This document shows, in pieces, positions 1-64,000 of a stretch of 64,000 bases of DNA. The translations under genes were made by a program, and so were the position numbers. Position 1 is the first letter of the stretch. Each line of letters begins with the position of its first letter. Source of the stretch: Fabrea salina (lineage: Eukaryota > Ciliophora > Heterotrichea > Heterotrichida > Fabreidae); NCBI GenBank assembly GCA_022984795.1, contig JALIHJ010000028.1, positions 186,001 to 250,000 of the forward strand, read 5' to 3'. The notes below the pieces were generated by a model. That model did no database searches. It worked only from the letters and a program-made list of their open reading frames with translations, and had not been told where the DNA came from.

Positions 1-358
1 CTCGGTGCAAAGAAGGGGCTTCGTACACAATTCCGCCCAACACATAGTAAAGAGCCAAAGGGGTGATTTTCCTTTCACTGTGTCTGAACTGCTTTCTGAT
101 ATGGAAAATCCCCGCCTCAGGAATAGAGTGCACCAAAGTGTACTCAAGTCCTTTCATAAACTTAAGTTTCCCTAGGTCTTCTTTGGTCTTTTCGTTGTTG
201 GCAGCTTTGTCGTAAAACACTGAAATGTAGAAGTAGTCCATCACTGTTCCGTTGTCCAGGATGTTGTGTTTCAGCCAAAACTCGTCACTCCAGCTCAAAC
301 CTGTCATTTCTTTGTGACTTATCCCTCTTGACTTTAGGGTTTCTTCTATTGACTCCAT
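1..358 (-). CDS. MED6: Mediator subunit 6 (N-terminal part, runs off the window)
   Basis: This is the amino-terminal 119 residues of a Mediator head-module subunit that links transcription activators to RNA polymerase II in the nucleus. The translation from the ATG at 358 shows the family pattern in order: SWSDEFWL (residues about 22-29), NGTVMDYFYISVFYD with the following NNE (about 36-55), KGLEYTLVHS (about 68-77), HIRKQFRHS and then ITPLALYYVLGGIVYEAPSL. The spacing agrees with MED6 proteins, and no intron or frame break is seen. The rest lies beyond base 1. The start is only 5 bases below the stop of the upstream membrane-protein gene on the same strand, which is typical of this window. 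Family assignment is by recalled motif match; I am confident. Confidence 0.88.
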   Translation of the reverse strand, partial: MESIEETLKSRGISHKEMTGLSWSDEFWLKHNILDNGTVMDYFYISVFYDKAANNEKTKEDLGKLKFMKGLEYTLVHSIPEAGIFHIRKQFRHSERKITPLALYYVLGGIVYEAPSLHR

Positions 359-363
359 TTATC

Positions 364-1188
364 TTAAATCTTCTTGAACAAAGGCTCCAGTCCCCACCTT
401 GCTGACCCCTCTGCAAACAGCCCTAGAGAAACTCCTTGCAGTGCTGCTGAGTAGTGAACAGGCAACGCTGTAAACGGAATAAAAACCAAACCTATCATGT
501 AATGGTGGATGTGCAAAACATGTGTTTTACTCAGCACTGCCCAAGCTAAACCCAAACAAACCACAACCACTCCTAAAGCAACTAGGTAAATCCACAGTCT
601 TCCAAACTCATAAAGGAAGTAAAACTGAACCCCTAAAAGGCCCAACAAAGCAACCACCACTCCTCCAAAAATAACTTTAAGTGTATTTGAGTAACTGGCT
701 ATGTCTTTGATATTAAAGGACACCTTTTTAAGTATTCCTTTGTCTAAGTAAGTGAAGTGCAGACTCACAAAAAAACAAAACCCGTAACACAAGTAGTTGT
801 ACAACAAAAGCTGGTCTAGTTTGTTTTCCTGGCTTTTGTCCATAAGGGTGGCGTTAGGTCCCAACCAAAACATAACTAAGCCTACTAGTAAGTAGTAAAC
901 AAACCCTAGCACTGAACCATTTCTTGCAGCTAAAGGGTTCTTCCTTTTAAGTCTCAGAGTGACTCCAGTCACGTACATGTACCCAGTCGCCACCAAAAAC
1001 AAGTAAAACACCAGTTTGAATAACGAAAACTTTGAACTGAAGTAAACTTCTTGGTAGAGCCCAGAATCCACACTTACTGAGGGCAACTCTAAGCACCCCA
1101 TCAGCACAGGGAGCAGTACTCCGCAGTAAACCAAGGCACAGAACTTGCGGTAGTGAACTCTGTGAGTTAGTTTGGGACTCTTTTCCAT
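364..1188 (-). CDS. Multi-pass membrane protein, HHY-motif family, copy 1
   Basis: A 274-residue protein with about seven hydrophobic segments spread over its length and no cleavable signal. The C-terminal quarter holds a conserved block, LHIHHYMIGLVF followed by FAEGSARWGLEPLF near the end. Its neighbour at 1194-2036 is a clear paralogue, sharing YMYVTGVTLR (about residues 69-78), GPN.TL, FYLYEF-like text and the HHYM/ARWGL block, so the pair arose by tandem duplication. I do not recognise a named family or a function. The paired histidines next to a membrane segment could bind a metal or ligand, but that is a guess. The start codon is 5 bases below the stop of copy 2, leaving no room for a separate promoter outside coding sequence. 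Confidence 0.8.
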   Translation of the reverse strand: MEKSPKLTHRVHYRKFCALVYCGVLLPVLMGCLELPSVSVDSGLYQEVYFSSKFSLFKLVFYLFLVATGYMYVTGVTLRLKRKNPLAARNGSVLGFVYYLLVGLVMFWLGPNATLMDKSQENKLDQLLLYNYLCYGFCFFVSLHFTYLDKGILKKVSFNIKDIASYSNTLKVIFGGVVVALLGLLGVQFYFLYEFGRLWIYLVALGVVVVCLGLAWAVLSKTHVLHIHHYMIGLVFIPFTALPVHYSAALQGVSLGLFAEGSARWGLEPLFKKI

Positions 1189-1193
1189 TTAAG

Positions 1194-2036
1194 TTATTCA
1201 ATTTTATAAAATAAGGGGTCTAGACCCCAGCGGGCACACCCCTCTGTGTACAACCCTACACAAAGGCCTTGTATGAACGCAGCGTAAGAATTAGGAATAG
1301 CTGTCATAGGGAGAAATATCATTCCAACCATGTAGTGGTGCACATGCAAAATATGAGTTTTGCTCATATAAATTGCTATTATCATTAAACACCCTATAAG
1401 TCCCCCGTACAGTCCCACATAAAGCCAAAACCTATTAAACTGGTACAAGTAATAAAACTCTACAACAGTAATGAGTACAACCCCAATTGACAAGAACACA
1501 AACAGCACCCAGTCTTTCACAGTGTACCTTTTCATCTTTGCTATGTTTAAAGAAATCTTCTTCAAAGGCCCACTGTCTAAGTAAGAAAAGTGCAACATCA
1601 GCACAAAGGCTGAAGCGTAAATGCAGTAAAAAACCAAAAACTCGTCAAGGTTGTCAAAGGCTTCAATATCTATCAAAGTTGAGTTAGGACCTACCCAAAA
1701 CATCCCAAAACCCAACACCACAAACCCCAAAAAGTTCCAAGGCTTCCCGTCACGCCCCGCGAAAAAACTTGCCCGCTTAAAACGCAGAGTCACTCCTGTG
1801 ACGTACATGTAGCCCGAAACCAGTAAAGTCATGTAAAACCCTATCTTCAAAAGTGACAGTTGCCTTGAAAAATACACTTCGTGGTAGACCGAACTAGTTA
1901 CTTCGTAAGATGGAAGGAAAAAGCTAAGGCTCAGAATAAAAGGCAACAGAGAAATGTAAACTGACCCCCAAATCTTGCGATAATGGGGGTGAGATCTCAT
2001 TTTCGTCAGCTTTAACAGCTCCAAAGAATCCTTCAT
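1194..2036 (-). CDS. Multi-pass membrane protein, HHY-motif family, copy 2
   Basis: A 280-residue protein, tandem paralogue of the gene at 364-1188. Hydrophobic segments lie at roughly residues 25-45, 60-80, 95-115, 130-150, 172-192, 200-220 and 230-270. It carries the same conserved landmarks: MYVTGVTLRFKR, WVGPNSTLID, LHVHHYMVGMIFLP and CARWGLDPLF at the C-terminus. Conservation is strongest in the last 60 residues, suggesting that the functional core sits there. The upstream gap to the divergent small gene at 2105 is 68 bases. The function is unknown; both copies look intact and under constraint because frames are open and motifs are kept. Confidence 0.8.
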   Translation of the reverse strand: MKDSLELLKLTKMRSHPHYRKIWGSVYISLLPFILSLSFFLPSYEVTSSVYHEVYFSRQLSLLKIGFYMTLLVSGYMYVTGVTLRFKRASFFAGRDGKPWNFLGFVVLGFGMFWVGPNSTLIDIEAFDNLDEFLVFYCIYASAFVLMLHFSYLDSGPLKKISLNIAKMKRYTVKDWVLFVFLSIGVVLITVVEFYYLYQFNRFWLYVGLYGGLIGCLMIIAIYMSKTHILHVHHYMVGMIFLPMTAIPNSYAAFIQGLCVGLYTEGCARWGLDPLFYKIE

Positions 2037-2104
2037 TTTAAGTTATAACTAAACATGAGCAGCACTCGAAACAGGATTACTCAGCCCAACTTCATATTAA
2101 TCAA

Positions 2105-2404
2105 ATGAAAAAAGTAGCCGCCCTTAGCTTATTGTTTTCACTGTCAGGTTTTTACCTGAGTTCAGGAGTTGACTACCCCAAGTTAACTCTGACTCTGGCA
2201 GTAACTGTAATGCTTCTATTGATGTACAAGTTCAAATCCCAAGACCAACCTCCTAGGTTCTTCGTAGCTAACCCAATGTCTCCTCAGGAGTTCGAACAAC
2301 AGTCAAGACGCTACACACAAGCACAGCTTGCAAACCTTATGCAGTCTCCAGAGTTCAAGCGCCAAGTCAACGGACCCACTCCTTCTAGGCTCTTCCGTGA
2401 GTAG
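2105..2404 (+). CDS. Small membrane protein of unknown function
   Basis: A 99-residue protein with two hydrophobic stretches (about residues 5-22 and 27-44), then a short polar tail rich in Gln, Arg and Pro. The first stretch may be a signal anchor. The ATG follows an AT-rich stretch (ATTAATCAA) like other starts here, and the frame ends in TAG 23 bases before the convergent isocitrate dehydrogenase gene. No family is recognised. The size, two-helix hairpin and basic C-terminal half would fit a small organelle membrane subunit, but nothing in the sequence proves this. Confidence 0.6.
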   Translation: MKKVAALSLLFSLSGFYLSSGVDYPKLTLTLAVTVMLLLMYKFKSQDQPPRFFVANPMSPQEFEQQSRRYTQAQLANLMQSPEFKRQVNGPTPSRLFRE

Positions 2405-2427
2405 CTTATAAATAGTGAAGAATTAAG

Positions 2428-3468
2428 TTAATCAATGTTCTTCATGACTTCTCTAGTGAACTCATACGTAGTTGAATTTCCTCCTAAGTCAGGAGTCAGG
2501 TGTCTTCGCTGTTCAATGGTCTTCATAACTCCGTTCTGCACTCTCTCTGCAAAGTGCGGAAGGTTCAAGTGTCTCAGCATCATTGCACTTGAAAGCAAAA
2601 TAGCTGTGGGGTTGGCTATTTTCTTGCCTGCAATGTCTTTGGCTAAGTGGCGAGTGCCTGGTTCAAAAACTGCAAACTCTTCTCCAATGTTCACTCCAGG
2701 AGTGATTCCTGGGCCTCCTACTAAACTTGAAGCAATGTTTGATATAATGGACCCGTAAAGGTTAGGCAGCACCACCACGTCGAACTGCCAGGGGTTTGTG
2801 GTCATTTGCATGGAAGCGTTGTCAATGATCATTTCTTGGTAAGCGATTGAAGGATACTGTTTGGCCACTTCTCTTACAGCAGTTAAAAACATTCCGTCTA
2901 CTTTCTTCATTATGTTGGCTTTGTGAATAGCTGTGACCTTTTTGCGGTTGTTGAGGTAAGCCAGTTCGAAAGCGTACTTTGCAATACGGAGGGAGCCAGT
3001 GTAAGTGATGACTTTGAGACTCTCAACTACTCCAGGGTAAACTTGGTGTTCCAGTCCTGAGTACTCTCCTTCAATGTTCTCTCTAACTATCATCAAGTCT
3101 AAGTCCCGGTGTCGAGTTTTCACGCCTTCAATGGAAAAAGCGTGGACTAAGTCTGCGTAGAGGTTGAGTTTTTTTCTGAGAAGCAAGTTAGGCGAACCTG
3201 GTCCTTCACCAATCATGTGGTAAATAGTCCCTTTGATGGCAGCAGGGTGTGACTTAATGAAGTTAATGGTATCCTCGTCGTTAACGTCTAAGTGCGAAAC
3301 AGTGCTCCACTCAATCGGTGCGTGTATGTGGGACAAAACATCTACCACTGAAGAGCAAATTTCAGGCCCAATTCCATCACCTGGAATAAGTGCTATCTTC
3401 CTCATATTGGAGTCACCTGGTCTTGGGGCATAGCAAGTAGAAATTGTTCTCTTCAGAGTGCGCAGCAT
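2428..3468 (-). CDS. NAD-dependent isocitrate dehydrogenase subunit, regulatory type, mitochondrial
   Basis: A 346-residue member of the isocitrate/isopropylmalate dehydrogenase family, acting in the TCA cycle in the mitochondrial matrix. The first about 20 residues ([18 protein letters not shown]) look like a targeting peptide. Then come [13 protein letters not shown] (25-37), [26 protein letters not shown] (129-141), [11 protein letters not shown] (182-192) and [10 protein letters not shown] (235-244). In catalytic alpha subunits the last motif reads NLYGDILSD, with acidic residues that bind the metal; here they are Ser240 and Asn244, as in the non-catalytic beta and gamma subunits. [10 protein letters not shown] and AVFEPGTRH also resemble beta/gamma subunits. 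I infer a regulatory subunit whose catalytic partner lies elsewhere. Confidence 0.88.
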
Positions 3469-3561
3469 TTTTGTATTATTATTTGCATCAGTTAGTAAAT
3501 GTCTGGCGGATAGTTTAGTTAATAGGCTTAGTTTAGGGTGTCTCTAGCTAAATAAATAGAC

Positions 3562-3810
3562 TTACATTGGGTCTTCTTGGAGTTCGCAGAGTTGGGTTTC
3601 TTCTTCGTCTTCTGAACTTTGAAGTGCTTGTAAGTGTGTGCGGGCTAAGTTGTGCAGGTAACTACTGTAAAACTTGGAGGTCTTCGATTAGTTCAAATAC
3701 CTGACTGTGGGTTACATTTGCGAGTAAGCCCTAAGTTGTAGTTTGTCAAACTTGTTGTGCATAAGCCCCACAACACTTGGTCTTTTAGTAAAAAGCTTTT
3801 TCGCGAACAT
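3562..3810 (-). CDS. Doubtful small gene with interrupted frame
   Basis: An ATG at 3810 lies 2 bases below the stop of the SPC25-like gene, the usual spacing here. It opens a frame MFAKKLFTKRPSVVG... that looks like a basic, possibly mitochondrial, leader. The same frame is closed by two TAA codons and then reopens as SSYLHNLARTHLQALQ, ending in an acidic tail and TAA at 3562-3564. Two explanations fit. One is a 51-base GT-AG intron (3665-3715) with a TTTTACAG acceptor, which restores the frame to about 65 residues. The other is two single-base frame breaks, because the middle in another frame (HSQVFELIEDLQVLQ) also looks protein-like. Fifty-one bases would be odd next to the 15-base introns seen elsewhere. 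No family is recognised. Confidence 0.35.
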
Positions 3811-3812
3811 AT

Positions 3813-4307
3813 TTATGTATTACTGAGAAAACCTTTTCGGAGTTGTTTGATGAAAGAGGGAAAGTCATTGTTAGAGTTGAGTTGGTTGAGTAAGTACTGG
3901 GATTGGGGAATGGGGGGAGTGCATTCTTGGATCTCGTACTTATTGTTTGTTTGTGTAAGAACTACTTTGTGGGTTGGTTCCTGGGAAGTTATGTAGGAAA
4001 AGCAGATGTGGAGTTCATTACAGCGGATTTCAAAGTGCAGTCCTAAGTGCTTTTCGAAAAGCTGGGAGTAGTTTTGTAGGCTTTCAGCCAAAGCTTTGTT
4101 GGAGACTTCTTGTGATAAAGCTTGGTTTTGGGTTTCGAGTTTTTGGACTTGGAGTTGAGTTTCTTTTAAGGACTGGTTCAGTTGAAGCATGCTTTGGTCC
4201 TCTGAGTGAAGTTGGTTTAGTTTGGAGTTTATGAAGGTTTGGACTTGGGACTTAATCTGTGGAAGCATTTCTTTCAGACTGTTTGAAGAGGCTTTAGCTT
4301 GATCCAT
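3813..4307 (-). CDS. SPC25: Kinetochore protein Spc25-like (Ndc80 complex)
   Basis: A 164-residue protein. Residues about 5-85 form a heptad-rich coiled coil, followed by a small globular C-terminal domain. The latter follows the Spc25 pattern: FEKHLGLHFEIRCNELHICF, YITSQEPTHKVVLT, YEIQECTPPIPQ, LLNQLNSNNDFPSFIKQLRKGF. Spc25 pairs with Spc24 and anchors the Ndc80 complex to the inner kinetochore, so it acts at microtubule attachment during mitosis. The protein is shorter than the animal protein because the coiled coil is short. The start is preceded by an AT-rich stretch. Assignment rests on recalled domain pattern and length. Confidence 0.78.
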   Translation of the reverse strand: MDQAKASSNSLKEMLPQIKSQVQTFINSKLNQLHSEDQSMLQLNQSLKETQLQVQKLETQNQALSQEVSNKALAESLQNYSQLFEKHLGLHFEIRCNELHICFSYITSQEPTHKVVLTQTNNKYEIQECTPPIPQSQYLLNQLNSNNDFPSFIKQLRKGFLSNT

Positions 4308-4355
4308 GAATTAGGAATTTAGAGTTACTTAATATAGTTAAGCAACTTATAACTA

Positions 4356-7300
4356 TCAGTTTATTGGTTTATAGTTACTTGCTTGCAAAATCTCTAGTAT
4401 CTTGCCGACCTTCTCAGAAACCTCTTTGATTTCCCTAGAGTTTTCTTCAACCTTGTGCTTAACAACCTCAGTGTCGTTGTGCAGTTTCCTGACTCTGCTT
4501 TCCCACTCTTCTTCACCTGGTTCTTCACCTCCGTAGTCATGAACGAAGTAGAGGTAAGCCATTTCTGCTTTCTTTCTTCTCCAAAATAAGCAGTTCTCCA
4601 CTTCAATAATCAACTTCAGCCTTATCCTAGTGTCTGACTCCTTTTTTTCAAAGTTGATTCTGTCGAAGGAGTCAGATATGATTGAAATCAGCAAATTAAG
4701 CATAATCACTAAGTTAAGCAACGACCCAAGCATAAACACCACCCACTGCAAGTTGTCGTACCCTGCACCTTCGAACTCGCCCAACAAAACGTCGTAAGAA
4801 GTCTTTAAAATCTCCAAAAAACTCGAGTTAGTTGTAGTGCCGATCATAGCACAGTAAGCCACCACAAAGTAAAACAGAATCCCTAGGAACCCCCTTATGT
4901 CCCTAATAACTTCTTGAATCAGCCAAATGTAGTACCTTGTAGACTCAAAAATCTTAAAAGCACTAATTCCTTCAACCCAAAACAACAAACTAGTAAGCAG
5001 TGTCAAAGCACTAGAAGAGTTAAAGTTATCGAACCCCGAAACTAACGAAACAACCACCAGTGCAAACCCCAAGGACAGCCTTACCATGTCCAGCCAGTTT
5101 TTGCTTGAGTAAAAGTACTCCTTTTTGAGAGAAAACATCTGAAGCACCTCAAAAAGAGTGAAGAAAATGTTGTTCAGTAGAAAAATAACCATCAGTAGTT
5201 CCCTTGTAGTAGTGCTTTCGGAAAAAGTGATCCCCACAATCAGTAGTATGTTCAGTAGGTTAAGGGATGCCAAGGCCCAGAACTCCCATATGAACTTGTT
5301 CCACTTGTAACCTACTAAGGTCTGCACAAAGTCACTGCGCAAGCACTCCGAACGCTCAATGTCCTCAAGAGTCTTAATTAGTTTCAAGCTGTTCCGCGAG
5401 CCTTCTAGAAAGTTAAACTTAAACTTAGTGCGGCCCATCCTCACGTCTTTAGGTTCACAAGAAGACTCTGAGAGCTTAACTATGGGAGCTTGGGCTTTGA
5501 TGTACTCAGGCAGGTTTTTGATTCTAATAGAGTCAGTAAGACTTGAAGTAGCAGCCTCACACAGTGAGTTTAGGTAAGCTGAGTTAGTTTCTAAAATCCT
5601 TGGCAGATCTTTTTGGATCCTTGAAAGAATGTTTTTTTGTTTGTCTTTGTCCTTTAGGTTAGCAATGTACCTAAGTATCACTTCAGTGCACCTTTTGTCT
5701 GTTTTGTCGAGTGAAATAGTTAAAGGTGTTCTTCCGCTTCTGGACTCTATAAAGTGACACCCTGCTTCCAAGGCCTTTTCAAGCATTTTATCTCTGCCTT
5801 GGTGGGCCAGCACGTGCAGTATGTTGATTCTTTGAGGCATGATTGCTACTTCGTTGGTGCTTTTATGGTACTGAGCAACGTTGGAGTTGGCTAAGGTCTT
5901 GAAAGAATGCATTCCAATGTTAGAACCAGGAAGGAACCTGTACTTGTAAGTCATTTTTTCCAGCCCGATTGTTTTGTCTCGGGAACCTGATGCTAAGTAG
6001 CCATTGATCTCTGCCAAACAAGTAATGCTTTCGGGGTATCCTTCGAAAGTAGCTACTTGTTGCTTAATTTCGACATCCCAGAGTTTAACTGTCTTGTCGT
6101 AAGACCCTGAAGCCAAGTAACCGTGAATCTTTGCTAAGGAGGTAACTCGGTTAGAATGACCCTCAAAGATAGCTACTTGTTCTTTGGTCTCCACGTTCCA
6201 TAGTCTTATTGTTCTATCGTAAGATCCCGAAGCTAAGTATCCGCTAATTTCTATCAAGGAATTCACATCCCCAGTATGGCCTTCAAGAATTGCTACTTGT
6301 TCTCTGGCCTTAACGTTCCACAGTCTGATTGTTTTGTCTTCAGAACCTGAGGCCAAGTACCCGTTGATCTCTGCTAGCGAAGTAATTGAGTTAGTGTGCC
6401 CTTCAAGAACAGCTATTTGTCTTTTGGAGTCAATGTCCCACAAGCCTATTTTCTTGTCCATTGACCCTGCAGCTAAGTAACCTCTAACTGCTGCCAAAGA
6501 AGTGATGCGGTTGTTGCGGCCTTTGAGCATAGTTACTTGTCTTTTAGACTCAACGTCCCATATTCTAACCGTGTTATCCATTGAGCCTGAAGCCAAGTAC
6601 CCCCTGATTACTAACAAGGACCTTACGTCTTCAGTGTGCCCTTCAAGAACAGCTACTTGCTTTTTGGACTTCACACTCCACAGTCTGATTTTTTTGTCCC
6701 GAGACCCTGATGCCAGGTACCCTTTGACTTCTACTAAAGCGTTAACGTGTTCAGAGCGCTCTTCGAGGGCAGACAGTTGTTGTCTGGACTCACAGTCCCA
6801 AAGCCTTATTGTTTTGTCCCAGGATCCTGAAGCTAAGTAGCCATTTATTTCTGCCAAAGACCACACATAGTTGGTGTGTCCTTCAAGAATAGCTACTTGT
6901 GCCTTTGATTCAACGTCCCATACTCTAATAGTGTTGTCCATTGAACCTGAGGCTAAGTAGCCTTTGACCGCTGTTAAAGAGGTTATCCAGTGAGTGTGTC
7001 CTTTGATGATTCCTACTTGCTTTTTGGACTCGACTTCCCACAGCCTGATTGTTTTATCAGTAGACCCTGAAGCCAAGTAGCCCTGGATCGTTGCTAAAGA
7101 AGTAACTCGGTTGGAATGACCTTGCAAAACAGCTACTTGTTGTTTAGACTCAACGTCCCACACCCTAATTGTGCTATCCTCGGACCCTGATGCCAAGTAG
7201 CCTTTAACTTCTGTTAAAGAGTTAACGTTGTCGCTGTGGCCTTGGAGAACAGCTAGTTGCTTCTTAGTTTCAATGTCCCACAGCCTAACTGTTTTGTCTG

Positions 7301-7727
7301 CAGATCCTGAGGCCAAATAACCCTTAACTTCTGCCAGGGAACTTACGATGTCGTTATGCCCTTTAAAAATGCCTACTTGTCTTTTAGACTGAACGTCCCA
7401 CAGTCTAATTGTGCTGTCCATGGAGCCAGAGGCTAGGTACCCTTTTACTTTTGTCAGAGACTTGACTCCGTAAGTGTGTCCTTGGAGAGAACCTACTTGT
7501 TTTTTCGTCTGAGTGTCCCACAACCTTACTGTGCTTTCTTCAGACCCTGAAGCCAAGTAGCCTTTGATTTCCGCTAGACAGTTCACATAGTCAACGTGCC
7601 CTTCTATGGTTTCACAAAGTTGTAAGTTGCTCACTAACTGGTCAATGTCCTCGTTCAGAACCTCTTCTTGGTCTTCTAAAGCAAAATATTCATACTCCAG
7701 TTCTGTTTGTCTTTCTCGCAGAAACAT
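4356..7727 (-). CDS. WD40-repeat / TRP-like ion channel fusion
   Basis: A 1123-residue protein. Residues about 41-600 hold fourteen WD40 repeats of 40 residues, each with GYLASGS near its start and a LWD or equivalent; this is enough for two seven-bladed propellers. Residues about 640-720 resemble ankyrin repeats (LHVLAHQGRDKMLEKALEAG, SGRTPLTISL). Residues 808-1020 are a six-helix ion-channel domain: S1 from WNKFIWEFWALASL, a pore loop YDVLLGEFEG between S5 and S6, and S6 NLVIMLNLLISIISDSF, which is TRP-like. A short coiled coil ends the protein (about 1080-1110). No voltage-sensor arginine ladder is evident. The role is probably cation entry gated or scaffolded by the propellers. The 178-base gap to the divergent CBM20 gene is long for this window. 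Confidence 0.85.
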   Translation of the reverse strand: MFLRERQTELEYEYFALEDQEEVLNEDIDQLVSNLQLCETIEGHVDYVNCLAEIKGYLASGSEESTVRLWDTQTKKQVGSLQGHTYGVKSLTKVKGYLASGSMDSTIRLWDVQSKRQVGIFKGHNDIVSSLAEVKGYLASGSADKTVRLWDIETKKQLAVLQGHSDNVNSLTEVKGYLASGSEDSTIRVWDVESKQQVAVLQGHSNRVTSLATIQGYLASGSTDKTIRLWEVESKKQVGIIKGHTHWITSLTAVKGYLASGSMDNTIRVWDVESKAQVAILEGHTNYVWSLAEINGYLASGSWDKTIRLWDCESRQQLSALEERSEHVNALVEVKGYLASGSRDKKIRLWSVKSKKQVAVLEGHTEDVRSLLVIRGYLASGSMDNTVRIWDVESKRQVTMLKGRNNRITSLAAVRGYLAAGSMDKKIGLWDIDSKRQIAVLEGHTNSITSLAEINGYLASGSEDKTIRLWNVKAREQVAILEGHTGDVNSLIEISGYLASGSYDRTIRLWNVETKEQVAIFEGHSNRVTSLAKIHGYLASGSYDKTVKLWDVEIKQQVATFEGYPESITCLAEINGYLASGSRDKTIGLEKMTYKYRFLPGSNIGMHSFKTLANSNVAQYHKSTNEVAIMPQRINILHVLAHQGRDKMLEKALEAGCHFIESRSGRTPLTISLDKTDKRCTEVILRYIANLKDKDKQKNILSRIQKDLPRILETNSAYLNSLCEAATSSLTDSIRIKNLPEYIKAQAPIVKLSESSCEPKDVRMGRTKFKFNFLEGSRNSLKLIKTLEDIERSECLRSDFVQTLVGYKWNKFIWEFWALASLNLLNILLIVGITFSESTTTRELLMVIFLLNNIFFTLFEVLQMFSLKKEYFYSSKNWLDMVRLSLGFALVVVSLVSGFDNFNSSSALTLLTSLLFWVEGISAFKIFESTRYYIWLIQEVIRDIRGFLGILFYFVVAYCAMIGTTTNSSFLEILKTSYDVLLGEFEGAGYDNLQWVVFMLGSLLNLVIMLNLLISIISDSFDRINFEKKESDTRIRLKLIIEVENCLFWRRKKAEMAYLYFVHDYGGEEPGEEEWESRVRKLHNDTEVVKHKVEENSREIKEVSEKVGKILEILQASNYKPIN
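5930..7607 (-). repeat. Fourteen 120-base tandem repeats encoding WD40 blades
   Basis: Inside the channel gene the DNA repeats with a 120-base period about fourteen times, so successive pairs of 60-base lines align by eye. Each unit encodes one 40-residue WD40 blade. Units differ mainly in third bases and in the D-A loop residues, which indicates repeated unequal exchange followed by coding selection. The number of units may therefore vary between alleles or paralogues. Confidence 0.9.
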
Positions 7728-7905
7728 TTATTAAAGGTGAACTTTAAAAATGGCACAAGGGCCACTTAAATCTCAAGACTTTCTGGTTTCTGTAAATTTG
7801 CTTTTTCACTGATTTGTTTTTGACTCTAATTAAGTGTTTTTTGGGCAGCTAAAGATACTCAGCTTCAATAGATAAGCTGCCTAAAGTCCAGAGTAAATTA
7901 TTAAT

Positions 7906-9444
7906 ATGGAATCATTGGTAAGTTTTAAATACAAGGCTTTCACCCACTTAGGAGAAGAAATTTACGTAACTGGAAACTGCTGTAGTTTGGGAAACTGGAA
8001 CCCCCAACAAGCAGTTCACTTAACTACTAATTCCGAAACTTACCCTTACTGGAGCACACCCTCTTGTGTGGCTCTCCCGCTCAAACAAGACATAGAGTAC
8101 AAGTACTTAACTGTCTCTAGTAACTCGATTATTTGGGAGTCCATTCCACACAACCGGAAGCTGTACACTTCCTGGAAGTACATTGAAGCCGAAGACCACC
8201 AAAACAGTCATTTAACTAAAACTTACGAATTCAATCCATTCAATAGTTTGTGGGAGACTAGCGATGAAGCCTCCAAAAAGGCCTTTGAAACTAAAGGCTT
8301 GAAATTACTGCAAGAAATGCTTTCTCGCCAAGAAGAAGACCTAAGGGCCGAAGCCACTTATGTTCTAGAAAAAGTCTTTTCTGATAAACCCTATGAAATG
8401 GCTATGGTAAAGAACTACAACAACTTAGAAATCATTAACTTGCTAGTTAACAACACAACTCGCTACTCCAAGACCCACAACTTACTTACTCAACTCAAAG
8501 CTATTGAAAAGTTTATCTACAACGCCAAAGAAGAACTTATTACTGAAAACTACCTTATTCTGCAAGACTTCGAATTTATGAAGCAACTCACTTCACTTGA
8601 ACTCAAATCCAAAGACTCCAAAGTTATTTTGCTCTTTGCAAAACTAAGGAAGTCCATGGCCCCAGAAAAAAGATTTAGTGTTGGTCTAGACTCAGAAAAG
8701 TTCCTGGCCAACATCAACAAGTTCACTCTTGAAGAACTCATCAAAGAACTCAACTCCAACAAAAGAATCCGGACTGTGCTAGTCAATGACACCTGGGCTG
8801 AGAGTCCCAGCACAGTCGGCTCCATGGCTGCTGCCAAGATTTCTGAGTTGTTTTTCAACGACTTGCTTTTAGTGCCTGAGAAAAGGAAACTAGTTTACGA
8901 ACTAAACTGTGTAGGCAAACTCAAAAAGAACCTTAAAAACAGCAAACTCGACGTAAGGGAGTCCTCCATCATATGCTTGAGTCACTTAATACAGCCTGAG
9001 TACCCAGAGTTCTGCACACAAATGTTTGACGAAGAAGGCTTCAACATAACTTTTACCTTGATGCACGAACCCAAAGACGGCATGAAGAAGACAGTCAGTG
9101 ACCTTCTGAGAGGCTTCACCTACAACTCCCCAGAAAACACTTCCAAGCTCCTAGAGTGCAACTTCGACATCACCAAAAAACTTGTGGAAAACATCAACGA
9201 AATGCAAAGCATAAGTTTTTTGGTGGACCTTTTGATGAACCTCAGAGACATGTACCTTGACGAACAGGAGCAAACGAACATAGACGTGATGGACGAGTTG
9301 TTTGAAGACGGGTTGATGGAAGCCATCACCCAGATTGACACTGACTCCTTCAAAGGAGAACCTAACTTCGAGCAAGAAGAAGAACAACTGCTTGAAGTAG
9401 TTGAAGCTATAAAGCAGGACTTCATCCAAGCAAACTTAATATAA
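7906..9444 (+). CDS. CBM20 starch-binding domain fused to armadillo-like helices
   Basis: A 512-residue protein. Residues 1-100 match a carbohydrate-binding module of family 20: VSFKYKAFTHLGEEIYVTGN, LGNWNPQQAVHLTT, YPYWSTPSC, IEYKYLTV and IIWESIPHNRKLYT, including the conserved Trp pair that contacts alpha-glucans. The rest (about 120-505) is all alpha-helical with leucine-rich repeats of armadillo/HEAT type (for example VRESSIICLSHLIQPEYPEF and VSDLLRGFTYNSPENTSKLL). There is no signal peptide, so it should act in the cytosol, perhaps on glycogen-like reserves or on a glucan-bound regulator. I know no named protein with this architecture. The ATG sits in ATTATTAATATGG. The stop is 2 bases from the stop of the convergent importin-like gene. 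Confidence 0.78.
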   Translation: MESLVSFKYKAFTHLGEEIYVTGNCCSLGNWNPQQAVHLTTNSETYPYWSTPSCVALPLKQDIEYKYLTVSSNSIIWESIPHNRKLYTSWKYIEAEDHQNSHLTKTYEFNPFNSLWETSDEASKKAFETKGLKLLQEMLSRQEEDLRAEATYVLEKVFSDKPYEMAMVKNYNNLEIINLLVNNTTRYSKTHNLLTQLKAIEKFIYNAKEELITENYLILQDFEFMKQLTSLELKSKDSKVILLFAKLRKSMAPEKRFSVGLDSEKFLANINKFTLEELIKELNSNKRIRTVLVNDTWAESPSTVGSMAAAKISELFFNDLLLVPEKRKLVYELNCVGKLKKNLKNSKLDVRESSIICLSHLIQPEYPEFCTQMFDEEGFNITFTLMHEPKDGMKKTVSDLLRGFTYNSPENTSKLLECNFDITKKLVENINEMQSISFLVDLLMNLRDMYLDEQEQTNIDVMDELFEDGLMEAITQIDTDSFKGEPNFEQEEEQLLEVVEAIKQDFIQANLI

Positions 9445-9446
9445 TG

Positions 9447-10660
9447 CTACACCGAATCGTCTTCTTGGTCGACTGGAGGTTCAAGTTTCAGAAGTATGTT
9501 TTTTGCCTTACTTTTAGGGAACTTCTTACTGAATTGTTTGAGTTGGTAAGAGACTTTGCTGCATTCAGTTGGAAACACTGAAAGGTCAAAGTTTCTTGTA
9601 AAACTTTCCAGCATTTCAAGTATTAAGTTTCTAAAGTTTTTTGAGAAGTTAGTGTTCAAGCACTTAGAAAACTCACTTACTGCTCCTGTCCTAACTAAGT
9701 TGGGCTTGGATTTGAGTGTGGCTGAGCCTAAGCGTTCAGACAAAAACCTAAGTGCTTCTTCTTTGACTTTGAGGTTTATGTGTTTCAGCTTCTTAATGGC
9801 AGCATGAATGGTTCCGTTGGAGTCTATTGTTTCAATGATTTCGGGAAGGTCAACCAGCAAGTTTGAAAGCAGTAAGAAACTGTTAGTTACTGTTGAATCA
9901 ATTGAACTTTCCAAAAGACCAGGCACCAGTTCTAGCAACCCTTTAGAAACTATCAACTCTGAGCCTTTGATAGTTGAACGAAATGTCTATTAGAACTTCT
10001 AAGTGAGGAAAAGCAGTCAGTTTGCTTCTCACAAGCTTTTATCAGGATTCTGACCAGTTCCTCGTCTATGTACTTAGATATCAAATCTTCGTTACTAGAG
10101 TTTCTAACTCCTCTTAAGGAGTCTCTATCAATAGTATCACTGCTCAAAGACTTTAAAAACTTTATTTCTAAGGGCAAGATTTCTTCTTCGTGGATTTTGC
10201 AATGCCACACAAAGCTAGCCAGCATAAAAGAGTAAGTTTTTTGTTGCTGAGGACTTTGCTTTGAGTTCTTTATGTACTCAAGGATTCTTTTGAAGTCCAC
10301 CTTCTCTAGTAGGGCTTGAGTTAAGTCTCTCTCCCCAAATAAGTTACCATAACCCCAAATCACTTGGTCTCTGAGTTTGTGACTATCAAAGGAAAAAGCC
10401 CGTTCTAGGTACTCCACAGCTCCTATTTCTAGTAAGTACCTGCAGTGTGCTTCAGTTCCTGAAGCCACATTAGTGATGATCCAAGCCATTTCAAAGCCTA
10501 TGTCGACATCGATGTTCAACTGGATAAGTTGAGGAAGTACATCTGAGTTAATTACTTTGTCAATAGGAGGGTTCTCTTTGGATAGCTTCTTCCTGATTCT
10601 GACTATGTTTTCGTAGGAGCAGTCTGGTTGGGTGTTCTGTTCATTTTTGGTGTCTGACAT
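9447..10660 (-). CDS. Importin-alpha-like armadillo protein, frame broken near 9955-9990
   Basis: From the ATG at 10660 about 235 residues read as the first armadillo repeats of an importin-alpha relative: IRKKLSKENPPIDKVINSDV, FEMAWIITNVASGTEAHCRY, GAVEYLERAF, DQVIWGYGNLFGERDL. That frame stops at 9953-9955. Armadillo-like text continues in another frame from about 9978 (IKGSELIVSKGLLELVPGLL) to the TAG at 9447-9449. The two parts together would give about 400 residues, short for importin-alpha, and no N-terminal importin-beta-binding domain is seen. The change of frame is not explained by a 15- or 16-base intron. It may be a one-base assembly error, a true frameshift or a decaying gene. The binding Trp/Asn ladder is only partly kept, so nuclear-import function is uncertain. 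Confidence 0.6.
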
Positions 10661-10909
10661 TTAGGATTATAGAGTAAAGCTCAAGCAAGTTAATATTGGT
10701 GGGTCAAGGAACAATTAAAGCTAAGCTAACTCCAGCAATACTTGAAGATCTTTCATAACACACAGTTGAATAGAAAACTCAGGACAATTCCCAGGGTTTT
10801 TCAAATTAGAGTGCTAAAGAATTCCTAAAATAGTCTGCTTGAGTCACCCTAATGTTAGTTTAGCATTAAACAATTTATTGGTGTGAGAGGTAAAGTTAGT
10901 AGTTGTAAA

Positions 10910-13900
10910 ATGGTTGCTTCTTTTATGATCATACTAGTGCTAAGTCAAGCCGCTCAAATAGAGAAAATGAGCACTCCTTTCAGGGGTAAAGTTGATCCTG
11001 CGTCTTTTTATGGGCTAAGTAGTGTGTTTTTTGAGGGGACTTTTAATGACCTTGATAGTTCTCACTATAGCGCCACAATTGGAGGGGAAATTTGCGAAAT
11101 ACTCTCTTTGAGTCAAACTGAACTGGAGTGCTTAATTCCTCCTTGGGACTCTACTGATGGGACCAGTGCTGAACTGAGAGTTGAGCACAATGGCTCTAGA
11201 ATGTATACTCGAAGAATCTGGACCATGGCAATGCCTACCCCATTATTAACCTGAACAGAAACGAGGCTTCAGCTGGGGATGATTTTCACATTTTCCAGCT
11301 CTGGGATAGGAGCAATTATGTTTTGAGTGGGTTTATAGAGAATGAGTCCTTAATACCTAAATCAGGGTGGAACCGGCGATCTTATTTTACTGAGGGTAAA
11401 GCTGAGCTTGGAAGCAATGTTCACGGAGATTCTAGAATTGAGTTCAAAGTTAACGGAAACCAAGAACCTGATATGATGTGGACGGCAGCTAGCTACACAC
11501 TTGAAGGAGAAGAGTACTTCTTCAGAACTATTGCTTCAGTAGACAGTATTTCGCATAGTGAAGGCAGCGGTTTAGGAGGCCTTGAAATAACTATTAACGG
11601 AAAGTCTTTTCCAAGTGACAGTTACAAGGATCAGAGTAGAGATCGATGGAACTAATTGCGAAGTGACCAGTGCTAGTTTCAGTAGTATCACTTGCAAAAC
11701 TGGGGCCTACTACAAGATTACTCAAGAAAGCCACTACGAAGGAAGTGCTGGGTTGTTTAGGGAAAGGTATGACTATAATGGAGTAAATTACGAATATGAT
11801 CCTGAAGACCTAGAATCAGAGGAATATATTCCCAACTCTAACTTGCATTATTCGTGGCAGAAGGGCTTTAGAATCTACGGCTACTTCAAAGCTCCAAGGA
11901 CAGGCGAATATACTTTTTATGGGAGTGTGAATAAGGATGCCAAGGTTTATCTAAGCACAGATGCTAACCCTTCAAATAAAAGACAGATTATGAATGTAGG
12001 GCCTTGGTCAATCCCTTCATTGTATTTCTTAGACAGATTCAACTCTGATAAAATAACACTATTAAAGGACCAGTTGTACTATTTAGAAATAGAGCATATA
12101 AATTGCTGTGGCATTGGATTCTTCTCACTCGGGGTAGAAATTCCAAGTGATGGGAATTCCTACAGAAACAAACTGCCTTTAGTAAAGAAGATAAGGATTA
12201 CTGGTCTGCATCCCTCAACACCTATCGAGTATAAGGGCCAAAGAAAGGATATAGGTGGACTGTAGAACTGCTAATGGAAATAACTATTACCAAAAACAAG
12301 TAGCTTCCCAATATTTCAACCTTTACGTTTATTGCAGCAAGAAACGATCTCTATGTAGTAGTCCCAGGGTACATGAATCCTCACCCAGATGACTTGAAGT
12401 TTATAACCAATACTAGTACCATACTAGATGGAACCACTCTCCATGAACCTTCAGACTCCCAGTTCTGGTTTGTGATCCCCTCTGACTTCTTGAGGACCTA
12501 CCAAACCAAGCCTCAACTCAGAGTTTGGATAGACGGCAGAGTTGCTATGTCCAAAGGCGATTCTTCTTTCCAGTACAGGGTTCCGTTAATCAGAAGCTTT
12601 TCTGAGTCTTCCAGCATTGTGACTATAAGCGGGGAGAACTTTCTGACAGACACCTCTGAACTAGAGATCAAAATAGGACCTGCAGAGTGCACAGTCAAGT
12701 CCATTTCAGACAGTTTGATAGAGTGCGAACTATACTCCTACACTCAAGGAAACTATCGACCCCAAATGACTTACAGTAGTTACTACGCTGTTCCTCTAGA
12801 CCCAAGCATAAACTACTACATTTCTCTGACCTGCACTAACTGCTTAAGGTGCTATTCTCCGTCTATTTTTGAGTGCCTAGAGTGTGAAGAGGGACAGTAC
12901 TTAGTTAATGGAATCTGCGGTGCTGTATGTCCTACAGGGTACACTTGTTCTAAGACTGGTTCTATAGGCCCTGAATTTGCTTTCGACCTTAAACTCAACA
13001 CCCTGCAGAATGTTCTCTGACGACTCAGAAAACTCAATTCCAGTACTCACAGGAATCAACAACCAATTCCATCCCTTCTTCCATGAAACTGATCCCTATC
13101 CCACTAAAGACAGGGGTTTTTATTTCAGAGGAAGTTCAGTGATGCAACTGCCTCCCTACAGGGATGTTTCAGACCCTCTACTCGTACTGGCTCCTCAATT
13201 CACAGTGAGTATGTGGAGTAGACCACTCTCTTCCTCAGGCACTCTACTCTCTAAGCAACACTCCAACCACATAAACATTCTAGAAGTCGGACTCTCAGAC
13301 TACAGTCTCTATGCAGCCCTAGACGAAACCTTCCAGTCTCCAGACAAGTTAAGCAATTACTGGAACTTAGTGAGTGTCAGAACTTCTGTTGACCAAGATC
13401 AATTCACTTTGGAGACCTACTACAACTCCACTAAGGTGCTATCAAAGAGTCTGGGAAACAACTGGTTCAAAGACTCGGATTCCAAGTTCTACTTCACAAT
13501 AGGAGCCAAGCACTCCCCCAGCAATTTCCGAGAATTCTTCACTGGATTCATTTGGCAAGTTAGAATATACAACTCGGCAATACAAATAAATAGCTTACTA
13601 CAAAACTCAAACAAGTACCTACCCCTCTGCACAATAAACCAGTTCTGGAATGGAAACCAGTGCAATGACTGTTCACACTACTGCAAGTTTGGGTGTGTAA
13701 ACAACTCTACTTGCACTCTATGCGGCAACAACCTCTGTCTTGACTGCGACTTTGAAGAGTGCAACAGTTGTGTAGACAATGCCTTCATCAACACCAGCAA
13801 AACTTGCGAGTGCAATCAAGGATACATTGAAGAGTATGGGTTCTGCAACAGGGGAAGATTTTACGCCAACTTGACTTCAAAAAACAAAGAACTTTCTTTA

Positions 13901-15368
13901 GAGTTTTCAGAAGACTTACTGACACAACTAAGTAAGGAGGACTTTGAGATAAGTTTGCGCAATACAACAATCAAGTTCAGCTATGAGATGAAGCTGGCCA
14001 GTGAAAGAAAATACAAGATTACAATGAGCTTTGACATTTATGTACCTGACAAACAACCAGTCCTTCTTGAATTCAAAACAGAAGTCACTAGTCAAAGCAA
14101 CTACTTACTAGCAAACAAGACTCTAGAAGCAGAACTCCACCAGTACGACCCTTCACTCTCAGTAATTGAAGAATCCAAGGACAGAACTCAACAAGCAATT
14201 GGAATCACAACTTTGGCGATCATCATTTTAGTGCTTTTTAGCTCAAAAGCTTCGGACTTGTGGAGGTTCATGAACATGCTTGAGATATTGTCCTACATTC
14301 CTTCAACTAATAACAAACTCACCCCTACTCTAATAGGGTTCTTTGAAGGCTTGAACGTACTAAACATTATCCCTGTTGCAATTGACTACTGCATCAAAAT
14401 AGTAACTGGAGAAGAGTCAGACTACTTCACTAAATACCTATTGAGGGAGTCAGAGCTGTTCTTGCTTAACGCTGGAGTAAGTATACTTATAATGATTGTG
14501 CTACTAGGACTATGGCCTGTAGTCTGGGCTCTTTCAAAAATCCCTTGCTGCAACAAACCATTTGGAAAACTCTTAGCAGAGTACAAGTTCAACACTTTCA
14601 CTAGGTACTGGATGCAGTGTTACTTGGACTTGTCAATTGCAGGGTTCATTCAATTGGTTTCAGTCCCCAGCATAGAGGTAGTATGGGTATTCAACTACAC
14701 TTCTGCATGTTTGGCGGTGGCACTCCTTGCAGCAACTTCAAGTGTGTTGTTTGTGTTTATCAAAAGGAACACAGAACAAATAACCAGTGAAGAAGAAGGG
14801 TTTTTGAAAAGGTGGGGAACCCTGTTTTACGAATTTGAGTGCACTGAAAACCTAAAAGCTCCCTTCTTTTACTGTGCATTCACTCTGAATAGACTCATAT
14901 TTGCAGCCAGTGTCGCAATTCTAGGAACTTATCCTTACATTCAAGCAGTTGTGGATCTGATTTGCATGATGGGAATCCTAGTTTTTGTGCTGGGTGTGAA
15001 GCCCTACCTTACCAAAGCAACCTTACGAATATCAATTCTGACAGAGATAGTGGTCAGTTTGGTGTTTTTTGTTAGTGATTTACTTTTTGCAGAGTGACTG
15101 GAGGACTTTAGACACCCTAGTAGAGAAGACAATCATATATTCAGTAGTTGGAGTAAGTGGAATTAATTCTCTAATGCCACTGTTTCGTTTGTTTGCTAGA
15201 TGCTGTTCTAAAAAGACCGACTCAGTGGCCAGAGTAATAGTTTTAGAAGGAAACACTCAGGGTGAAGTCAACCAAACTAAAGGAGACGTTAACATCACTA
15301 CCTTTAGTCCAGAGAATCAACCCAATGAAGGCCATTTTTCGATCCAGGAAGGAATTAACAGAAAATAA
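10910..15368 (+). pseudogene. Frameshifted copy of the giant IPT-PA14-ConA membrane protein family
   Basis: Colinear with the gene at 35857. A signal-like start (MVASFMIILVLSQA) is followed by an IPT/TIG domain, a second IPT, a PA14-type domain (about 11760-12140), another IPT-like stretch (12560-12760), a Cys-rich repeat, a concanavalin-A-like domain (13080-13600), Cys-rich repeats, a beta-rich stalk and the multi-pass C-terminus (from about 14200). The frame changes at about 11240, 11630, 12255, 12345, 13005 and 15095. Each time protein similarity to the paralogue resumes within a few codons, so at least six single-base events have accumulated. Substitutions in between remain fairly conservative, so decay may be recent. 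Many assembly indels in one gene would be an alternative. Confidence 0.85.
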
Positions 15369-15423
15369 TAATTTAATGCTAACTTAGTAAGTAAAGTGGC
15401 TTCAATGACTGCCAAAGTGCAAA

Positions 15424-16194
15424 GTGAAGGTTATTCACAAAAAGTTCACTAAACATCTTGGTGAGTACAAGTACGGAGTGTTCATTAGGTTCTGGATTCA
15501 GTCCTACCTTGAGATTTGTTTGGCAGTTTTGATTCAGTTGTGGAACTTCACTACTGAACCACTGGCCATTGCTAACTGGGTAGTGGGAGTGGTCTTTGGA
15601 GTATTTCTTCTAGTGTCTCCTGTTTTGGTGCTTAGGTTCATTGCTAAGAAGCCCGAACACATTACAAGACTCAGTGAAGAGTCAGCTTTTTACGGAATGT
15701 TTGGGTCCTTGTTTTACGAGTTCAGTGTTAAAGAGGGTAAGTTTGCTAGGTACTTTTACGTCTTTTTTGTACTGAGGAGACTGCTTTACTGCTTGAACCT
15801 TATGTGCATGGGTGCTTTTCCAGTAATGCAATCACTCATCAATATCTTCTTGGCTTTGGGGTCTTTAGGCTACTTAGTGGCTGTGAGACCTTACTCTGAA
15901 AGCATTCTGCAAGTTACAAACACTATCTCTGAATTGGGTTGTTTTGCAGTGTTTGGATTGGTGAACTACTTTTTGGGAGAAGACCTTAACTACGAAAAAC
16001 AAGTTGAAGAAGTTATAATCTACACTACACTAACAGTGATGGGAGTCCAAGTGCTGGCTTCTGTTCTGATCTTCTTCCAGACAATTGTTGAGTTAGTCAA
16101 GCGCAGAATGACCCGTAATAATGCAGTAGTTGAAGAAACTAAGGATAACTCCAGAGCTCTAGAGTTCTTCAGAGGAAGAAAAGTGAAAGCTTAG
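15424..16194 (+). pseudogene. Detached C-terminal membrane domain of the giant family
   Basis: An open frame of 256 codons without an ATG start in the expected AT-rich context. It begins abruptly inside the multi-pass domain (KYGVFIRFWIQSYLEICLAV) and runs to a proper TAG. It aligns with the last about 250 residues of the intact copies (compare LIRFWIQTYLDLVISC at 16609-22683), including GSLFYEF, RRLLYCLNLM and a long final pair of helices. It is closer to the C-terminus of the 26938 copy in places (FYVFFVLRRLLYCLN against FYIVFLTKRLLYSLN). It lies directly after the frameshifted copy, so a second family member once followed and lost its 5' part. Expression from an internal start cannot be excluded. 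Confidence 0.7.
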
Positions 16195-16608
16195 TGTTAA
16201 CTTTATTAAAGCGATAGTTTTAGACTTTCTTTTCACGGGAGTGCTTGAACTGCTTCTTTAATCTTTTAGTTTGAATTAGTTTCTGGGTCTTTCTTTTTGA
16301 AAAAGGATGCCAAAATTGCACTTTGGACAGTTGTCTTTAGTTTAAAGCAGAAATAAGCAGTCAAGTGTAAGGTGTTTGAATACTGAACGGGCAGACTTTC
16401 CAGACAAAGCTTCTGAACAGGGAACGTGTTATCAGAAGCACTTAAGACTTTATAGCAATACCTTTTTAATTGAATTACCGAAACTTCTAGAAGAACTAAC
16501 AGCTTCAATGAACTCAAATAGCAGACTTCCAACAAAGTCCTTTGCGGTTCTCAATAGATTATTCAGACTAAATATTTACTAGTTAACTTGCTCTTCTCCC
16601 ATTTATAA
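16195..16608. other. Intergenic stretch without recognisable gene
   Basis: About 410 bases between the detached membrane domain and the next intact family member. Short open frames exist on both strands, but none has a start context or protein features I can support. The last bases before the ATG (TTTATAA) fit the start-context pattern of the window. Confidence 0.5.
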
Positions 16609-19600
16609 ATGCTTCATCTAGTATTGATTTGCGGGTTATTAGTTGCTGTAGCTAATAGTGCAGCATGCAACAGCTTCAGAGAATCACTAGGGTGCTATGA
16701 TTGTGCCGGTGGCTGGAAACTATTAGACAAATTGTGTGTGAAAAACTGTCCAACACTTTATGATTCTGGAACATGCAGTTTTCCAGGTGGTGATTTAAAC
16801 TTGTTTGACCTAGAGTTTTACCAAGTAACTGACACTACTGCCTCTTCGGTAGGTAGTTTCAATACTCCTGGCTCTGTCCAGTTCCAAGACATGTCTAGAA
16901 GGTCCCCTATTCCTACTAGTCAAAGAGGGTTCTACTTCGACCAGTTATCGGAGCTTACTAGCTCTGCAGGTTACATTCCAGGAATAAAGCATTCAGTTAT
17001 TTTCTGGGTAAGGCCTTTATTCCCAGGAAACCTCTTAACTATGAAAGACAGTGCTGAGACACACTATAAAATCAGTTATTCTTCTGGTACTTGGAACTTT
17101 GATTTCAGGTATTCTCATATTGAAATACAGTATAGAACTTTTGGGGATGAAGAAGTGCACTTAAGAGGATACCAAACAAAGACTATTCAAGCCTCTCAAA
17201 GTAGTGGAAGCTGGAAAAGGATCACTTTTGCCATTGATGAAGACTATATTAGCACATATAGTTGCAAATGTGGTCTTTTTGGCTGCAGCACCTGCTATAA
17301 CTATAATATCTGTCAATTCAATAGTTTTGTAGATGGTGCTTTACAAAACAATGATGAATTCAATGACTGCTGGGCAACAAGCAACGTAAACACAGGCTCA
17401 ATGGCCTGGAACATAGGCAAGATAGACTCCGAAGACAGTTTCACGGGGTTCCTCTACAGACTGCTTTTCAGAAACTCCAACAACGACCAAACTATGTCTG
17501 GTTGGTCACCTCCAACTTGTGACCTTAAAACTGAAGTAAATGCAGGCAGTTGTGACGTAGCTGAACCATGCACTCCTCCAGCTTGCATTCCATGTGACTA
17601 CAAATGTTCTGACTGTTCAAGTTTCCCTTGGCTCTGTAGAAGTGGCTCATGTGCTAACCACAGAGTAGAAGGGGTATGCATGGACACCAATCCTTCCACT
17701 TCAGGAATTCTTATAAACCAAGACTTTTCTGGTTTCCCGCCTTACGGAGACTTCAGCAGTGGAAGTGTGAGTAGCACTTACTTTCCATTTGATGGAGGAG
17801 AAGCTGATGATGTTTTGCCCATGAAGAACAGAGGAGTGTTTTACGACTCAAGCAGGTTCCTTGAAAATGACCAAGTAAAGCTATACTATAGTTTTAGCTT
17901 GAGTGTATGGGTAAGAGGTACTTCTTCGGGAAAAATACTTACTAAGGGAAACTATCTGATTGTGGAGGAGGGTAGGGTTACTTTAAAGTTGGAGGACATC
18001 TATGGAAACACCTATGACAAGCAAGTAAGTGTGACTGGGGGACTTAACACTTGGTACCACGTTGCTTATTCCTGTGAGTTTGTTTACTCTTCTGGAACTA
18101 CTTTGAAGTCTTACTTAGATAACATCCACCAAAACTCACTTTCAGAAACAGAGCTGATATTCAGAGAGCCCGGAACTGACTCCTTAGTGATAGGTACCTA
18201 TGCAAGTGGGTTCATCTACATGCTTAAGATTTGGCAGGAAGCTGTTAGTGACTACTCTTCTGACTACTGCGTTGGAGGGACCAAGAGCGACTGTTTTTGG
18301 AGTTGTGAAGTGGAGGAGTATGAAGATGACTCTGGAAACTGTGTAGCTTGTGACGGAACTTGCAGTGAAGGATGTGTGAGAGGAACTGACTGCATTCCTT
18401 GTTCTGATGACTTGTGTGATGAGTGTAGTAGTTTTGATGATGGTGCTTGCACTTCTTGTGTCTCTAATGCTTCTAGTGAGCCCAACTGCGTTTGTGACTC
18501 TGAGTTTTACAAACTAGAAAACGAATGCAAACCCTGCTACTCAGGTTGTAGTCAGTGCTCTTCTTCTGAGTATTACCAATGCTCAGCTTGTGTCTCAGGC
18601 AGTTACCTACTCTACTCCATGATGTGTGTTTCGCCTTGTCCTACTGAATATGACAACCCATCAACTACTTGTGACCTTTCTACTGAACTAGTGGTGGACT
18701 TACAGTTTTACAATGAAATCAAAGGAGACTTAGACGGGTTCAGCTACGGTACTAACTCCAACTTCTACCCTAACCTAGACACCAACGATCCCTGGCCAGC
18801 CAAAGACAGGGGTTACTACTTCCACACTACTGCTTATGCCCAGAAATCACTCCTAATTGCTCCTAAGTTCACTCTGCTGGGATGGCTCAAGCTCACTTCT
18901 GACTCAGGCACATTCATCTACAAGGGAGACAACTCAGCTGACCACAAACTCCACATTACTTTCAGTGGAGGAAGCATTTCAGTGAGCCTGACTACTGTAG
19001 ACGAAGTGGTTTCTGGGTCTGGGTCAACCGACTTAAAGGACTCCTGGAAGTACTTTGCAGTGAGTTCAGACATACTGGGAACTGGAGAAACCAAGCTTAC
19101 AGTCACCATAGACTCCACTACTGAGTTTACTGCCCAGTGCTCTGTAGCTACTTTCTTCAGTGACGAGTCTACTCATAGACTCACAATAGGAAGCGGTGGT
19201 TCTTCTTTTGAGGGATTTTTGTTGAGTTTAAAGGTGTTCCAGGCACCTGACAAAACAGGCACTGGCTACCCCTTCTCAGGTTCAAGGAGTGACTGCCCTA
19301 TTGATGAGTTTCCAGACTCAGGAGGGTGTTCTAGTTGTGTGGGATGCTCAAAAGGCTGTGTGAGGGCAGAGCACTGTAACTTGTGCAAGGATGAACTGTG
19401 CCATAAGTGTGATACCTTTGGGACTGGATGCAGCGAATGCAAAACTAACGCTGGTGACTCCTCTGGAACTTGCCAATGTGATACAGGCTACTTCAAAGCC
19501 TTGGATGAGTGTGCTGAGTGCACTACCAACTGCGATGCTTGCACTTCTTCGGATTTCCATCATTGTACCGATTGCAGTTCTGGTTACTTGTTGATTGAAG

Positions 19601-22600
19601 GAGTATGTCACTCATTCTGCCCTACAGGCTACTCTGATGTGTCTGGAACTTGCACGACCTCAGACAGCTTTGTGTTCCACCTACAACCTCACGCCATTCA
19701 AGACACTGTCACAGACACCCAATCATCCATTCCAGTGCAGACAGGCAAAGACACTTCCTTCTACCCCACTGCAGACTCCACAGATCCTATTCCTACCAAA
19801 GACAGAGGGTATTACTTCACAGGCACTTCCTACATGCAACTACCGCCTTACACTGGAACTGCTTCTCCTTTGTTGGCCCTGGGACCTGAATTCACTCTGA
19901 CAATGTGGATTAGACCTGTTAGCCAAGGCACTCTCATCTCCAAGCAAGAAGACTCTTCTACTGTGCCTACTAAACTTGAAGTTGGGCTATCTTCCATGAA
20001 GACTTACGTAGACCTAGACATAACTGGGTACACTACTCAGACAGATACTCAAGCACTTACTGAAGGATGGAACTTCTTAGCTGTGAAGACTTACCTAGAC
20101 TCTGCAGTTCCTGAGTTCAAACTCTCTTTGTTCTTAAACAACACTGAAACACTCCAGCACAGCTTAGGAGAAAACTGGTTGGAGGACCTAGAGTCAGGGT
20201 TCTTGTTTACAATAGGAGCCAAACACTCAGACCAAAGCACACTTACCAACTTCTACACTGGGTTTATCTGGGAAGTAAGAATTTACAACTCAAACAAAGA
20301 TCCTACTACTCTACTGGAGTCCTCCAGCTGTGACTTCTGCAGTTTCTGTCCTATAGACAACCAAGATCAATGCTTACCCAACTGCCTGATCACTGACTTC
20401 TGGAATGGAAGTGAGTGTGTGGAATGTGACTCTGAGTGTACAAGTGGATGCTCTAGACAACACACTTGCAACTTGTGTATAAACTCCTTGTGCATAAACT
20501 GCAGCAGCTTTGAAGAAGGAGACTGTAGTGAGTGCAAAGCCAATGCCTCTGGAAACCCTTGTGTATGCGACCCAGGCTATGGTTTGGAGCGACTCAATTT
20601 AACTTGTGTCGAGTGTGGGCCTTTGAATTATGCCCAAGTAGTAAACAACAGGTGTTACTGTGTAGATGGCTACTTCAATAGGGACTCTAAGGGAATAAAC
20701 TGCCAGCCATGCTCTTTAGAATGCTCTCAATGCTCTCCTTTGGACCTAGACTGTGTAGACTGCCAAGTAAAAAACTCAGTTAGGGATTCTTCTGGAGACT
20801 GCGTGTGTCCACTACACTCAAGCTTTTCAAATCAAGAGTGTGTATGTCAAGAAGGTTACTTTTTAGACCAAACTGTTCCTGAATGCAATCAGTGCCACTA
20901 CTCCTGCAAAACTTGTTCAGGTCCAGAATCCACGGACTGCCTTTCATGCGAAGATTCTTACCTACACGAAGACGGAACCTGTGGACCTTGTCCTGAGGGA
21001 ACATACTTAGAACGAACTGAGTGTTTAGAATGCATGGACTTATGTGCAACTTGTTTAAGTGGAAAAGAATGCACAGAGTGCACAGAAAACGCATCATTTA
21101 ACTCAAGCAACACCTGTGAGTGTGACCAAGGCTACTTCTCCCAAAGCGGGTTCTGCGAAAGACAACTATTCTACGCCAACTTAACTGCAGCAGAAGACAA
21201 CACTCTGACTCTAACCTTCTCTGAAACTCCTACTTCCCAACTAACACCAACTGACTACAACATCTACCTGCAAAACAAGTCAATTGAGTTCAGCTACTCA
21301 AAGAGGGATGACTACAAGTTTGAGCTCAGTTTCCAGTCTTACGTGTCTGAAGGAGAACTGGCCTACTTAGAGTTTACTAATGCTTCTGGAGTAGTTAGTG
21401 AAACCAACTCTATTCTGGAAGACAAAGTACTGCAAGTAAAACTCTACGAGTATGATCCATCAGTTGAAGAAGCCAAACAAGCTGAAAGCCTAGCTCGAAC
21501 TACAGCCTTTACAGGAATAGCAGTATCTTTAGTGCTAGTTCCGTTCAACCCCAATCCTTCAGGACTGTGGGCTACTATGAACACTATCCAAATACTGACC
21601 TACATTCCTCTCACTACCAACCCACTGACTCCTAAAACCAAGGGATTCTTGAAAGGGCTCAATACAATGAAAAGCAGCATTCCCAATGCCTTTGACTTGC
21701 TTAACTTCGAAAGCAGGCCTAACCCCAACCACTACTCCAAAGACTACGGGTATGAGTCTTACTTGTTTCTGGAAAACTCAGGAACAGAATTAACCATACT
21801 CATGTTTCTACTAGCTCTGTGGCCTGTCATCTTGGTACTCTCCAAAATACCCAAGATCAAAGGAGTCTTTGAGAAACTGCTGGCCAAGTACAGGTATGGA
21901 GTCCTTATTCGGTTTTGGATTCAAACTTACTTGGACTTGGTTATCTCTTGTTTGATTCAGCTCTACTCAGTAGACTCAATATCAAGAGAAGCAATCAACA
22001 ACTTCATTCCAGCAGTTGTAGTGGGGGTACTCCTAGCAGTCACTCCAGGTGCAATAGTAGTTTTCTGCAGAAAGAACCAAACTACAATCAAGGAATCGCA
22101 ACAGGAGTCAGAGGAATCAGAGGAACCACAAGAATCAGAGGCCTACAAACGCTACAAGCCATTTATTGGTGAGTTCGACTGCACAGAAAGATTCGAAGCT
22201 AGTTACACCTACGCTTTGTTCACTCTCGTGAGACTACTGTTGGGAGCCAGTTTTATCTTCCTGACAGAGTTTCCCTACACACAAGCCACCATCAACACTG
22301 TTCTGATGGCTGTGTTTGCTGTGTTTCTGTTAGTAGTGAGGCCCTACAAAAACAAGCTCCAGCAACTAATTTCTGTGATTGTGGAAACAGGAGTGTTTAT
22401 TGTCTACTTAGTTTCTATGTACTTCTTGAGTGACTGGGGAGGCAAGCACAAAGCAGAGGAAGCAGTGATCTGCCTAGCCTACGGATCCATTGGACTGCGA
22501 ACTCTGTTTGTTGCTGCAAGCGCACTACTGAATATTGCCAATTTCGTCAAGAAGAAGTGCCAGAAGACTCGAGTAGTTCCAGTTGAAACCCGATTCCATA

Positions 22601-22683
22601 GCATTTTTGAGAGTCGAATGCACCCAAGCCTACAAGAAAACTCACTTTTTGTCAAGACTGAGCAAGTCCAGAGTCCTAATTAA
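16609..22683 (+). CDS. Giant cysteine-rich multi-pass membrane protein with four ConA-like domains
   Basis: A 2024-residue protein with a signal peptide (about 1-18, LHLVLICGLLVAVANSA). Four concanavalin-A/LamG-like domains follow, each opened by a (D/Q/N)RG(Y/F)YF-type motif (for example DRGYYFHTTAY, DRGYYFTGTSYMQLPPY) and containing a WVR/WIRP strand and an (L/V)KVFQ or VRIYNS end strand. Between them and up to about residue 1520 lie furin/EGF-like Cys repeats (CxxC spaced, many C..C..C..GY). A beta-rich stalk (about 1520-1620) leads to eight to ten hydrophobic helices (about 1630-1990) and a short cytosolic tail. The frame is uninterrupted. The C-terminal domain (LWATMNTIQILTYIPL, FRKN-like loop, FLSDWGGKHKAEE) is nearly the same as in the 35857 copy. 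I infer a surface receptor, adhesin or mechanosensor; the ligand is unknown. Confidence 0.85.
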   Translation: MLHLVLICGLLVAVANSAACNSFRESLGCYDCAGGWKLLDKLCVKNCPTLYDSGTCSFPGGDLNLFDLEFYQVTDTTASSVGSFNTPGSVQFQDMSRRSPIPTSQRGFYFDQLSELTSSAGYIPGIKHSVIFWVRPLFPGNLLTMKDSAETHYKISYSSGTWNFDFRYSHIEIQYRTFGDEEVHLRGYQTKTIQASQSSGSWKRITFAIDEDYISTYSCKCGLFGCSTCYNYNICQFNSFVDGALQNNDEFNDCWATSNVNTGSMAWNIGKIDSEDSFTGFLYRLLFRNSNNDQTMSGWSPPTCDLKTEVNAGSCDVAEPCTPPACIPCDYKCSDCSSFPWLCRSGSCANHRVEGVCMDTNPSTSGILINQDFSGFPPYGDFSSGSVSSTYFPFDGGEADDVLPMKNRGVFYDSSRFLENDQVKLYYSFSLSVWVRGTSSGKILTKGNYLIVEEGRVTLKLEDIYGNTYDKQVSVTGGLNTWYHVAYSCEFVYSSGTTLKSYLDNIHQNSLSETELIFREPGTDSLVIGTYASGFIYMLKIWQEAVSDYSSDYCVGGTKSDCFWSCEVEEYEDDSGNCVACDGTCSEGCVRGTDCIPCSDDLCDECSSFDDGACTSCVSNASSEPNCVCDSEFYKLENECKPCYSGCSQCSSSEYYQCSACVSGSYLLYSMMCVSPCPTEYDNPSTTCDLSTELVVDLQFYNEIKGDLDGFSYGTNSNFYPNLDTNDPWPAKDRGYYFHTTAYAQKSLLIAPKFTLLGWLKLTSDSGTFIYKGDNSADHKLHITFSGGSISVSLTTVDEVVSGSGSTDLKDSWKYFAVSSDILGTGETKLTVTIDSTTEFTAQCSVATFFSDESTHRLTIGSGGSSFEGFLLSLKVFQAPDKTGTGYPFSGSRSDCPIDEFPDSGGCSSCVGCSKGCVRAEHCNLCKDELCHKCDTFGTGCSECKTNAGDSSGTCQCDTGYFKALDECAECTTNCDACTSSDFHHCTDCSSGYLLIEGVCHSFCPTGYSDVSGTCTTSDSFVFHLQPHAIQDTVTDTQSSIPVQTGKDTSFYPTADSTDPIPTKDRGYYFTGTSYMQLPPYTGTASPLLALGPEFTLTMWIRPVSQGTLISKQEDSSTVPTKLEVGLSSMKTYVDLDITGYTTQTDTQALTEGWNFLAVKTYLDSAVPEFKLSLFLNNTETLQHSLGENWLEDLESGFLFTIGAKHSDQSTLTNFYTGFIWEVRIYNSNKDPTTLLESSSCDFCSFCPIDNQDQCLPNCLITDFWNGSECVECDSECTSGCSRQHTCNLCINSLCINCSSFEEGDCSECKANASGNPCVCDPGYGLERLNLTCVECGPLNYAQVVNNRCYCVDGYFNRDSKGINCQPCSLECSQCSPLDLDCVDCQVKNSVRDSSGDCVCPLHSSFSNQECVCQEGYFLDQTVPECNQCHYSCKTCSGPESTDCLSCEDSYLHEDGTCGPCPEGTYLERTECLECMDLCATCLSGKECTECTENASFNSSNTCECDQGYFSQSGFCERQLFYANLTAAEDNTLTLTFSETPTSQLTPTDYNIYLQNKSIEFSYSKRDDYKFELSFQSYVSEGELAYLEFTNASGVVSETNSILEDKVLQVKLYEYDPSVEEAKQAESLARTTAFTGIAVSLVLVPFNPNPSGLWATMNTIQILTYIPLTTNPLTPKTKGFLKGLNTMKSSIPNAFDLLNFESRPNPNHYSKDYGYESYLFLENSGTELTILMFLLALWPVILVLSKIPKIKGVFEKLLAKYRYGVLIRFWIQTYLDLVISCLIQLYSVDSISREAINNFIPAVVVGVLLAVTPGAIVVFCRKNQTTIKESQQESEESEEPQESEAYKRYKPFIGEFDCTERFEASYTYALFTLVRLLLGASFIFLTEFPYTQATINTVLMAVFAVFLLVVRPYKNKLQQLISVIVETGVFIVYLVSMYFLSDWGGKHKAEEAVICLAYGSIGLRTLFVAASALLNIANFVKKKCQKTRVVPVETRFHSIFESRMHPSLQENSLFVKTEQVQSPN

Positions 22684-22734
22684 CATGGTAGTTCGAAATG
22701 GTTAACTAGACCCTTAAACTTAGTTCTGGGTAAT

Positions 22735-22738
22735 AAAA
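22735..22738 (-). terminator. Pol III oligo-T terminator of the 5S gene
   Basis: Four A on the plus strand, that is TTTT on the transcribed sense strand, six bases after the end of the 5S rRNA. A short T run just past the gene is the normal Pol III stop. Confidence 0.6.
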
Positions 22739-22744
22739 GTCTAG

Positions 22745-22862
22745 GTTGTCAGCACGAGAGATTCCCTGGCGGTCCCCCACCCAAGTACTAACCTCGCCTT
22801 ATGCCGCTTAACTTCAGAGTTCGGATGGGATCTGGTGCATTAGGCATAGTATGGCCGACAAC
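22745..22862 (-). rRNA. 5S ribosomal RNA
   Basis: The minus strand reads GUUGUCGGCCAUACUAUGCC at its 5' end and ends GUGCUGACAAC, so the two ends pair as helix I. The length of 118 nt, the loop A/helix III text CCGAACUCUGAAGUUAAGC and the GGUUAGUACUUGGGUGGG segment are all diagnostic of eukaryotic 5S rRNA, and they also contain the internal box A and box C that recruit TFIIIA and Pol III. A run of four T on the minus strand at 22738-22735 follows the 3' end after six bases and serves as terminator. Only one copy is present in the window; it is not in a tandem array. Confidence 0.97.
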
Positions 22863-23096
22863 ATATAAGTCCAAGTCTCTTTAAATATACTTTATGGGTT
22901 AGTAACTATTGCTGTTCATTTGTGCTTATCCAGAGTAAACTCAGTTGCCAAAGCAGGACTATGATTAGTTATTCTGATTTGATAGTAGAGCTTAGATTAA
23001 AACTTGAATTCAAACTCAGCCAAACCAAAACAACTTGCTTCTAAACTCAAAACTCTTATGAGGTGACAGGAACTTCCTGGGAACTTAAAGACTACT

Positions 23097-23125
23097 GGCT
23101 TGAACTAGCTCAAATAAATAAATTA
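23097..23125 (+). repeat. Short dispersed repeat with AAAT tail, copy A
   Basis: GGCTTGAACTAGCTC followed by AAATAAATAAAT. The first 27 bases recur exactly at 35451-35477. The (AAAT)n end is what a retroposed 3' end would look like, but the body upstream of the match is not clearly shared between the two copies. Confidence 0.45.
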
Positions 23126-23133
23126 GATTTAAA

Positions 23134-24453
23134 TCATCCCATCTTTCCATGTAGTAGTCTTAGGTTTTTGCGTGTAATTTCTATAGTGGGACCATTGTTT
23201 GCTTCTGAAATCTCCAGGCTCTTTAGGTAGTAGTCTTCTGCTTTAGAGTAGTTGTTCATGTTTTCGTAAGCCCACCCCAAGTTGTTATATGTAACCGCTA
23301 GATCATTGCTCCTAAGGTCTACAGCCTCTCTGATTCTGATTGCTCTGAGGTTGTAGTCTTCTGCCTTAGAGTAGTTCTTCATTTTGATGTAAGTCAACCC
23401 CAATTTGAAGTATGTACTAGCTAAAGAAGCACTCCCAGGAATTTCAGTCTCCTTGATCCTTATACTCCTTAAATAGCACTGTTCAGCACTGGTGTAGTCT
23501 TGCATTTTTTGATAAATAAAACCCAGATCATTCAAGCAGTATGCCTTTTCTGGGTCGATTTCATCAATTTCCAGCACAAGTGACTGGATTTGCTCTGACT
23601 CGACCTTTCTACTTTCGGACTCCAGAGCCAAGGAGTTGACTCTGGTCTTTAATGCCTCAACTCTCTCCTTTTCTGATTCGGTCTTTTGCTCCAGCTGTTC
23701 TTTATCCTTGTTGCTCATTTCAAGGTTTCTTTTCAGATCGGCAATTCTTGTGTTGAGTCTCTGGATTTCATTTCCTGCTTGAGTTTTCTCCTTTTTGTAT
23801 CCTGCTTTGGTTTCTTGGAGCTCCTTTTTCAGATCAATTATTCTTTGTTCGAGTCCCTGAATTCTCTGATCTTTAGAGTGGACTGTGTTTTTAGCTTCGT
23901 CTAGTCTTTTGGTGAGTTCATCAATTCTGTCTTCCAAAGTCTTTTTCTGGGCCTTTAGTTCTTCTAATTGGTTCGAAAAGCCCAGTTGGCTGTTTTTGAG
24001 TTCTTGGTCTTTGGGTTTGAGTTGTCTTTGGAGGGTAGTTATTTCTTCAGAGTACTCAGCAATTTGGATCTCTAAGGCTTGAAGTTGGTTGTTGAAGCCC
24101 AATTTATTGACTAGTTGCTCAAAGGTGTTATTAGATCTGACCTGATTTACTCGGTCAATAGTTGAAAGAATAGTAGAATGGGAGTCAAGCAGTTCACTCT
24201 TCAGTTTTTTGAGTAGAGTGAGTTGCTCAAAAGTCACTCTCTCAACTTCTAAGATGATTAGAGTACTTAGTTGGATGACTTCCTGTTTTTTACAGGAAAT
24301 CATCCTTAGTACTTCGTTAACTTGGTCACTTTCAGTCAGAGGGCTAATAAAGTGACCTTGAGTAGCATGAATAACAAGTATATGTTCACACAAAAGCTCT
24401 TCACAACTGCATACAGAAATAGCTTGACACGTCGAAGGACAGTTGGCTTGCAT
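23134..24453 (-). CDS. Coiled-coil TPR protein with Cys/His-rich N-terminus
   Basis: A 439-residue protein from the ATG at 24453, which follows CCTATTTATA; the frame is open 14 codons further up, but that start lacks the context. Residues 1-35 contain a C...C......C.C....LC.H....H....H pattern (CPSTCQAISVCSCEELLCEH) that resembles a B-box zinc finger. A long coiled coil spans about 60-305. Three to four tetratricopeptide repeats of kinesin-light-chain type end the protein (CLNDLGFIYQKMQDYTSAEQ, YFKLGLTYIKMKNYSKAEDY, YNNLGWAYENMNNYSKAEDY). This suggests an adaptor that oligomerises and binds peptides, possibly a ubiquitin or transport scaffold. A decayed relative of its N-terminus lies upstream at 25080-25239. 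The stop is TGA. Confidence 0.75.
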   Translation of the reverse strand: MQANCPSTCQAISVCSCEELLCEHILVIHATQGHFISPLTESDQVNEVLRMISCKKQEVIQLSTLIILEVERVTFEQLTLLKKLKSELLDSHSTILSTIDRVNQVRSNNTFEQLVNKLGFNNQLQALEIQIAEYSEEITTLQRQLKPKDQELKNSQLGFSNQLEELKAQKKTLEDRIDELTKRLDEAKNTVHSKDQRIQGLEQRIIDLKKELQETKAGYKKEKTQAGNEIQRLNTRIADLKRNLEMSNKDKEQLEQKTESEKERVEALKTRVNSLALESESRKVESEQIQSLVLEIDEIDPEKAYCLNDLGFIYQKMQDYTSAEQCYLRSIRIKETEIPGSASLASTYFKLGLTYIKMKNYSKAEDYNLRAIRIREAVDLRSNDLAVTYNNLGWAYENMNNYSKAEDYYLKSLEISEANNGPTIEITRKNLRLLHGKMG

Positions 24454-25715
24454 TATAAATAGGAGGCGGAAAATGGCAATTAGTTTAAGGAGCAAAGAAA
24501 TATGAAGTAATTCTGGGTATTTGGAATACTTAGGGAATAGGTGAGTAACACAATGGTTAATGAATACCAGTGTTGTTAGGAACTAAGAAAGCACACAGCA
24601 ATGGAATATGTACATGGTGAATCGGAAATACATGAAATTACTAGAATGACTAAGTCTACTCAGAGCATTCAACGGCGCCTTGTGAGTACTTAGAATGCCT
24701 CGAATTGAAGGCACAGTTCTCAAATCCCAAAGCTCAAGTGATTAAGCTAGGAGAAGCTCACTTGAGAGAGTAAAAGCATGGACGTGAAAGACACAAAAAG
24801 TGCCAGAGAAGTCGGCATTTTATAAGGAATGGAGCTACAGGAAGAGACCACTAAAGGACTAATCACAGATCAACTAGGCACTGGGCTATACTTGCACGAC
24901 AAGTGCTCTGGAAACGAAGAATGAGCTAGCTTCAGACAAATCGAAGACCCCAAAAAGAACTTGGGCTTTAGTTCTCGTAGTTGGTTGATGAATAGCTTGT
25001 TAAATGGGATTTCTTTGAGTTTTTCTATACTCGTTCAATGTTACTTTGTCCGAGCCCCTCTATTCAGACAAGCTCTCGCAAGGCCAGCTTCTGTGTCTCT
25101 GAAATGACCCTTTCAGTTATTTGGATGATTTCCCTCTTCTTCTAGGAAATCATATCGACTACCTGCGTTTCAAGACCTGGTGCATGGTCACATAGAAGAT
25201 TCCCAAAGCTTTACAACCAAGAAGGCAGATGTTTTCCATTGTAAAGTATAACTTAATTAAAAGGAGGTACTGATTACCTGGTTTAAACCATTCTCATTCT
25301 ATACACTAGCCACTTCCAAAGAACCAAATCGCACTTATACCTAAAACAGTCATAGTAAACCGATCTTCTAATGCTCCTTTTCCCGTAAACAAGCACAGAA
25401 TCCTTAAGCGCCAAGAACTAGTGAATTTGCCAGTCATTGCACTTTTTCGTCCCTGCAGTTCTGTATTGAGATTCTAACACTGGTGTGCTAGCTTCATAAG
25501 CACTGTTCTATGTGCTCGGGAACATTATAATTATGACGGGTGGGCTGCTCTGTAGGTTCATCATGAAAAAGAACAAAGCGGCCTGTGGATAGCTTTGACT
25601 TAGCTAAGTTTTTCAAGCACAATATGCTTCTAGATGGCTTCAGAACGTTAGCTTAAGTTCTTTAAGCAACATTTAATAACAGTACTAGAACAAAAACTGC
25701 TTAGTTTATCTAATT
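24454..25715. other. 1.26-kb region with decayed coding traces only
   Basis: This is the longest gene-free stretch before 34 kb. It contains a relic of the TPR gene (25080-25239, listed separately). Short protein-like stretches broken by stops occur around 24680-24960 on the plus strand, for example GMELQEETTKGLITDQLG. I recognise no RNA gene, and the rest shows nothing I can support. Confidence 0.5.
25080..25239 (-). pseudogene. Relic of the N-terminus of the TPR/coiled-coil gene
   Basis: Reading the minus strand from an ATG at 25239 gives a Cys-containing start (MENICLLGCKALGIF). A different frame then gives LCDHAPGLETQVVDMIS, a stop, and KKREIIQITERVISETQK. These align with LLCEHILVIHATQGH and VNEVLRMISCKKQEVIQLST of the gene at 23134-24453. 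At least one frameshift and one nonsense codon separate it from an intact gene, and nothing of the coiled coil or TPR part remains. It is a truncated duplicate. Confidence 0.6.
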
Positions 25716-25833
25716 AGTTGGATACTAGCAGGTGCAACAGAAAGAGACCCACTCTGCAACAACCCTTCACTGGAACCAACAAAAGGCCCAAGGGCTCGAT
25801 AAAGTAATAAATAAATAAAGTTGGATACTAGCA
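25716..25833 (+). mobile_element. SINE-like short retroposon with 15-base target duplication
   Basis: A perfect 15-base direct repeat, AGTTGGATACTAGCA, lies at 25716-25730 and 25819-25833. Between the copies are 88 bases (25731-25818) that start GGTGCAACAGAAAG and end GGGCTCGATAAAGTAATAAATAAATAA. A long target duplication plus an AAAT-type tail is what LINE-driven insertion of a short non-autonomous element leaves. The insertion lies in the last codons of the INTS2-like reading frame: removing the insert and one repeat restores ...SVASIQLIR and a TAA. A similar tail, GGGCTCGCTAAAGTAATAATAAATAAA, occurs at 35270-35296. No clear Pol III A box is seen, so tRNA or 5S origin is unproven. Confidence 0.6.
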
Positions 25834-26900
25834 ACTGAGTAGTTAAAAAAGTGTTTGGGCATTTTGCGTTTGAGTTTCCGGCACCTTCCGTTGAGTTGGG
25901 GAAAAGCCTGCACGTACAGGTCAAGTATGTACTCAAACTCTTTTTCTTCCACAAAGAAGTTTATGTGGTCTTCAATGTACTGTATGCAACTGCGGAGTAT
26001 GTCAAGCATCTTTTGTGTGGGGTACTTAATAGAAAGGTGCCCAGCCAGAGTCAAAGCAAACTTTTTCTGGGAAGAAGACCCTTGCTGGACTAAGTCCATA
26101 ATGAAGTCCCAGGTGCAAATCAAACTGCCTATTTTGTCGACTGCAACTGGCAAAAGGTCTAGTGGGTAGCCTTGGTAGTGCACTAGTTTTATCAAAAGAG
26201 GGTTTTCGATCCAGTAACCGTGCAGGAAGTCACAGATAGCTCTGTCTACCTGAGAGTCAGTTCCTAAGTTGTCAAAGAGTTGCTGCACACAAGCTGACTG
26301 CTGAGTGTAAGTTACCATAGTAAGAATAAAGGAGTGTCTGGACTCTTGAGAAACTTGGTTTTTGTAAGTCAGCACGTAGTGTTCCCAAGCTGCCAAAAGC
26401 ACTTCTAGTATTGAAACTGCAATGCTAAGTAGTAGTTACTCTACTGTAGAAGGAGAGTCCAGTTTAAGGACTTGGAACACTCTGAGTGGGTTAAGAGTTT
26501 CGTGAGGACTAGAAGCAACAGGACGCAGTGCGTTCAAAAACTCCAAAGAAACCTTTAAAGGGTGCCAGGCCAGCAAACACACAAAGTCCTGCACCTCACT
26601 TTCAGAAACACTTGGAAAGCAGTGCGAAAACTTAAGTAGGAAAGACTCAGGCAAGTTAGGGCAACTTGAAGACTCCACTAAAGAACTAATGAAGAACCAA
26701 GGCATGTGTTGGGAAACCAACTGCACAAGCCACTCAAGCAGTTTGTCTTTGGCCTTCTTAAGGACTGCTCTTACGTCTACTTCAAAGAAAAAACTGAACT
26801 CGTAAGGAGAACTAAGCACTCTCGAGTTGTAAAGCAAACTGTAAAAAAGCACACGGTACTGGAGAGCAGGGTGGTCTTTGGCTAATGCGTTCTTCAGGGG
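25767..26900 (-). pseudogene. INTS2: 5'-truncated Integrator subunit 2 (C-terminal about 370 residues)
   Basis: The frame opens without an ATG at 26900 (LKNALAKDHPALQYRVLFYS) and runs, across a 15-base intron at 26425-26439, to the C-terminus. The match to INTS2 is clear at LLIKLVHYQGYPLDLLPVAV, at the following GSLICTWDFIMDLV and at SIKYPTQKMLDILRS. INTS2 is about 1200 residues in animals and belongs to the Integrator complex, which cleaves snRNA 3' ends and attenuates Pol II. Here the N-terminal two thirds is missing because the divergent giant gene starts at 26938. The 3' end was altered by the SINE-like insert, which adds a tail LYLFITLSSPWAFCWFQ. The body has no other lesion, so truncation is probably recent. 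Unannotated introns further 5' could not help, as no coding room remains. Confidence 0.75.
26425..26439 (-). other. 15-base spliceosomal intron in the INTS2-like gene
   Basis: The sense strand reads GTAACTACTACTTAG. It contains the only stop codon of an otherwise continuous frame and its removal joins VD to IAVSILEVLLAAWEHY without a frame change. It starts GTA and ends TAG, as heterotrich introns do. Confidence 0.85.
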
Positions 26901-26937
26901 TTAAACTCATCAAATGAATTGAAACAACTATAATAAA

Positions 26938-29900
26938 ATGTTTGTGGCTTGTTGGTTTTTGATTTATTTGCCAGTTGTTTTAGGAGGAGCTTTTTGTAGC
27001 GATGTAGGTGCTTGCACTAGTTGTGACGGTGGCTATCGCTTGCTAAATGGTGTTTGCTTGAAAAAGTGTCCCTACGGGTGCACAGATGATGGTTCCAGTT
27101 GTAGTGGCTGTCCTGCGGACGTTTTCGATTTAAAGTTTTATGATCAAACTGACCCGCACTTACAAAGCATTGATTTTAACAACGACGGAACTGAGGACTT
27201 TGTCCAAACCACAGATTTTTCAAACACAGGGTTAGTTTCAAGGACTGACCCTACTCCTACTAAGCAAAGGGGCTACTACTTCAACAAAGAGTCTTCACTA
27301 GAGTCTGTGTCGGAGTTTATTCCAGGACTAGATAACTCTTTAATCTTCTGGGTTTGGATTAGAAATCAAGTGAACAGCAGGTTTATTACTATGGCAGACT
27401 CTCGCGAGCATTACTGGATTGAAAAGCTCCAGTGGGGAGCATGGAGATTCAGGACAAAACATACCAAAATATCAGATATAACCTATAATAATGGAGAAAA
27501 CATCCAGTTTCCTGGGGATTTTGATATGTGGGAAAAACTCGAATTCAGTGCGCATCAAACTAGTTATGATAGTTGCCGATGGAAGGGATTTCATAATGGC
27601 AACGAAAAAAGAGATAGAAGTAAAGGAGATTGTTGCTTCAGTTATCAATTTGACTTCTCACCTACACTTGCAAGATGGACAATTGGAAAAAAAGACGGTC
27701 AAGATGGCTTTGAAGGCTACCTGTACAGGATTGTTTTTAGGAATTCTAATCCTGGCATAGCTAACGAAAATCCTAATTCTAGTTTATTCCCAGACCCTCC
27801 GATTTGTGACAATGAGTGCAGTGAATGCTATGAAGATCCTTGGATTTGCAACGAAAACAAGTGTAATTCAGGGCCTAACGTGCAAGGAATCTGTATGTTT
27901 GACTGTCCTTATGGCTTTGACTGCACTACTTACATGACCTCGCTATCAACTATTCCAGTTGTTGACGAAAACTTTAACCAAGATCCCTCAATCTACAATA
28001 AGTTCCAGAGTGGAGCAAACTCAGCAACTCACCACCCAGACACTAGTCCTGAAGAAGATGATGTGATTCCTTTGGAAGGAAGAGGAGCTTACTACAACTA
28101 TGAAAAGTTCTTAAGGTCTAAGAATCAAGTGTATCTGCACCACACTTTCAGCATCAAGTTGTGGGTATACCGCATATCAGGGACTGTAATGAAAAAAGAG
28201 TCTGAGTTAGTTATAAATGGTTCAGGAATGACACTCAAACTCCAGGATGTAATGGGAGACTTTGACAAAGCAACAGTAGGCGTTTCAATACCTCAGGACT
28301 CTTGGGCTGAGATAGGGTTTACTTGCAAGTTTTCTTTGGTTGAAACAACTCTGAAGTCTTACATAGATGGAAGTCATGAAAATACTCATACCGTTCCAGA
28401 TATGATCTTCAGACAAACTAAGTTTATGCACTTCTCCATTGGAGGCTTTGAAGGAGAGGGAATTGTTTATGAGTTGAAGGTTTGGCAGAATAGTGTTGAT
28501 AGTGTTTTAAGTTCAGCTTCTACTCCACCAACCGTTTGTCCGTATTATAAAATTTACCCAGGGTGTGGTGGAAGTTGCACATCAGCTTGTACAGTTCCAT
28601 TGAACCCTGATACACTAACTCATCAAAGTGGAGTCTACGATACATGCATTGATGTTGCTCCTAACAACAAAAAGTACCTATGCGTCCAACCACCTGCCCT
28701 AACTATTCCCACCTGCCCCACAGGCTGTAAGCAATGCCATTTAAATCAATACAACGACTGCAACAAATGCATGAGTGGCTACTTTCTTCTTTACGGGTTT
28801 ATGTGTGTGGAGCAGTGTCCCACTGGGTTGGTAATGAATATTTTTAAAAGGGAGTGTCAGTATGAAGACGACGGAATCATAGTTGGAGAAAGACTTGCAC
28901 TAGAAGCTCACTTTAACAACCTCATCAAAAAACACCCTAGCTTCCACTTTGGAGGAAACTGGACACCTGGAAGCAACGGAGATCCTTACCCTGCGAAACT
29001 CAGAGGCTACTACTTCAACACGGAGTCTAAAATCACCAAAAGCTTTTTGTTTGGACCTCAGTTTACTGTTTTGGGTTGGGTGAGACTTAAGTCCTCTAGT
29101 GGAGTTTTGGTAAACAAAGGACACACTGAACCACTTCTTAAGTTTACTTCAAATAAGCTGAGAGCCAGAGTAGAGGGTGTGGGGTCAGTAGATGGCTACT
29201 CTGACTTAAGGGACGTTTGGAGTTACTTTTCGGTGTCTGCAGAGATTCTGAACGATGGCAGAACTAAGTTAGTGCTGATGGTAAACAATGTCAAAGAAGA
29301 TGAGTACACTTCTAGTGGCCTAGCTTTTTTTGCTGACTTGGAAGACTACACTCACACTCTAGTGCTGGGAGGACCTGGACCTACTTCTTTTGAAGGGTTT
29401 TTGTGGAGTATCAGAATATACAACATTCATGGAATGGAAAGTGAGGGGTTTTCTACTACAGGTTGTCCTTCTGAGTGTTTTGGATTCTGCCCTACTGAGC
29501 TTATTTGTCCTAGTGACTGTGACTTTAAATACTATCCCGAAGGAACAGGTTGTTCTCCTTGTAAAGATACTTGTATTAACGGCTGTGTAAGGTCTGAAAA
29601 CTGCATACTGTGTGACGATGACCTTTGTGAGCAGGACATGTGTGATTATTTTAGTTTTCAAGACCTAGACTCAAATATAGTTTGTGGGGAGTGTAAGTCG
29701 AATGCTGTTCCAGCTCCCCCAGCTGCACCTACCGCCAAATGTGAATGCAACACAGGGTACTACAAGGACCCAACTGACAGTTCTTGCTCCGCTTGCCATA
29801 CAAACTGTTATTCTTGCACTTCTTCAGAGATAAACAAGTGCACTAACTGTACAGCAGGATACCTACTCATCAACGGAATATGCACAAATAGCAGTACTTG

Positions 29901-32853
29901 CTCCACTGGCTACCACCATGAAACTCCTAGTCAGACCTGCACTCTATTGGACGACTTTGTGTTCCACTTAAAACCCCAAAGAATAGAAGACACTGTAGAG
30001 GACCTTAGAAACGGCATTCAGGTTTTAACTGGGACAAACAACAACTTTTACCCGAACTACTCACCACAAGACCCACTAGCTGCAAAAGACAGAGGCTACT
30101 ACTTCAAGGGCTCCTCTGTGATGAGTGTTCTGAATTCTGATTTATTCATAGCCCCCGAGTTTACCATTACTTTTTGGGTGTTTCCACAAAACTCCCACTC
30201 AGCTATTTTTGCAAAGCATGACTCAAGCTACACAACCAAACTTAGACTTGGAATAGACCATTACAAACCTACCATTGACCTAGAAGCAGTCACTACATTA
30301 AGCAATTCTGGCTTAACAGCCTTGTCAAGCAGTTGGAACTTCTTAGCCTTCAGAGTATTTTTTGACTCAAACTCAGACTACCAAGTGGAGTTCTATGTAA
30401 ATGACACCCTTTCTACGTCAACACCCACTTCAAATAACTTCTACCTTGATGAGAGCAGCTCCTATGCTACAATTGGGGCAGAGCATGCTTCTTCAACAAC
30501 ATTCACTAACTTCTTTAAAGGCTTCATTTGGGAAATAAGAGTCTATAACTCGCCTGTAGACCCCTTAACTCTTTTAGGAACTAACTGCACCTTATGTTCT
30601 TTCTGTCCACTAGACAGTGAATGCCTACCAACTTGCTCTATTGACCAGTTTTGGACTGGAGAGACTTGTGAAAGCTGCGATCCTGTTTGCACCGAAGGAT
30701 GTGTTAGAAAAGGCACCTGCAACCTGTGTCAAAACAATCTTTGCAGTGACTGCACTGGCTACTTAGAAGAAGACTGCTTGAGTTGTGTTCCAGGCATAAG
30801 CGGACCTCCTTGTGTCTGTGATGAAGGACTAGGCTTTGATGCCCAGCAACTGAGTTGTATTGTTTGTGACTCTTCAGCTGAACAAGAACTGTTTGAGGGT
30901 GTTTGTGTGTGCAATCAAGGTTTCTACAACTCCAACCCCTTTGTAATAGACTGTCAGCCCTGCGCTCTGGACTGTACACAGTGTTCTCCTCCCCAACTCA
31001 ACTGTGTGAACTGTCTTCCTAGGTACTCCTACATGGGTTCTTCAGGAGACTGTGTTTGTCCTAAGCAATCTAACTTCAACGGAGCAGAGTGTGTGTGTGA
31101 AGACGGTTATTACATGGAGTACACTCAAGACTTAGGCAACCCCCAGTGCAGTGAATGCCACGAATCCTGCAAAACCTGCTTTGGGCCTTTAGACACTCAG
31201 TGCACTTCTTGCAACTCAGGAGCCTTGAAAGATGGTTCTTGTGGGCCCTGTGGAGAGAGTTACTACGCCAACTTAGACAGTTACTGTGCTACTTGCAAGA
31301 ACCTGTGCAAAGTGTGCACAAGCTACTCTGACTGCTTAGAGTGTGTAGAAAATGCTTCCTTTGAGTCAGAACAAGAATGTGGTTGTGAGCCAGGCCACTT
31401 AGAAGAGAATGGAAAGTGTCTGCCTAACTACTTCTATGTAAGTTTGTCAGTTGACTACAACAACGTGCTGCACCTAAGTTTCAGCAGCAACCTAACTGAG
31501 CAACTCACTGAAGAAAAACTTTCAGTAAAGATAGAAGATGACACCCTAGCACTCTCTGTGAAGAGTTTAGTAGGCAACAGCAGCTTTGCAGTAAGGCCCC
31601 TTATGAAGGAAGAGGTCCAAAACGACCAAGCAGTAACAATTACCTTTGAAGAACTGATTCTAAGCACAAGCAATGAAATGCTGTTCAACCAAAGTGCTGA
31701 AGGTTACTTGCAAAAACAAAACCCTGACTTAATCACAGAACAAAAGGCTAGAAGAACAGCAGAAGCTGTAGCTACTATTGGTTTGGGAGCATCTGTAGCA
31801 GCCAACCTTATTAACTTCAACCCATCTACCTTTTGGTCTTTAGTGAGTGTGCTGCAAGGCTTAACTTATGCTCCAGTGACCAACAACAGACTCACTCCAA
31901 AACTCAAAGGCTTCTTCAGAGGCCTGAACCCCTTTGAGCAGTGTCCTAATATATTTGAGTGGGTTTTTGGAAGCTACTCCAACAAGCACTCTAGGTCAAA
32001 GAGTTACGGTTTCAGCAGTGGTTTGTTTTTAGTGAACTACGGAAAAGTGGTTACTGCTTTGCTAGGAGTACTCGTTCTATGGCCCCTTAGCAGTTTGGGG
32101 TCTGTGTTTTCTTCTGGGTACCTTAAACAGAAGTTAAATAAACTGACTCAGCAGTTCAACTTAGGAGTGTTTCTAAGGTTCTGGCTAGTGGGCTACCTAG
32201 ATATGTGCATGGCTTGCATAGTTCAACTCTACTCAATTGGTGAAGAAGGTTTTGGAGCAGTTTTAAACTCACTTTTGGCTTTGTTAGGAGTTGCTTTGGC
32301 CTTGCTTACTCCTTTAGGGACTTACAGGTTCCTTACCCAGAACTCTTCAAGAGTCCAAAGCACAAGTGACAGGGCTTTTTACAAAGTTTGGGGTTCTCTG
32401 TACTACGAGTTTAAACTTAAACCCTCAGCCAAGTACTTCTACATTGTGTTTCTGACTAAAAGACTCCTGTACTCCCTAAACGTTATGCTTCTCGGCAGTT
32501 CGCCCTGGGCCCAAGCAGTTATTAATGCAGTGCTGATGCTGAGTTACTTCTTGTACGTTGCTTTGGTTGCACCCTACAGTGACAAGTTTCTGCAACTTGT
32601 AAATAGTTTCACTGAACTAGGAGTGGCACTTATTTACGGGTGTCTTTTGTGCTTGGTTGCAGACGACCAAGGAGACCACCTCTACGAACTAATAGTGATT
32701 TACTCTGGAATGTTTTTGGTGTTAGTTCAGTCACTAGCTTCCTGTGTTATTTTCTTTGCTACTCTGTCTAAGACCCTTAAAGTCTCAGGAAGCAAGCTAC
32801 TCACGGAAGCAAGGGTGTTTCCCAGCTATCCCAGCATAAGTTTTTATGATTAA
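26938..32853 (+). CDS. Giant cysteine-rich multi-pass membrane protein, second intact copy
   Basis: A 1971-residue paralogue of the 16609 gene with the same order of parts. A signal peptide (about 1-16, VACWFLIYLPVVLGG) precedes four concanavalin-A-like domains opened by QRGYYFNKESS, GRGAYYNYEKF, LRGYYFNTESK and DRGYYFKGSSV. These are interleaved with Cys-rich spacers, followed by about six furin/EGF-like repeats to about residue 1500, a beta-rich stalk, and eight to ten membrane helices from about residue 1607. The C-terminal membrane part is much more divergent from the 16609 and 35857 copies than those two are from each other, so this is an older duplicate. The start context is AACTATAATAAAATG. 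No frame break is seen. Function is probably surface recognition or sensing. Confidence 0.85.
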   Translation: MFVACWFLIYLPVVLGGAFCSDVGACTSCDGGYRLLNGVCLKKCPYGCTDDGSSCSGCPADVFDLKFYDQTDPHLQSIDFNNDGTEDFVQTTDFSNTGLVSRTDPTPTKQRGYYFNKESSLESVSEFIPGLDNSLIFWVWIRNQVNSRFITMADSREHYWIEKLQWGAWRFRTKHTKISDITYNNGENIQFPGDFDMWEKLEFSAHQTSYDSCRWKGFHNGNEKRDRSKGDCCFSYQFDFSPTLARWTIGKKDGQDGFEGYLYRIVFRNSNPGIANENPNSSLFPDPPICDNECSECYEDPWICNENKCNSGPNVQGICMFDCPYGFDCTTYMTSLSTIPVVDENFNQDPSIYNKFQSGANSATHHPDTSPEEDDVIPLEGRGAYYNYEKFLRSKNQVYLHHTFSIKLWVYRISGTVMKKESELVINGSGMTLKLQDVMGDFDKATVGVSIPQDSWAEIGFTCKFSLVETTLKSYIDGSHENTHTVPDMIFRQTKFMHFSIGGFEGEGIVYELKVWQNSVDSVLSSASTPPTVCPYYKIYPGCGGSCTSACTVPLNPDTLTHQSGVYDTCIDVAPNNKKYLCVQPPALTIPTCPTGCKQCHLNQYNDCNKCMSGYFLLYGFMCVEQCPTGLVMNIFKRECQYEDDGIIVGERLALEAHFNNLIKKHPSFHFGGNWTPGSNGDPYPAKLRGYYFNTESKITKSFLFGPQFTVLGWVRLKSSSGVLVNKGHTEPLLKFTSNKLRARVEGVGSVDGYSDLRDVWSYFSVSAEILNDGRTKLVLMVNNVKEDEYTSSGLAFFADLEDYTHTLVLGGPGPTSFEGFLWSIRIYNIHGMESEGFSTTGCPSECFGFCPTELICPSDCDFKYYPEGTGCSPCKDTCINGCVRSENCILCDDDLCEQDMCDYFSFQDLDSNIVCGECKSNAVPAPPAAPTAKCECNTGYYKDPTDSSCSACHTNCYSCTSSEINKCTNCTAGYLLINGICTNSSTCSTGYHHETPSQTCTLLDDFVFHLKPQRIEDTVEDLRNGIQVLTGTNNNFYPNYSPQDPLAAKDRGYYFKGSSVMSVLNSDLFIAPEFTITFWVFPQNSHSAIFAKHDSSYTTKLRLGIDHYKPTIDLEAVTTLSNSGLTALSSSWNFLAFRVFFDSNSDYQVEFYVNDTLSTSTPTSNNFYLDESSSYATIGAEHASSTTFTNFFKGFIWEIRVYNSPVDPLTLLGTNCTLCSFCPLDSECLPTCSIDQFWTGETCESCDPVCTEGCVRKGTCNLCQNNLCSDCTGYLEEDCLSCVPGISGPPCVCDEGLGFDAQQLSCIVCDSSAEQELFEGVCVCNQGFYNSNPFVIDCQPCALDCTQCSPPQLNCVNCLPRYSYMGSSGDCVCPKQSNFNGAECVCEDGYYMEYTQDLGNPQCSECHESCKTCFGPLDTQCTSCNSGALKDGSCGPCGESYYANLDSYCATCKNLCKVCTSYSDCLECVENASFESEQECGCEPGHLEENGKCLPNYFYVSLSVDYNNVLHLSFSSNLTEQLTEEKLSVKIEDDTLALSVKSLVGNSSFAVRPLMKEEVQNDQAVTITFEELILSTSNEMLFNQSAEGYLQKQNPDLITEQKARRTAEAVATIGLGASVAANLINFNPSTFWSLVSVLQGLTYAPVTNNRLTPKLKGFFRGLNPFEQCPNIFEWVFGSYSNKHSRSKSYGFSSGLFLVNYGKVVTALLGVLVLWPLSSLGSVFSSGYLKQKLNKLTQQFNLGVFLRFWLVGYLDMCMACIVQLYSIGEEGFGAVLNSLLALLGVALALLTPLGTYRFLTQNSSRVQSTSDRAFYKVWGSLYYEFKLKPSAKYFYIVFLTKRLLYSLNVMLLGSSPWAQAVINAVLMLSYFLYVALVAPYSDKFLQLVNSFTELGVALIYGCLLCLVADDQGDHLYELIVIYSGMFLVLVQSLASCVIFFATLSKTLKVSGSKLLTEARVFPSYPSISFYD

Positions 32854-32872
32854 ACACTAAAAATATTTACTA

Positions 32873-33628
32873 TTAACCAAAAACACAGCCTACTCCAAAC
32901 CCAGTACTTCCAGAAGACTTGACTTTGGAGTGTGTGTGGACTTGGAAGCAAGGAGTGACTTGGCACTTAAGTGTGTAAGAAAGTTCTTTTAGTGTGGAGA
33001 AGCAAGCTTTGAAGCTGACACTGTTGTTAAGTTTGCAACTAATCCCAGCTTTAGCTGTTACTTTGTCAGCTTTTTGGACTTGCAAGGTGAAGTTTTGGAA
33101 CTTCAAACCTAAAAGCACTCTAGATTTTTGTTTCTTAAAAACTGTTTCGTGCATCAAGCCTATTAGAAAGCCATTGCTTGCAAACCAAGTTCCGATGTTG
33201 ATAAACTCTAAACCAGACCAGTCGTAAGCAGACTCCAAAGCTAGCCCTGTATGCTTGCCCACTGAAGCATCTAAGCGCACACCTGAGTTAGACAAGCCTA
33301 GTTTGTACTTAAGACTCTTTGAGTCGACAGACAAGTTAACAGAGCTTTTGCACGACCTGCCGACTTTGGAATTAGTTTTAAGCTTAACTTTAGAGTCGTT
33401 TAGTTTGGTTTTTGAAAGCACTGAAACTGAGTACTGGTTTTTGTTATTGATTTCTTGAGTCAACTCGATCCCTTTGAATTTAAGAGTCGAAGTAGCTTTT
33501 GCAGTGAGTGGGTTGTTGAAGCTAAAGTTAAAGGTTGTTTGGGGTACTTTGAACTTCAAGTCTAAGTAGTTTTTGTGAGGAACACTAGGATCCAGGTGAG
33601 ACTTTAAACTTGCGTAAGTTTTGGACAT
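32873..33628 (-). CDS. Porin-like (VDAC/Tom40-type) beta-barrel protein, tentative
   Basis: A 251-residue protein with almost no helix-forming stretches and many short alternating polar/hydrophobic strands rich in Lys, Ser and Gly. It has no signal peptide, and ends STGFGVGCVFG, which could serve as the terminal beta-signal for insertion into the mitochondrial outer membrane. Length, strand pattern, basic charge and the N-terminal segment before the first strand fit the eukaryotic porin family (about 280 residues, 19 strands), but sequence identity is too weak to name it firmly. If correct, it would pass metabolites or preproteins across the outer membrane. It is convergent with the giant gene, with 19 bases between stops. 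Confidence 0.5.
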   Translation of the reverse strand: MSKTYASLKSHLDPSVPHKNYLDLKFKVPQTTFNFSFNNPLTAKATSTLKFKGIELTQEINNKNQYSVSVLSKTKLNDSKVKLKTNSKVGRSCKSSVNLSVDSKSLKYKLGLSNSGVRLDASVGKHTGLALESAYDWSGLEFINIGTWFASNGFLIGLMHETVFKKQKSRVLLGLKFQNFTLQVQKADKVTAKAGISCKLNNSVSFKACFSTLKELSYTLKCQVTPCFQVHTHSKVKSSGSTGFGVGCVFG

Positions 33629-33751
33629 TATTATTAAACATTGGATATTAAGTTATTACGTTCTACAGAGAGTATAACTTGTATATTCATAGCACTTCTT
33701 TTTAGAGGTTGTGAGTTAATAATGGTTCTGTGCAAATGATATAGCAAGTAG

Positions 33752-33873
33752 CTAGAGTCCGGGTTGGAAGAATCTACTTTGAAAAGAAGTTCACTGACCC
33801 AGTGGCCATTGCTAACGAGTGACTAACAATGACCTTCGTCTTTATATTTCAAAGTAGTTAACTCGGACTCTAG
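33752..33873. repeat. 122-base foldback (imperfect inverted repeat)
   Basis: The left arm begins CTAGAGTCCGGGTT and continues to CTACTTTGAAA. The right arm read on the other strand begins CTAGAGTCCGAGTT and continues to CTACTTTGAAA. The inner parts also pair partly (GGCCATTGCTAAC with GTTAGTCATTG-like text on the opposite strand), so the whole could fold into one long hairpin. No clear target duplication flanks it. It may be a MITE-like foldback element or a hairpin RNA source. Confidence 0.6.
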
Positions 33874-33888
33874 GAGACTTGACTTATT

Positions 33889-34137
33889 ATGAAGTTCACT
33901 AAGAAAACCCAGCATGCAGACTGGGAAGGGGTTCTTGGTGATGGGAACTGGCATTCTATATCATTTGGGTCTGCTTTTACTGAGACTCCTGCTTTGCTAG
34001 CTTTTATACAAACCAAGAACAATGAAAGAGTCAACATTAAAGTGAGGAATGTTGACTCAGCAATCCAATCAATACTTAAGAACTCATTCAAGAGAAGTAC
34101 GGACTGCAGTACCATAGCTGACACTCTACTCAGTTAA
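33889..34137 (+). CDS. Small H-type-lectin-like protein or fragment
   Basis: An 82-residue frame from an ATG in the expected context (CTTATTATG). The middle, WHSISFGSAFTETPALLAFI and then NERVNIKVRNVDS, follows the beta-strand pattern of H-type lectin domains (F..pF...P.v.., then R....v.nv). The last 25 residues do not fit the domain, so the gene may be truncated. There is no signal peptide. It lies at the edge of a region of coding relics and could itself be decaying. Family call is tentative. Confidence 0.4.
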   Translation: MKFTKKTQHADWEGVLGDGNWHSISFGSAFTETPALLAFIQTKNNERVNIKVRNVDSAIQSILKNSFKRSTDCSTIADTLLS

Positions 34138-34835
34138 ATAACTAACTAGAGATAACGAACTACTTAACTAAAACAGCGAACTATCAGAAGGTGACAAATT
34201 CTCCCATGCCTATGTAGACGCCCTGAAAAAAAACCAAGACTACTTCCAGTATGAGACCTACTATAAAGTCCCACGTCTTCATCTGGGCAAAGTTCGACAG
34301 AAGAGGAACTTTACTCAGATGACCAGCAAAGACCACTAAAAAGAATACCAGAAATACTCGTGCAAATCCAAGAAAAGCAGGAAAAAACTGATAGAACTGC
34401 TAGAGTCACCAATGATTAGAAACTTGCAAAAAATCGAAGAAGAGAAAAGACAAAAACAAGCAGAAGCACGGAATGAAAAGGAAAGAACCAATCAACCGAA
34501 AGTGATGACCTACTTATTCAATTCAGAGGTCTGCACTAATTCTCATAAATAAATAACTAAGTTCTTTACACAGAGTGTAAAGTCTTCGGAAGAAGCAACT
34601 CTAGAACTTGGCCTAAGGAACATGGATTCTGAAAAACTCGCTCTTCTGTTCAAAAGGGCTGAACTCCACAAAGTTCCTGATATAGCTTGAAGTTGCTACA
34701 GAACTCAAATTCACTGACTAATCTGCTTATGTACAAGAAGCCTTTGATTTAACTATAGATGAAGAAATCAAAAGGACTTTTTGTCAGATTCCTAAAAAAG
34801 TGAGTTCTAAACCATTCTGAGTGGTGTTTAGTAAC
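34138..34835 (+). pseudogene. Two decayed coding stretches of unknown family
   Basis: From 34189 a frame reads FSHAYVDALKKNQDYFQYET, then KVPRLHLGKVRQKRN, a stop, and then KKLIELLESPMIRNLQKIEE and a lysine/glutamate-rich end stopping at 34552, followed by AATAAC-like AT-rich bases. A second relic from 34559 reads SSEEATLELGLRNMDSEKLA, changes frame near 34690, and continues to AYVQEAFDLTIDEEIKRTF. The C-terminal segment of the first has a degraded match at 35390-35450 (GACCTACT.ATTCAA.TCAGAGG shared), so it was duplicated locally. I recognise neither protein. Confidence 0.4.
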
Positions 34836-35240
34836 TAATTAAAGTTAAGGTAAGGTGGAAGAGTTAATAAATATGATTGTGTTGTTGCTAGGATTTTCCA
34901 AGCTATAGCTGTGAGTGTGAGTGAAATAGCCACTCCGAACAAGGGAACTACTGATCCCAAACATTCTAAGTGATTAGTAGCCTCTACTCGTTTGGGGAGT
35001 TTGGAGATGGCCTAGATCCCAGCAACTACCAAGTGAAGGTAGATGCAAGGGACTGAAAAATACTCTCTGTTAAAGCAGATGAGATTGAGTGCCTCACTCC
35101 TTCTTGGGATGGGAGTGATGCAAATAACCCTGACTTAGAAGTACTGCACAACTCTGTAGCAATACACTCAGAGAGCAGTGCTTTTGAGTGGGATTAGTCT
35201 GATCCCATAATGAGTCTGGCTTCAAGTGAAGGAGCTGAAA
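34836..35240 (+). pseudogene. 5' fragment of the giant IPT-PA14 membrane protein gene
   Basis: About 400 bases match the promoter-proximal region and first exon-like part of the gene at 35857: TAATTAAAGTTA upstream, GTTAATAAATATGATTGT at the start, GAAATAGCCACTCC, GAGATTGAGTGCCTCACTCC and the CCAAGTGAAGG-like end. The reading frame contains early stops and small indels. Homology ends about 35240, just before an AAAT-tailed repeat. The shared upstream bases show that the duplication included the promoter region. Confidence 0.75.
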
Positions 35241-35838
35241 AGCACAACAGTGATGTGCCAAGGAACTACAGGGCTCGCTAAAGTAATAATAAATAAACTT
35301 TAAGATAGAAAACAGAGCAACAAGGAAAAAACCTCGAAAAGAAGCCAAAAGCCGAAACACAACGCAAACAACCAACGGAAAGCAGCAAACACCCTAAAAC
35401 GAAACTCAAACTGAAAGCGACGACCTACTAATTCAACTCAGAGGCCTAGCGGCTTGAACTAGCTCAAATAAATAAATAAACTTGAAGATAGAAGGACTAG
35501 AAGTAGAATTTGAACCTAACAAAAACGGACAGGCGACGAAAGCCAGGACCGTCAAAAACTGGATCCCCCCGAAGGTAGAGGACCCTAACACCCTCACTAA
35601 TTAGCTAAAAGAAGAAGAAAGAAATACCGCGGAAGTAACTACTTTACATTCTATACCAGCAAGTTTCTGGCAAAAGAAGAATGTCAAAAGTGATTGCTAA
35701 TACAACCATAAGCTTCCTTGGACAATACAAAACCACATTACACCGGAGACCCAACATCGCAGTAGCAGACAAAACAAAACCCTCAAGGCTGCACAAAAGT
35801 CAACAATAACACAACTTGATCAAGTAATTAAAGTTAGG
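35241..35838. other. Repeat tails and decayed coding traces
   Basis: Holds an AAAT-tailed repeat end (35270-35296, like the end of the insert at 25716-25833), the 27-base repeat GGCTTGAACTAGCTC plus AAAT tail at 35451-35480, and broken frames on the plus strand. One of these (about 35485-35600, KIEGLEVEFEPNKNGQATKA) reads well before a stop. The text around the two tails (AAACTTTAAGATAGAA and AAACTTGAAGATAGAA) is similar, which suggests a local duplication. No intact gene. Confidence 0.45.
35451..35480 (+). repeat. Short dispersed repeat with AAAT tail, copy B
   Basis: Same GGCTTGAACTAGCTC plus AAATAAATAAATAAA as at 23097. Here it follows degraded coding sequence. Confidence 0.45.
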
Positions 35839-35856
35839 GTGGGAAGGTTAATAAAT

Positions 35857-38800
35857 ATGATTGTATTGCTATTAGAATTGTGCCAAGCCGTAACTGTCAG
35901 CGAAATAGCCACTCCTAACAAAGGAACTATTAACCCTAAAATATTCCAAGGCTTGAGTAGCTTATATTTGTTCGGGGACTTTCAAGTTGATCTGAATCCT
36001 AGCAACTATCAAGTGAAGTTGCATGGATCAGCAATCAGAGACTGCGAAATACTCTCCGTTAAAGCAGATGAGATTGAATGTCTCATTCCTCCTTGGCAGT
36101 GGAGTGATGGAAATGAGCCTAATCTGGAAGTACTCAACAATCCTTATACAACAAACCTATACAGTTATCAACTTAACTTGGGTTGGCCCGATCCACTAAT
36201 GACTCTAGTGCCAAGTGAAGGGGCTGTTGGGGATACTATTAGTCTCCATTCTTTTGCTGGAGAAGGTCATAAGGATAAAATAATCTATCTCACAGTAGAG
36301 GGTTTACAAGTTACACTTGAGACTGAATTTGTCGAAAACTCTGATCCTTACATTTTGAATGGACAAATAGGCAGCAATGTGCATGGGGATGAGAGTGTGG
36401 AATATAAACTGGATGGTGAAATAAAAGGACTATATTGGACAGGGGGATACACACTAGAGGGAAAACAATATTGGTTCAGAACTCTGGCTGCTGTAGAAGC
36501 AGTTTCAATCGACTCAAAAAACCGAACAGAAGCTACTATCACCGGCAACTCGTTTCCCAGTGACACTTCTAGAGTGGAGGTTGAAGTAAACGGGGCCAAG
36601 TGCCAAGTTACCCAAATAAGCTTCGGCATAATCAAGTGCACTGGCAACTTTTATTTTGACTCAAGAAGCTCAGACTACTATGAAGGAGGTGCAGGACTGA
36701 CCAGAGAAACTTACACTGCGGGTAATATCAGAGTCAGGAGTCAACTAGTCCAAAAAACAGTCATTCCCTCGGCAACTATTCCTACAACCATGAACAACTA
36801 CGATTCTCTGATTTACGGAGTCTTCAAGCCACTCAGGACAGGAAACCATATATTCTATACTTCTTTCAGAGGAAGTGTTAGAGTATACCTGAGCACTGAC
36901 TCCAATCCTCTCAATAAGCAAGAAATCATCAATTCAAGCGAAGAATCAGACGAGCATGTGTACTTTCTTCAAGAGAACCAGTCCGAAGCTATACTATTGA
37001 CAGCAGGAGAGTCTTACTACATAGAAGTAGAACACCACAGCTCAGGAGGGAGGAACTCGTTTTCTCTAGGAGTGGAAATGCCTGGGAATGGGCAGAGGAA
37101 CGGATTTCCTTTGATTAAGAGACTGGATTTGACTTCTCAGACTCCTTATAGCAATTATCCCTTTATTTACAAGACACAGAATAAAGAAATCACAGGATTC
37201 AACCCTGCTGGTTGTGCTGGAAAGAACTACAACCACCAAAGCGTAATAGGAAGAACTTACCTGAACTTGTATGCTTACTGCCATGGAAACTATCTTTACG
37301 CCCTCCTTCCCAGTTACATGAACCCTACTTCTCTTGACCTTAAGTTCAGACTTGACAATAACGCCCAAGTCCAAGGAGAAACTCTCCGTGAAGCCTCCAC
37401 AACTTCTCAATTCTGGTTTGTGATTCCCTCTGACTTCTTAAGAACCTACGAAACCAAGCCTCAATTCAGAGTTTGGATCGATAACAGACTAACTATGTGC
37501 AGAGGAAACTGCCAAATTCCCTGTGCTGACACCTGCTTGACTTGCTACTCTTTTTCTGAGTTTGAATGCTTGCAATGTAAAAGTGGTTACTTCTTGTTTC
37601 GAGGAATATGCATCCCTATATGCCCTACTGGCTACTCTTGCTTTTCCACTGGTTCTCAAGTTTCAGGCACTGGACTCATATTCCACCTACAACTCAACAA
37701 CACTCTTGAAGACACTGTTTACGACTCAGAAAGTTCAGTTCCAGTCCTCACGGGCACTAACAACCAGTTTTACCCCTCATTCCACCAAACTGATCCTCAT
37801 CCTGCTGGAGCAAGGGGCTATTACTTCAGGGGAACCTCACTTATGCAGTTGCCTCCTTACAACAATGTTTCAGAACCCTTAATTGTTCTAGCTCCTCAGT
37901 TTACAGTCAGTATGTGGATCCGGCCGCTTTCTTCCTCAGGGACTCTACTTTCCAAGCAGCATGCCAACTATACTAGCATTCTGGAGATTGGAATGTCAGA
38001 ATACAGTCCACATGTAAATCTCAATCAAGTATTCAGCGCCAATAAGCAAATTAACAGTTTCTGGAACTTTTTTATGATGCAAGTCTACATTAGTGGCACA
38101 GAGTCATTGATCAGGTCATACTTGAACAACACCCAAGTCATTTCAAACAGCTTAGGGAACACTTGGTTAAAGGACGCACAAAAAGACTTCTATTTCACAA
38201 TAGGTGCTAAGCACTCATTGACTTTCGAAAGCTTCTTCACTGGCTTCGTTTGGGAAGTCAGAATCTATAACTCAGTGGTAGGTCTACAAAACCTATTGCA
38301 GTACTCTAAGTGCCAAGACTGCCAGTTCTGTCCGCTAGAAAACTCAAACGAATGTCTGCCACTTTGCAATATGAACGAATTCTGGAACGGAGAACAATGT
38401 GAGCAAGATGACTCTTCAGCTGAAGAATCCAACCAAGCTGAAAGTCAAAGTCAAATTGTAGCCTTCTTAGCGGTAGTGGTATCTGGAGTGTCAGCTTTGT
38501 TCAATTCTAATCCTTCAGGGCTATGGGCTACTCTGAACACTATCCAGATACTAACCTACATTCCTCTGACTACCAACCCACTCACTCCTAGAGCCAGAGG
38601 ATTCTTCAAGGGGCTCAATGCATTGAAAAGCATGATTCCCAATGCCTTTGACTTGCTTAACTTTGAAAGCAGACCTAACCCTAACTACTACTCCAAAGAC
38701 TACGGGTACGAGTCTTACTTGTTTCTGGAAAATTCAGGAACAGACTTGACTGTACTCATGTTTCTACTAGCTCTGTGGCCTGTCATCTTGGTACTGTCCA

Positions 38801-39618
38801 AAATACCCAAGATCAAAGAAGTCTGTGAAAAACTGCTTGCCAAGTACAAGTACGGAGTCCTTATTCGGTTTTGGATTCAAACCTACTTGGACTTGGTTAT
38901 CTCTTGCTTCATTCAGCTCTAATCAGTAGACTCAACAGCAAGAGAAGTGATCAACAACTTCATTCCAGCAGTTGTAGTGGGGGTACTCCTAGTAGTCACT
39001 CCAGGTGCAATCGTAGCCTTCTGCAGAAAGAACCAAACTACAATCAAGGAATCACAACAGGAGTCAGAGGAATCAGAGGAATCAGAGGCCTACAGACGCT
39101 ACAAGTCACTCTTCTATGAATTCGACTGTACAGAGAGATTCGAAGCTAGTTACACCTACGCTTTGTTCACTCTTGTGAGACTACTGTTAGGAGTCAGTTT
39201 TATCTTCGTGACAGAGTTTCCCTACACACAAGCCACCATCAACACTGTTCTGATGGCTGTGTTTGCTGTGTTTCTGTTAGTAGTGAGGCCCTACGAAGAC
39301 AAGCCCCAGCAACTAGTCTCTGTGATCGTGGAAACAGGAGTGTTTGTGGTCTACCTAGTTGTGATGTACTTCTTGAGTGACTGGGGAGGCAAGCACAAAG
39401 CAGAGGAAGTAGTGATCTACTTAACTTATGCACTCATTGGACTGCGAACTCTTTTTGTTGCTGTGGGTGCACTCCAAAGCATAGCCAATTTCGTCAAGAA
39501 GAAGTGCCAGAAGACCCAAGTAGTCCCAGAAATAGTTGAAACCCAGTTTGAGAATACTTTCGAGACACATGATGACTCAACTCCTGCCGAAAATCGCCGA
39601 GTTAAAAGTTGCTATTAA
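35857..39618 (+). pseudogene. IPT-PA14-ConA giant-family member with one in-frame stop
   Basis: The ATG at 35857 (context GTTAATAAATATG) opens 1021 codons. The 35839 frame start is not an ATG. Order: signal-like start (about 1-12), IPT/TIG (about 15-85), second IPT (about 210-260, ATITGNSFPSD), PA14-like domain (about 275-410, with IFYTSFRGSVRVYLSTD), a Cys-rich repeat, one concanavalin-A-like domain (about 645-800) and the multi-pass C-terminus from about 860. The frame stops at 38920-38922: CTC TAA where the 16609 copy has CTC TAC. It then continues in the same frame to 39618. The IPT-IPT-PA14 start recalls fibrocystin-like proteins. It lacks the furin-like repeats present in its siblings. 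It may be a young pseudogene, a truncated functional protein, or depend on read-through. Confidence 0.8.
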
Positions 39619-39629
39619 CTTTTTCGGTA

Positions 39630-40454
39630 CTATTCTAATTTAAACCTTAAAAGAGTGTTTTGAAAGTGCTCTGGTAAAGAAGCTGTAAACTTCTGAGAGC
39701 CAACTTCTAAAGACTGTGAATGCAAACAAATATACTTCCAGTCTCCCTCAAAGTCAAACCCATACTTAAAGTCACCTATTAAAGGACACTCCAAGTCCCG
39801 AGAAGTGTGTATTCTTATCTGGTGTTTGCGTCCTGTTACCAGTTCATATTTCATGTAACTAACCCAGTTTCCATCAACTTTATTGGTTTTGATTGTGGTA
39901 TACTTAGTGGTTGCTTCTTTGTTTACACAAGAGTTAACTACTCCGCTTTGAGGAAAGGGAAGGCCCTGCACGATGCCTAAGTAAACTTTGTTAGTAATAG
40001 AAGTGCTAGCAGCTGAAGAGTGCTTGCCTAGAGCCATGGCTCCGGAGACTTCTTTGTCTAGTCGGTGCATGAGTCTGGCTCCTTGGTGGTAAAGCCTAGC
40101 TAAGCAGTCTATGCTTACCTTTACATGAGTGCCTCCTTGACTAGGGATTCCTGGAGGTTTGTTAATAACTATGAAATTCTCATCTTCATGCAAAATCCAT
40201 GCCTTAAAGTCCTCAACTAGCTTAGAGTCTTCCATATACCCAGAAAAGAGTTTTATTGACTCAGGAAACCAAATCTGGTCATCAGTTTGGAGCTTGTAAG
40301 AGCTAGAGGTTACCAAAGACTCCTTAGAAACAACACTGATCTTATTTTTGCGGAGGAGCTTGTTAACTAGTGCCCAGGGAAGTTTAGACCTGCGCAGTAG
40401 CCACTTGTCAAGTCGGAGTCCAGTGTCCTTGAGTCCCACAGTGTACCTTTGCAT
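39630..40454 (-). CDS. RluA-family pseudouridine synthase
   Basis: A 274-residue RNA-modifying enzyme. Residues 1-60 form an S4-type RNA-binding domain (LRLDKWLLRRSKLPWALVNK). The catalytic domain follows, with FIVINKPPGIPSQGG (about 93-107), the active-site motif ARLMHRLDKEVSG (Asp in RLDK attacks the uridine) and the later GRKHQIRIH and PLIGDFKYG motifs. This set is typical of RluA/RluC and the mitochondrial RPUSD enzymes. The start is 8 bases from the divergent PGS1 start. No clear targeting peptide is seen, so whether it modifies cytosolic or organellar RNA is open. Confidence 0.88.
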   Translation of the reverse strand: MQRYTVGLKDTGLRLDKWLLRRSKLPWALVNKLLRKNKISVVSKESLVTSSSYKLQTDDQIWFPESIKLFSGYMEDSKLVEDFKAWILHEDENFIVINKPPGIPSQGGTHVKVSIDCLARLYHQGARLMHRLDKEVSGAMALGKHSSAASTSITNKVYLGIVQGLPFPQSGVVNSCVNKEATTKYTTIKTNKVDGNWVSYMKYELVTGRKHQIRIHTSRDLECPLIGDFKYGFDFEGDWKYICLHSQSLEVGSQKFTASLPEHFQNTLLRFKLE

Positions 40455-40462
40455 CTATAAAC
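40455..40462. promoter_or_regulatory. 8-base shared start region between divergent genes
   Basis: CTATAAAC separates the pseudouridine synthase ATG (minus) from the PGS1 ATG (plus). Any promoter for either gene must reach into the other's coding sequence. Confidence 0.45.
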
Positions 40463-42025
40463 ATGGAAGATGAAAAAACTCTGCAGTTCTTACTAAACAA
40501 GTCCAAAGAACTCGGCTACCCCTACTTCGTTACAAAGTCACACAACATCCAGGTGCTCAAAAGTCCTATAGACTTTTACTTGGCTTTATGCGTATTTTTT
40601 AAGTAGAAAGGAATCAGAGTAGCTTACAGAAGAGTCATTCTGTCTACACTGTACATCGGAGAGGGGCCTTTGGAACGCTTTTTAATAGACCAAATCTTTA
40701 ACAAACTAGAAGTCAACAAAAGTCTAAGGTTCACTATGATCCTTGACTACCACAGAGGCCACAGGGCTTTCCAGTTCCCCTCAGTTACTCTTTTGCGTCC
40801 ACTCAAAGCTAACTTCCAGCCCAACCCCAACGTAAACATAGGCTTTTACAAAAACCCAGGAGCCTCCAAACTCCTGGACCCTTTGAAGTCCTTCCAAGAA
40901 GCCCAAGGCGTCCAGCACATAAAGTTCGCAGTTTTTGATGACCACGTGATTTTAACAGGAGCCAACCTTAGTGAAAACTACTTCACAGAAAGAGAAGACA
41001 GGTACGTTATCTTTAAAAACAACCCTGAACTAGCTAACTTCTGTGACGACTTAGGGTCTACTTTGCTTGACTGCAGCTTTCAGATGAACGACGAAGGAAT
41101 CCCAGAGTGCCCTTCTAACTACCACAACATAAACAAGTTAGTGTCGCCTTCTGTCAAAAATAAGTTCAAAAACATGATGAAAGACAGAGTCAAAATGCTT
41201 AAGTTCATACACAAAGACTACCGTCCTGAGTTCCAAGTGCCCAAACCTGAAAAGTCCTCTGTGAAAACTGAGTCTTCTTTAGTAGAGTATGAACCTAGGA
41301 ACCAAGGTATCCAGAAACTCAAAAAAGCACTTAAGCCTGACCAGATCTTCAACATACTCAAAGACATGCCTAAAGAACTAAACATAGTCACAGGGGAAGG
41401 CGGCTGGAGTGACTCACTAACTAAACAAGGAAAAGACGTATACTTGTTTCCTACTCTTCAGTTTGAACAAGCTTACTGCAGGGACGACTTGGAGTTGTTC
41501 ACAGAACTCCTGAAAACTCTTGAAAACGTAAGTATAGCTTCGGGGTATATGGGATTCCCTTCACAGATAGTTTCAATACTCAAACAGAAAAAAAACCTTG
41601 AGCTACTGTGTGCTTCTCCACTAGCAAACGGGTTCTTAGGAGACGGAGCCAAGAACTGGATTCCTTACTTGTACAGAGCAGTTGAGCACAACTTGTTCAA
41701 AAAGGTACCACAGGCACACTTAGCTGAGTACGAAAGAGAAGACTGGACCTTCCACGGCAAAGGAATCTGGGCAAGTGACTCTTCAGGAGCTTACTTAAGC
41801 AGTATAGGGAGTTCTAACTTCAGCTACCGGTCTTACTTCAGAGACGTTGAGTTCCAAGTGTACATGTGGACTAGGTGCCCTGAGTTCAAAAGAACTATGC
41901 TAGAAGACAAACAGAGACTCTGGGCTTTTTCTAAGTCCGTGACTGCTGAAACCTTCAAAACTACAGAGTTCAAGTATAAGTTCCCCACTAAAATCCTTTC
42001 TAGACTTCTAAGATCATTTTTATGA
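40463..42025 (+). CDS. PGS1: Phosphatidylglycerophosphate synthase (PLD superfamily), one 15-base intron
   Basis: Joins glycerol-3-phosphate to CDP-diacylglycerol, the committed step to cardiolipin in the mitochondrial inner membrane. The coding sequence is 40463-40591 plus 40607-42025, giving 515 residues. After the intron the text VAYRRVILSTLYIGEGPLE aligns with the start of eukaryotic PGS1. Both HKD motifs are present: HIKFAVFDDHVILTGANLS and FHGKGIWASDSSG followed by GSSNFSYRSYFRD. LASP-like SP and NGFLGD also match. The stop is TGA, 18 bases before the next gene. Without splicing the frame would end after 47 codons, so the intron is well supported. Confidence 0.92.
40592..40606 (+). other. 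15-base spliceosomal intron in PGS1
   Basis: GTATTTTTTAAGTAG carries the only in-frame stop between MEDEKTLQ... and KGIRVAYRR. Removal restores the family's conserved N-terminal region without changing frame. Confidence 0.9.
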
Positions 42026-42043
42026 AGGTTAATTTATTAAACT

Positions 42044-42694
42044 ATGCGAAGCTCCAAAACCTCCAAACTAAGAACTAAAAAGCCTAAAAAGCTGAACACC
42101 TTGAAAACTCTAAGTCCTAGAAACGGGATTTCGCGCCCACAAACAGCAAGGAACAGTTCAACTAAACTCAAAAAGAAAGTAAGGGGGGACTCGACTGACT
42201 TCAGTGAAACTACTTTGGTCTCTCCAAAAGCCGAAAGGACTCTGCAGTCCAAGTTAAGACACCACTTAACTCCTAGTCCTAAACCCATTCACTCCCAAGA
42301 AAGACTTATGGAAACCTTCAAAGCTTACTTAGCAAGTCCTAAACGGTCCAAAAACACTTCTGGAAAACAACTTCTGGAACAACTTACTTCTACCTCAGCT
42401 GACTTGTCCAATGCACTCCAACAAAAACTCCAAATGGAGGTAAAACTTGCTTCACTTAAACTAGACCTAGAATTTTTACTAAAAGAAAACAAACAACTAA
42501 GCGAAAAAACCTCAGACTTGCCCAGACTCGAAAAAGAACTCTCCAGAGTGCACTCTGAAAACAACTGGCTCAAAAGCCAACTCCACAAAAGCAACCAAGA
42601 AGAACCCAAACTCAGCACTACTCAAAGCGAAACCCCAGAAAGAAGCATGCAAGAGTTCAAAAAGAAGTTTTTACAACTACTCAAGAAAAAGTAG
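42044..42694 (+). CDS. Basic coiled-coil protein of unknown function
   Basis: A 216-residue protein. The first 90 residues are basic and low in complexity (Lys, Ser, Thr, Pro), likely disordered. Residues about 105-185 form a coiled coil (ALQQKLQMEVKLASLKLDLE, LEKELSRVHSENNWLKSQLH), and a short basic helix ends it. There is no membrane segment and no recognised domain. Such proteins in ciliates are often cytoskeletal or basal-body components, but nothing here proves it. It lies between PGS1 and a convergent NEK kinase with short gaps on both sides. Confidence 0.65.
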   Translation: MRSSKTSKLRTKKPKKLNTLKTLSPRNGISRPQTARNSSTKLKKKVRGDSTDFSETTLVSPKAERTLQSKLRHHLTPSPKPIHSQERLMETFKAYLASPKRSKNTSGKQLLEQLTSTSADLSNALQQKLQMEVKLASLKLDLEFLLKENKQLSEKTSDLPRLEKELSRVHSENNWLKSQLHKSNQEEPKLSTTQSETPERSMQEFKKKFLQLLKKK

Positions 42695-42727
42695 TAACCC
42701 CGAAAACCATTTAAAGTTAGTATAACA

Positions 42728-44062
42728 CTATGGAGAAGGTTTCCTCAGTATAGGGAAAGCCCGAGTAGGCTGTAGCTTGTGAGTAGACGTAGGAGGGTAA
42801 GGCACGTTGGTTTCAGCGTTGAAGGCTTGGAAAGCAATTCCCACGTCAATGATACTCAAGTTTTCTTCTCCACAGATGTCACTGATGATCCAGGGTTCTT
42901 GCTTAAGCAATTTTGCAGGATCTTTAGTGTTTTGGAGGACTCTTTTTACCCTTTCGTAGACATCTTCGCCTAGTTTTCTTTTCAAGAAATCACACATAAG
43001 CAAAGGCCTGTTGGGTGAGTTAGGGCACTGCTTTAGCAAACTCTCACAAAAAGTAAAGTGGCGCTGACAAGCCCTAGCAGTATTTGCTTCGGCTTTAGTT
43101 GCTTCAGAAGTGACTGGAAAATTCTTAGCTGTAGTGACGTTTGCCATATCTTCAAAACTTGAAGTTTTAGGAGCTGAAGGAGCTGAACTGGGGTGCTTTG
43201 ACTGGGACTTTGGAGGAAAGTAAGTTTGCGTAGGGATGTTAATAGAAATCTCACGTTGGTAAGGCTTGCGCAACTTCCGTGAGTTATCTGTTAAAAAAGG
43301 CTGGAGTAAAGGACTGTCCAGTAGTTCTTGGAGACAAGGGCGCTCTGATTTGTCTTTTTTAAGCAAAGAAAAAATCAGGTTCCTTAACTCTTCTGAGTAA
43401 GTTTCTGGAAGAGGAGTGGCTTCTCTGTTTAGTATACTGTTTACTATAGCTGCCAGGTTTTCTCCTTCAAAAGGGCGCTTTAATTGACAAAGTTCGTACA
43501 AGATGCAACCTAGACTCCACAAGTCGGCTTTGGAGTCGTAGCCTTCACCAAGGCATATCTCAGGAGCTAAGTAGTAAGGAGTCCCAACGCAGCTACTAGC
43601 AAGCTCATCGCTGAAATTCAAAATTCTTGACAGTCCGAAGTCCCCGATTTGCAGGTTCTCATCTTCAGTCAGAAATATATTGTGGGTTTTAAGGTCTCGA
43701 TGGATTACTTTTTGGGAGTGGATGTACTGGATAGCAACAAGTAGTTGAGAAAGCCACTTCAGCACTTGGCTCTCAGAAAAGACAAAGTCTGTCTCCCTAG
43801 CAGTTTTGATTTTGTTTCCGAGGTCCCCTCCTTCAAGATACTCCATCACAATGCACACCACTCCTTCTTCTTCGAAACTCTCGAAGTACTGCACTATGTG
43901 CTCGTGTTGTAGTTTTTGTAATAACTCAACTTCTCTTAGTTGTGACTGACTCTCAGCCCTAATTCTTTTCATGGCAAAAAAGCCCCCTTCTTCTCTCTCA
44001 ACAAGCCAAACTTCTCCGTGTAAGCCCCTTCCTAGAGTTTTCAGCTTTCGGTAGTTTTGCAT
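42728..44062 (-). CDS. NEK-family serine/threonine protein kinase
   Basis: A 444-residue protein from the ATG at 44062 (MQNYRKLKTLGRG); the frame is open 14 codons further but without start context. The kinase domain covers about 4-260: glycine loop LGRGLHGEVWLVE, FAMKRI lysine, VIHRDLKTHNIFL catalytic loop, IGDFGLSRIL and SSCVGTPYYLAPE, all matching NEK kinases. The C-terminal 180 residues are poorly structured at first and then helical (FCESLLKQCPNSPNRPLLMC) without a recognised domain. NEKs act on centrosomes, cilia and mitosis. Ciliates carry many; I cannot assign a subfamily. Confidence 0.9.
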   Translation of the reverse strand: MQNYRKLKTLGRGLHGEVWLVEREEGGFFAMKRIRAESQSQLREVELLQKLQHEHIVQYFESFEEEGVVCIVMEYLEGGDLGNKIKTARETDFVFSESQVLKWLSQLLVAIQYIHSQKVIHRDLKTHNIFLTEDENLQIGDFGLSRILNFSDELASSCVGTPYYLAPEICLGEGYDSKADLWSLGCILYELCQLKRPFEGENLAAIVNSILNREATPLPETYSEELRNLIFSLLKKDKSERPCLQELLDSPLLQPFLTDNSRKLRKPYQREISINIPTQTYFPPKSQSKHPSSAPSAPKTSSFEDMANVTTAKNFPVTSEATKAEANTARACQRHFTFCESLLKQCPNSPNRPLLMCDFLKRKLGEDVYERVKRVLQNTKDPAKLLKQEPWIISDICGEENLSIIDVGIAFQAFNAETNVPYPPTSTHKLQPTRAFPILRKPSP

Positions 44063-44111
44063 CTTTAACTTCGTTATAATATGGAGGCAATTCGATAACA
44101 CCAACAGCTTA

Positions 44112-46001
44112 TTACTTATACTTAAGCATTTTAGAGTAAACTTCGTTGGTCATCTCGTACTCTCGGATAGTTCCAAATTCAGTAAGGGTGCTGGCTTTAG
44201 AAACCTTTGAGGGGACTGAAATTGCTTCTTGTTTTTCAACTGTTTTAAAGCTCTTGTTTTTTTTGACCAATTTGAGTTGGTTGGCAAACTGGGCAGACCC
44301 GTCCATAGAATCTAGTGTGGGTCCTGGTATGAATTGTTGTTGGGACTTCCACTCCACACACCCAGAGCTCTCTTGTTTACAGTGGGGGTCTAAAGGGAAC
44401 AACTTAGACCTTGGAGTTATTGAGTCCTTAACAAAACTTAAGCTAATGGCAATAGTCACTTTTTGACTGTGGACAGAAGAGTCCACTACTTTGCCTTCTA
44501 ACAACTTTAAAATAGGGTCTATTGCTGGAATTGCTGGACCGAACTTGTTGATTAGTTGGATTAACTCTGAGAACTCAAGTCTTGGTTTTGCAAACTGCAA
44601 GCAGATGTCTTTGAGTTGCTGGTCGGAAAAGTTAGCAGTTTTAAAGTTCAAAGTATAGTCAACAGTAACCTTTTCTTCAGTGGACTCTGTTAGTTCCAGA
44701 GTTAAGCTGATCCATTCTTTGGCGTTTTGAATAGCAAACTCCATTAAGTTGAAAATAAGTTGGTTGTGGAGTTGTCTGTCGGACTTAAGGGAACTAGGAA
44801 TTCTGTTGCACTTGTACAAGTACATTGAAAGTCCTCTGTGGTGCAAAAAACAAATATCAATGATGTTTTGAGTTTCAATGTTAACGTCAAACACCTCTTT
44901 TTTGATTTTGTAAATGCTGAGCATAGAACTGTGCAGCAGCACTCCGTTACGCATGCAGTGCTTGATTTTGTAGAAGTTGGCCAAACTTTCTTTAGAAAGA
45001 GGTTCGTTTTTTTCAATGTGTTTGAAAAGTTGAGTTCTCAAAAGTTCAATTGAGTTTTGTAAGTTCCTGAACAAGTTTAGGTTTACAATTCGACGAGCTA
45101 TGTAAGGACTTATGTCTCTGCAGGTAGCTTTAACTGAGTTCCCAGTGAGCCAACTCAAAGACTCAGTTTTAACTAAGCAGCCTAAGTCTTTGGTTGCTTG
45201 AGGAGTTATTTGGAGGGGAGGCTTTTTGAGCAGAAACTCGTCTTTTTCAGCTCGGCCGTCCATTGCGTTCGCAATCATTCTTTTAGCTGAGCCTTTGTAT
45301 TCCTCTTCAAAAATACTTGCAAAGTCATTGTTTTTAGAAAAGCCTTTCAAGTAACTAGCTTTTTGGTTGTGGTTCAGTATTTTGCCTTCTAAGTTGACTA
45401 TCATGATTGAGTTAGGCGAGTCTTGGAAGAACTCGTAGTACATCAGGTCTGACTTCTTGTAAGCAGTGTAAAGCACCCAAATGTCCCTAAAGTCCTTTTC
45501 AAACATAGCTGAAACCACAGTTAGTCCCAAAAAACTAATAACTTCCCACCAAGTAACTAGTCCATTAGCAAAGTACCCCAAAACTATCTGGAACAACCCC
45601 CCTGCAAAGAACCCAGTCCACCTTTTGTAAGTGAAAAAGTTAGCCAGAAACAAAGGAATGAAGCACCCTAAAGACTGGTGCATACCTCCTTTTCCTATGT
45701 TGCCTATGAAAAAACACGCACAAGCAGGTTCTGACAGAACCCTTATTTTGAATTGACTAAGTGTTCTGTGGAGGACAAGTGGAGGAAGGAAAAGCACTAC
45801 AAACAAAAAGTTGTAAACGTTGTAGTCCCTTCCTAGAATCACCAAAGCAAAGAACCAAATCAGAATCACTTTCAAAGAACTTTTGTGGTACCTCAAGGAG
45901 TCGTTTAAGTACTTCTTTTCTGTTAAAGTGTCTTTAAAGTACAAACTGAAGTGCTGCAAAAGACTACGGCTGCCTATCCACTTGTTGCTTGCTTGGTTCA
46001 T
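44112..46001 (-). CDS. Multi-pass PAS protein with histidine-kinase-like C-terminus
   Basis: A 629-residue protein starting at the ATG at 46001 (MNQASNKW); the 10 extra codons upstream overlap the divergent gene's start and are unlikely to be used. Five to six membrane helices lie in about 40-190, then a PAS domain (PNSIMIVNLEGKILNHNQKA, about 207-226). A helical dimerisation-like stretch follows, and then a region that resembles a histidine-kinase ATPase (LHNQLIFNLMEFAIQNAKEW with an N-box-like NLMEFAIQNA). A phospho-acceptor His motif and G boxes are not evident, so enzymatic activity is doubtful. It is likely a membrane sensor. Start codons with the 46006 gene are 4 bases apart. Confidence 0.65.
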   Translation of the reverse strand: MNQASNKWIGSRSLLQHFSLYFKDTLTEKKYLNDSLRYHKSSLKVILIWFFALVILGRDYNVYNFLFVVLFLPPLVLHRTLSQFKIRVLSEPACACFFIGNIGKGGMHQSLGCFIPLFLANFFTYKRWTGFFAGGLFQIVLGYFANGLVTWWEVISFLGLTVVSAMFEKDFRDIWVLYTAYKKSDLMYYEFFQDSPNSIMIVNLEGKILNHNQKASYLKGFSKNNDFASIFEEEYKGSAKRMIANAMDGRAEKDEFLLKKPPLQITPQATKDLGCLVKTESLSWLTGNSVKATCRDISPYIARRIVNLNLFRNLQNSIELLRTQLFKHIEKNEPLSKESLANFYKIKHCMRNGVLLHSSMLSIYKIKKEVFDVNIETQNIIDICFLHHRGLSMYLYKCNRIPSSLKSDRQLHNQLIFNLMEFAIQNAKEWISLTLELTESTEEKVTVDYTLNFKTANFSDQQLKDICLQFAKPRLEFSELIQLINKFGPAIPAIDPILKLLEGKVVDSSVHSQKVTIAISLSFVKDSITPRSKLFPLDPHCKQESSGCVEWKSQQQFIPGPTLDSMDGSAQFANQLKLVKKNKSFKTVEKQEAISVPSKVSKASTLTEFGTIREYEMTNEVYSKMLKYK

Positions 46002-46005
46002 ATAA
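46002..46005. promoter_or_regulatory. 4-base gap between divergent start codons
   Basis: CATATAAATG holds the minus-strand ATG and the plus-strand ATG with only four bases between. 5' leaders of both transcripts must overlap or be almost absent. Confidence 0.5.
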
Positions 46006-46872
46006 ATGAAAATAACTAGACTTTTCAGCACTCAAAAGCCCATTATCTCTGAGTTACTAGAGATAACCAACCCTAACATCAAGCTAACTAACCAAAAAAG
46101 ACAAGAAGTCATTACTACTCTGGAGAACCTAGTTAGTCACAAAGACTTTAAAAAAGCTGATTTGGAATGCTTTGCAAACATAGTTGTAGTAAGTTCCCGA
46201 ATAAGTCTGTTCAACGGAAGGTTCTGGAACACCATTGGATACAGAATCACGCAAAACCTAGAAAACAACTCCTCTGTGGACACTGAACTTAGTTCTAAAA
46301 TACTGTACTTCTACACAGTGTACTTTCCTTACATGGAAGAAAACTTCTTCATCAGCTTACAAAAGGCCATTGAACAAAACATCCAAAACGCATCTAAAAG
46401 AACTCTGTGTCAAAGCATTTGGTCACTTTGCAAACTGCCTACTGCTAGTCTTCAGCCCCTTACACTATTTGAAGAACACATTCAATTAAAAAAAGCTGAA
46501 CTTAACACAAAAGACGTATGCCAGTTAACTATTTCGATGGGCTACAGTGAGAAACTCGGAGGTCCTCAACTAGTAGAAACAATTGAAGAATTCGTGAAAG
46601 CCAACTTACTAAACTTTAACATGATTGAGTTGTCCAACTTAGTTTACGGGTTTGGAAGTAAGGGCATTCACAGCGACATCATTGACAAAATACACCAAAG
46701 AGCACTTAGCAACCTAAACAAGATGGACTACAAAAAACTCACAGAGTTCGCAAAAGCTTTTCAGATGTTTGGAAAAAACTACGAAGACGAGTTTCTGCTT
46801 AAACTGTCAGAATTAAGTGAAGAAAAACACCTGAAAACCCACGCTCACAAGAAACTAGGATTCGGAAGATAA
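46006..46872 (+). CDS. Mitochondrial-type helical repeat protein (FASTK/RAP-like), tentative
   Basis: A 288-residue, all-helical protein. The N-terminus MKITRLFSTQKP looks like a mitochondrial leader. Repeated units of about 36-40 residues end in patterns such as LCQSIWSLCKL, CQLTISMGYSEK, ELSNLVYGFGSKG and LTEFAKAFQMFG, which resemble the octotricopeptide/FAST-type repeats of organellar RNA-binding proteins, where W..A.L and A.A.. motifs recur. No RAP nuclease domain follows. I infer a role in mitochondrial RNA metabolism with low certainty. The stop is 12 bases before the glutamate dehydrogenase start. Confidence 0.5.
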   Translation: MKITRLFSTQKPIISELLEITNPNIKLTNQKRQEVITTLENLVSHKDFKKADLECFANIVVVSSRISLFNGRFWNTIGYRITQNLENNSSVDTELSSKILYFYTVYFPYMEENFFISLQKAIEQNIQNASKRTLCQSIWSLCKLPTASLQPLTLFEEHIQLKKAELNTKDVCQLTISMGYSEKLGGPQLVETIEEFVKANLLNFNMIELSNLVYGFGSKGIHSDIIDKIHQRALSNLNKMDYKKLTEFAKAFQMFGKNYEDEFLLKLSELSEEKHLKTHAHKKLGFGR

Positions 46873-46884
46873 ACCATAATATAA

Positions 46885-48255
46885 ATGCTTAACTTCAAAA
46901 AAGGGTTACTAAAGGCTTTTTCGGAGATTCCTAAAGACGAACACTCAATTATGGACATGGTCAAGATATTCTACAACAAAGCAGCTAAGTACGCCAAAAT
47001 AACCCCAGAAGTGTCAGAGTCCGTTCTGCACGACACAAGGGCTCTGCGCTTCACAATTCCTCTGTGGAGAGACGACGGAAGTATTTCCTACTTCCGAGCT
47101 TACAGAGTCCAGCACACCTTCCACGGAACACCTTGCAAAGGAGGAATGAGGTACTCCAAAGAACTTGACCTCTTTGATGTAAAGGCATTAGCTCTTCTCA
47201 TGACCCTTAAGTCCGCTTCACTGAACCTTCCTTTTGGAGGGGCCAAAGGAGGAATCAACGTTGACTCGAAAGAACTTAGCCTAGAGGAACGAGAAAGACT
47301 CACTCACAGGTATGTTCTTGAGCTTGAAAAAAAAGGCTTCATAGGGCCTTTTGTAGATGTTCCTGGCCCTGATTTAGGCACTGGAGAGTTAGAAATGGGC
47401 TGGATGAGTGCTTCTTACCGCAGCAGAAACAAAGACACCTTTGCAGCTATTACAGGGAAGCCACTTGAAGAAGGAGGCATTGAAGGGAAACTCCAAAGTG
47501 GAGGTAAAGGTGCAGTGTACGTTATAAAGAAGTTTTGCGAAGACACTTACTACATGGACCAACTTAAACTGGAACCTGGACTCAAAGGCAAAAGAGTAGT
47601 TGTGCAGGGGTTTGGAAATGTGGGTTACTGGAGTGCTAAGTTTTTGGAAAACGAAGGAGCTATTATTATTGGGGTGAAGGAACTCTCAGGGGGAATCTAT
47701 AACGAAACTGGACTGGACGTTGAGGCTTTAAAGAACTACTTTACTCAGAACAGAAGCTTCAAAGGGTACTCTGGAGGAAAGTACCTAGAAGACCCTGAAG
47801 ACCTTTTTAGGGTGCAAAGTGACATTCTGATAGCTGTTGCAGGGGAAAGGTCCGTGCACAGACTCAACGCAGTGAACCTGAACTGCAAAATACTGGGGGA
47901 GGGACTCTCAGCTATCTGCACATACGATGCAGACAAGATACTTGAGGAAAAGGGAGTCTTGGTGGTTCCAGACTTGCTAATGAACACAGGAGTTCTGGTG
48001 TCTTCTTACTTTGAGTACCTAAAAAACTTAGGCAAGTCGCGCGAAGAAATCACCCAGGCAATCTGCCAAGCAAAGAAAAAAACAGTCCAGTTGCCAGCAG
48101 ACTTAGAAGAAAGAGAGTTTGTGTTCAGGGGACTAGAAGAAATCCTTGAAGAAAACATCCAAGAAGTCAAGTCAACTAGTCAGAACTTAGTTGTAAGTCT
48201 TCGGAGTGCTGCTTACATAAACGGACTCAGAAACATTGAAGCATCCATGAATTAA
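46885..48255 (+). CDS. GDH: Glutamate dehydrogenase
   Basis: A 456-residue enzyme that oxidatively deaminates glutamate to 2-oxoglutarate. Family marks appear in order: YFRAYRVQHTFHGTPCKGGMRY (about 71-92), the catalytic lysine region LPFGGAKGGINVD (about 114-126), FVDVPGPDLGTGELEMGWM, TGKPLEEGG, and the Rossmann motif VVQGFGNVGYWSAKFL. It lacks the long antenna of animal GDH, so allosteric control of that type is absent. The C-terminal SLRSAAYINGLRNIE is also typical. A short N-terminal segment (MLNFKKGLLKAFSEIP) could target mitochondria. The start context is AACCATAATATAAATG. Confidence 0.93.
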   Translation: MLNFKKGLLKAFSEIPKDEHSIMDMVKIFYNKAAKYAKITPEVSESVLHDTRALRFTIPLWRDDGSISYFRAYRVQHTFHGTPCKGGMRYSKELDLFDVKALALLMTLKSASLNLPFGGAKGGINVDSKELSLEERERLTHRYVLELEKKGFIGPFVDVPGPDLGTGELEMGWMSASYRSRNKDTFAAITGKPLEEGGIEGKLQSGGKGAVYVIKKFCEDTYYMDQLKLEPGLKGKRVVVQGFGNVGYWSAKFLENEGAIIIGVKELSGGIYNETGLDVEALKNYFTQNRSFKGYSGGKYLEDPEDLFRVQSDILIAVAGERSVHRLNAVNLNCKILGEGLSAICTYDADKILEEKGVLVVPDLLMNTGVLVSSYFEYLKNLGKSREEITQAICQAKKKTVQLPADLEEREFVFRGLEEILEENIQEVKSTSQNLVVSLRSAAYINGLRNIEASMN

Positions 48256-48264
48256 TTACAGTAG

Positions 48265-48603
48265 CTATCTCTGAATAATGTTCATTTCTTCGCCAGCCTT
48301 GAATTCTTGGTCCTGCTGGATGTCAAGTCTTCTGGCGAGTTGCTCTATTTCTTCAGACTTTTCAAGGATTTTGGTTTCTGAAAGCTGTTCTATGACTTTC
48401 ACGAAGTCGGAAATGTCTTCTTTTTGGAAGTGCAAAAACTTCCAAGTGTCTTGGATCTCTTTGCGGGCTAGTTTGGGCGGAGGCAAGTCGTTTATGGTAG
48501 TTTGGATGTCCTGCAGGATTTCGTCTAGTGACTGTGAGTTGTGTGGAATGAAGTTGCTGGTTTTTAAGTCCTGGCTTGAGTCTTCTTCTTTTAAGTCAGA
48601 CAT
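48265..48603 (-). CDS. Small acidic helical protein of unknown function
   Basis: A 112-residue, charged protein (many Glu, Asp, Lys, Gln) with helices at about 25-38 and 60-105. It has no membrane segment, signal or recognised domain. The start is 41 bases from the divergent flippase start and the stop 9 bases from the GDH stop, so it fits the spacing of real genes here. The plus-strand frame over the same bases (48278-48616) is a shadow. Function unknown. Confidence 0.55.
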   Translation of the reverse strand: MSDLKEEDSSQDLKTSNFIPHNSQSLDEILQDIQTTINDLPPPKLARKEIQDTWKFLHFQKEDISDFVKVIEQLSETKILEKSEEIEQLARRLDIQQDQEFKAGEEMNIIQR

Positions 48604-48644
48604 TTTATATAACTGAAGATTTAAGTGCTCCTAGATACTAATAA

Positions 48645-51600
48645 ATGGAAACTAGAGTAGGGCACAACCAACCCCAGCTAGACATACTTGACTTAGACAA
48701 CACTGGGAGTCCTTCCGAAAAAACCCCGGTGGCCGGAAAGCACTCAATCAAGGAATTCCAGGAAACCCTCAACTTGAAGATTTCTAGCCAACTCACTCAA
48801 GAGAAACACCCAAGCAACGGAGTGAGGACTTCCAGGTACACCATTTTAAGTTGGGCTCCTAAGTCACTTATCTGGCAGTTCAGAAGAGTAGCCAACATAT
48901 ACTTCTTGGTTATTTCAGTGCTAACAGCCATGCCTTTTTCCCCCAAAGCTGCTTTTTCAATGGCGTCCACTTTTGCAGGGGTTTTGTTTTTTTCGATGCT
49001 GAAAGAAGCCTACGAAGACTACTTCAGGCATAAGCAAGACAACTCTGTGAACAAAGCCATAACTCACAAAGTCGACTTCGACAAGATGCAAGTAGTTGAC
49101 ATCAAGAGCCAAGAAGTCAGGGTTGGGGACATAATTATGGTCAAAGAGTCGGAGGTGTTTCCTGCTGACCTTTTGTTTCTAAGTGGCTCCAACCCTAAAG
49201 GCTTGGCTTTCGTGAACACTATGAACTTAGACGGCGAAACTAACCTTAAAGAAAAAATTGCGTCTGAAATGACTAAGAGCTTTGACACTGTTGCGGGTCT
49301 AAAAGACCTGGAAGGTGAACTGTCCTGTGAACTTCCGAACAAGAACCTTGTTAAGTGGAACTGCAAGGTAAAAGTTGGTTCAAACACCTGGGAGCCCCTA
49401 AGCATTAACCAGTTATTGTTGAGGGGCTGCATGCTGAAAAACACCGACTACGTTTACGGGTTTGTAGTTTACACGGGCCACAACTCCAAAATCATGCTCA
49501 ACAGCAAAAAAGCTCCTAGTAAAGTGTCCAACATCCTTAAGAAAATGAACAAAATACTGTACTCTTTCTTTGTGTTCCAGCTTTTCATATGTATAACGTT
49601 TGCAGCACTTAACACCGCCTGGACTGCCAGTAACTCTTCAGACCACCTTTACCTAGACCAGAACTCAGAAGCTAACCTTGGAAGCTTCATACTGCAGATT
49701 CTGACTTACTGGGTGGCTTACTCACACTTGATTCCTATATCCTTGTACGTTGCACTAGAAGTAGTTAAGCTCATGATAGCTTACTTGATTTCTAAGGACT
49801 TAGACATGTACTACGAAGTCGACGACAAACCTGCAGACTCCCGCAACTCAGACTTAGTTGAAGAACTTGGCCAGGTAGAGTTTGTGTTCAGTGACAAAAC
49901 TGGAACCTTAACTTCAAACGTTATGGAGTTCAAAAAGTTCTTTGTAGACGGAGTTAGCTACGAAGTTGGCCACTTTGAGTCTGCTAAGAACCAAAAACTA
50001 AGGAACTTCTTTCTTCACATGGGAGTTTGCCACTCTGTGTTTCCTACAAAGGACAAAAAAGACCCCAATAAAATTAACTACCAAGCTGCTTCGCCTGACG
50101 AGTTGGCTTTGGTAGAAGGAGCTGCTTTAGGAGGAATAAAGTTCTTTGAAAGGAGTGAAGGCAAAGTTTACTTAACTAACAACGAAAACCAAACTGAAGA
50201 GTGGGAAATCCTAGAAGAAATTCCTTTTAACTCGGACAGAAAGCGTATGTCAGTTATTGCAAGAGACCCCAGAACTAAAGAGTTAGTTCTGTTCACCAAA
50301 GGGGCTGACTCTGTAATGCTAGAACTAATCGAAAGCAAGTCTAAACAAGAAATAGAAACCCAACTCTACAACTACGCTGTAGAAGCTCTGAGGACTCTAG
50401 TCATGGCTATGCGAGTTGTGCCTGAAAAAGAATTTGCTCAGTGGCAAAGCGAGTGGAAAAGAATCCAACTCAGCAACTCAGAAAGCAAAGAAGAAGAACT
50501 AGACAAACAAGGAGCTTTAATAGAAAAAAACTTAGAGTTCGTAGGGATTTCTGCTATCGAAGACAAACTCCAAGAAGGAGTCCCCAAAACCATCAAGTTA
50601 CTTATGGATGCCGGAATCAGAGTGTGGGTGCTCACTGGTGACAAAGAAGAAACTGCCATTGAAATAGGCAAGTCGTGCAACCTTATTCAAAAAGAGTCCC
50701 AAATGAGACTAATTCAACTCAGCAGCAACACTAAAGAAGAAATTGAGGAAAAACTCAAAAAGTACGAATTCGAGTTTAACTTAAGCAACTCAAGTTTCGA
50801 AGCACTAGAAACCCAAAAAAGTACCCTTGAGAAAAAACTGGCCATAGTAGTTAACGGACTAACTCTTATTTGGATTCTGGAGAACCCCAACGATTTGCTG
50901 AAGCAAGTGTTTTTCAAACTAGGCTTTTTGTCCGACTCGTGCATATGCTGCAGAGTGTCTCCAGCCCAGAAAATGCAAGTAGTCCACTTGGCTAAACAAA
51001 ACGGACCCTGGATTACTTTGTCAATAGGAGACGGAGCAAACGACGTCAGCATGATCCAAGAAGCCCACATTGGAATTGGGATAGCAGGGAAAGAAGGAAC
51101 CCAAGCCATGCAGTCTTCTGACTTTGCACTAGCACAGTTTAGGTTCTTAGGGAAATTGCTACTGGTCCACGGAAGATGGGGCTATAGAAGAATTTCTTGG
51201 TTCATTTGTTACTACTTTTATAAAAACATCACTGTAGTTTTTACTGAGCTTTGGTTCTCTGTGTTCAATGGGTTCAGTGGGCAGATTTACTTTTTGGACT
51301 GGCTGCCTATGCTTTACAACGCCCTTTGGACTTCTTGGCCTTGCTTAGTGACTTACTTGTTTGAACAGGACTTGGAGAGCGAAGAGTCCATGAGGAACCC
51401 AGAGGCTTACAAAGCAGGTCAAAAAGGAGTGTACTTCAACTACAAAAGGTTCTGGATTTGGGTGGTGTTTGCTATTTGGCACGGAGTTGTGTGTTACTGG
51501 GGGCCTGTTGCTGGACACTACTCGGCTGTGGACTCTTCAGGCAAAGACACTGGGCTCTGGTGGGTCTCTACTTTGAGTTTCACAATTATAATTCACGTTG

Positions 51601-51929
51601 TAACTTACAAGTTGCTTCTAGAAAGCTTTTACTGGACTTCTATTGGACTAGGAATAGGTTTCCTGAGTATTGTTTTTTACTACATTTCAGTGCTAGTGCT
51701 TTGCACTCAGGGCGTGTCTGATATGTTCCAGCCCCAAGCCTACGAACTGTTTACAACTATGCTTGGCAACGGAAAAGCTTGGATTACAATCTTCTTAGGT
51801 CCGTTTGTGGCACTTTTGCCTGACTTTTTGTTTCAAGCTTTCAGGCTCCTCTACTTCCCAAACCCAACTGAAAGTTTAATGAAGCAAAGAACCCACTCAG
51901 TTAAGCCTTTAATTAAAAGTTTACCATAA
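48645..51929 (+). CDS. P4-type ATPase (phospholipid flippase)
   Basis: A 1094-residue pump that moves aminophospholipids to the cytosolic leaflet. It shows the N-terminal P4 signature (SWAPKSLIWQFRRVANIYFL), the dephosphorylation motif MNLDGETNLKEK (the A domain of flippases uses DGET), the phosphorylation site FVFSDKTGTLTSNVMEF, the nucleotide-binding KGADSVMLEL, and the hinge SIGDGANDVSMIQEAHIGIG. About ten membrane helices are present, with the long set after residue 830. Length is normal for the family. A CDC50-type partner would be expected elsewhere. Its stop is one base before the ATG of CPSF73. Confidence 0.95.
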   Translation: METRVGHNQPQLDILDLDNTGSPSEKTPVAGKHSIKEFQETLNLKISSQLTQEKHPSNGVRTSRYTILSWAPKSLIWQFRRVANIYFLVISVLTAMPFSPKAAFSMASTFAGVLFFSMLKEAYEDYFRHKQDNSVNKAITHKVDFDKMQVVDIKSQEVRVGDIIMVKESEVFPADLLFLSGSNPKGLAFVNTMNLDGETNLKEKIASEMTKSFDTVAGLKDLEGELSCELPNKNLVKWNCKVKVGSNTWEPLSINQLLLRGCMLKNTDYVYGFVVYTGHNSKIMLNSKKAPSKVSNILKKMNKILYSFFVFQLFICITFAALNTAWTASNSSDHLYLDQNSEANLGSFILQILTYWVAYSHLIPISLYVALEVVKLMIAYLISKDLDMYYEVDDKPADSRNSDLVEELGQVEFVFSDKTGTLTSNVMEFKKFFVDGVSYEVGHFESAKNQKLRNFFLHMGVCHSVFPTKDKKDPNKINYQAASPDELALVEGAALGGIKFFERSEGKVYLTNNENQTEEWEILEEIPFNSDRKRMSVIARDPRTKELVLFTKGADSVMLELIESKSKQEIETQLYNYAVEALRTLVMAMRVVPEKEFAQWQSEWKRIQLSNSESKEEELDKQGALIEKNLEFVGISAIEDKLQEGVPKTIKLLMDAGIRVWVLTGDKEETAIEIGKSCNLIQKESQMRLIQLSSNTKEEIEEKLKKYEFEFNLSNSSFEALETQKSTLEKKLAIVVNGLTLIWILENPNDLLKQVFFKLGFLSDSCICCRVSPAQKMQVVHLAKQNGPWITLSIGDGANDVSMIQEAHIGIGIAGKEGTQAMQSSDFALAQFRFLGKLLLVHGRWGYRRISWFICYYFYKNITVVFTELWFSVFNGFSGQIYFLDWLPMLYNALWTSWPCLVTYLFEQDLESEESMRNPEAYKAGQKGVYFNYKRFWIWVVFAIWHGVVCYWGPVAGHYSAVDSSGKDTGLWWVSTLSFTIIIHVVTYKLLLESFYWTSIGLGIGFLSIVFYYISVLVLCTQGVSDMFQPQAYELFTTMLGNGKAWITIFLGPFVALLPDFLFQAFRLLYFPNPTESLMKQRTHSVKPLIKSLP

Positions 51930-51930
51930 T

Positions 51931-53910
51931 ATGGAAAAAGTAATCCAGGGTGAAAAACTCGAAGTGGTTCCTTTGGGGTCTGGAAATGAAGTGGGAAGGT
52001 CCTGCATTGTTCTTAAGTTCAGAGGCAAAACAGTTATGTTTGACTGCGGAGTGCACCCTGCTTACTCAGGCTTAAACGCACTTCCAGGCTTCGACGACAT
52101 CGAAGTAGACGAAATTGACCTTTTGCTAATTACACATTTCCACCTCGACCATTCTGGAGCCCTTCCTTACTTCCTAACTAAAACAGTGTTTAACGGAACT
52201 ACCTACATGACTCATCCCACCAAAGCAATCCTAAAGCTCCTGTTCAGTGACTACGTGAAGGTGTCCAATATTGGAACAGAAGCTGAAAGACTCTACACTC
52301 CGCAAGACCTAAACACTTCACTCAACAAAGTGAAACTAATAGACTACAACCAAGAAATGGAAGCTGCTGGCATCAAGTTTTGGTGCTACAACGCAGGGCA
52401 TGTGCTAGGGGCAGCAATGTTTATGGTAGAAATTGCTGGAATTCGAGTGCTGTACACAGGCGACTACAGCTGCGAAGAAGACAGACACCTGCAACCTGCC
52501 AAAGTTCCAGACATGAATGTAGATATCCTTATAGTAGAGTCCACTTACGGAGTGCAGGTCCACGAACCCAGACTAGAAAGGGAGCGTTTGTTCACCAACA
52601 GTGTCCACAGAATAGTTAAGAACGGAGGAAGGTGCTTACTCCCCGTGTTTGCTCTGGGCCGAGCCCAGGAACTGCTTCTGATACTTGACGAGTACTGGGA
52701 CGCACACCCCGAAGTCCAGCACATCCCTATTTACTACGCTTCTAGTCTTGCCAAGAAGTGCATGACTGTTTTCCAGACCTACATCAACATGATGGGCGAA
52801 AGTGTTAGGAAGCAGTTTGAACAAGGCCACAACCCCTTTGTTTTCAAGCACATCAGCAACCTCAAAAGCATGGACTACTTCGACGACAACTCGCCCTGCA
52901 TTGTTATGGCTTCTCCTGGAATGCTCCAAAACGGCCAAAGCAGAGAGTTGTTTGAAAGGTGGTCTAACGACCCACAAAACGGAGTAGTGCTTACGGGGTA
53001 CTGTGTTGAAGGCACTTTGGCTAAGGAAGTCATGAACGAGCCCAAAGAGTACATTGCTACCGACGGCACTACACGTCCTCTGAACATGGCAGTGAGTTAC
53101 TACAGTTTCAGTGCACACGCTGACTCTGCACAAACTTGTGCCTTTGTTGAACAGTTAAACCCTGCTTACGTGGTTTTGGTCCACGGAGACTCTAACGAAA
53201 TGGGGAGACTCAAGAACTTACTTGAAAGAAAGTTCTCCATCAACGTGATGACTCCAGTTAACCACCAAACTGTAGAGTTTACTTTCCCCATAAAAATCAA
53301 CGCCAAAATCATTAAAAAGGAAGAGTACCCTGAAGAAGGGATTATAGTTCGTAAAGAACCTGAACACATGATCATGCCTGTTGAAGCTGTTCCTGACCAC
53401 ACTTCTATAAGTGTCAACAAGTTCCACCAAAGACTAATAGTTCCTTACTCTTACTCACTAAGGATTCTTCAGTACCTGATAAAGTCCTTGTTTACTTCAG
53501 TACAAAGTGTGCACGAAAATGACCAACTTAAAATAGTAGTTGAAGAGCAAGTCACCATCACCCAACAAAACAACGAACACATTCTGCTTGAGTGGAGTGC
53601 TGATCCCATTTCAGACATGGTAGCTGATACCATTGCTCTGACCACTTTGCAAGTTAACTCCAACCCCAACCCAGCACTTCTCCAAGGAATGAACGAAGTC
53701 GAACTGGAAGACAGGAAGTTTAGGTTTTTAGTAGCTTTGTTAGAAAAAAGGTTTGAAAGTGTAAGTGAAGACTCTGCAAAAAAAAGCATCCACATACAAA
53801 AAGGAGACCACAACGCTCACGTGAACTGGGACAACCAGGCAGTTGAAGGCAACAACGAAGTTTTAGTTGACTGCGTTAGAAGTATTATGAATAATGTTAT
53901 TAACGTCTAA
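51931..53910 (+). CDS. CPSF3: CPSF73, endonuclease of the mRNA 3'-processing complex
   Basis: A 659-residue metallo-beta-lactamase/beta-CASP nuclease. The metal ligands are visible: THFHLDHSGALP (HxHxDH), the LYTGDYSCEEDRH aspartate and histidine, and later the beta-CASP His in YSFSAHAD. VESTYGVQVHEPRLERERLF and IVMASPGMLQNGQSRELF match CPSF73 rather than Integrator subunit 11. It cleaves pre-mRNA at the poly(A) site in the nucleus. The ATG follows the flippase stop with one base between (TAA T ATG). Its own TAA overlaps the convergent carrier's TAG by two bases. Confidence 0.95.
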   Translation: MEKVIQGEKLEVVPLGSGNEVGRSCIVLKFRGKTVMFDCGVHPAYSGLNALPGFDDIEVDEIDLLLITHFHLDHSGALPYFLTKTVFNGTTYMTHPTKAILKLLFSDYVKVSNIGTEAERLYTPQDLNTSLNKVKLIDYNQEMEAAGIKFWCYNAGHVLGAAMFMVEIAGIRVLYTGDYSCEEDRHLQPAKVPDMNVDILIVESTYGVQVHEPRLERERLFTNSVHRIVKNGGRCLLPVFALGRAQELLLILDEYWDAHPEVQHIPIYYASSLAKKCMTVFQTYINMMGESVRKQFEQGHNPFVFKHISNLKSMDYFDDNSPCIVMASPGMLQNGQSRELFERWSNDPQNGVVLTGYCVEGTLAKEVMNEPKEYIATDGTTRPLNMAVSYYSFSAHADSAQTCAFVEQLNPAYVVLVHGDSNEMGRLKNLLERKFSINVMTPVNHQTVEFTFPIKINAKIIKKEEYPEEGIIVRKEPEHMIMPVEAVPDHTSISVNKFHQRLIVPYSYSLRILQYLIKSLFTSVQSVHENDQLKIVVEEQVTITQQNNEHILLEWSADPISDMVADTIALTTLQVNSNPNPALLQGMNEVELEDRKFRFLVALLEKRFESVSEDSAKKSIHIQKGDHNAHVNWDNQAVEGNNEVLVDCVRSIMNNVINV

Positions 53911-54764
53911 AGTTCCATTGAAGCAATATTATTGCCAAACATACTTGAAAGAAACACCATAGAGTATTCATAAGCTAGGAATCCCACACCATTTGGGACA
54001 GTTGACCTAAAAAACACAGCTGAGTAGCCTCTGAAGAGCCCTTTAGGTCCTTCGTTCTTCCAAATGTCCTTGCCTACTCTATAGAACCCCCCGTCCCAGC
54101 CACTTTGCTTCCCAGACGCGATTTGAAGCTTAGTCTTAATGACGTCCTGTGGGTAACTCCACAGCCAGCAGTTAAATCCTCCGAACATCCCAGCAAGAAA
54201 CAAGCCCCAAGTAGGTGTTTCTTCGGTGTCCATGAGTTTCTTTATCAACAACTTTGCCCACTCATACGAGGCAAACTGAGCAGCGTAACCTGGGATTTCT
54301 CGGTAAACAGTTGCAACGTTCCCCCTGTAGAGTCCTTTAACTCCTTCTTCTTTTAAGATCTTAACCATGCAGTCCCAACAGCTGCTGTACTTAGCTTGAC
54401 CCAATGCAGAAGACTGAACCTGCATCTTACATTTAACCAGTTCCACTGGACACACCACGACTGTATTGACTAGTCCTGCATAAGACCCCGCCAATATGCC
54501 CTGGTAAAAACTGTTTTCTCCTCCCAACATGTAGTTGGCGTGTGCGTAAGCACCAAACACCACAGCGTTTACGAGAGGAACGGTATAAAGAGGAGAGGAT
54601 ATTCCGAAGTAGAACCCCTTTACCCCGTCAGCTTTAAAGGTATACGATATGCTCTCTGCTAAAGTCCGGACATGTCCAGCTTGCATCCGGACTTTCAAAG
54701 TGTCTATTGGGTGTCCTGACAACGTCACGGCCACCCCTGCCATCGTTCCTGCACAGAATTCCAT
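53907..54764 (-). CDS. Mitochondrial carrier family (SLC25) protein
   Basis: A 285-residue transporter with three repeats of about 95 residues and six helices. The carrier signatures are PIDTLKVRMQ (about 19-28), PVELVKCKMQ and PQDVIKTKLQ. The text resembles the carnitine/acylcarnitine and basic amino-acid carrier branch (SLC25A20/29/45) through HPIDTLKVRMQ with ..GVKGFYFGISSPL. The substrate cannot be fixed by eye. It overlaps the CPSF73 gene at the stop codons. The start context is GTGAATAATAAATG. Confidence 0.9.
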   Translation of the reverse strand: MEFCAGTMAGVAVTLSGHPIDTLKVRMQAGHVRTLAESISYTFKADGVKGFYFGISSPLYTVPLVNAVVFGAYAHANYMLGGENSFYQGILAGSYAGLVNTVVVCPVELVKCKMQVQSSALGQAKYSSCWDCMVKILKEEGVKGLYRGNVATVYREIPGYAAQFASYEWAKLLIKKLMDTEETPTWGLFLAGMFGGFNCWLWSYPQDVIKTKLQIASGKQSGWDGGFYRVGKDIWKNEGPKGLFRGYSAVFFRSTVPNGVGFLAYEYSMVFLSSMFGNNIASMEL

Positions 54765-54872
54765 TTATTATTCACATAATTTCAAAGATCGTTATGAGTT
54801 TGTGGTCGACTAAAAGAAGTTAGAACTAGAAAAGAATTTTTTACTGAATTAAAAATTCCTAAGCAAAATGCC

Positions 54873-55166
54873 TTACTTGGTAGCTTTAGCAGAAGACTTA
54901 GCCGATACTCTAGGCAAATCGTCAACGAGCAGTGTGTCAAGTGGCAAGCTGTCAGGCAAAATGATTTGTCGAATGTTGTTTCCTCTGATAGTCAGGTGGT
55001 CTAGCAGCATAGGGTTTTTCTTTTTGAGAGTGAGCTTTACTGTTTTCAGGTGGGTGTTCATGTTGATGTCTACCCCCACCACAGTTCCCTGGACGATGGT
55101 TCCGTTCTTAAGTTCAATAGTCACAGTCTCGTTTGCTAGCTTCATTAGGAACCTGACTAACTTCAT
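54873..55166 (-). CDS. SNRPD1: Small nuclear ribonucleoprotein Sm D1
   Basis: A 97-residue Sm protein. The Sm1 motif is [23 protein letters not shown] and the Sm2 motif is [13 protein letters not shown], with [10 protein letters not shown] at the start exactly as in SmD1. The C-terminal tail is short and Lys/Ser rich, without the long Gly-Arg repeats of animal SmD1. It is part of the heptameric ring on U1, U2, U4 and U5 snRNAs, which fits the introns in this genome. It is divergent from IF-2, with a 32-base gap. Confidence 0.93.
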
Positions 55167-55198
55167 CTTTTATTAGCTGAACCAATTCTTAGTTAATA

Positions 55199-57241
55199 AT
55201 GTATTTACACAGACTTTCTAGGCTCTTCAGCTTTATGCAAAGGAGTTTCAGTAGCTATAGTTTAGTTGGCCAAAGCAACAAACTGCTAATTCCTCCTAAC
55301 CCCCAGATTAGAAAACTTGCAAGGGAAATGAAAGTTTCTGACGAAAAGCTTTTGAATGTGTGCAGAAAAATTGAACAGAACCCCGAGTTAGAACTTGAGT
55401 CAGTTGTTTCCGAAGAGACTGCTGAAATAGTAGCTCTTGAAATGGACTTAATTCCTGTTTTTAACAGGGACGCATCCAAACTGTCCTTAAGGCCTCCCAT
55501 AGTAACTATCATGGGACACGTTGACCACGGCAAAACTACTTTACTGGACAGCTTCAGGAACTCCAACATTTGTGCAGGGGAACATGGAGGAATCACCCAA
55601 GGAATTGGTGCTTTTTCCATGAAAACCAGTTTAGGCGGGGATATTACTTTTATAGACACCCCTGGACACATGGCCTTCAGCAAGATGCGAGCTAGGGGAG
55701 CTGAAGTTACTGACATTGTAGTTTTGGTAGTGTGTGCTGCTGAAGGAGTTCAGCCCCAAACTCTAGAAAGTATTGAGTTTGCTACAGAAGCCGAAGTACC
55801 TATGATAGTAGCTATAAACAAAATAGACCTACCTGGTGCTAACATCCAAAGAGTAGAACTCGAATTAGTAGAAGCTGGACTGGAACTTGACAAGTTCGGG
55901 GGCGAGGTACTGCATGTTCCTATTTCAGCTAAAGTCCGCAAGAACCTCAGTGACTTGGAAGAAGCTATTCTCTTCAAAGCTGAGCTGATGGAGCTGCGTG
56001 AAGAAACTCAGTGTAAAGCCAGAGGAGTCATACTAGAGTCAGAGTTTGCACAGGGAAAAGGGAACGTCTGCAGTGTGATCATTAAAAAAGGAACTCTTAA
56101 ACCAGGAGACATAGTGGTGGCAGGAAAGGCCCACGGAAAGGTCAGACAAATGGTTAACGAAAAAAAGCAACAGGTGAAGTCAGCCGGTCCTTCCCAGGCA
56201 GTGGAGATCTGGGGCCTCAAAGACCTTCCTGAAGCTGGAGACGACTTGTTAGTTCTGAATGACTTGCAAAAAGCCAAAATAGTAAGTGACAGACGAAGAA
56301 TAGAGTTTGAAAAGGAACTGTTGAGTGCGACCAAGCAAGAAGAGATTTACATGCCCAAAATAACTTTTAAAGAACGGAAAATGCTTAGGTCCAGAGACAC
56401 TTCCAAAATCGTGGAAAGGCTCAAAAAAGAAGTTTCAGAAGTAATAGACCCTGACGCTGATGATATCCAACAAAACCACCCTGCAATTCAGATGGCCAAA
56501 AGAGGTTCTGGAAAAAGTATTGAAGAGCAACTAGAACAAATTTCAACTCTTTTTGAAGAAAAAGATGAAAAGTCCCTTAACATCATTTTGAAAGCCCAAA
56601 ACTGGGGCATGCTGGAAACCCTAGAAGAGTCCGTGACTCGACTTTCTGAAGAAAAAGACTGCAATATTTGCGTTGTTTCAAAGAGTGTAGGAAACGTCAC
56701 AGAAGCAGACTTGTACTCTGCACAGGAGTTCGGTGCCTCCATATTGTGCATGGACCTTAAGATTCCCAAGTCCATAGCTTCCAAAGCTTCGCGCAACAAA
56801 ATCCCCATAAAATCACACAAAATCATTTACCACTTGCTAGAAGACCTGGAAAAACTCATAAGAGACTTTGTAAGCCAAGACTTCGAAGAACAAGTTCTTG
56901 GAAAAGCCAACATAAAGGCCCTCTTCGAAATCAACGCTGGAAAGAAAAACGCACAGAAAGTAGCAGGACTGGAAATCAGCGAAGGAGTCGTTGCAAGGAG
57001 GGCTAAGTACAGACTCATCAGGGAAGACGAAGTGGTTGCTGAAGACATCCAAGCTTTGGACCTGCGAAAGTTCAAAGAACAAGTTAGAGAAGTGAGCAAG
57101 GGACAAGAGTGCGGTTTAGCTCTTAACTACGAAGACCTGAAAGAAGGGGACGTTTTGGTGGCTTACGAACTCAAGAAAAGAAAGGACGAGTTTGACTACT
57201 CTACGCGTGAAGTCTCAAGTGAAGAAGTGCAGGATAAGTAA
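55199..57241 (+). CDS. MTIF2: Mitochondrial translation initiation factor 2
   Basis: A 680-residue GTPase that delivers initiator tRNA to the organelle ribosome. The first about 20 residues (MYLHRLSRLFSFMQRSFSS) are a mitochondrial leader. Then G1 GHVDHGKTTLLD (106-117), the switch-1 GGITQGIGAF, G3 DTPGHMAF, G4 NKIDLPG and G5 ISAKVRK. The beta-barrel domain II follows (KARGVILESEFAQGKGNVCS is not needed for catalysis but typical), and the C-terminal fMet-tRNA-binding part ends the protein. It fits bacterial-type IF-2. Its TAA directly abuts the stop of the convergent amidase gene. Confidence 0.94.
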   Translation: MYLHRLSRLFSFMQRSFSSYSLVGQSNKLLIPPNPQIRKLAREMKVSDEKLLNVCRKIEQNPELELESVVSEETAEIVALEMDLIPVFNRDASKLSLRPPIVTIMGHVDHGKTTLLDSFRNSNICAGEHGGITQGIGAFSMKTSLGGDITFIDTPGHMAFSKMRARGAEVTDIVVLVVCAAEGVQPQTLESIEFATEAEVPMIVAINKIDLPGANIQRVELELVEAGLELDKFGGEVLHVPISAKVRKNLSDLEEAILFKAELMELREETQCKARGVILESEFAQGKGNVCSVIIKKGTLKPGDIVVAGKAHGKVRQMVNEKKQQVKSAGPSQAVEIWGLKDLPEAGDDLLVLNDLQKAKIVSDRRRIEFEKELLSATKQEEIYMPKITFKERKMLRSRDTSKIVERLKKEVSEVIDPDADDIQQNHPAIQMAKRGSGKSIEEQLEQISTLFEEKDEKSLNIILKAQNWGMLETLEESVTRLSEEKDCNICVVSKSVGNVTEADLYSAQEFGASILCMDLKIPKSIASKASRNKIPIKSHKIIYHLLEDLEKLIRDFVSQDFEEQVLGKANIKALFEINAGKKNAQKVAGLEISEGVVARRAKYRLIREDEVVAEDIQALDLRKFKEQVREVSKGQECGLALNYEDLKEGDVLVAYELKKRKDEFDYSTREVSSEEVQDK

Positions 57242-58255
57242 TTAGTGCCTAATTCTAGCAAAGAAGTAAGAAGTCTTCGGCACCATTACTGTGGTGTAAA
57301 GTGTACTGTTGTTCAGTCTGTAAATAGGAGGAGTAGACAGTATCTCGTACATCTTTTCTTCAGAAATGTCTTTAGAGCCTACTTGGTCTAAGAGTTCAAG
57401 CAAAGGGTCTCTTCGGTCGTCCTTGTCAGGTGTGGGCAGCCAGTGGTCGTAGTTGGTTTCAGCTACATACCAAGTATGGTCTTTGATTTCCCAAATGTCT
57501 GCAGCGTAGTTCCTGTTGCGAGTAATCACTGCCCCGTCGTTGCCTTCGAGGCCCCCTATGATGAAGTATGCGTTAGTGATTAACTTCACACTAGCTAAGT
57601 ACTCCTTTGCTTCGGAATAGTCTGAAAAGTTCTCCAAGGCGTATCTGATAGCTAGTGAAGGCCCAGTGTATCCCTTTGAAATGTAAAGAGCTTCCCAAAC
57701 TAGGTTCCAGTCGTGCATGTTCCTTTGGTCCATACTGATAGCAAAGGAATTTTCCCGCATTCCAGTTAGCACACCTACGTAGCCTGCGAAAGTTACGTAC
57801 TTGTAAAGCAATTTTTCTTCTCTGTAAACATGCAACTCTACAACTACCTTCGAAAGCAAGTCTCCAAAGTCATAGTCGAGGTTTCTGCCGAAGATAAGTT
57901 TGCCTTCACTATCGCGGGCTACGATCGAAGAACAGTGGACGTAGAATTCATAAAGAAAGTTCGAGAAAAGGGCTTCTTCGAAAGAAACCTCAGCAAGGTC
58001 TGCTATGGACTCAATTTCTTGTTGGATTTCTAGAGGGTAGTACCCGTTCTTCAAAAAGCTGCCAACTCCCCAAATAACATTCCTTCCAACTAGTATCCGG
58101 GCTTCATGAATAAAGTTCTGCATTGCAGACTTCTTAGCTGCAATAACCTCAGTCCACCTTTTCTCTGGTGGGTTGTCAAGGCTGATTTTAAAAACAGGGG
58201 GCTCTATTTCTTTACCGATGGCTGTAAAGGCTAAAGCAACCACAAAAAGCATCAT
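57242..58255 (-). CDS. Acid-ceramidase / NAAA-like Ntn amidase
   Basis: A 337-residue lysosome-type hydrolase. It has a signal peptide (about 1-14), then the N-terminal region, and the nucleophile Cys108 in VHCSSIVARDSEGKLIFGRN, where autocleavage creates the mature beta subunit. GRNLDYDFG and SMDQRN are conserved near the active site. The family includes acid ceramidase (ASAH1) and N-acylethanolamine acid amidase; which substrate applies is unclear. Length and order are normal. The ATG is two bases below the stop of the RING gene on the same strand. Confidence 0.85.
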   Translation of the reverse strand: MMLFVVALAFTAIGKEIEPPVFKISLDNPPEKRWTEVIAAKKSAMQNFIHEARILVGRNVIWGVGSFLKNGYYPLEIQQEIESIADLAEVSFEEALFSNFLYEFYVHCSSIVARDSEGKLIFGRNLDYDFGDLLSKVVVELHVYREEKLLYKYVTFAGYVGVLTGMRENSFAISMDQRNMHDWNLVWEALYISKGYTGPSLAIRYALENFSDYSEAKEYLASVKLITNAYFIIGGLEGNDGAVITRNRNYAADIWEIKDHTWYVAETNYDHWLPTPDKDDRRDPLLELLDQVGSKDISEEKMYEILSTPPIYRLNNSTLYTTVMVPKTSYFFARIRH

Positions 58256-58257
58256 AT

Positions 58258-59094
58258 TTATTTAATCTCCCGAATTACTTGAAATTCAACTTCGTTGCAG
58301 TAAGCCCTTAGGGTGTTAAAATCTACTGAATAAATCCGGCCTTCAATTGCATACTCGCCTCTGTGGAGTTTTCTCACCCAAGCATTTTCAAGTTCAAAGT
58401 TGGTTTTTTCATCAGCATTCACAAACTCAAAAAACCTTACTAGTTTCCAACAGGGTTCTGCAATCAAGGTGTTGATTCGTTTTATTCTGGAAACTTTGTT
58501 TCTGAAAGACTCAGTGAAGTTCTCCAGGTTAATGGTCATAACTTGTCCTCTAAACATGAGTTCTATTTTACTTAATCTACTTTGAAAGGCTTCTTCAATT
58601 TGTTCTGAAATTTCTTCATTGAAGTTCCTAAATTTCCCTGCATATAGTTCCCAGGCCCAAACAATCCTTTCTATATTTCTTTTGGGTCTTTGGAAAGAGT
58701 TTTCGCCATATAGTTTAATTTTGCCTAATCCGACCTTTTTTTCGAATTCCTTTTCTTGTTTATCTAGTTTTCGGGAGTCGTATATTTGCTGGTGGTTCTT
58801 GAGTCTTTGGCTTAGTTTTTTGATTTCTTCTTCAGAAGCTTTTAGCTTAAGTTCTTCTTCCGAGTTTGCTTCTTGGAGTTGCTCTATGTGGTTTATCCAG
58901 TCGTAGTTAGGTCTTAAGTTATCAGAAATATGAGACTGCTTATCTTGAGGACATAAAATTCTTCTTCTGACAGTGAGTCGTCCAAAGCACACTTCGCACA
59001 AAGAGTGTCCGCAGGGCAGAGACACAGGCATTCTGTCTCTAGAGTAAACTTCGTAGCACACAGAACACTCAGGTATTACCTTACTTGGTTCCAT
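58258..59094 (-). CDS. RING finger protein with WWE-like domains
   Basis: A 278-residue protein. Residues about 10-50 are a RING (CSVCYEVYSRDRMPVSLPCG with HSLCEVCFGRL following, then LCPQDK). A helical linker leads to a WWE-type domain (about 140-205: VWAWELYAGKFRNFNEEISE, then IEEAFQSRLSKIEL). A second, weaker copy follows at the end (NFELENAWVRKLHRGEYAIE, RIYSVDFNTLRAYC). RING plus WWE is the plan of RNF146 and Deltex-like ubiquitin ligases, whose WWE binds poly-ADP-ribose. I infer an E3 that may read ADP-ribose. Three bases separate it from the LRR gene's stop. Confidence 0.75.
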   Translation of the reverse strand: MEPSKVIPECSVCYEVYSRDRMPVSLPCGHSLCEVCFGRLTVRRRILCPQDKQSHISDNLRPNYDWINHIEQLQEANSEEELKLKASEEEIKKLSQRLKNHQQIYDSRKLDKQEKEFEKKVGLGKIKLYGENSFQRPKRNIERIVWAWELYAGKFRNFNEEISEQIEEAFQSRLSKIELMFRGQVMTINLENFTESFRNKVSRIKRINTLIAEPCWKLVRFFEFVNADEKTNFELENAWVRKLHRGEYAIEGRIYSVDFNTLRAYCNEVEFQVIREIK

Positions 59095-59097
59095 TTA

Positions 59098-60015
59098 TTA
59101 TTCCTTAACATACTTGTCTATGATGTACCTAGCAATCCACTTGATGTTTTTGACTGCAGTGTTTTTTTGGGGGTCTTTTTGTTTTCTGTGGAACCTAGCT
59201 AGCTCAAAAATAGAGTCGTTCAAAGCAGTTCCCAAGGCGTTTTCCAGATAGACCCTTACAGGCAAGTTCTGCAAAGAAGTTTCGATTTGGAACTCTAGGT
59301 TTTCTGAGTAACTTTGGGGATCAGATGAGTGTTCTAGGTTGAGTTTGTTCTGCTTTTCTCTGAACAAGTTGTTGTTTCTGGCAACTACACTAGAAATGTC
59401 TTCCAAAAACTCTTGGTGGTTTTCTGTGAGTACTTCTATTTCCAAAATACTGTAGTTTTGCTTCAAAGCACTCAAAAAAGCAGACTTCGCTTCGTCTGAC
59501 CAGAAACTGCCTTCTTCAACTCCTAAGTACTTCAAGTTAACTCCAGAAACATGCTCTGCCAAAACACCCAAGCCAAAATCAGACACTAACCCCAAACCTA
59601 CAGCTTCTAGTTGACTGTGCTTTAGGTTTTCAACAACCCTTTGGAGGCCGTCTTTTTCAAGGTTGCAGCCAACTAAGTAAAGTTCTTTTAAGCTGTTAGG
59701 CTGCTCTAAGTAGTCTCCAATGTAAATCCCTGATCTGTCATTCAAGTTGTTGAAACTTAGGTCAAGTTTTTGAATACTGCTTGTTTTCATGGACCTTATT
59801 AGCTTAAGAACGCCTAAGTCACTGATTAAGTTGCATGAAAGGTCCAAAGCTCCATTGAAAACGTTATTCTTTTTTAGTGCCTCAGCTATTTCACACACGT
59901 TTTCGTCGTTCAAACTTAATTTTGAGTAAGAAAGTGCGCTAATTTCACGGCCACTTCGGTCCTGCGGGAGTTTGTTTTTGGAAAGGAACTGTAAGTTCCA
60001 AGTAACTTCTTCCAT
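59098..60015 (-). CDS. Leucine-rich repeat protein (ribonuclease-inhibitor type)
   Basis: A 305-residue protein. Residues about 40-185 contain four to five LRRs with the RI pattern, for example FNGALDLSCNLISDLGVLKL, IQKLDLSFNNLNDRSGIYI and LKELYLVGCNLEKDGLQRVV. The C-terminal 120 residues are helical and charged without repeat. No signal or membrane segment. Such proteins in ciliates are often axonemal or regulatory scaffolds. The start is 3 bases from the divergent SKP1-like gene. Confidence 0.75.
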   Translation of the reverse strand: MEEVTWNLQFLSKNKLPQDRSGREISALSYSKLSLNDENVCEIAEALKKNNVFNGALDLSCNLISDLGVLKLIRSMKTSSIQKLDLSFNNLNDRSGIYIGDYLEQPNSLKELYLVGCNLEKDGLQRVVENLKHSQLEAVGLGLVSDFGLGVLAEHVSGVNLKYLGVEEGSFWSDEAKSAFLSALKQNYSILEIEVLTENHQEFLEDISSVVARNNNLFREKQNKLNLEHSSDPQSYSENLEFQIETSLQNLPVRVYLENALGTALNDSIFELARFHRKQKDPQKNTAVKNIKWIARYIIDKYVKE

Positions 60016-60018
60016 ATT
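60016..60018. promoter_or_regulatory. 3-base gap between divergent start codons
   Basis: CATATTATG: minus ATG, three bases, plus ATG. The same arrangement as at 46002, so it is not a chance single case. Confidence 0.45.
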
Positions 60019-60513
60019 ATGGATAGAGTAGAGTTAGTTAGTTTTGAAGGAGAAGTAATTACTGCAAGTTCAAAACTCCTAAACGTTTCAGAAGTCTTGG
60101 CTGAAGTTCCTAGTCCTGAGGAAAGAATTCACCTGGACTTTTTAGAAATAGACACTAGAACTCTTAGTTTAATCATTAAGTACCTAGAACACTACGACTT
60201 CGAACCCCCTAAGTACCTGCACCAGTTGGAAACCTCTGAACTAAGTGACTCTTTGGAGAACCGGTGGGACTTTGAGTTCCTACAAGAAATTAGCCCAGAA
60301 GAAACAATTAAGTTAGCTTTAGCTTGCCAGAAACTAGACATCAAAGGGCTGAAGGACTTAGTTCTGTTGGCCATTGCTTCTTTTTTCAAAGGAGAAGACA
60401 TGGACGAACTAACTGGAGTTCCTAACTTGAAGGAAAAAATCAACCAAATGGAAGAGTTCCTCAGACAAGAAAACTCTTGGGCCTTTGAAGACCAAGTCAG
60501 TCTGAAGTTGTGA
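60019..60513 (+). CDS. SKP1/Elongin-C-like protein
   Basis: A 164-residue protein. The N-terminal POZ-like half begins VELVSFEGEVITASSKLL, and the C-terminal half carries the SKP1 signature WDFEFLQEISPEETIKLALA, CQKLDIKGLKDL and a final KEKINQMEEFLRQENSWAFE, which forms the F-box-binding helices. It would bridge cullin-1 and F-box proteins in SCF ubiquitin ligases. It is more diverged than canonical SKP1, and ciliates often have several copies. The stop is TGA. Confidence 0.85.
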   Translation: MDRVELVSFEGEVITASSKLLNVSEVLAEVPSPEERIHLDFLEIDTRTLSLIIKYLEHYDFEPPKYLHQLETSELSDSLENRWDFEFLQEISPEETIKLALACQKLDIKGLKDLVLLAIASFFKGEDMDELTGVPNLKEKINQMEEFLRQENSWAFEDQVSLKL

Positions 60514-60531
60514 CTTTAACGTATAATCAAA

Positions 60532-61152
60532 ATGGAAAGCATACTTTCTGGAGACTGGGCAGCTAAAGACTTCAAAGAAGCCAGGAAAGAGTCCAAAGCC
60601 CTAGTTAGAGTCCACAACAGCTGCAAAAGAGCTGAGCACTTATGTCTAGCCAACCTTAAAACCCCTTCACAACTTAACATAACTATAGAAGCCGAAAACA
60701 GGTCTAGTGTGTACTCAGTAGACATTCAGCCGAGGGACTTACTAGTGCCTCTCTACAAAAAAGCTTCACTCATCTGGCTCAAACTCCTCATCAGCAAAGC
60801 TTTAGAAGGAGAGTTTCCTTTTAAGCTGAGTTACTTAACCGAAGAAGAGATCAATGTCAGTTCGATCTTTTTAACAGAAAGCATTAAGTCTGCAGCTTCA
60901 GTTAAAGAAGAAGAAGCCTCTGCAGTACAAATAGAACTGTTTTACGAACTAGAAGACAAACAATACAGTGTGGTGTTCCAAATTCCCAAAATCCTAGACG
61001 ACATCCAAGAAAGCACTCCAGAGGACAACTTCAGCGACTACCAAAAAATACAAGAAACTCTGTACACTTTACAAGAAGAGAACTCCCAAACTTTTTCCAA
61101 CTTGAAAAAAACCCACAGGGACGTTCTCAGTCTAAAACAAGATTTACAATAA
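60532..61152 (+). CDS. Uncharacterised protein with C-terminal coiled coil
   Basis: A 206-residue protein. The middle (about 40-155) has alternating strands and helices (LNITIEAENRSSVYSVDIQP, VQIELFYELEDKQYSVVFQI), and the end (about 170-206) is a coiled coil. No signal, membrane helix or known motif. The start context TATAATCAAAATG and the tight gaps (18 bases upstream, 1 base to the convergent kinase stop) support a real gene. Function unknown. Confidence 0.6.
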   Translation: MESILSGDWAAKDFKEARKESKALVRVHNSCKRAEHLCLANLKTPSQLNITIEAENRSSVYSVDIQPRDLLVPLYKKASLIWLKLLISKALEGEFPFKLSYLTEEEINVSSIFLTESIKSAASVKEEEASAVQIELFYELEDKQYSVVFQIPKILDDIQESTPEDNFSDYQKIQETLYTLQEENSQTFSNLKKTHRDVLSLKQDLQ

Positions 61153-61153
61153 G

Positions 61154-62404
61154 TTACTCACTTTCGCTAGATGAACTAGGACGTCTTAACACAAAGTCCT
61201 CCTCTGTTGGTTTCGACTTCACGTTGACATTCGAAAGAGACAAAATGCTTCCGAAAGGACCTTGAAGTTTCTGGAGAGGGTTCAGTCCTTCTGGCTGCAT
61301 AGGGTCTAGGTTTTCTTGTTCCTCAGCCTCCAAACGTTCGTTGTAGACTTTTTCGCTCCTAATAGTCTCCCCTTGGAAGTCAACCAACGGCGCAGGGTTC
61401 TCGCCCTTTATGAACCTATGCTTTAAAAGTTTACAGATGTTAGGTCTTTCGGTCGGCTCCCTTCTGAAGCAACTAAAGATAAAGTCCTTTGCTTCGGGAC
61501 TCAAATCTGGGAGCCTGGGAAGTTCTTCTGTGTTGCACACATGCATGAAAACAGACACTGGGTTGGTTTTGTAGTGCCAAGGAGGCTTGCCCGTGGCCAT
61601 TTCAACTACTAAACACCCCAAACTCCAAATGTCTGCAAAGCGCCCGTGTCCTTCTTGCTTCATGACTTCAGGTGCCATCCAGTTAATAGTTCCCTTCAAA
61701 GACCTTAGTTGTCCCTTGTTCTCTAGGATTCTCTTAGCTGCTCCGAAGTCAGCTACTTTGCACACTCCGTTTTTTCCTACAAGCACGTTGGCTCCTTTGA
61801 TGTCTCTGTGAATGATGTTGTGGGAGTGCAGATACTCCAGGCCTTTCAGAACCTGTCTTGTGTAAACTTTTATGAGGTTTTCGTTGAGTTTTCCGTATTT
61901 CTGAAGCAGAGAAGCAATACTACCCCCTGCTATGTACTCTAAAAATATGTACAAGTAGTCCTGGGTTCTTTGAGTTCCGAGGTAGCGAACTATGTTTTTA
62001 TGGTTGAGTTGACTGAGGATCTCTACCTCTTTTTGGACTTTGCGGAGTCTTTCGTTGGCAGTTTGGAAAGGCAGTCCTGCCACCAGAATTTGCTTTACTG
62101 CCATCAAGTTTCCAGAGTCCATATTTGCTGCCAGCATCACTTTTCCAAAGCTTCCTTCGCCCAAGACTTCTGAAACAAGCCAGTTCCTTGGGGCTTCCAC
62201 AACCAGAAGGCTTTGTTTTTCCTCCTTAAGAAGCAAAGTGTACCTTTTTTCTTCTTCTGACGTAAAATAATTATAGCCTTTTGGACTTATGATGCTGTCG
62301 TCTGTTTTTTGGTAGTTGTGGACTTGGAACTCCGTTTTTGACTGCGGACTTGAGTCTTCAGTGCCTCCAAAGCAAATGCTCAAAAGACTAAAAGACTTCC
62401 CCAT
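61154..62404 (-). CDS. MAP kinase kinase kinase-like (STE11/NPK1 type) protein kinase
   Basis: A 416-residue kinase from the ATG at 62404 (MGKSFSLLSICFGG). The N-terminal Gly-Ser-Cys context could be acylated (MG start), which would anchor it to membranes. The kinase domain spans about 75-340: GEGSFGKVMLAANM, MAVKQI, IIHRDIKGANVLVG, VADFGAAKRI, LKGTINWMAPEVMKQEGHG. HRDIKGANVL and GTINWMAPEV are typical of MAP3Ks of the ANP/NPK1 branch. The C-terminal tail is short. Longer upstream reading lacks start context. Confidence 0.88.
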   Translation of the reverse strand: MGKSFSLLSICFGGTEDSSPQSKTEFQVHNYQKTDDSIISPKGYNYFTSEEEKRYTLLLKEEKQSLLVVEAPRNWLVSEVLGEGSFGKVMLAANMDSGNLMAVKQILVAGLPFQTANERLRKVQKEVEILSQLNHKNIVRYLGTQRTQDYLYIFLEYIAGGSIASLLQKYGKLNENLIKVYTRQVLKGLEYLHSHNIIHRDIKGANVLVGKNGVCKVADFGAAKRILENKGQLRSLKGTINWMAPEVMKQEGHGRFADIWSLGCLVVEMATGKPPWHYKTNPVSVFMHVCNTEELPRLPDLSPEAKDFIFSCFRREPTERPNICKLLKHRFIKGENPAPLVDFQGETIRSEKVYNERLEAEEQENLDPMQPEGLNPLQKLQGPFGSILSLSNVNVKSKPTEEDFVLRRPSSSSESE

Positions 62405-62442
62405 GTATTTAGTAATATAATAGCTATGGGAGCAATAAATTA

Positions 62443-63975
62443 TTAACGGGACTTCCTTCTGAAGCGGAGTTTGCTTTGGACTCCTGCAAGCAGAGGGTTG
62501 CAAACACTGTTCCTGAGAGTGCTGCTTCCACTTTCAGTCAGTTCTTTCAAACTAATTAAACTTTCTTGTAAACAACTACTCAACCCAATCAGTTCCGAAG
62601 TGTACATTTTAGAACTCATGCGGCACAAATGGATGCTCCAGTCTAGTTTAGTTCTGTCGGGCTGTGTGACTTTGATAGTACTTGATATGCAACACAAGTT
62701 AGCAGGGTCTGCTTTAAAAGTAGGCTCGCAAGGTTCGAAACTGACTAGTGTGCAGGCAGAGTCCTTCACTATGTTCTTTTCTACAAAAAACTCGTACCTA
62801 ACTCTGTCTACGTAGTAAATGAAGTGAGTAGCCCCTTTGACTTCTTCAAGAAGAAACAAGTTCCACTCCCACTTTTTCCTTTCAGAGGATATCAGCAAAA
62901 GGTCCAACAACCTTTTAGGTTCGCACTCAAACTCGCATTGGATCTTTAAGTCCAGTTCTCTGTCTATAACTCGGTACAGTACTTCGAAGTTCTCAGGGAG
63001 TTTCATAAAGACTGCTGTTTTCCAATCCATACTTTCTACTGACTTGGGTTTTTTTATTGCTTTGCCAGTGCCTGTGAGTTGGCCACTTTCCCACTCAAGA
63101 AATATAGACAAGGCTTCTTGGTCGTTGTTGAGCTAAGTAACTCTTACAATTATGAACAGGTAAATGTCTTCGTTTTGGCTCCTGTAGTGGTCTGCAAGGA
63201 CTTTGATGATTTTGAAAGCCTGGGGCTGGCTTTCTCCGTGGATGCGGTTCATCAAGTGGTCATTCAGTCTCATAACTTGGAGTTTCTGAGGCTGGATTTG
63301 CACCAATTGTTTCAAAACTGTAAGGTAGTTTTTGCAAGTGTCTCTTGAAATCAGTTTAGTTAATATGTCCATGCTTTTGGCCCCTGTGCTGTTGTCCCCA
63401 CACAACTTCACTAAAGAGTTCACTAAAAACAAAAAAAGCTCTTCCCTAACAGTGGTTCTTTGCCACAAGAACTCCCACTCGAATTCTTCAATAGCACTGA
63501 TCTTTCTGTAGTTCTCTTCATTAATTCTCCGCACGAAATCAGTTATGATAGTTTCGGCTTTCGTCAGTGGAGAAACTTTTAAGGGCGGTGGCGACACTGT
63601 AGTGAGAGGGAGTTTTAAAAACTTAATGACGTAAGGAACCAACTTGTATTTGCAGGCACATGCTTGCAACCAGTTTTCAAGCATAAACTTTCTTTCTGAC
63701 ACAATACTGGGGTCCATGTTGCTAAACACTTTAGCTGGAAAAGGCGGTAGCCTCACTTTGTTCAGCATAACTACTTTCTGAACCTGCTTTTATGTTACCT
63801 GTTCGTAAAACCTGTAGAGCTCTTTGTACCGCCGGAAAATCGTGTAATTTGCTCCAGAGCATAACACTACTGAAATCTCGTATTCCTAAGTGTCACCTAC
63901 AGTGTACTGTCTGTTTATTAGGCCTTCTGTGCGAGTGTGAGTGTGAATGATGTTTATTTTAATTGAGTAATCCAT
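62443..63975 (-). CDS. PX-START domain protein with three 15-base introns
   Basis: The coding segments are 63901-63975, 63799-63885, 63148-63783 and 62443-63132, giving 495 residues. The first exons supply the first half of a phox-homology domain (YEISVVLCSGANYTIFRRYK and ELYRFYEQ), continued by LPPFPAKVFSNMDPSIVSER and FMLENWLQ. A helical middle region follows (about 115-260). The C-terminal 200 residues look like a START lipid-transfer domain (FEVLYRVIDRELDLKIQCEF, KWEWNLFLLEEVKGATHFIY). PX domains bind phosphoinositides, so a membrane-targeted lipid-transfer or sensing role is likely. Start context AATAAATGG. The introns are supported because each carries the only stop of its stretch and splicing restores a known domain. 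Confidence 0.8.
63133..63147 (-). other. 15-base intron 3 of the PX-START gene
   Basis: Sense GTAAGAGTTACTTAG; holds the only stop between IYLFII and LNNDQEALSIFLEW and keeps the frame. Confidence 0.88.
63784..63798 (-). other. 15-base intron 2 of the PX-START gene
   Basis: Sense GTAACATAAAAGCAG; removal joins ELYRFYEQ to VQKVVMLNKV in frame, inside the PX domain. Confidence 0.85.
63886..63900 (-). other. 15-base intron 1 of the PX-START gene
   Basis: Sense GTAGGTGACACTTAG; removal joins LINRQYT to EYEISVVL in frame and removes the only stop. Confidence 0.85.
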
Positions 63976-64000
63976 TTATTACGCCTGAGTTCAATAATTC

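Follow-up and report, generated by a model that had tools for sequence, protein, structure and literature searches.

The window, a 64,000-nucleotide stretch of a Fabrea salina contig (JALIHJ010000028.1, positions 186,001 to 250,000), contains a cluster of related giant genes that had been noticed in a preliminary description made from the letters of the sequence. The cluster was confirmed, and its pieces were defined, by reading all six frames and by tblastn searches using family members found at other places in the genome. All of them lie on the plus strand, as had been stated. The two intact genes of about 2,000 residues, the gene with a single stop and the multiply frameshifted gene were found again; the fragments are three rather than two, which raises the count of pieces from six to seven. 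Locus A (10910-15365) is a broken IPT-PA14-ConA gene with frame changes near 11200, 11600, 12262-12304, 12970-13017 and 15051-15094. Its membrane module runs from 14171 to 15076 and then in another frame up to 15365. Introns of 15-16 nt were considered as the source of the frame breaks and rejected for the two at ~11200 and ~11600, which on inspection of the single bases resemble shifts of one or two bases. Locus A' (15391-16191) is a 3' (C-terminal) fragment with a different membrane-module isotype, matching L034 on contig C77 at 90% over 264 aa. Locus B (16609-22683) is intact and encodes 2024 aa; it has a signal-like helix at the N-terminus, four ConA-like domains and Cys-rich repeats, and hydropathy predicts eight C-terminal transmembrane (TM) helices. 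Its membrane module (21469-22578) represents the B isotype, and 12 distinct loci fall into its 70% cluster among the modules read. A 5S rRNA gene on the minus strand (22744-22862) lies antisense 60 nt behind the B stop codon. A 42-nt dispersed repeat is located at 25778-25819. Locus C (26938-32853), also intact, encodes 1971 aa with four ConA-like domains, and its membrane module (31738-32787) is of an isotype different from that of B. A near copy of C with exchanged blocks, L031, is present on contig C23. Two N-terminal fragments are of the H-lectin type (33769-34059, 43% to residues 41-161 of L015) and of the IPT-PA14 type (34849-35263, 69% to L017 over 93 aa). Locus D (35854-39618) is an IPT-PA14-ConA gene with a B-isotype membrane module (38425-39525). 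A TAA at 38920-38922 interrupts it at a position that is Tyr in B, and two internal stretches, of ~82 aa and ~156 aa, are missing when it is compared to L014. Two intact genes together with decayed ones are expected under birth-and-death turnover.

The distinction between a ConA-rich and an IPT-PA14-ConA type of protein also held. With a profile built from the family, B and C have four ConA-like domains each, the first of B being reported as two pieces, and D has one; the PA14, TIG and Laminin_G_3 domains of D reach the Pfam cut-offs. A C-terminal membrane domain common to the whole cluster was confirmed only in part: the modules of B and D are 83% identical over 370 aa, but the C module shares only 33% with them and belongs to a separate isotype.

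The union of the genome searches gave at least 130 membrane-module loci on 56 contigs of the 18.3-Mb genome, and 101 module copies sit in open frames of at least 1,000 aa. The preliminary description had regarded scattered singletons of fixed architecture as contrary to its reading. Using 20-kb linkage (129 copies counted), 46 of 76 groups turned out to be singletons, but the architecture varies. Of 42 neighbours no more than 8 kb apart across the genome, 37 are on the same strand and 5 on the opposite one (p = 4e-7). Subtelomeric enrichment was not seen on contigs of at least 120 kb, with 19 of 81 copies within 25 kb of an end and 18.5 expected. The telomeres of the genome are of the heterotrich type.

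Among the 130 modules, we read 38 distinct ones and fragment A'. This sample is not random, since most of it was drawn from the top-scoring matches to B. Module isotypes are 70-99% alike within and 36% alike (median) between isotypes in the 38 distinct modules. A Pfam scan of 28 members (E ≤ 0.01) matched 18 families, most often Laminin_G_3 (20 members), TRP (17), TIG (11) and PA14 (10); the VSP profile was found in 3 of the 28. Single members also carry an H-type lectin domain, furin/VSP-like Cys repeats or REJ. By Pfam, profile and hydropathy, lectin-like, predicted extracellular parts are combined with a signal-like N-terminus and a multi-pass C-terminus. Given its predicted surface location, the family would be of the mosaic surface-gene type. 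The titles and abstract openings of the literature searched held no description of it; the Fabrea salina genome paper lay outside this scope, and we make no claim of a first report.

The TM region of the module matches Pfam TRP (PF06011), the family of the fungal Pkd2/FLC type, at profile positions ~190-410 of 426. The score is 34.2 bits for C and 27.5 bits for B (cut-off 28.5), and 28 of 44 matches in the genome are above the curated cut-off. The module may therefore fall within a described family, as the preliminary description had foreseen as an objection, but to our knowledge no function has been assigned to this branch. The likeness is one of sequence, and the Fabrea family differs from PF06011 in its giant lectin-like ectodomains, large copy number and mosaic exchange. 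The modules read have six to eight predicted TM helices, whereas polycystin-1 has 11. In 6 of the 130 modules, a REJ domain lies in the same open frame; among the 28 members scanned, one has REJ (L038), and it also has a weak PKD-like match. The combination of an adhesion-type ectodomain with a multi-TM, TRP-like end resembles polycystin-1/REJ proteins. Unlike these, most Fabrea members are without REJ, and neither GPS nor PLAT was found in the 28 members scanned, L038 included (Pfam, E ≤ 0.01). A polycystin-like receptor/channel is the putative function that we favour, since the module scores as Pfam TRP and six copies have REJ in frame.

An AF2 model of the B module (pLDDT 80.8, pTM 0.78) had no confident match in the PDB, where a search with the module sequence also gave no match at E ≤ 1; we do not take the absence of TRP-channel structures from the fold matches listed as a sign of a different fold. 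The single-sequence model of the IPT-PA14 part was unusable (pLDDT 35.8). In PA14 lectins, a DD pair is expected at the metal site. This position is RG in 10 of the 13 PA14 copies examined, which makes sugar binding of the classical, Ca-dependent kind doubtful in most copies. TIG and PA14 domains are also shared with fibrocystin (PKHD1)-like proteins. G8, the domain used to recognize the latter, gave 10 matches in the genome, none of them at the 130 module loci; TIG/G8 genes are located elsewhere, on contigs C69, C87, C32 and C53.

In the 12 genes and the pairs read, the ectodomain and the membrane module have separate histories. Ectodomain identity and module identity are uncorrelated across the 66 pairs of 12 IPT-PA14 genes (rho 0.02, p 0.88). 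Ten of the 66 pairs are strongly discordant, five in each direction, by thresholds set after the matrix was seen. In the module tree, three isotypes are recovered as clades with support of at least 100/99, and the ectodomain tree rejects each of the three as a clade (AU p 0.00015, 0.0015 and 0.00013); the reverse tree test gave p 0.00005. Two long branches, L019 and L028, meet in the ectodomain tree. The pair L029/L034 has a dS of 0.085 in the module vs 2.84 in the ectodomain, and in L027/L028 the module dS is 0.125 and the ectodomain is saturated. The pair L014/L029 shows the opposite direction, with 0.46 in the ectodomain and 1.88 in the module. Between C and L031, dS is 1.49 in aa 5-245 and 1.22 in aa 540-605 but 0.016-0.03 in aa 605-900 and from aa 960 to the end. 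The breaks are sharp and lie at differing places, at residue ~540 in L029/L034 and at ~600-660 in L028/L030. The comparison pairs are even: dS is 0.20-0.41 throughout L014/L017, and P0003/L036 are 89-90% alike across all three segments. Within single gene pairs, dS leaps from ~0.1 to saturation near domain borders, and shared protein constraint cannot account for this.

The possibility that C and L031 are allelic haplotypes was considered and rejected, as their flanks show no similarity over 2.7 kb before and 1.1 kb behind. Non-allelic copies located on different chromosomes have exchanged blocks, through ectopic recombination or gene conversion, and the breaks fall at domain borders or close to them. 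Because of this exchange, one membrane-module isotype carries several ectodomain kinds. Of the proposal that ectodomains are exchanged onto one constant membrane module, the exchange survives on identity, trees, dS and breaks, but the single module gives way to several, since the 39 module rows (38 distinct) fall into 15 clusters by identity. The word "diversifying" finds no support if it is taken to mean positive selection: all defined dN/dS values in the pairs and blocks computed are 0.62 or lower. The pair P0001/L023, 67% alike in front and 93% behind, hints at a kept module with an altered ectodomain at putatively orthologous loci.

In our opinion, these data probably reflect a dispersed giant multi-pass family in which recombined ectodomains are joined to isotype-constant modules, the proteins being putative recognition receptors. 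It is quite possible, although we would not bet on it, that the membrane end alone moves: the 3' end, made up of the module, the 3' flank and the 5S gene, would be copied over other tails by repeated gene conversion or segmental duplication, and the ectodomains would stay. Several B-isotype genes remain similar past the stop codon; in the best pairs their 3' flanks, with the 5S gene, are 94-97% alike over ~180-410 nt. About eight pairs of 5' flanks match at 73-92% in short stretches, and the IPT-PA14 genes concerned (L014, L017, L022, L029 and L030) differ in isotype, as if the front of the gene were stable. The low dS within isotypes also fits, and conversion of the membrane end by itself would yield much the same data. 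However, the breaks of L029/L034, L028/L030 and C/L031 lie deep in the ectodomain, and C and L031 have no common 3' flank. In addition, L019 carries a remote ectodomain on the B isotype without a matching 3' flank.

The reading as recombined ectodomains on isotype-constant modules has a parallel in the Tetrahymena mating-type proteins MTA/MTB. According to PMC3608545, recombination shapes a variable, type-specific segment joined to a shared TM and furin-like segment. Mating-type or self-recognition proteins of this kind would have the layout given there and in PMC10901506, so that the likeness is one of published description. We nevertheless consider such a function unlikely in Fabrea. MTA/MTB form a head-to-head pair at one locus with programmed somatic joining, whereas the Fabrea copies are dispersed, at least 130 on 56 contigs, with those of the window all in one direction. 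Modules within an isotype have also diverged from each other (dS 0.08-0.28 in 14 of 15 pairs, 0.016 in the fifteenth), which indicates separate copies and no somatically joined constant exon. Extensive ectopic recombination and exon shuffling are described for a Tetrahymena LRR gene family with 90-bp exon repeats (PMC6564038); the Fabrea family exchanges large domain blocks on a membrane module.

A coat undergoing antigenic variation, its bulk supplied by a single copy at any one time, is less likely still. Paramecium surface antigens and Giardia VSPs are, like this family, Cys-rich multigene surface proteins, and the large number of genes, their mosaic structure and the broken copies in the window would suit a coat. 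Their anchors are single-TM or lipid, unlike the multi-pass module and lectin-like domains of Fabrea, and multi-pass proteins seem poor bulk coats. The dN/dS values are well under 1, and the copies on contigs of at least 120 kb are not subtelomeric, unlike classical serotype genes (PMC9788069). Finally, near-identical membrane ends might have led the assembler to join wrong heads and tails, and some modules are indeed (nearly) identical (two on C75 have equal scores, and those of C and L031 differ by 0.8%), but such an artefact is very improbable: 14 of 15 within-isotype module pairs differ by ~4-13% in DNA, above what assemblers usually confuse, break positions vary between pairs, and mosaics are also seen in P0004 and P0008, which are relatives taken from other data sets.

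The members read begin with a signal-like N-terminus, continue with an ectodomain and a stalk of Cys-rich and beta parts, and end in a membrane module that often scores as TRP. The ectodomain is assembled from ConA-like/Laminin-G-3, PA14 and IPT/TIG pieces, partly resembling carbohydrate-binding domains. Such proteins may reside on the cell or ciliary membrane as recognition receptors for food, conspecifics or surface glycans. The output module would be constant for each isotype, most likely a polycystin/TRP-like unit for Ca2+ signalling or mechanosensation, and exchange would allow new binding heads to be tested on a working transducer.

Most known mosaic surface families belong to parasites or to immune systems. 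A family this large in a free-living ciliate whose somatic genome is very compact opens the question of combinatorial recognition outside host-parasite conflict and provides a concrete list of candidate heterotrich recognition receptors with their module isotypes. A bolder reading, which we offer as speculation and regard as rather unlikely in full, is that a free-living cell devotes ~3% of a very compact somatic genome to mix-and-match receptor-channels, with lectin-like heads on a few constant polycystin/TRP-like transducers, and that antisense 5S genes serve as homology hooks dispersing and homogenising the constant end. The titles and abstract openings searched did not describe 5S genes behind family copies. 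In the genome, 8 of 14 5S rRNA genes are antisense to a family copy and directly behind it, and this linkage provides a testable mechanism for the spread of the constant end.

Two intact plus-strand genes of the family are present in the window: the 2024-aa B at 16609-22683 and the 1971-aa C at 26938-32853. On the same strand, locus D (35854-39618) carries a single TAA at the position of a Tyr in B and two internal losses when compared to L014 (L numbers denote family members elsewhere in the genome), and locus A (10910-15365) is multiply frameshifted. Plus-strand family fragments lie at 15391-16191, 33769-34059 and 34849-35263, and the cluster reported in the preliminary description is correct. 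A profile built from the family located four ConA-like domains each in B and C (in B, the first comes out as two pieces), one in D and six in L016. The hydropathy plot gave one N-terminal and eight C-terminal helices each in B and D, and one plus six in C with the chosen cut-off. Unrelated genes are interspersed with the family loci and flank them, including a TPR protein on the minus strand and a piece resembling INTS2. The latter lies in a stretch (25819-26884) that matches C56:69489-70554, immediately downstream of another family gene, at 99% identity and is a recent segmental copy. Part of the TPR-protein gene (24300-24612) turns up repeatedly, in most cases with about 77-84% identity, and many of the matches lie close to contig ends, so this may represent a subtelomeric gene family of its own.

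For the C-terminal membrane module, 30 stretches, each no longer than 10 kb and selected largely among the top matches to B, were read. Together with the window they contain 38 module-bearing frames, one locus being represented twice (L018 = L029_7342). Adding D makes 39 rows, which represent 38 distinct modules. At a threshold of 70% identity they group into 15 clusters, and the identity between clusters has a median of 36% and a maximum of 66%. The largest cluster comprises 12 of the distinct loci read. It spans both four-/six-ConA genes (B, L016, L020) and IPT-PA14 genes (D, L014, L017, L019, L022).

It had been proposed that ectodomains are swapped onto a membrane module. We compared front and membrane module identity in the 66 pairs formed by 12 genes with a complete IPT-PA14 module. 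It turned out that the two are uncorrelated (rho 0.02, p 0.88). By thresholds chosen after the matrix was known, five pairs combine a front identity of no more than 45% with a module identity of 85% or higher, and another five combine 74.5% or more in front with no more than 50% in the module. The front tree and the module tree are in strongly supported conflict, although in the front tree the long branches L019 and L028 join. Decisive for separate histories is the contrast in dS within single gene pairs. For L027/L028, dS is 0.125 in the module and saturated in the front; for L029/L034 it is 0.085 and 2.84, and for L014/L029 the order is reversed (1.88 in the module, 0.46 in the front). In C compared with L031 on contig C23, dS is 0.016-0.03 in aa 605-900 and from 960 to the end, and 1.49, 0.14, 1.22 and 0.28 in aa 5-245, 245-540, 540-605 and 900-960, respectively; no similarity was found between the flanks of these two genes. 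Constraint on the protein sequence cannot produce such jumps within a pair; differing coalescence times can. In L014/L017, which are similar in both parts, dS is 0.20-0.41 throughout, about twice as high in front as behind. All defined dN/dS values for the gene pairs and blocks computed are at most 0.62. The proposed recombination of ectodomains with membrane modules survives a strong test.

One possible form of this process would be the replacement of tails on a stable front. In several genes with the B type of module, the 3' flanks are alike past the stop codon (94-97% in the best pairs, over stretches of about 180-410 nt that include the 5S gene), with L019 and L016 missing from these matches. 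Matches 5' of the ATG are shorter and occur among IPT-PA14 genes with different module types (L014, L017, L022, L029, L030). Both observations fit tail replacement. However, the breaks, whose positions differ by pair (near 540, 600-660, 840-900, 960, 1200 and 1440), lie mostly at module edges or within the Cys-rich linker preceding the stalk, and those within the ectodomain do not fit it. Therefore, either heads or tails may be the moving part. The underlying process is exchange among dispersed copies.

The 5S gene directly behind B (22744-22862, minus strand) belongs to a wider pattern. Fourteen 5S genes exceed the Rfam cut-off. Eight of these lie antisense within 1 kb downstream of a membrane module, two more show the same layout 3.8 kb off, and four are unlinked; two of three sub-threshold remnants are also linked. 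Chance linkage is about 0.35% per 5S gene, the events not being independent because the block has shared descent. Besides B, 5S-bearing 3' flanks are found in L013, L014, L015, L017 and L021. The block also stands behind modules of other types (L013_1, 704 nt behind, and C67:70864). This indicates that the 5S gene spread along with part of the 3' end, the 5S block sometimes without the module.

The assembly searched (18,328,466 bp, 103 contigs; the window is C24:186001-250000) was screened singly with the modules of B, C, L039 and L038, and the best 112-119 of 165-183 candidates scored in each search give lower bounds. Their union is at least 130 module loci on 56 contigs, with open frames summing to 2.9% of the genome. 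The frames reach at least 1,000 aa in 101 loci, 700-999 aa in 14 and less than 700 aa in 15; the short ones may be split genes instead of pseudogenes. Close neighbours within 8 kb share a strand in 37 of 42 cases (p 4e-7). Linkage at 20 kb gives 76 groups among 129 copies (C not among them); 46 of these groups hold a single copy and the largest holds five. There are 53 linked neighbour pairs, compared to 17 expected for random placement along a single line that has no contig ends. On contigs of at least 120 kb, copies showed no excess near contig ends (19 of 81, 18.5 expected); 49 of the 130 copies lie on 21 shorter contigs. A (CCCTAACA)n array stands at the starts of C24 and C99 and is absent at that of C87, and C69 starts with N (four contig starts examined). 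PMC9942806 describes CCCTAACA as the telomere repeat of the heterotrich Blepharisma. Two equal-scoring modules on opposite strands of one contig (C75:4138-5148 and C75:66633-67643) may reflect an inverted duplication or an effect of the assembly.

The C-terminal part of each of B and C was used to search a set of 5.8 billion proteins for relatives. Among about 8,000 candidates scored for each, at least seven proteins were found with B and at least one with C. Compared only against the family frames read here, P0003 has 89-90% identity with L036 in each of the three segments, P0006 shares 82-89% with L042, and P0001 matches L023 at 67% in front and 93% behind. The nearest member to the front of P0008 is L032 (82%) and that to its rear is L033 (92%), and P0004 has a different nearest member for each of its three segments.

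Among 28 members scanned, Pfam found Laminin_G_3 in 20, TRP in 17, TIG in 11, PA14 in 10, VSP in three, and REJ, GLEYA and H_lectin in one each. Judging by these domain names, a recognition receptor with a polycystin/TRP-like output would be the likeliest function. The predicted structure of the membrane module is fair (pLDDT 80.8), and a structural search with this model gave no confident match. At the residues where PA14 lectins carry DD, 10 of 13 PA14 copies have RG; L019 and P0002 have DD, and P0004 has ND. H_lectin has five genomic matches: those on C53 and C55 share the frame length of the local module (1483 and 1477 aa); on C39, C29 and C67, a module lies within 4 kb of the match. REJ matches 49 stretches, and contig, strand and frame length coincide with a module in six cases. 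Giant REJ-domain genes at about two dozen loci outside the module matches (the best 112-119 of 165-183 candidates scored) are perhaps a second large polycystin-like set. Fibrocystin-like genes with TIG and G8, in frames of up to 3359 aa, lie at C69:46789-49638, C87:878-3700, C87:44667-47545, C32:219476-222091 and C53:179474-182271; some have equal domain scores, as if recently copied.
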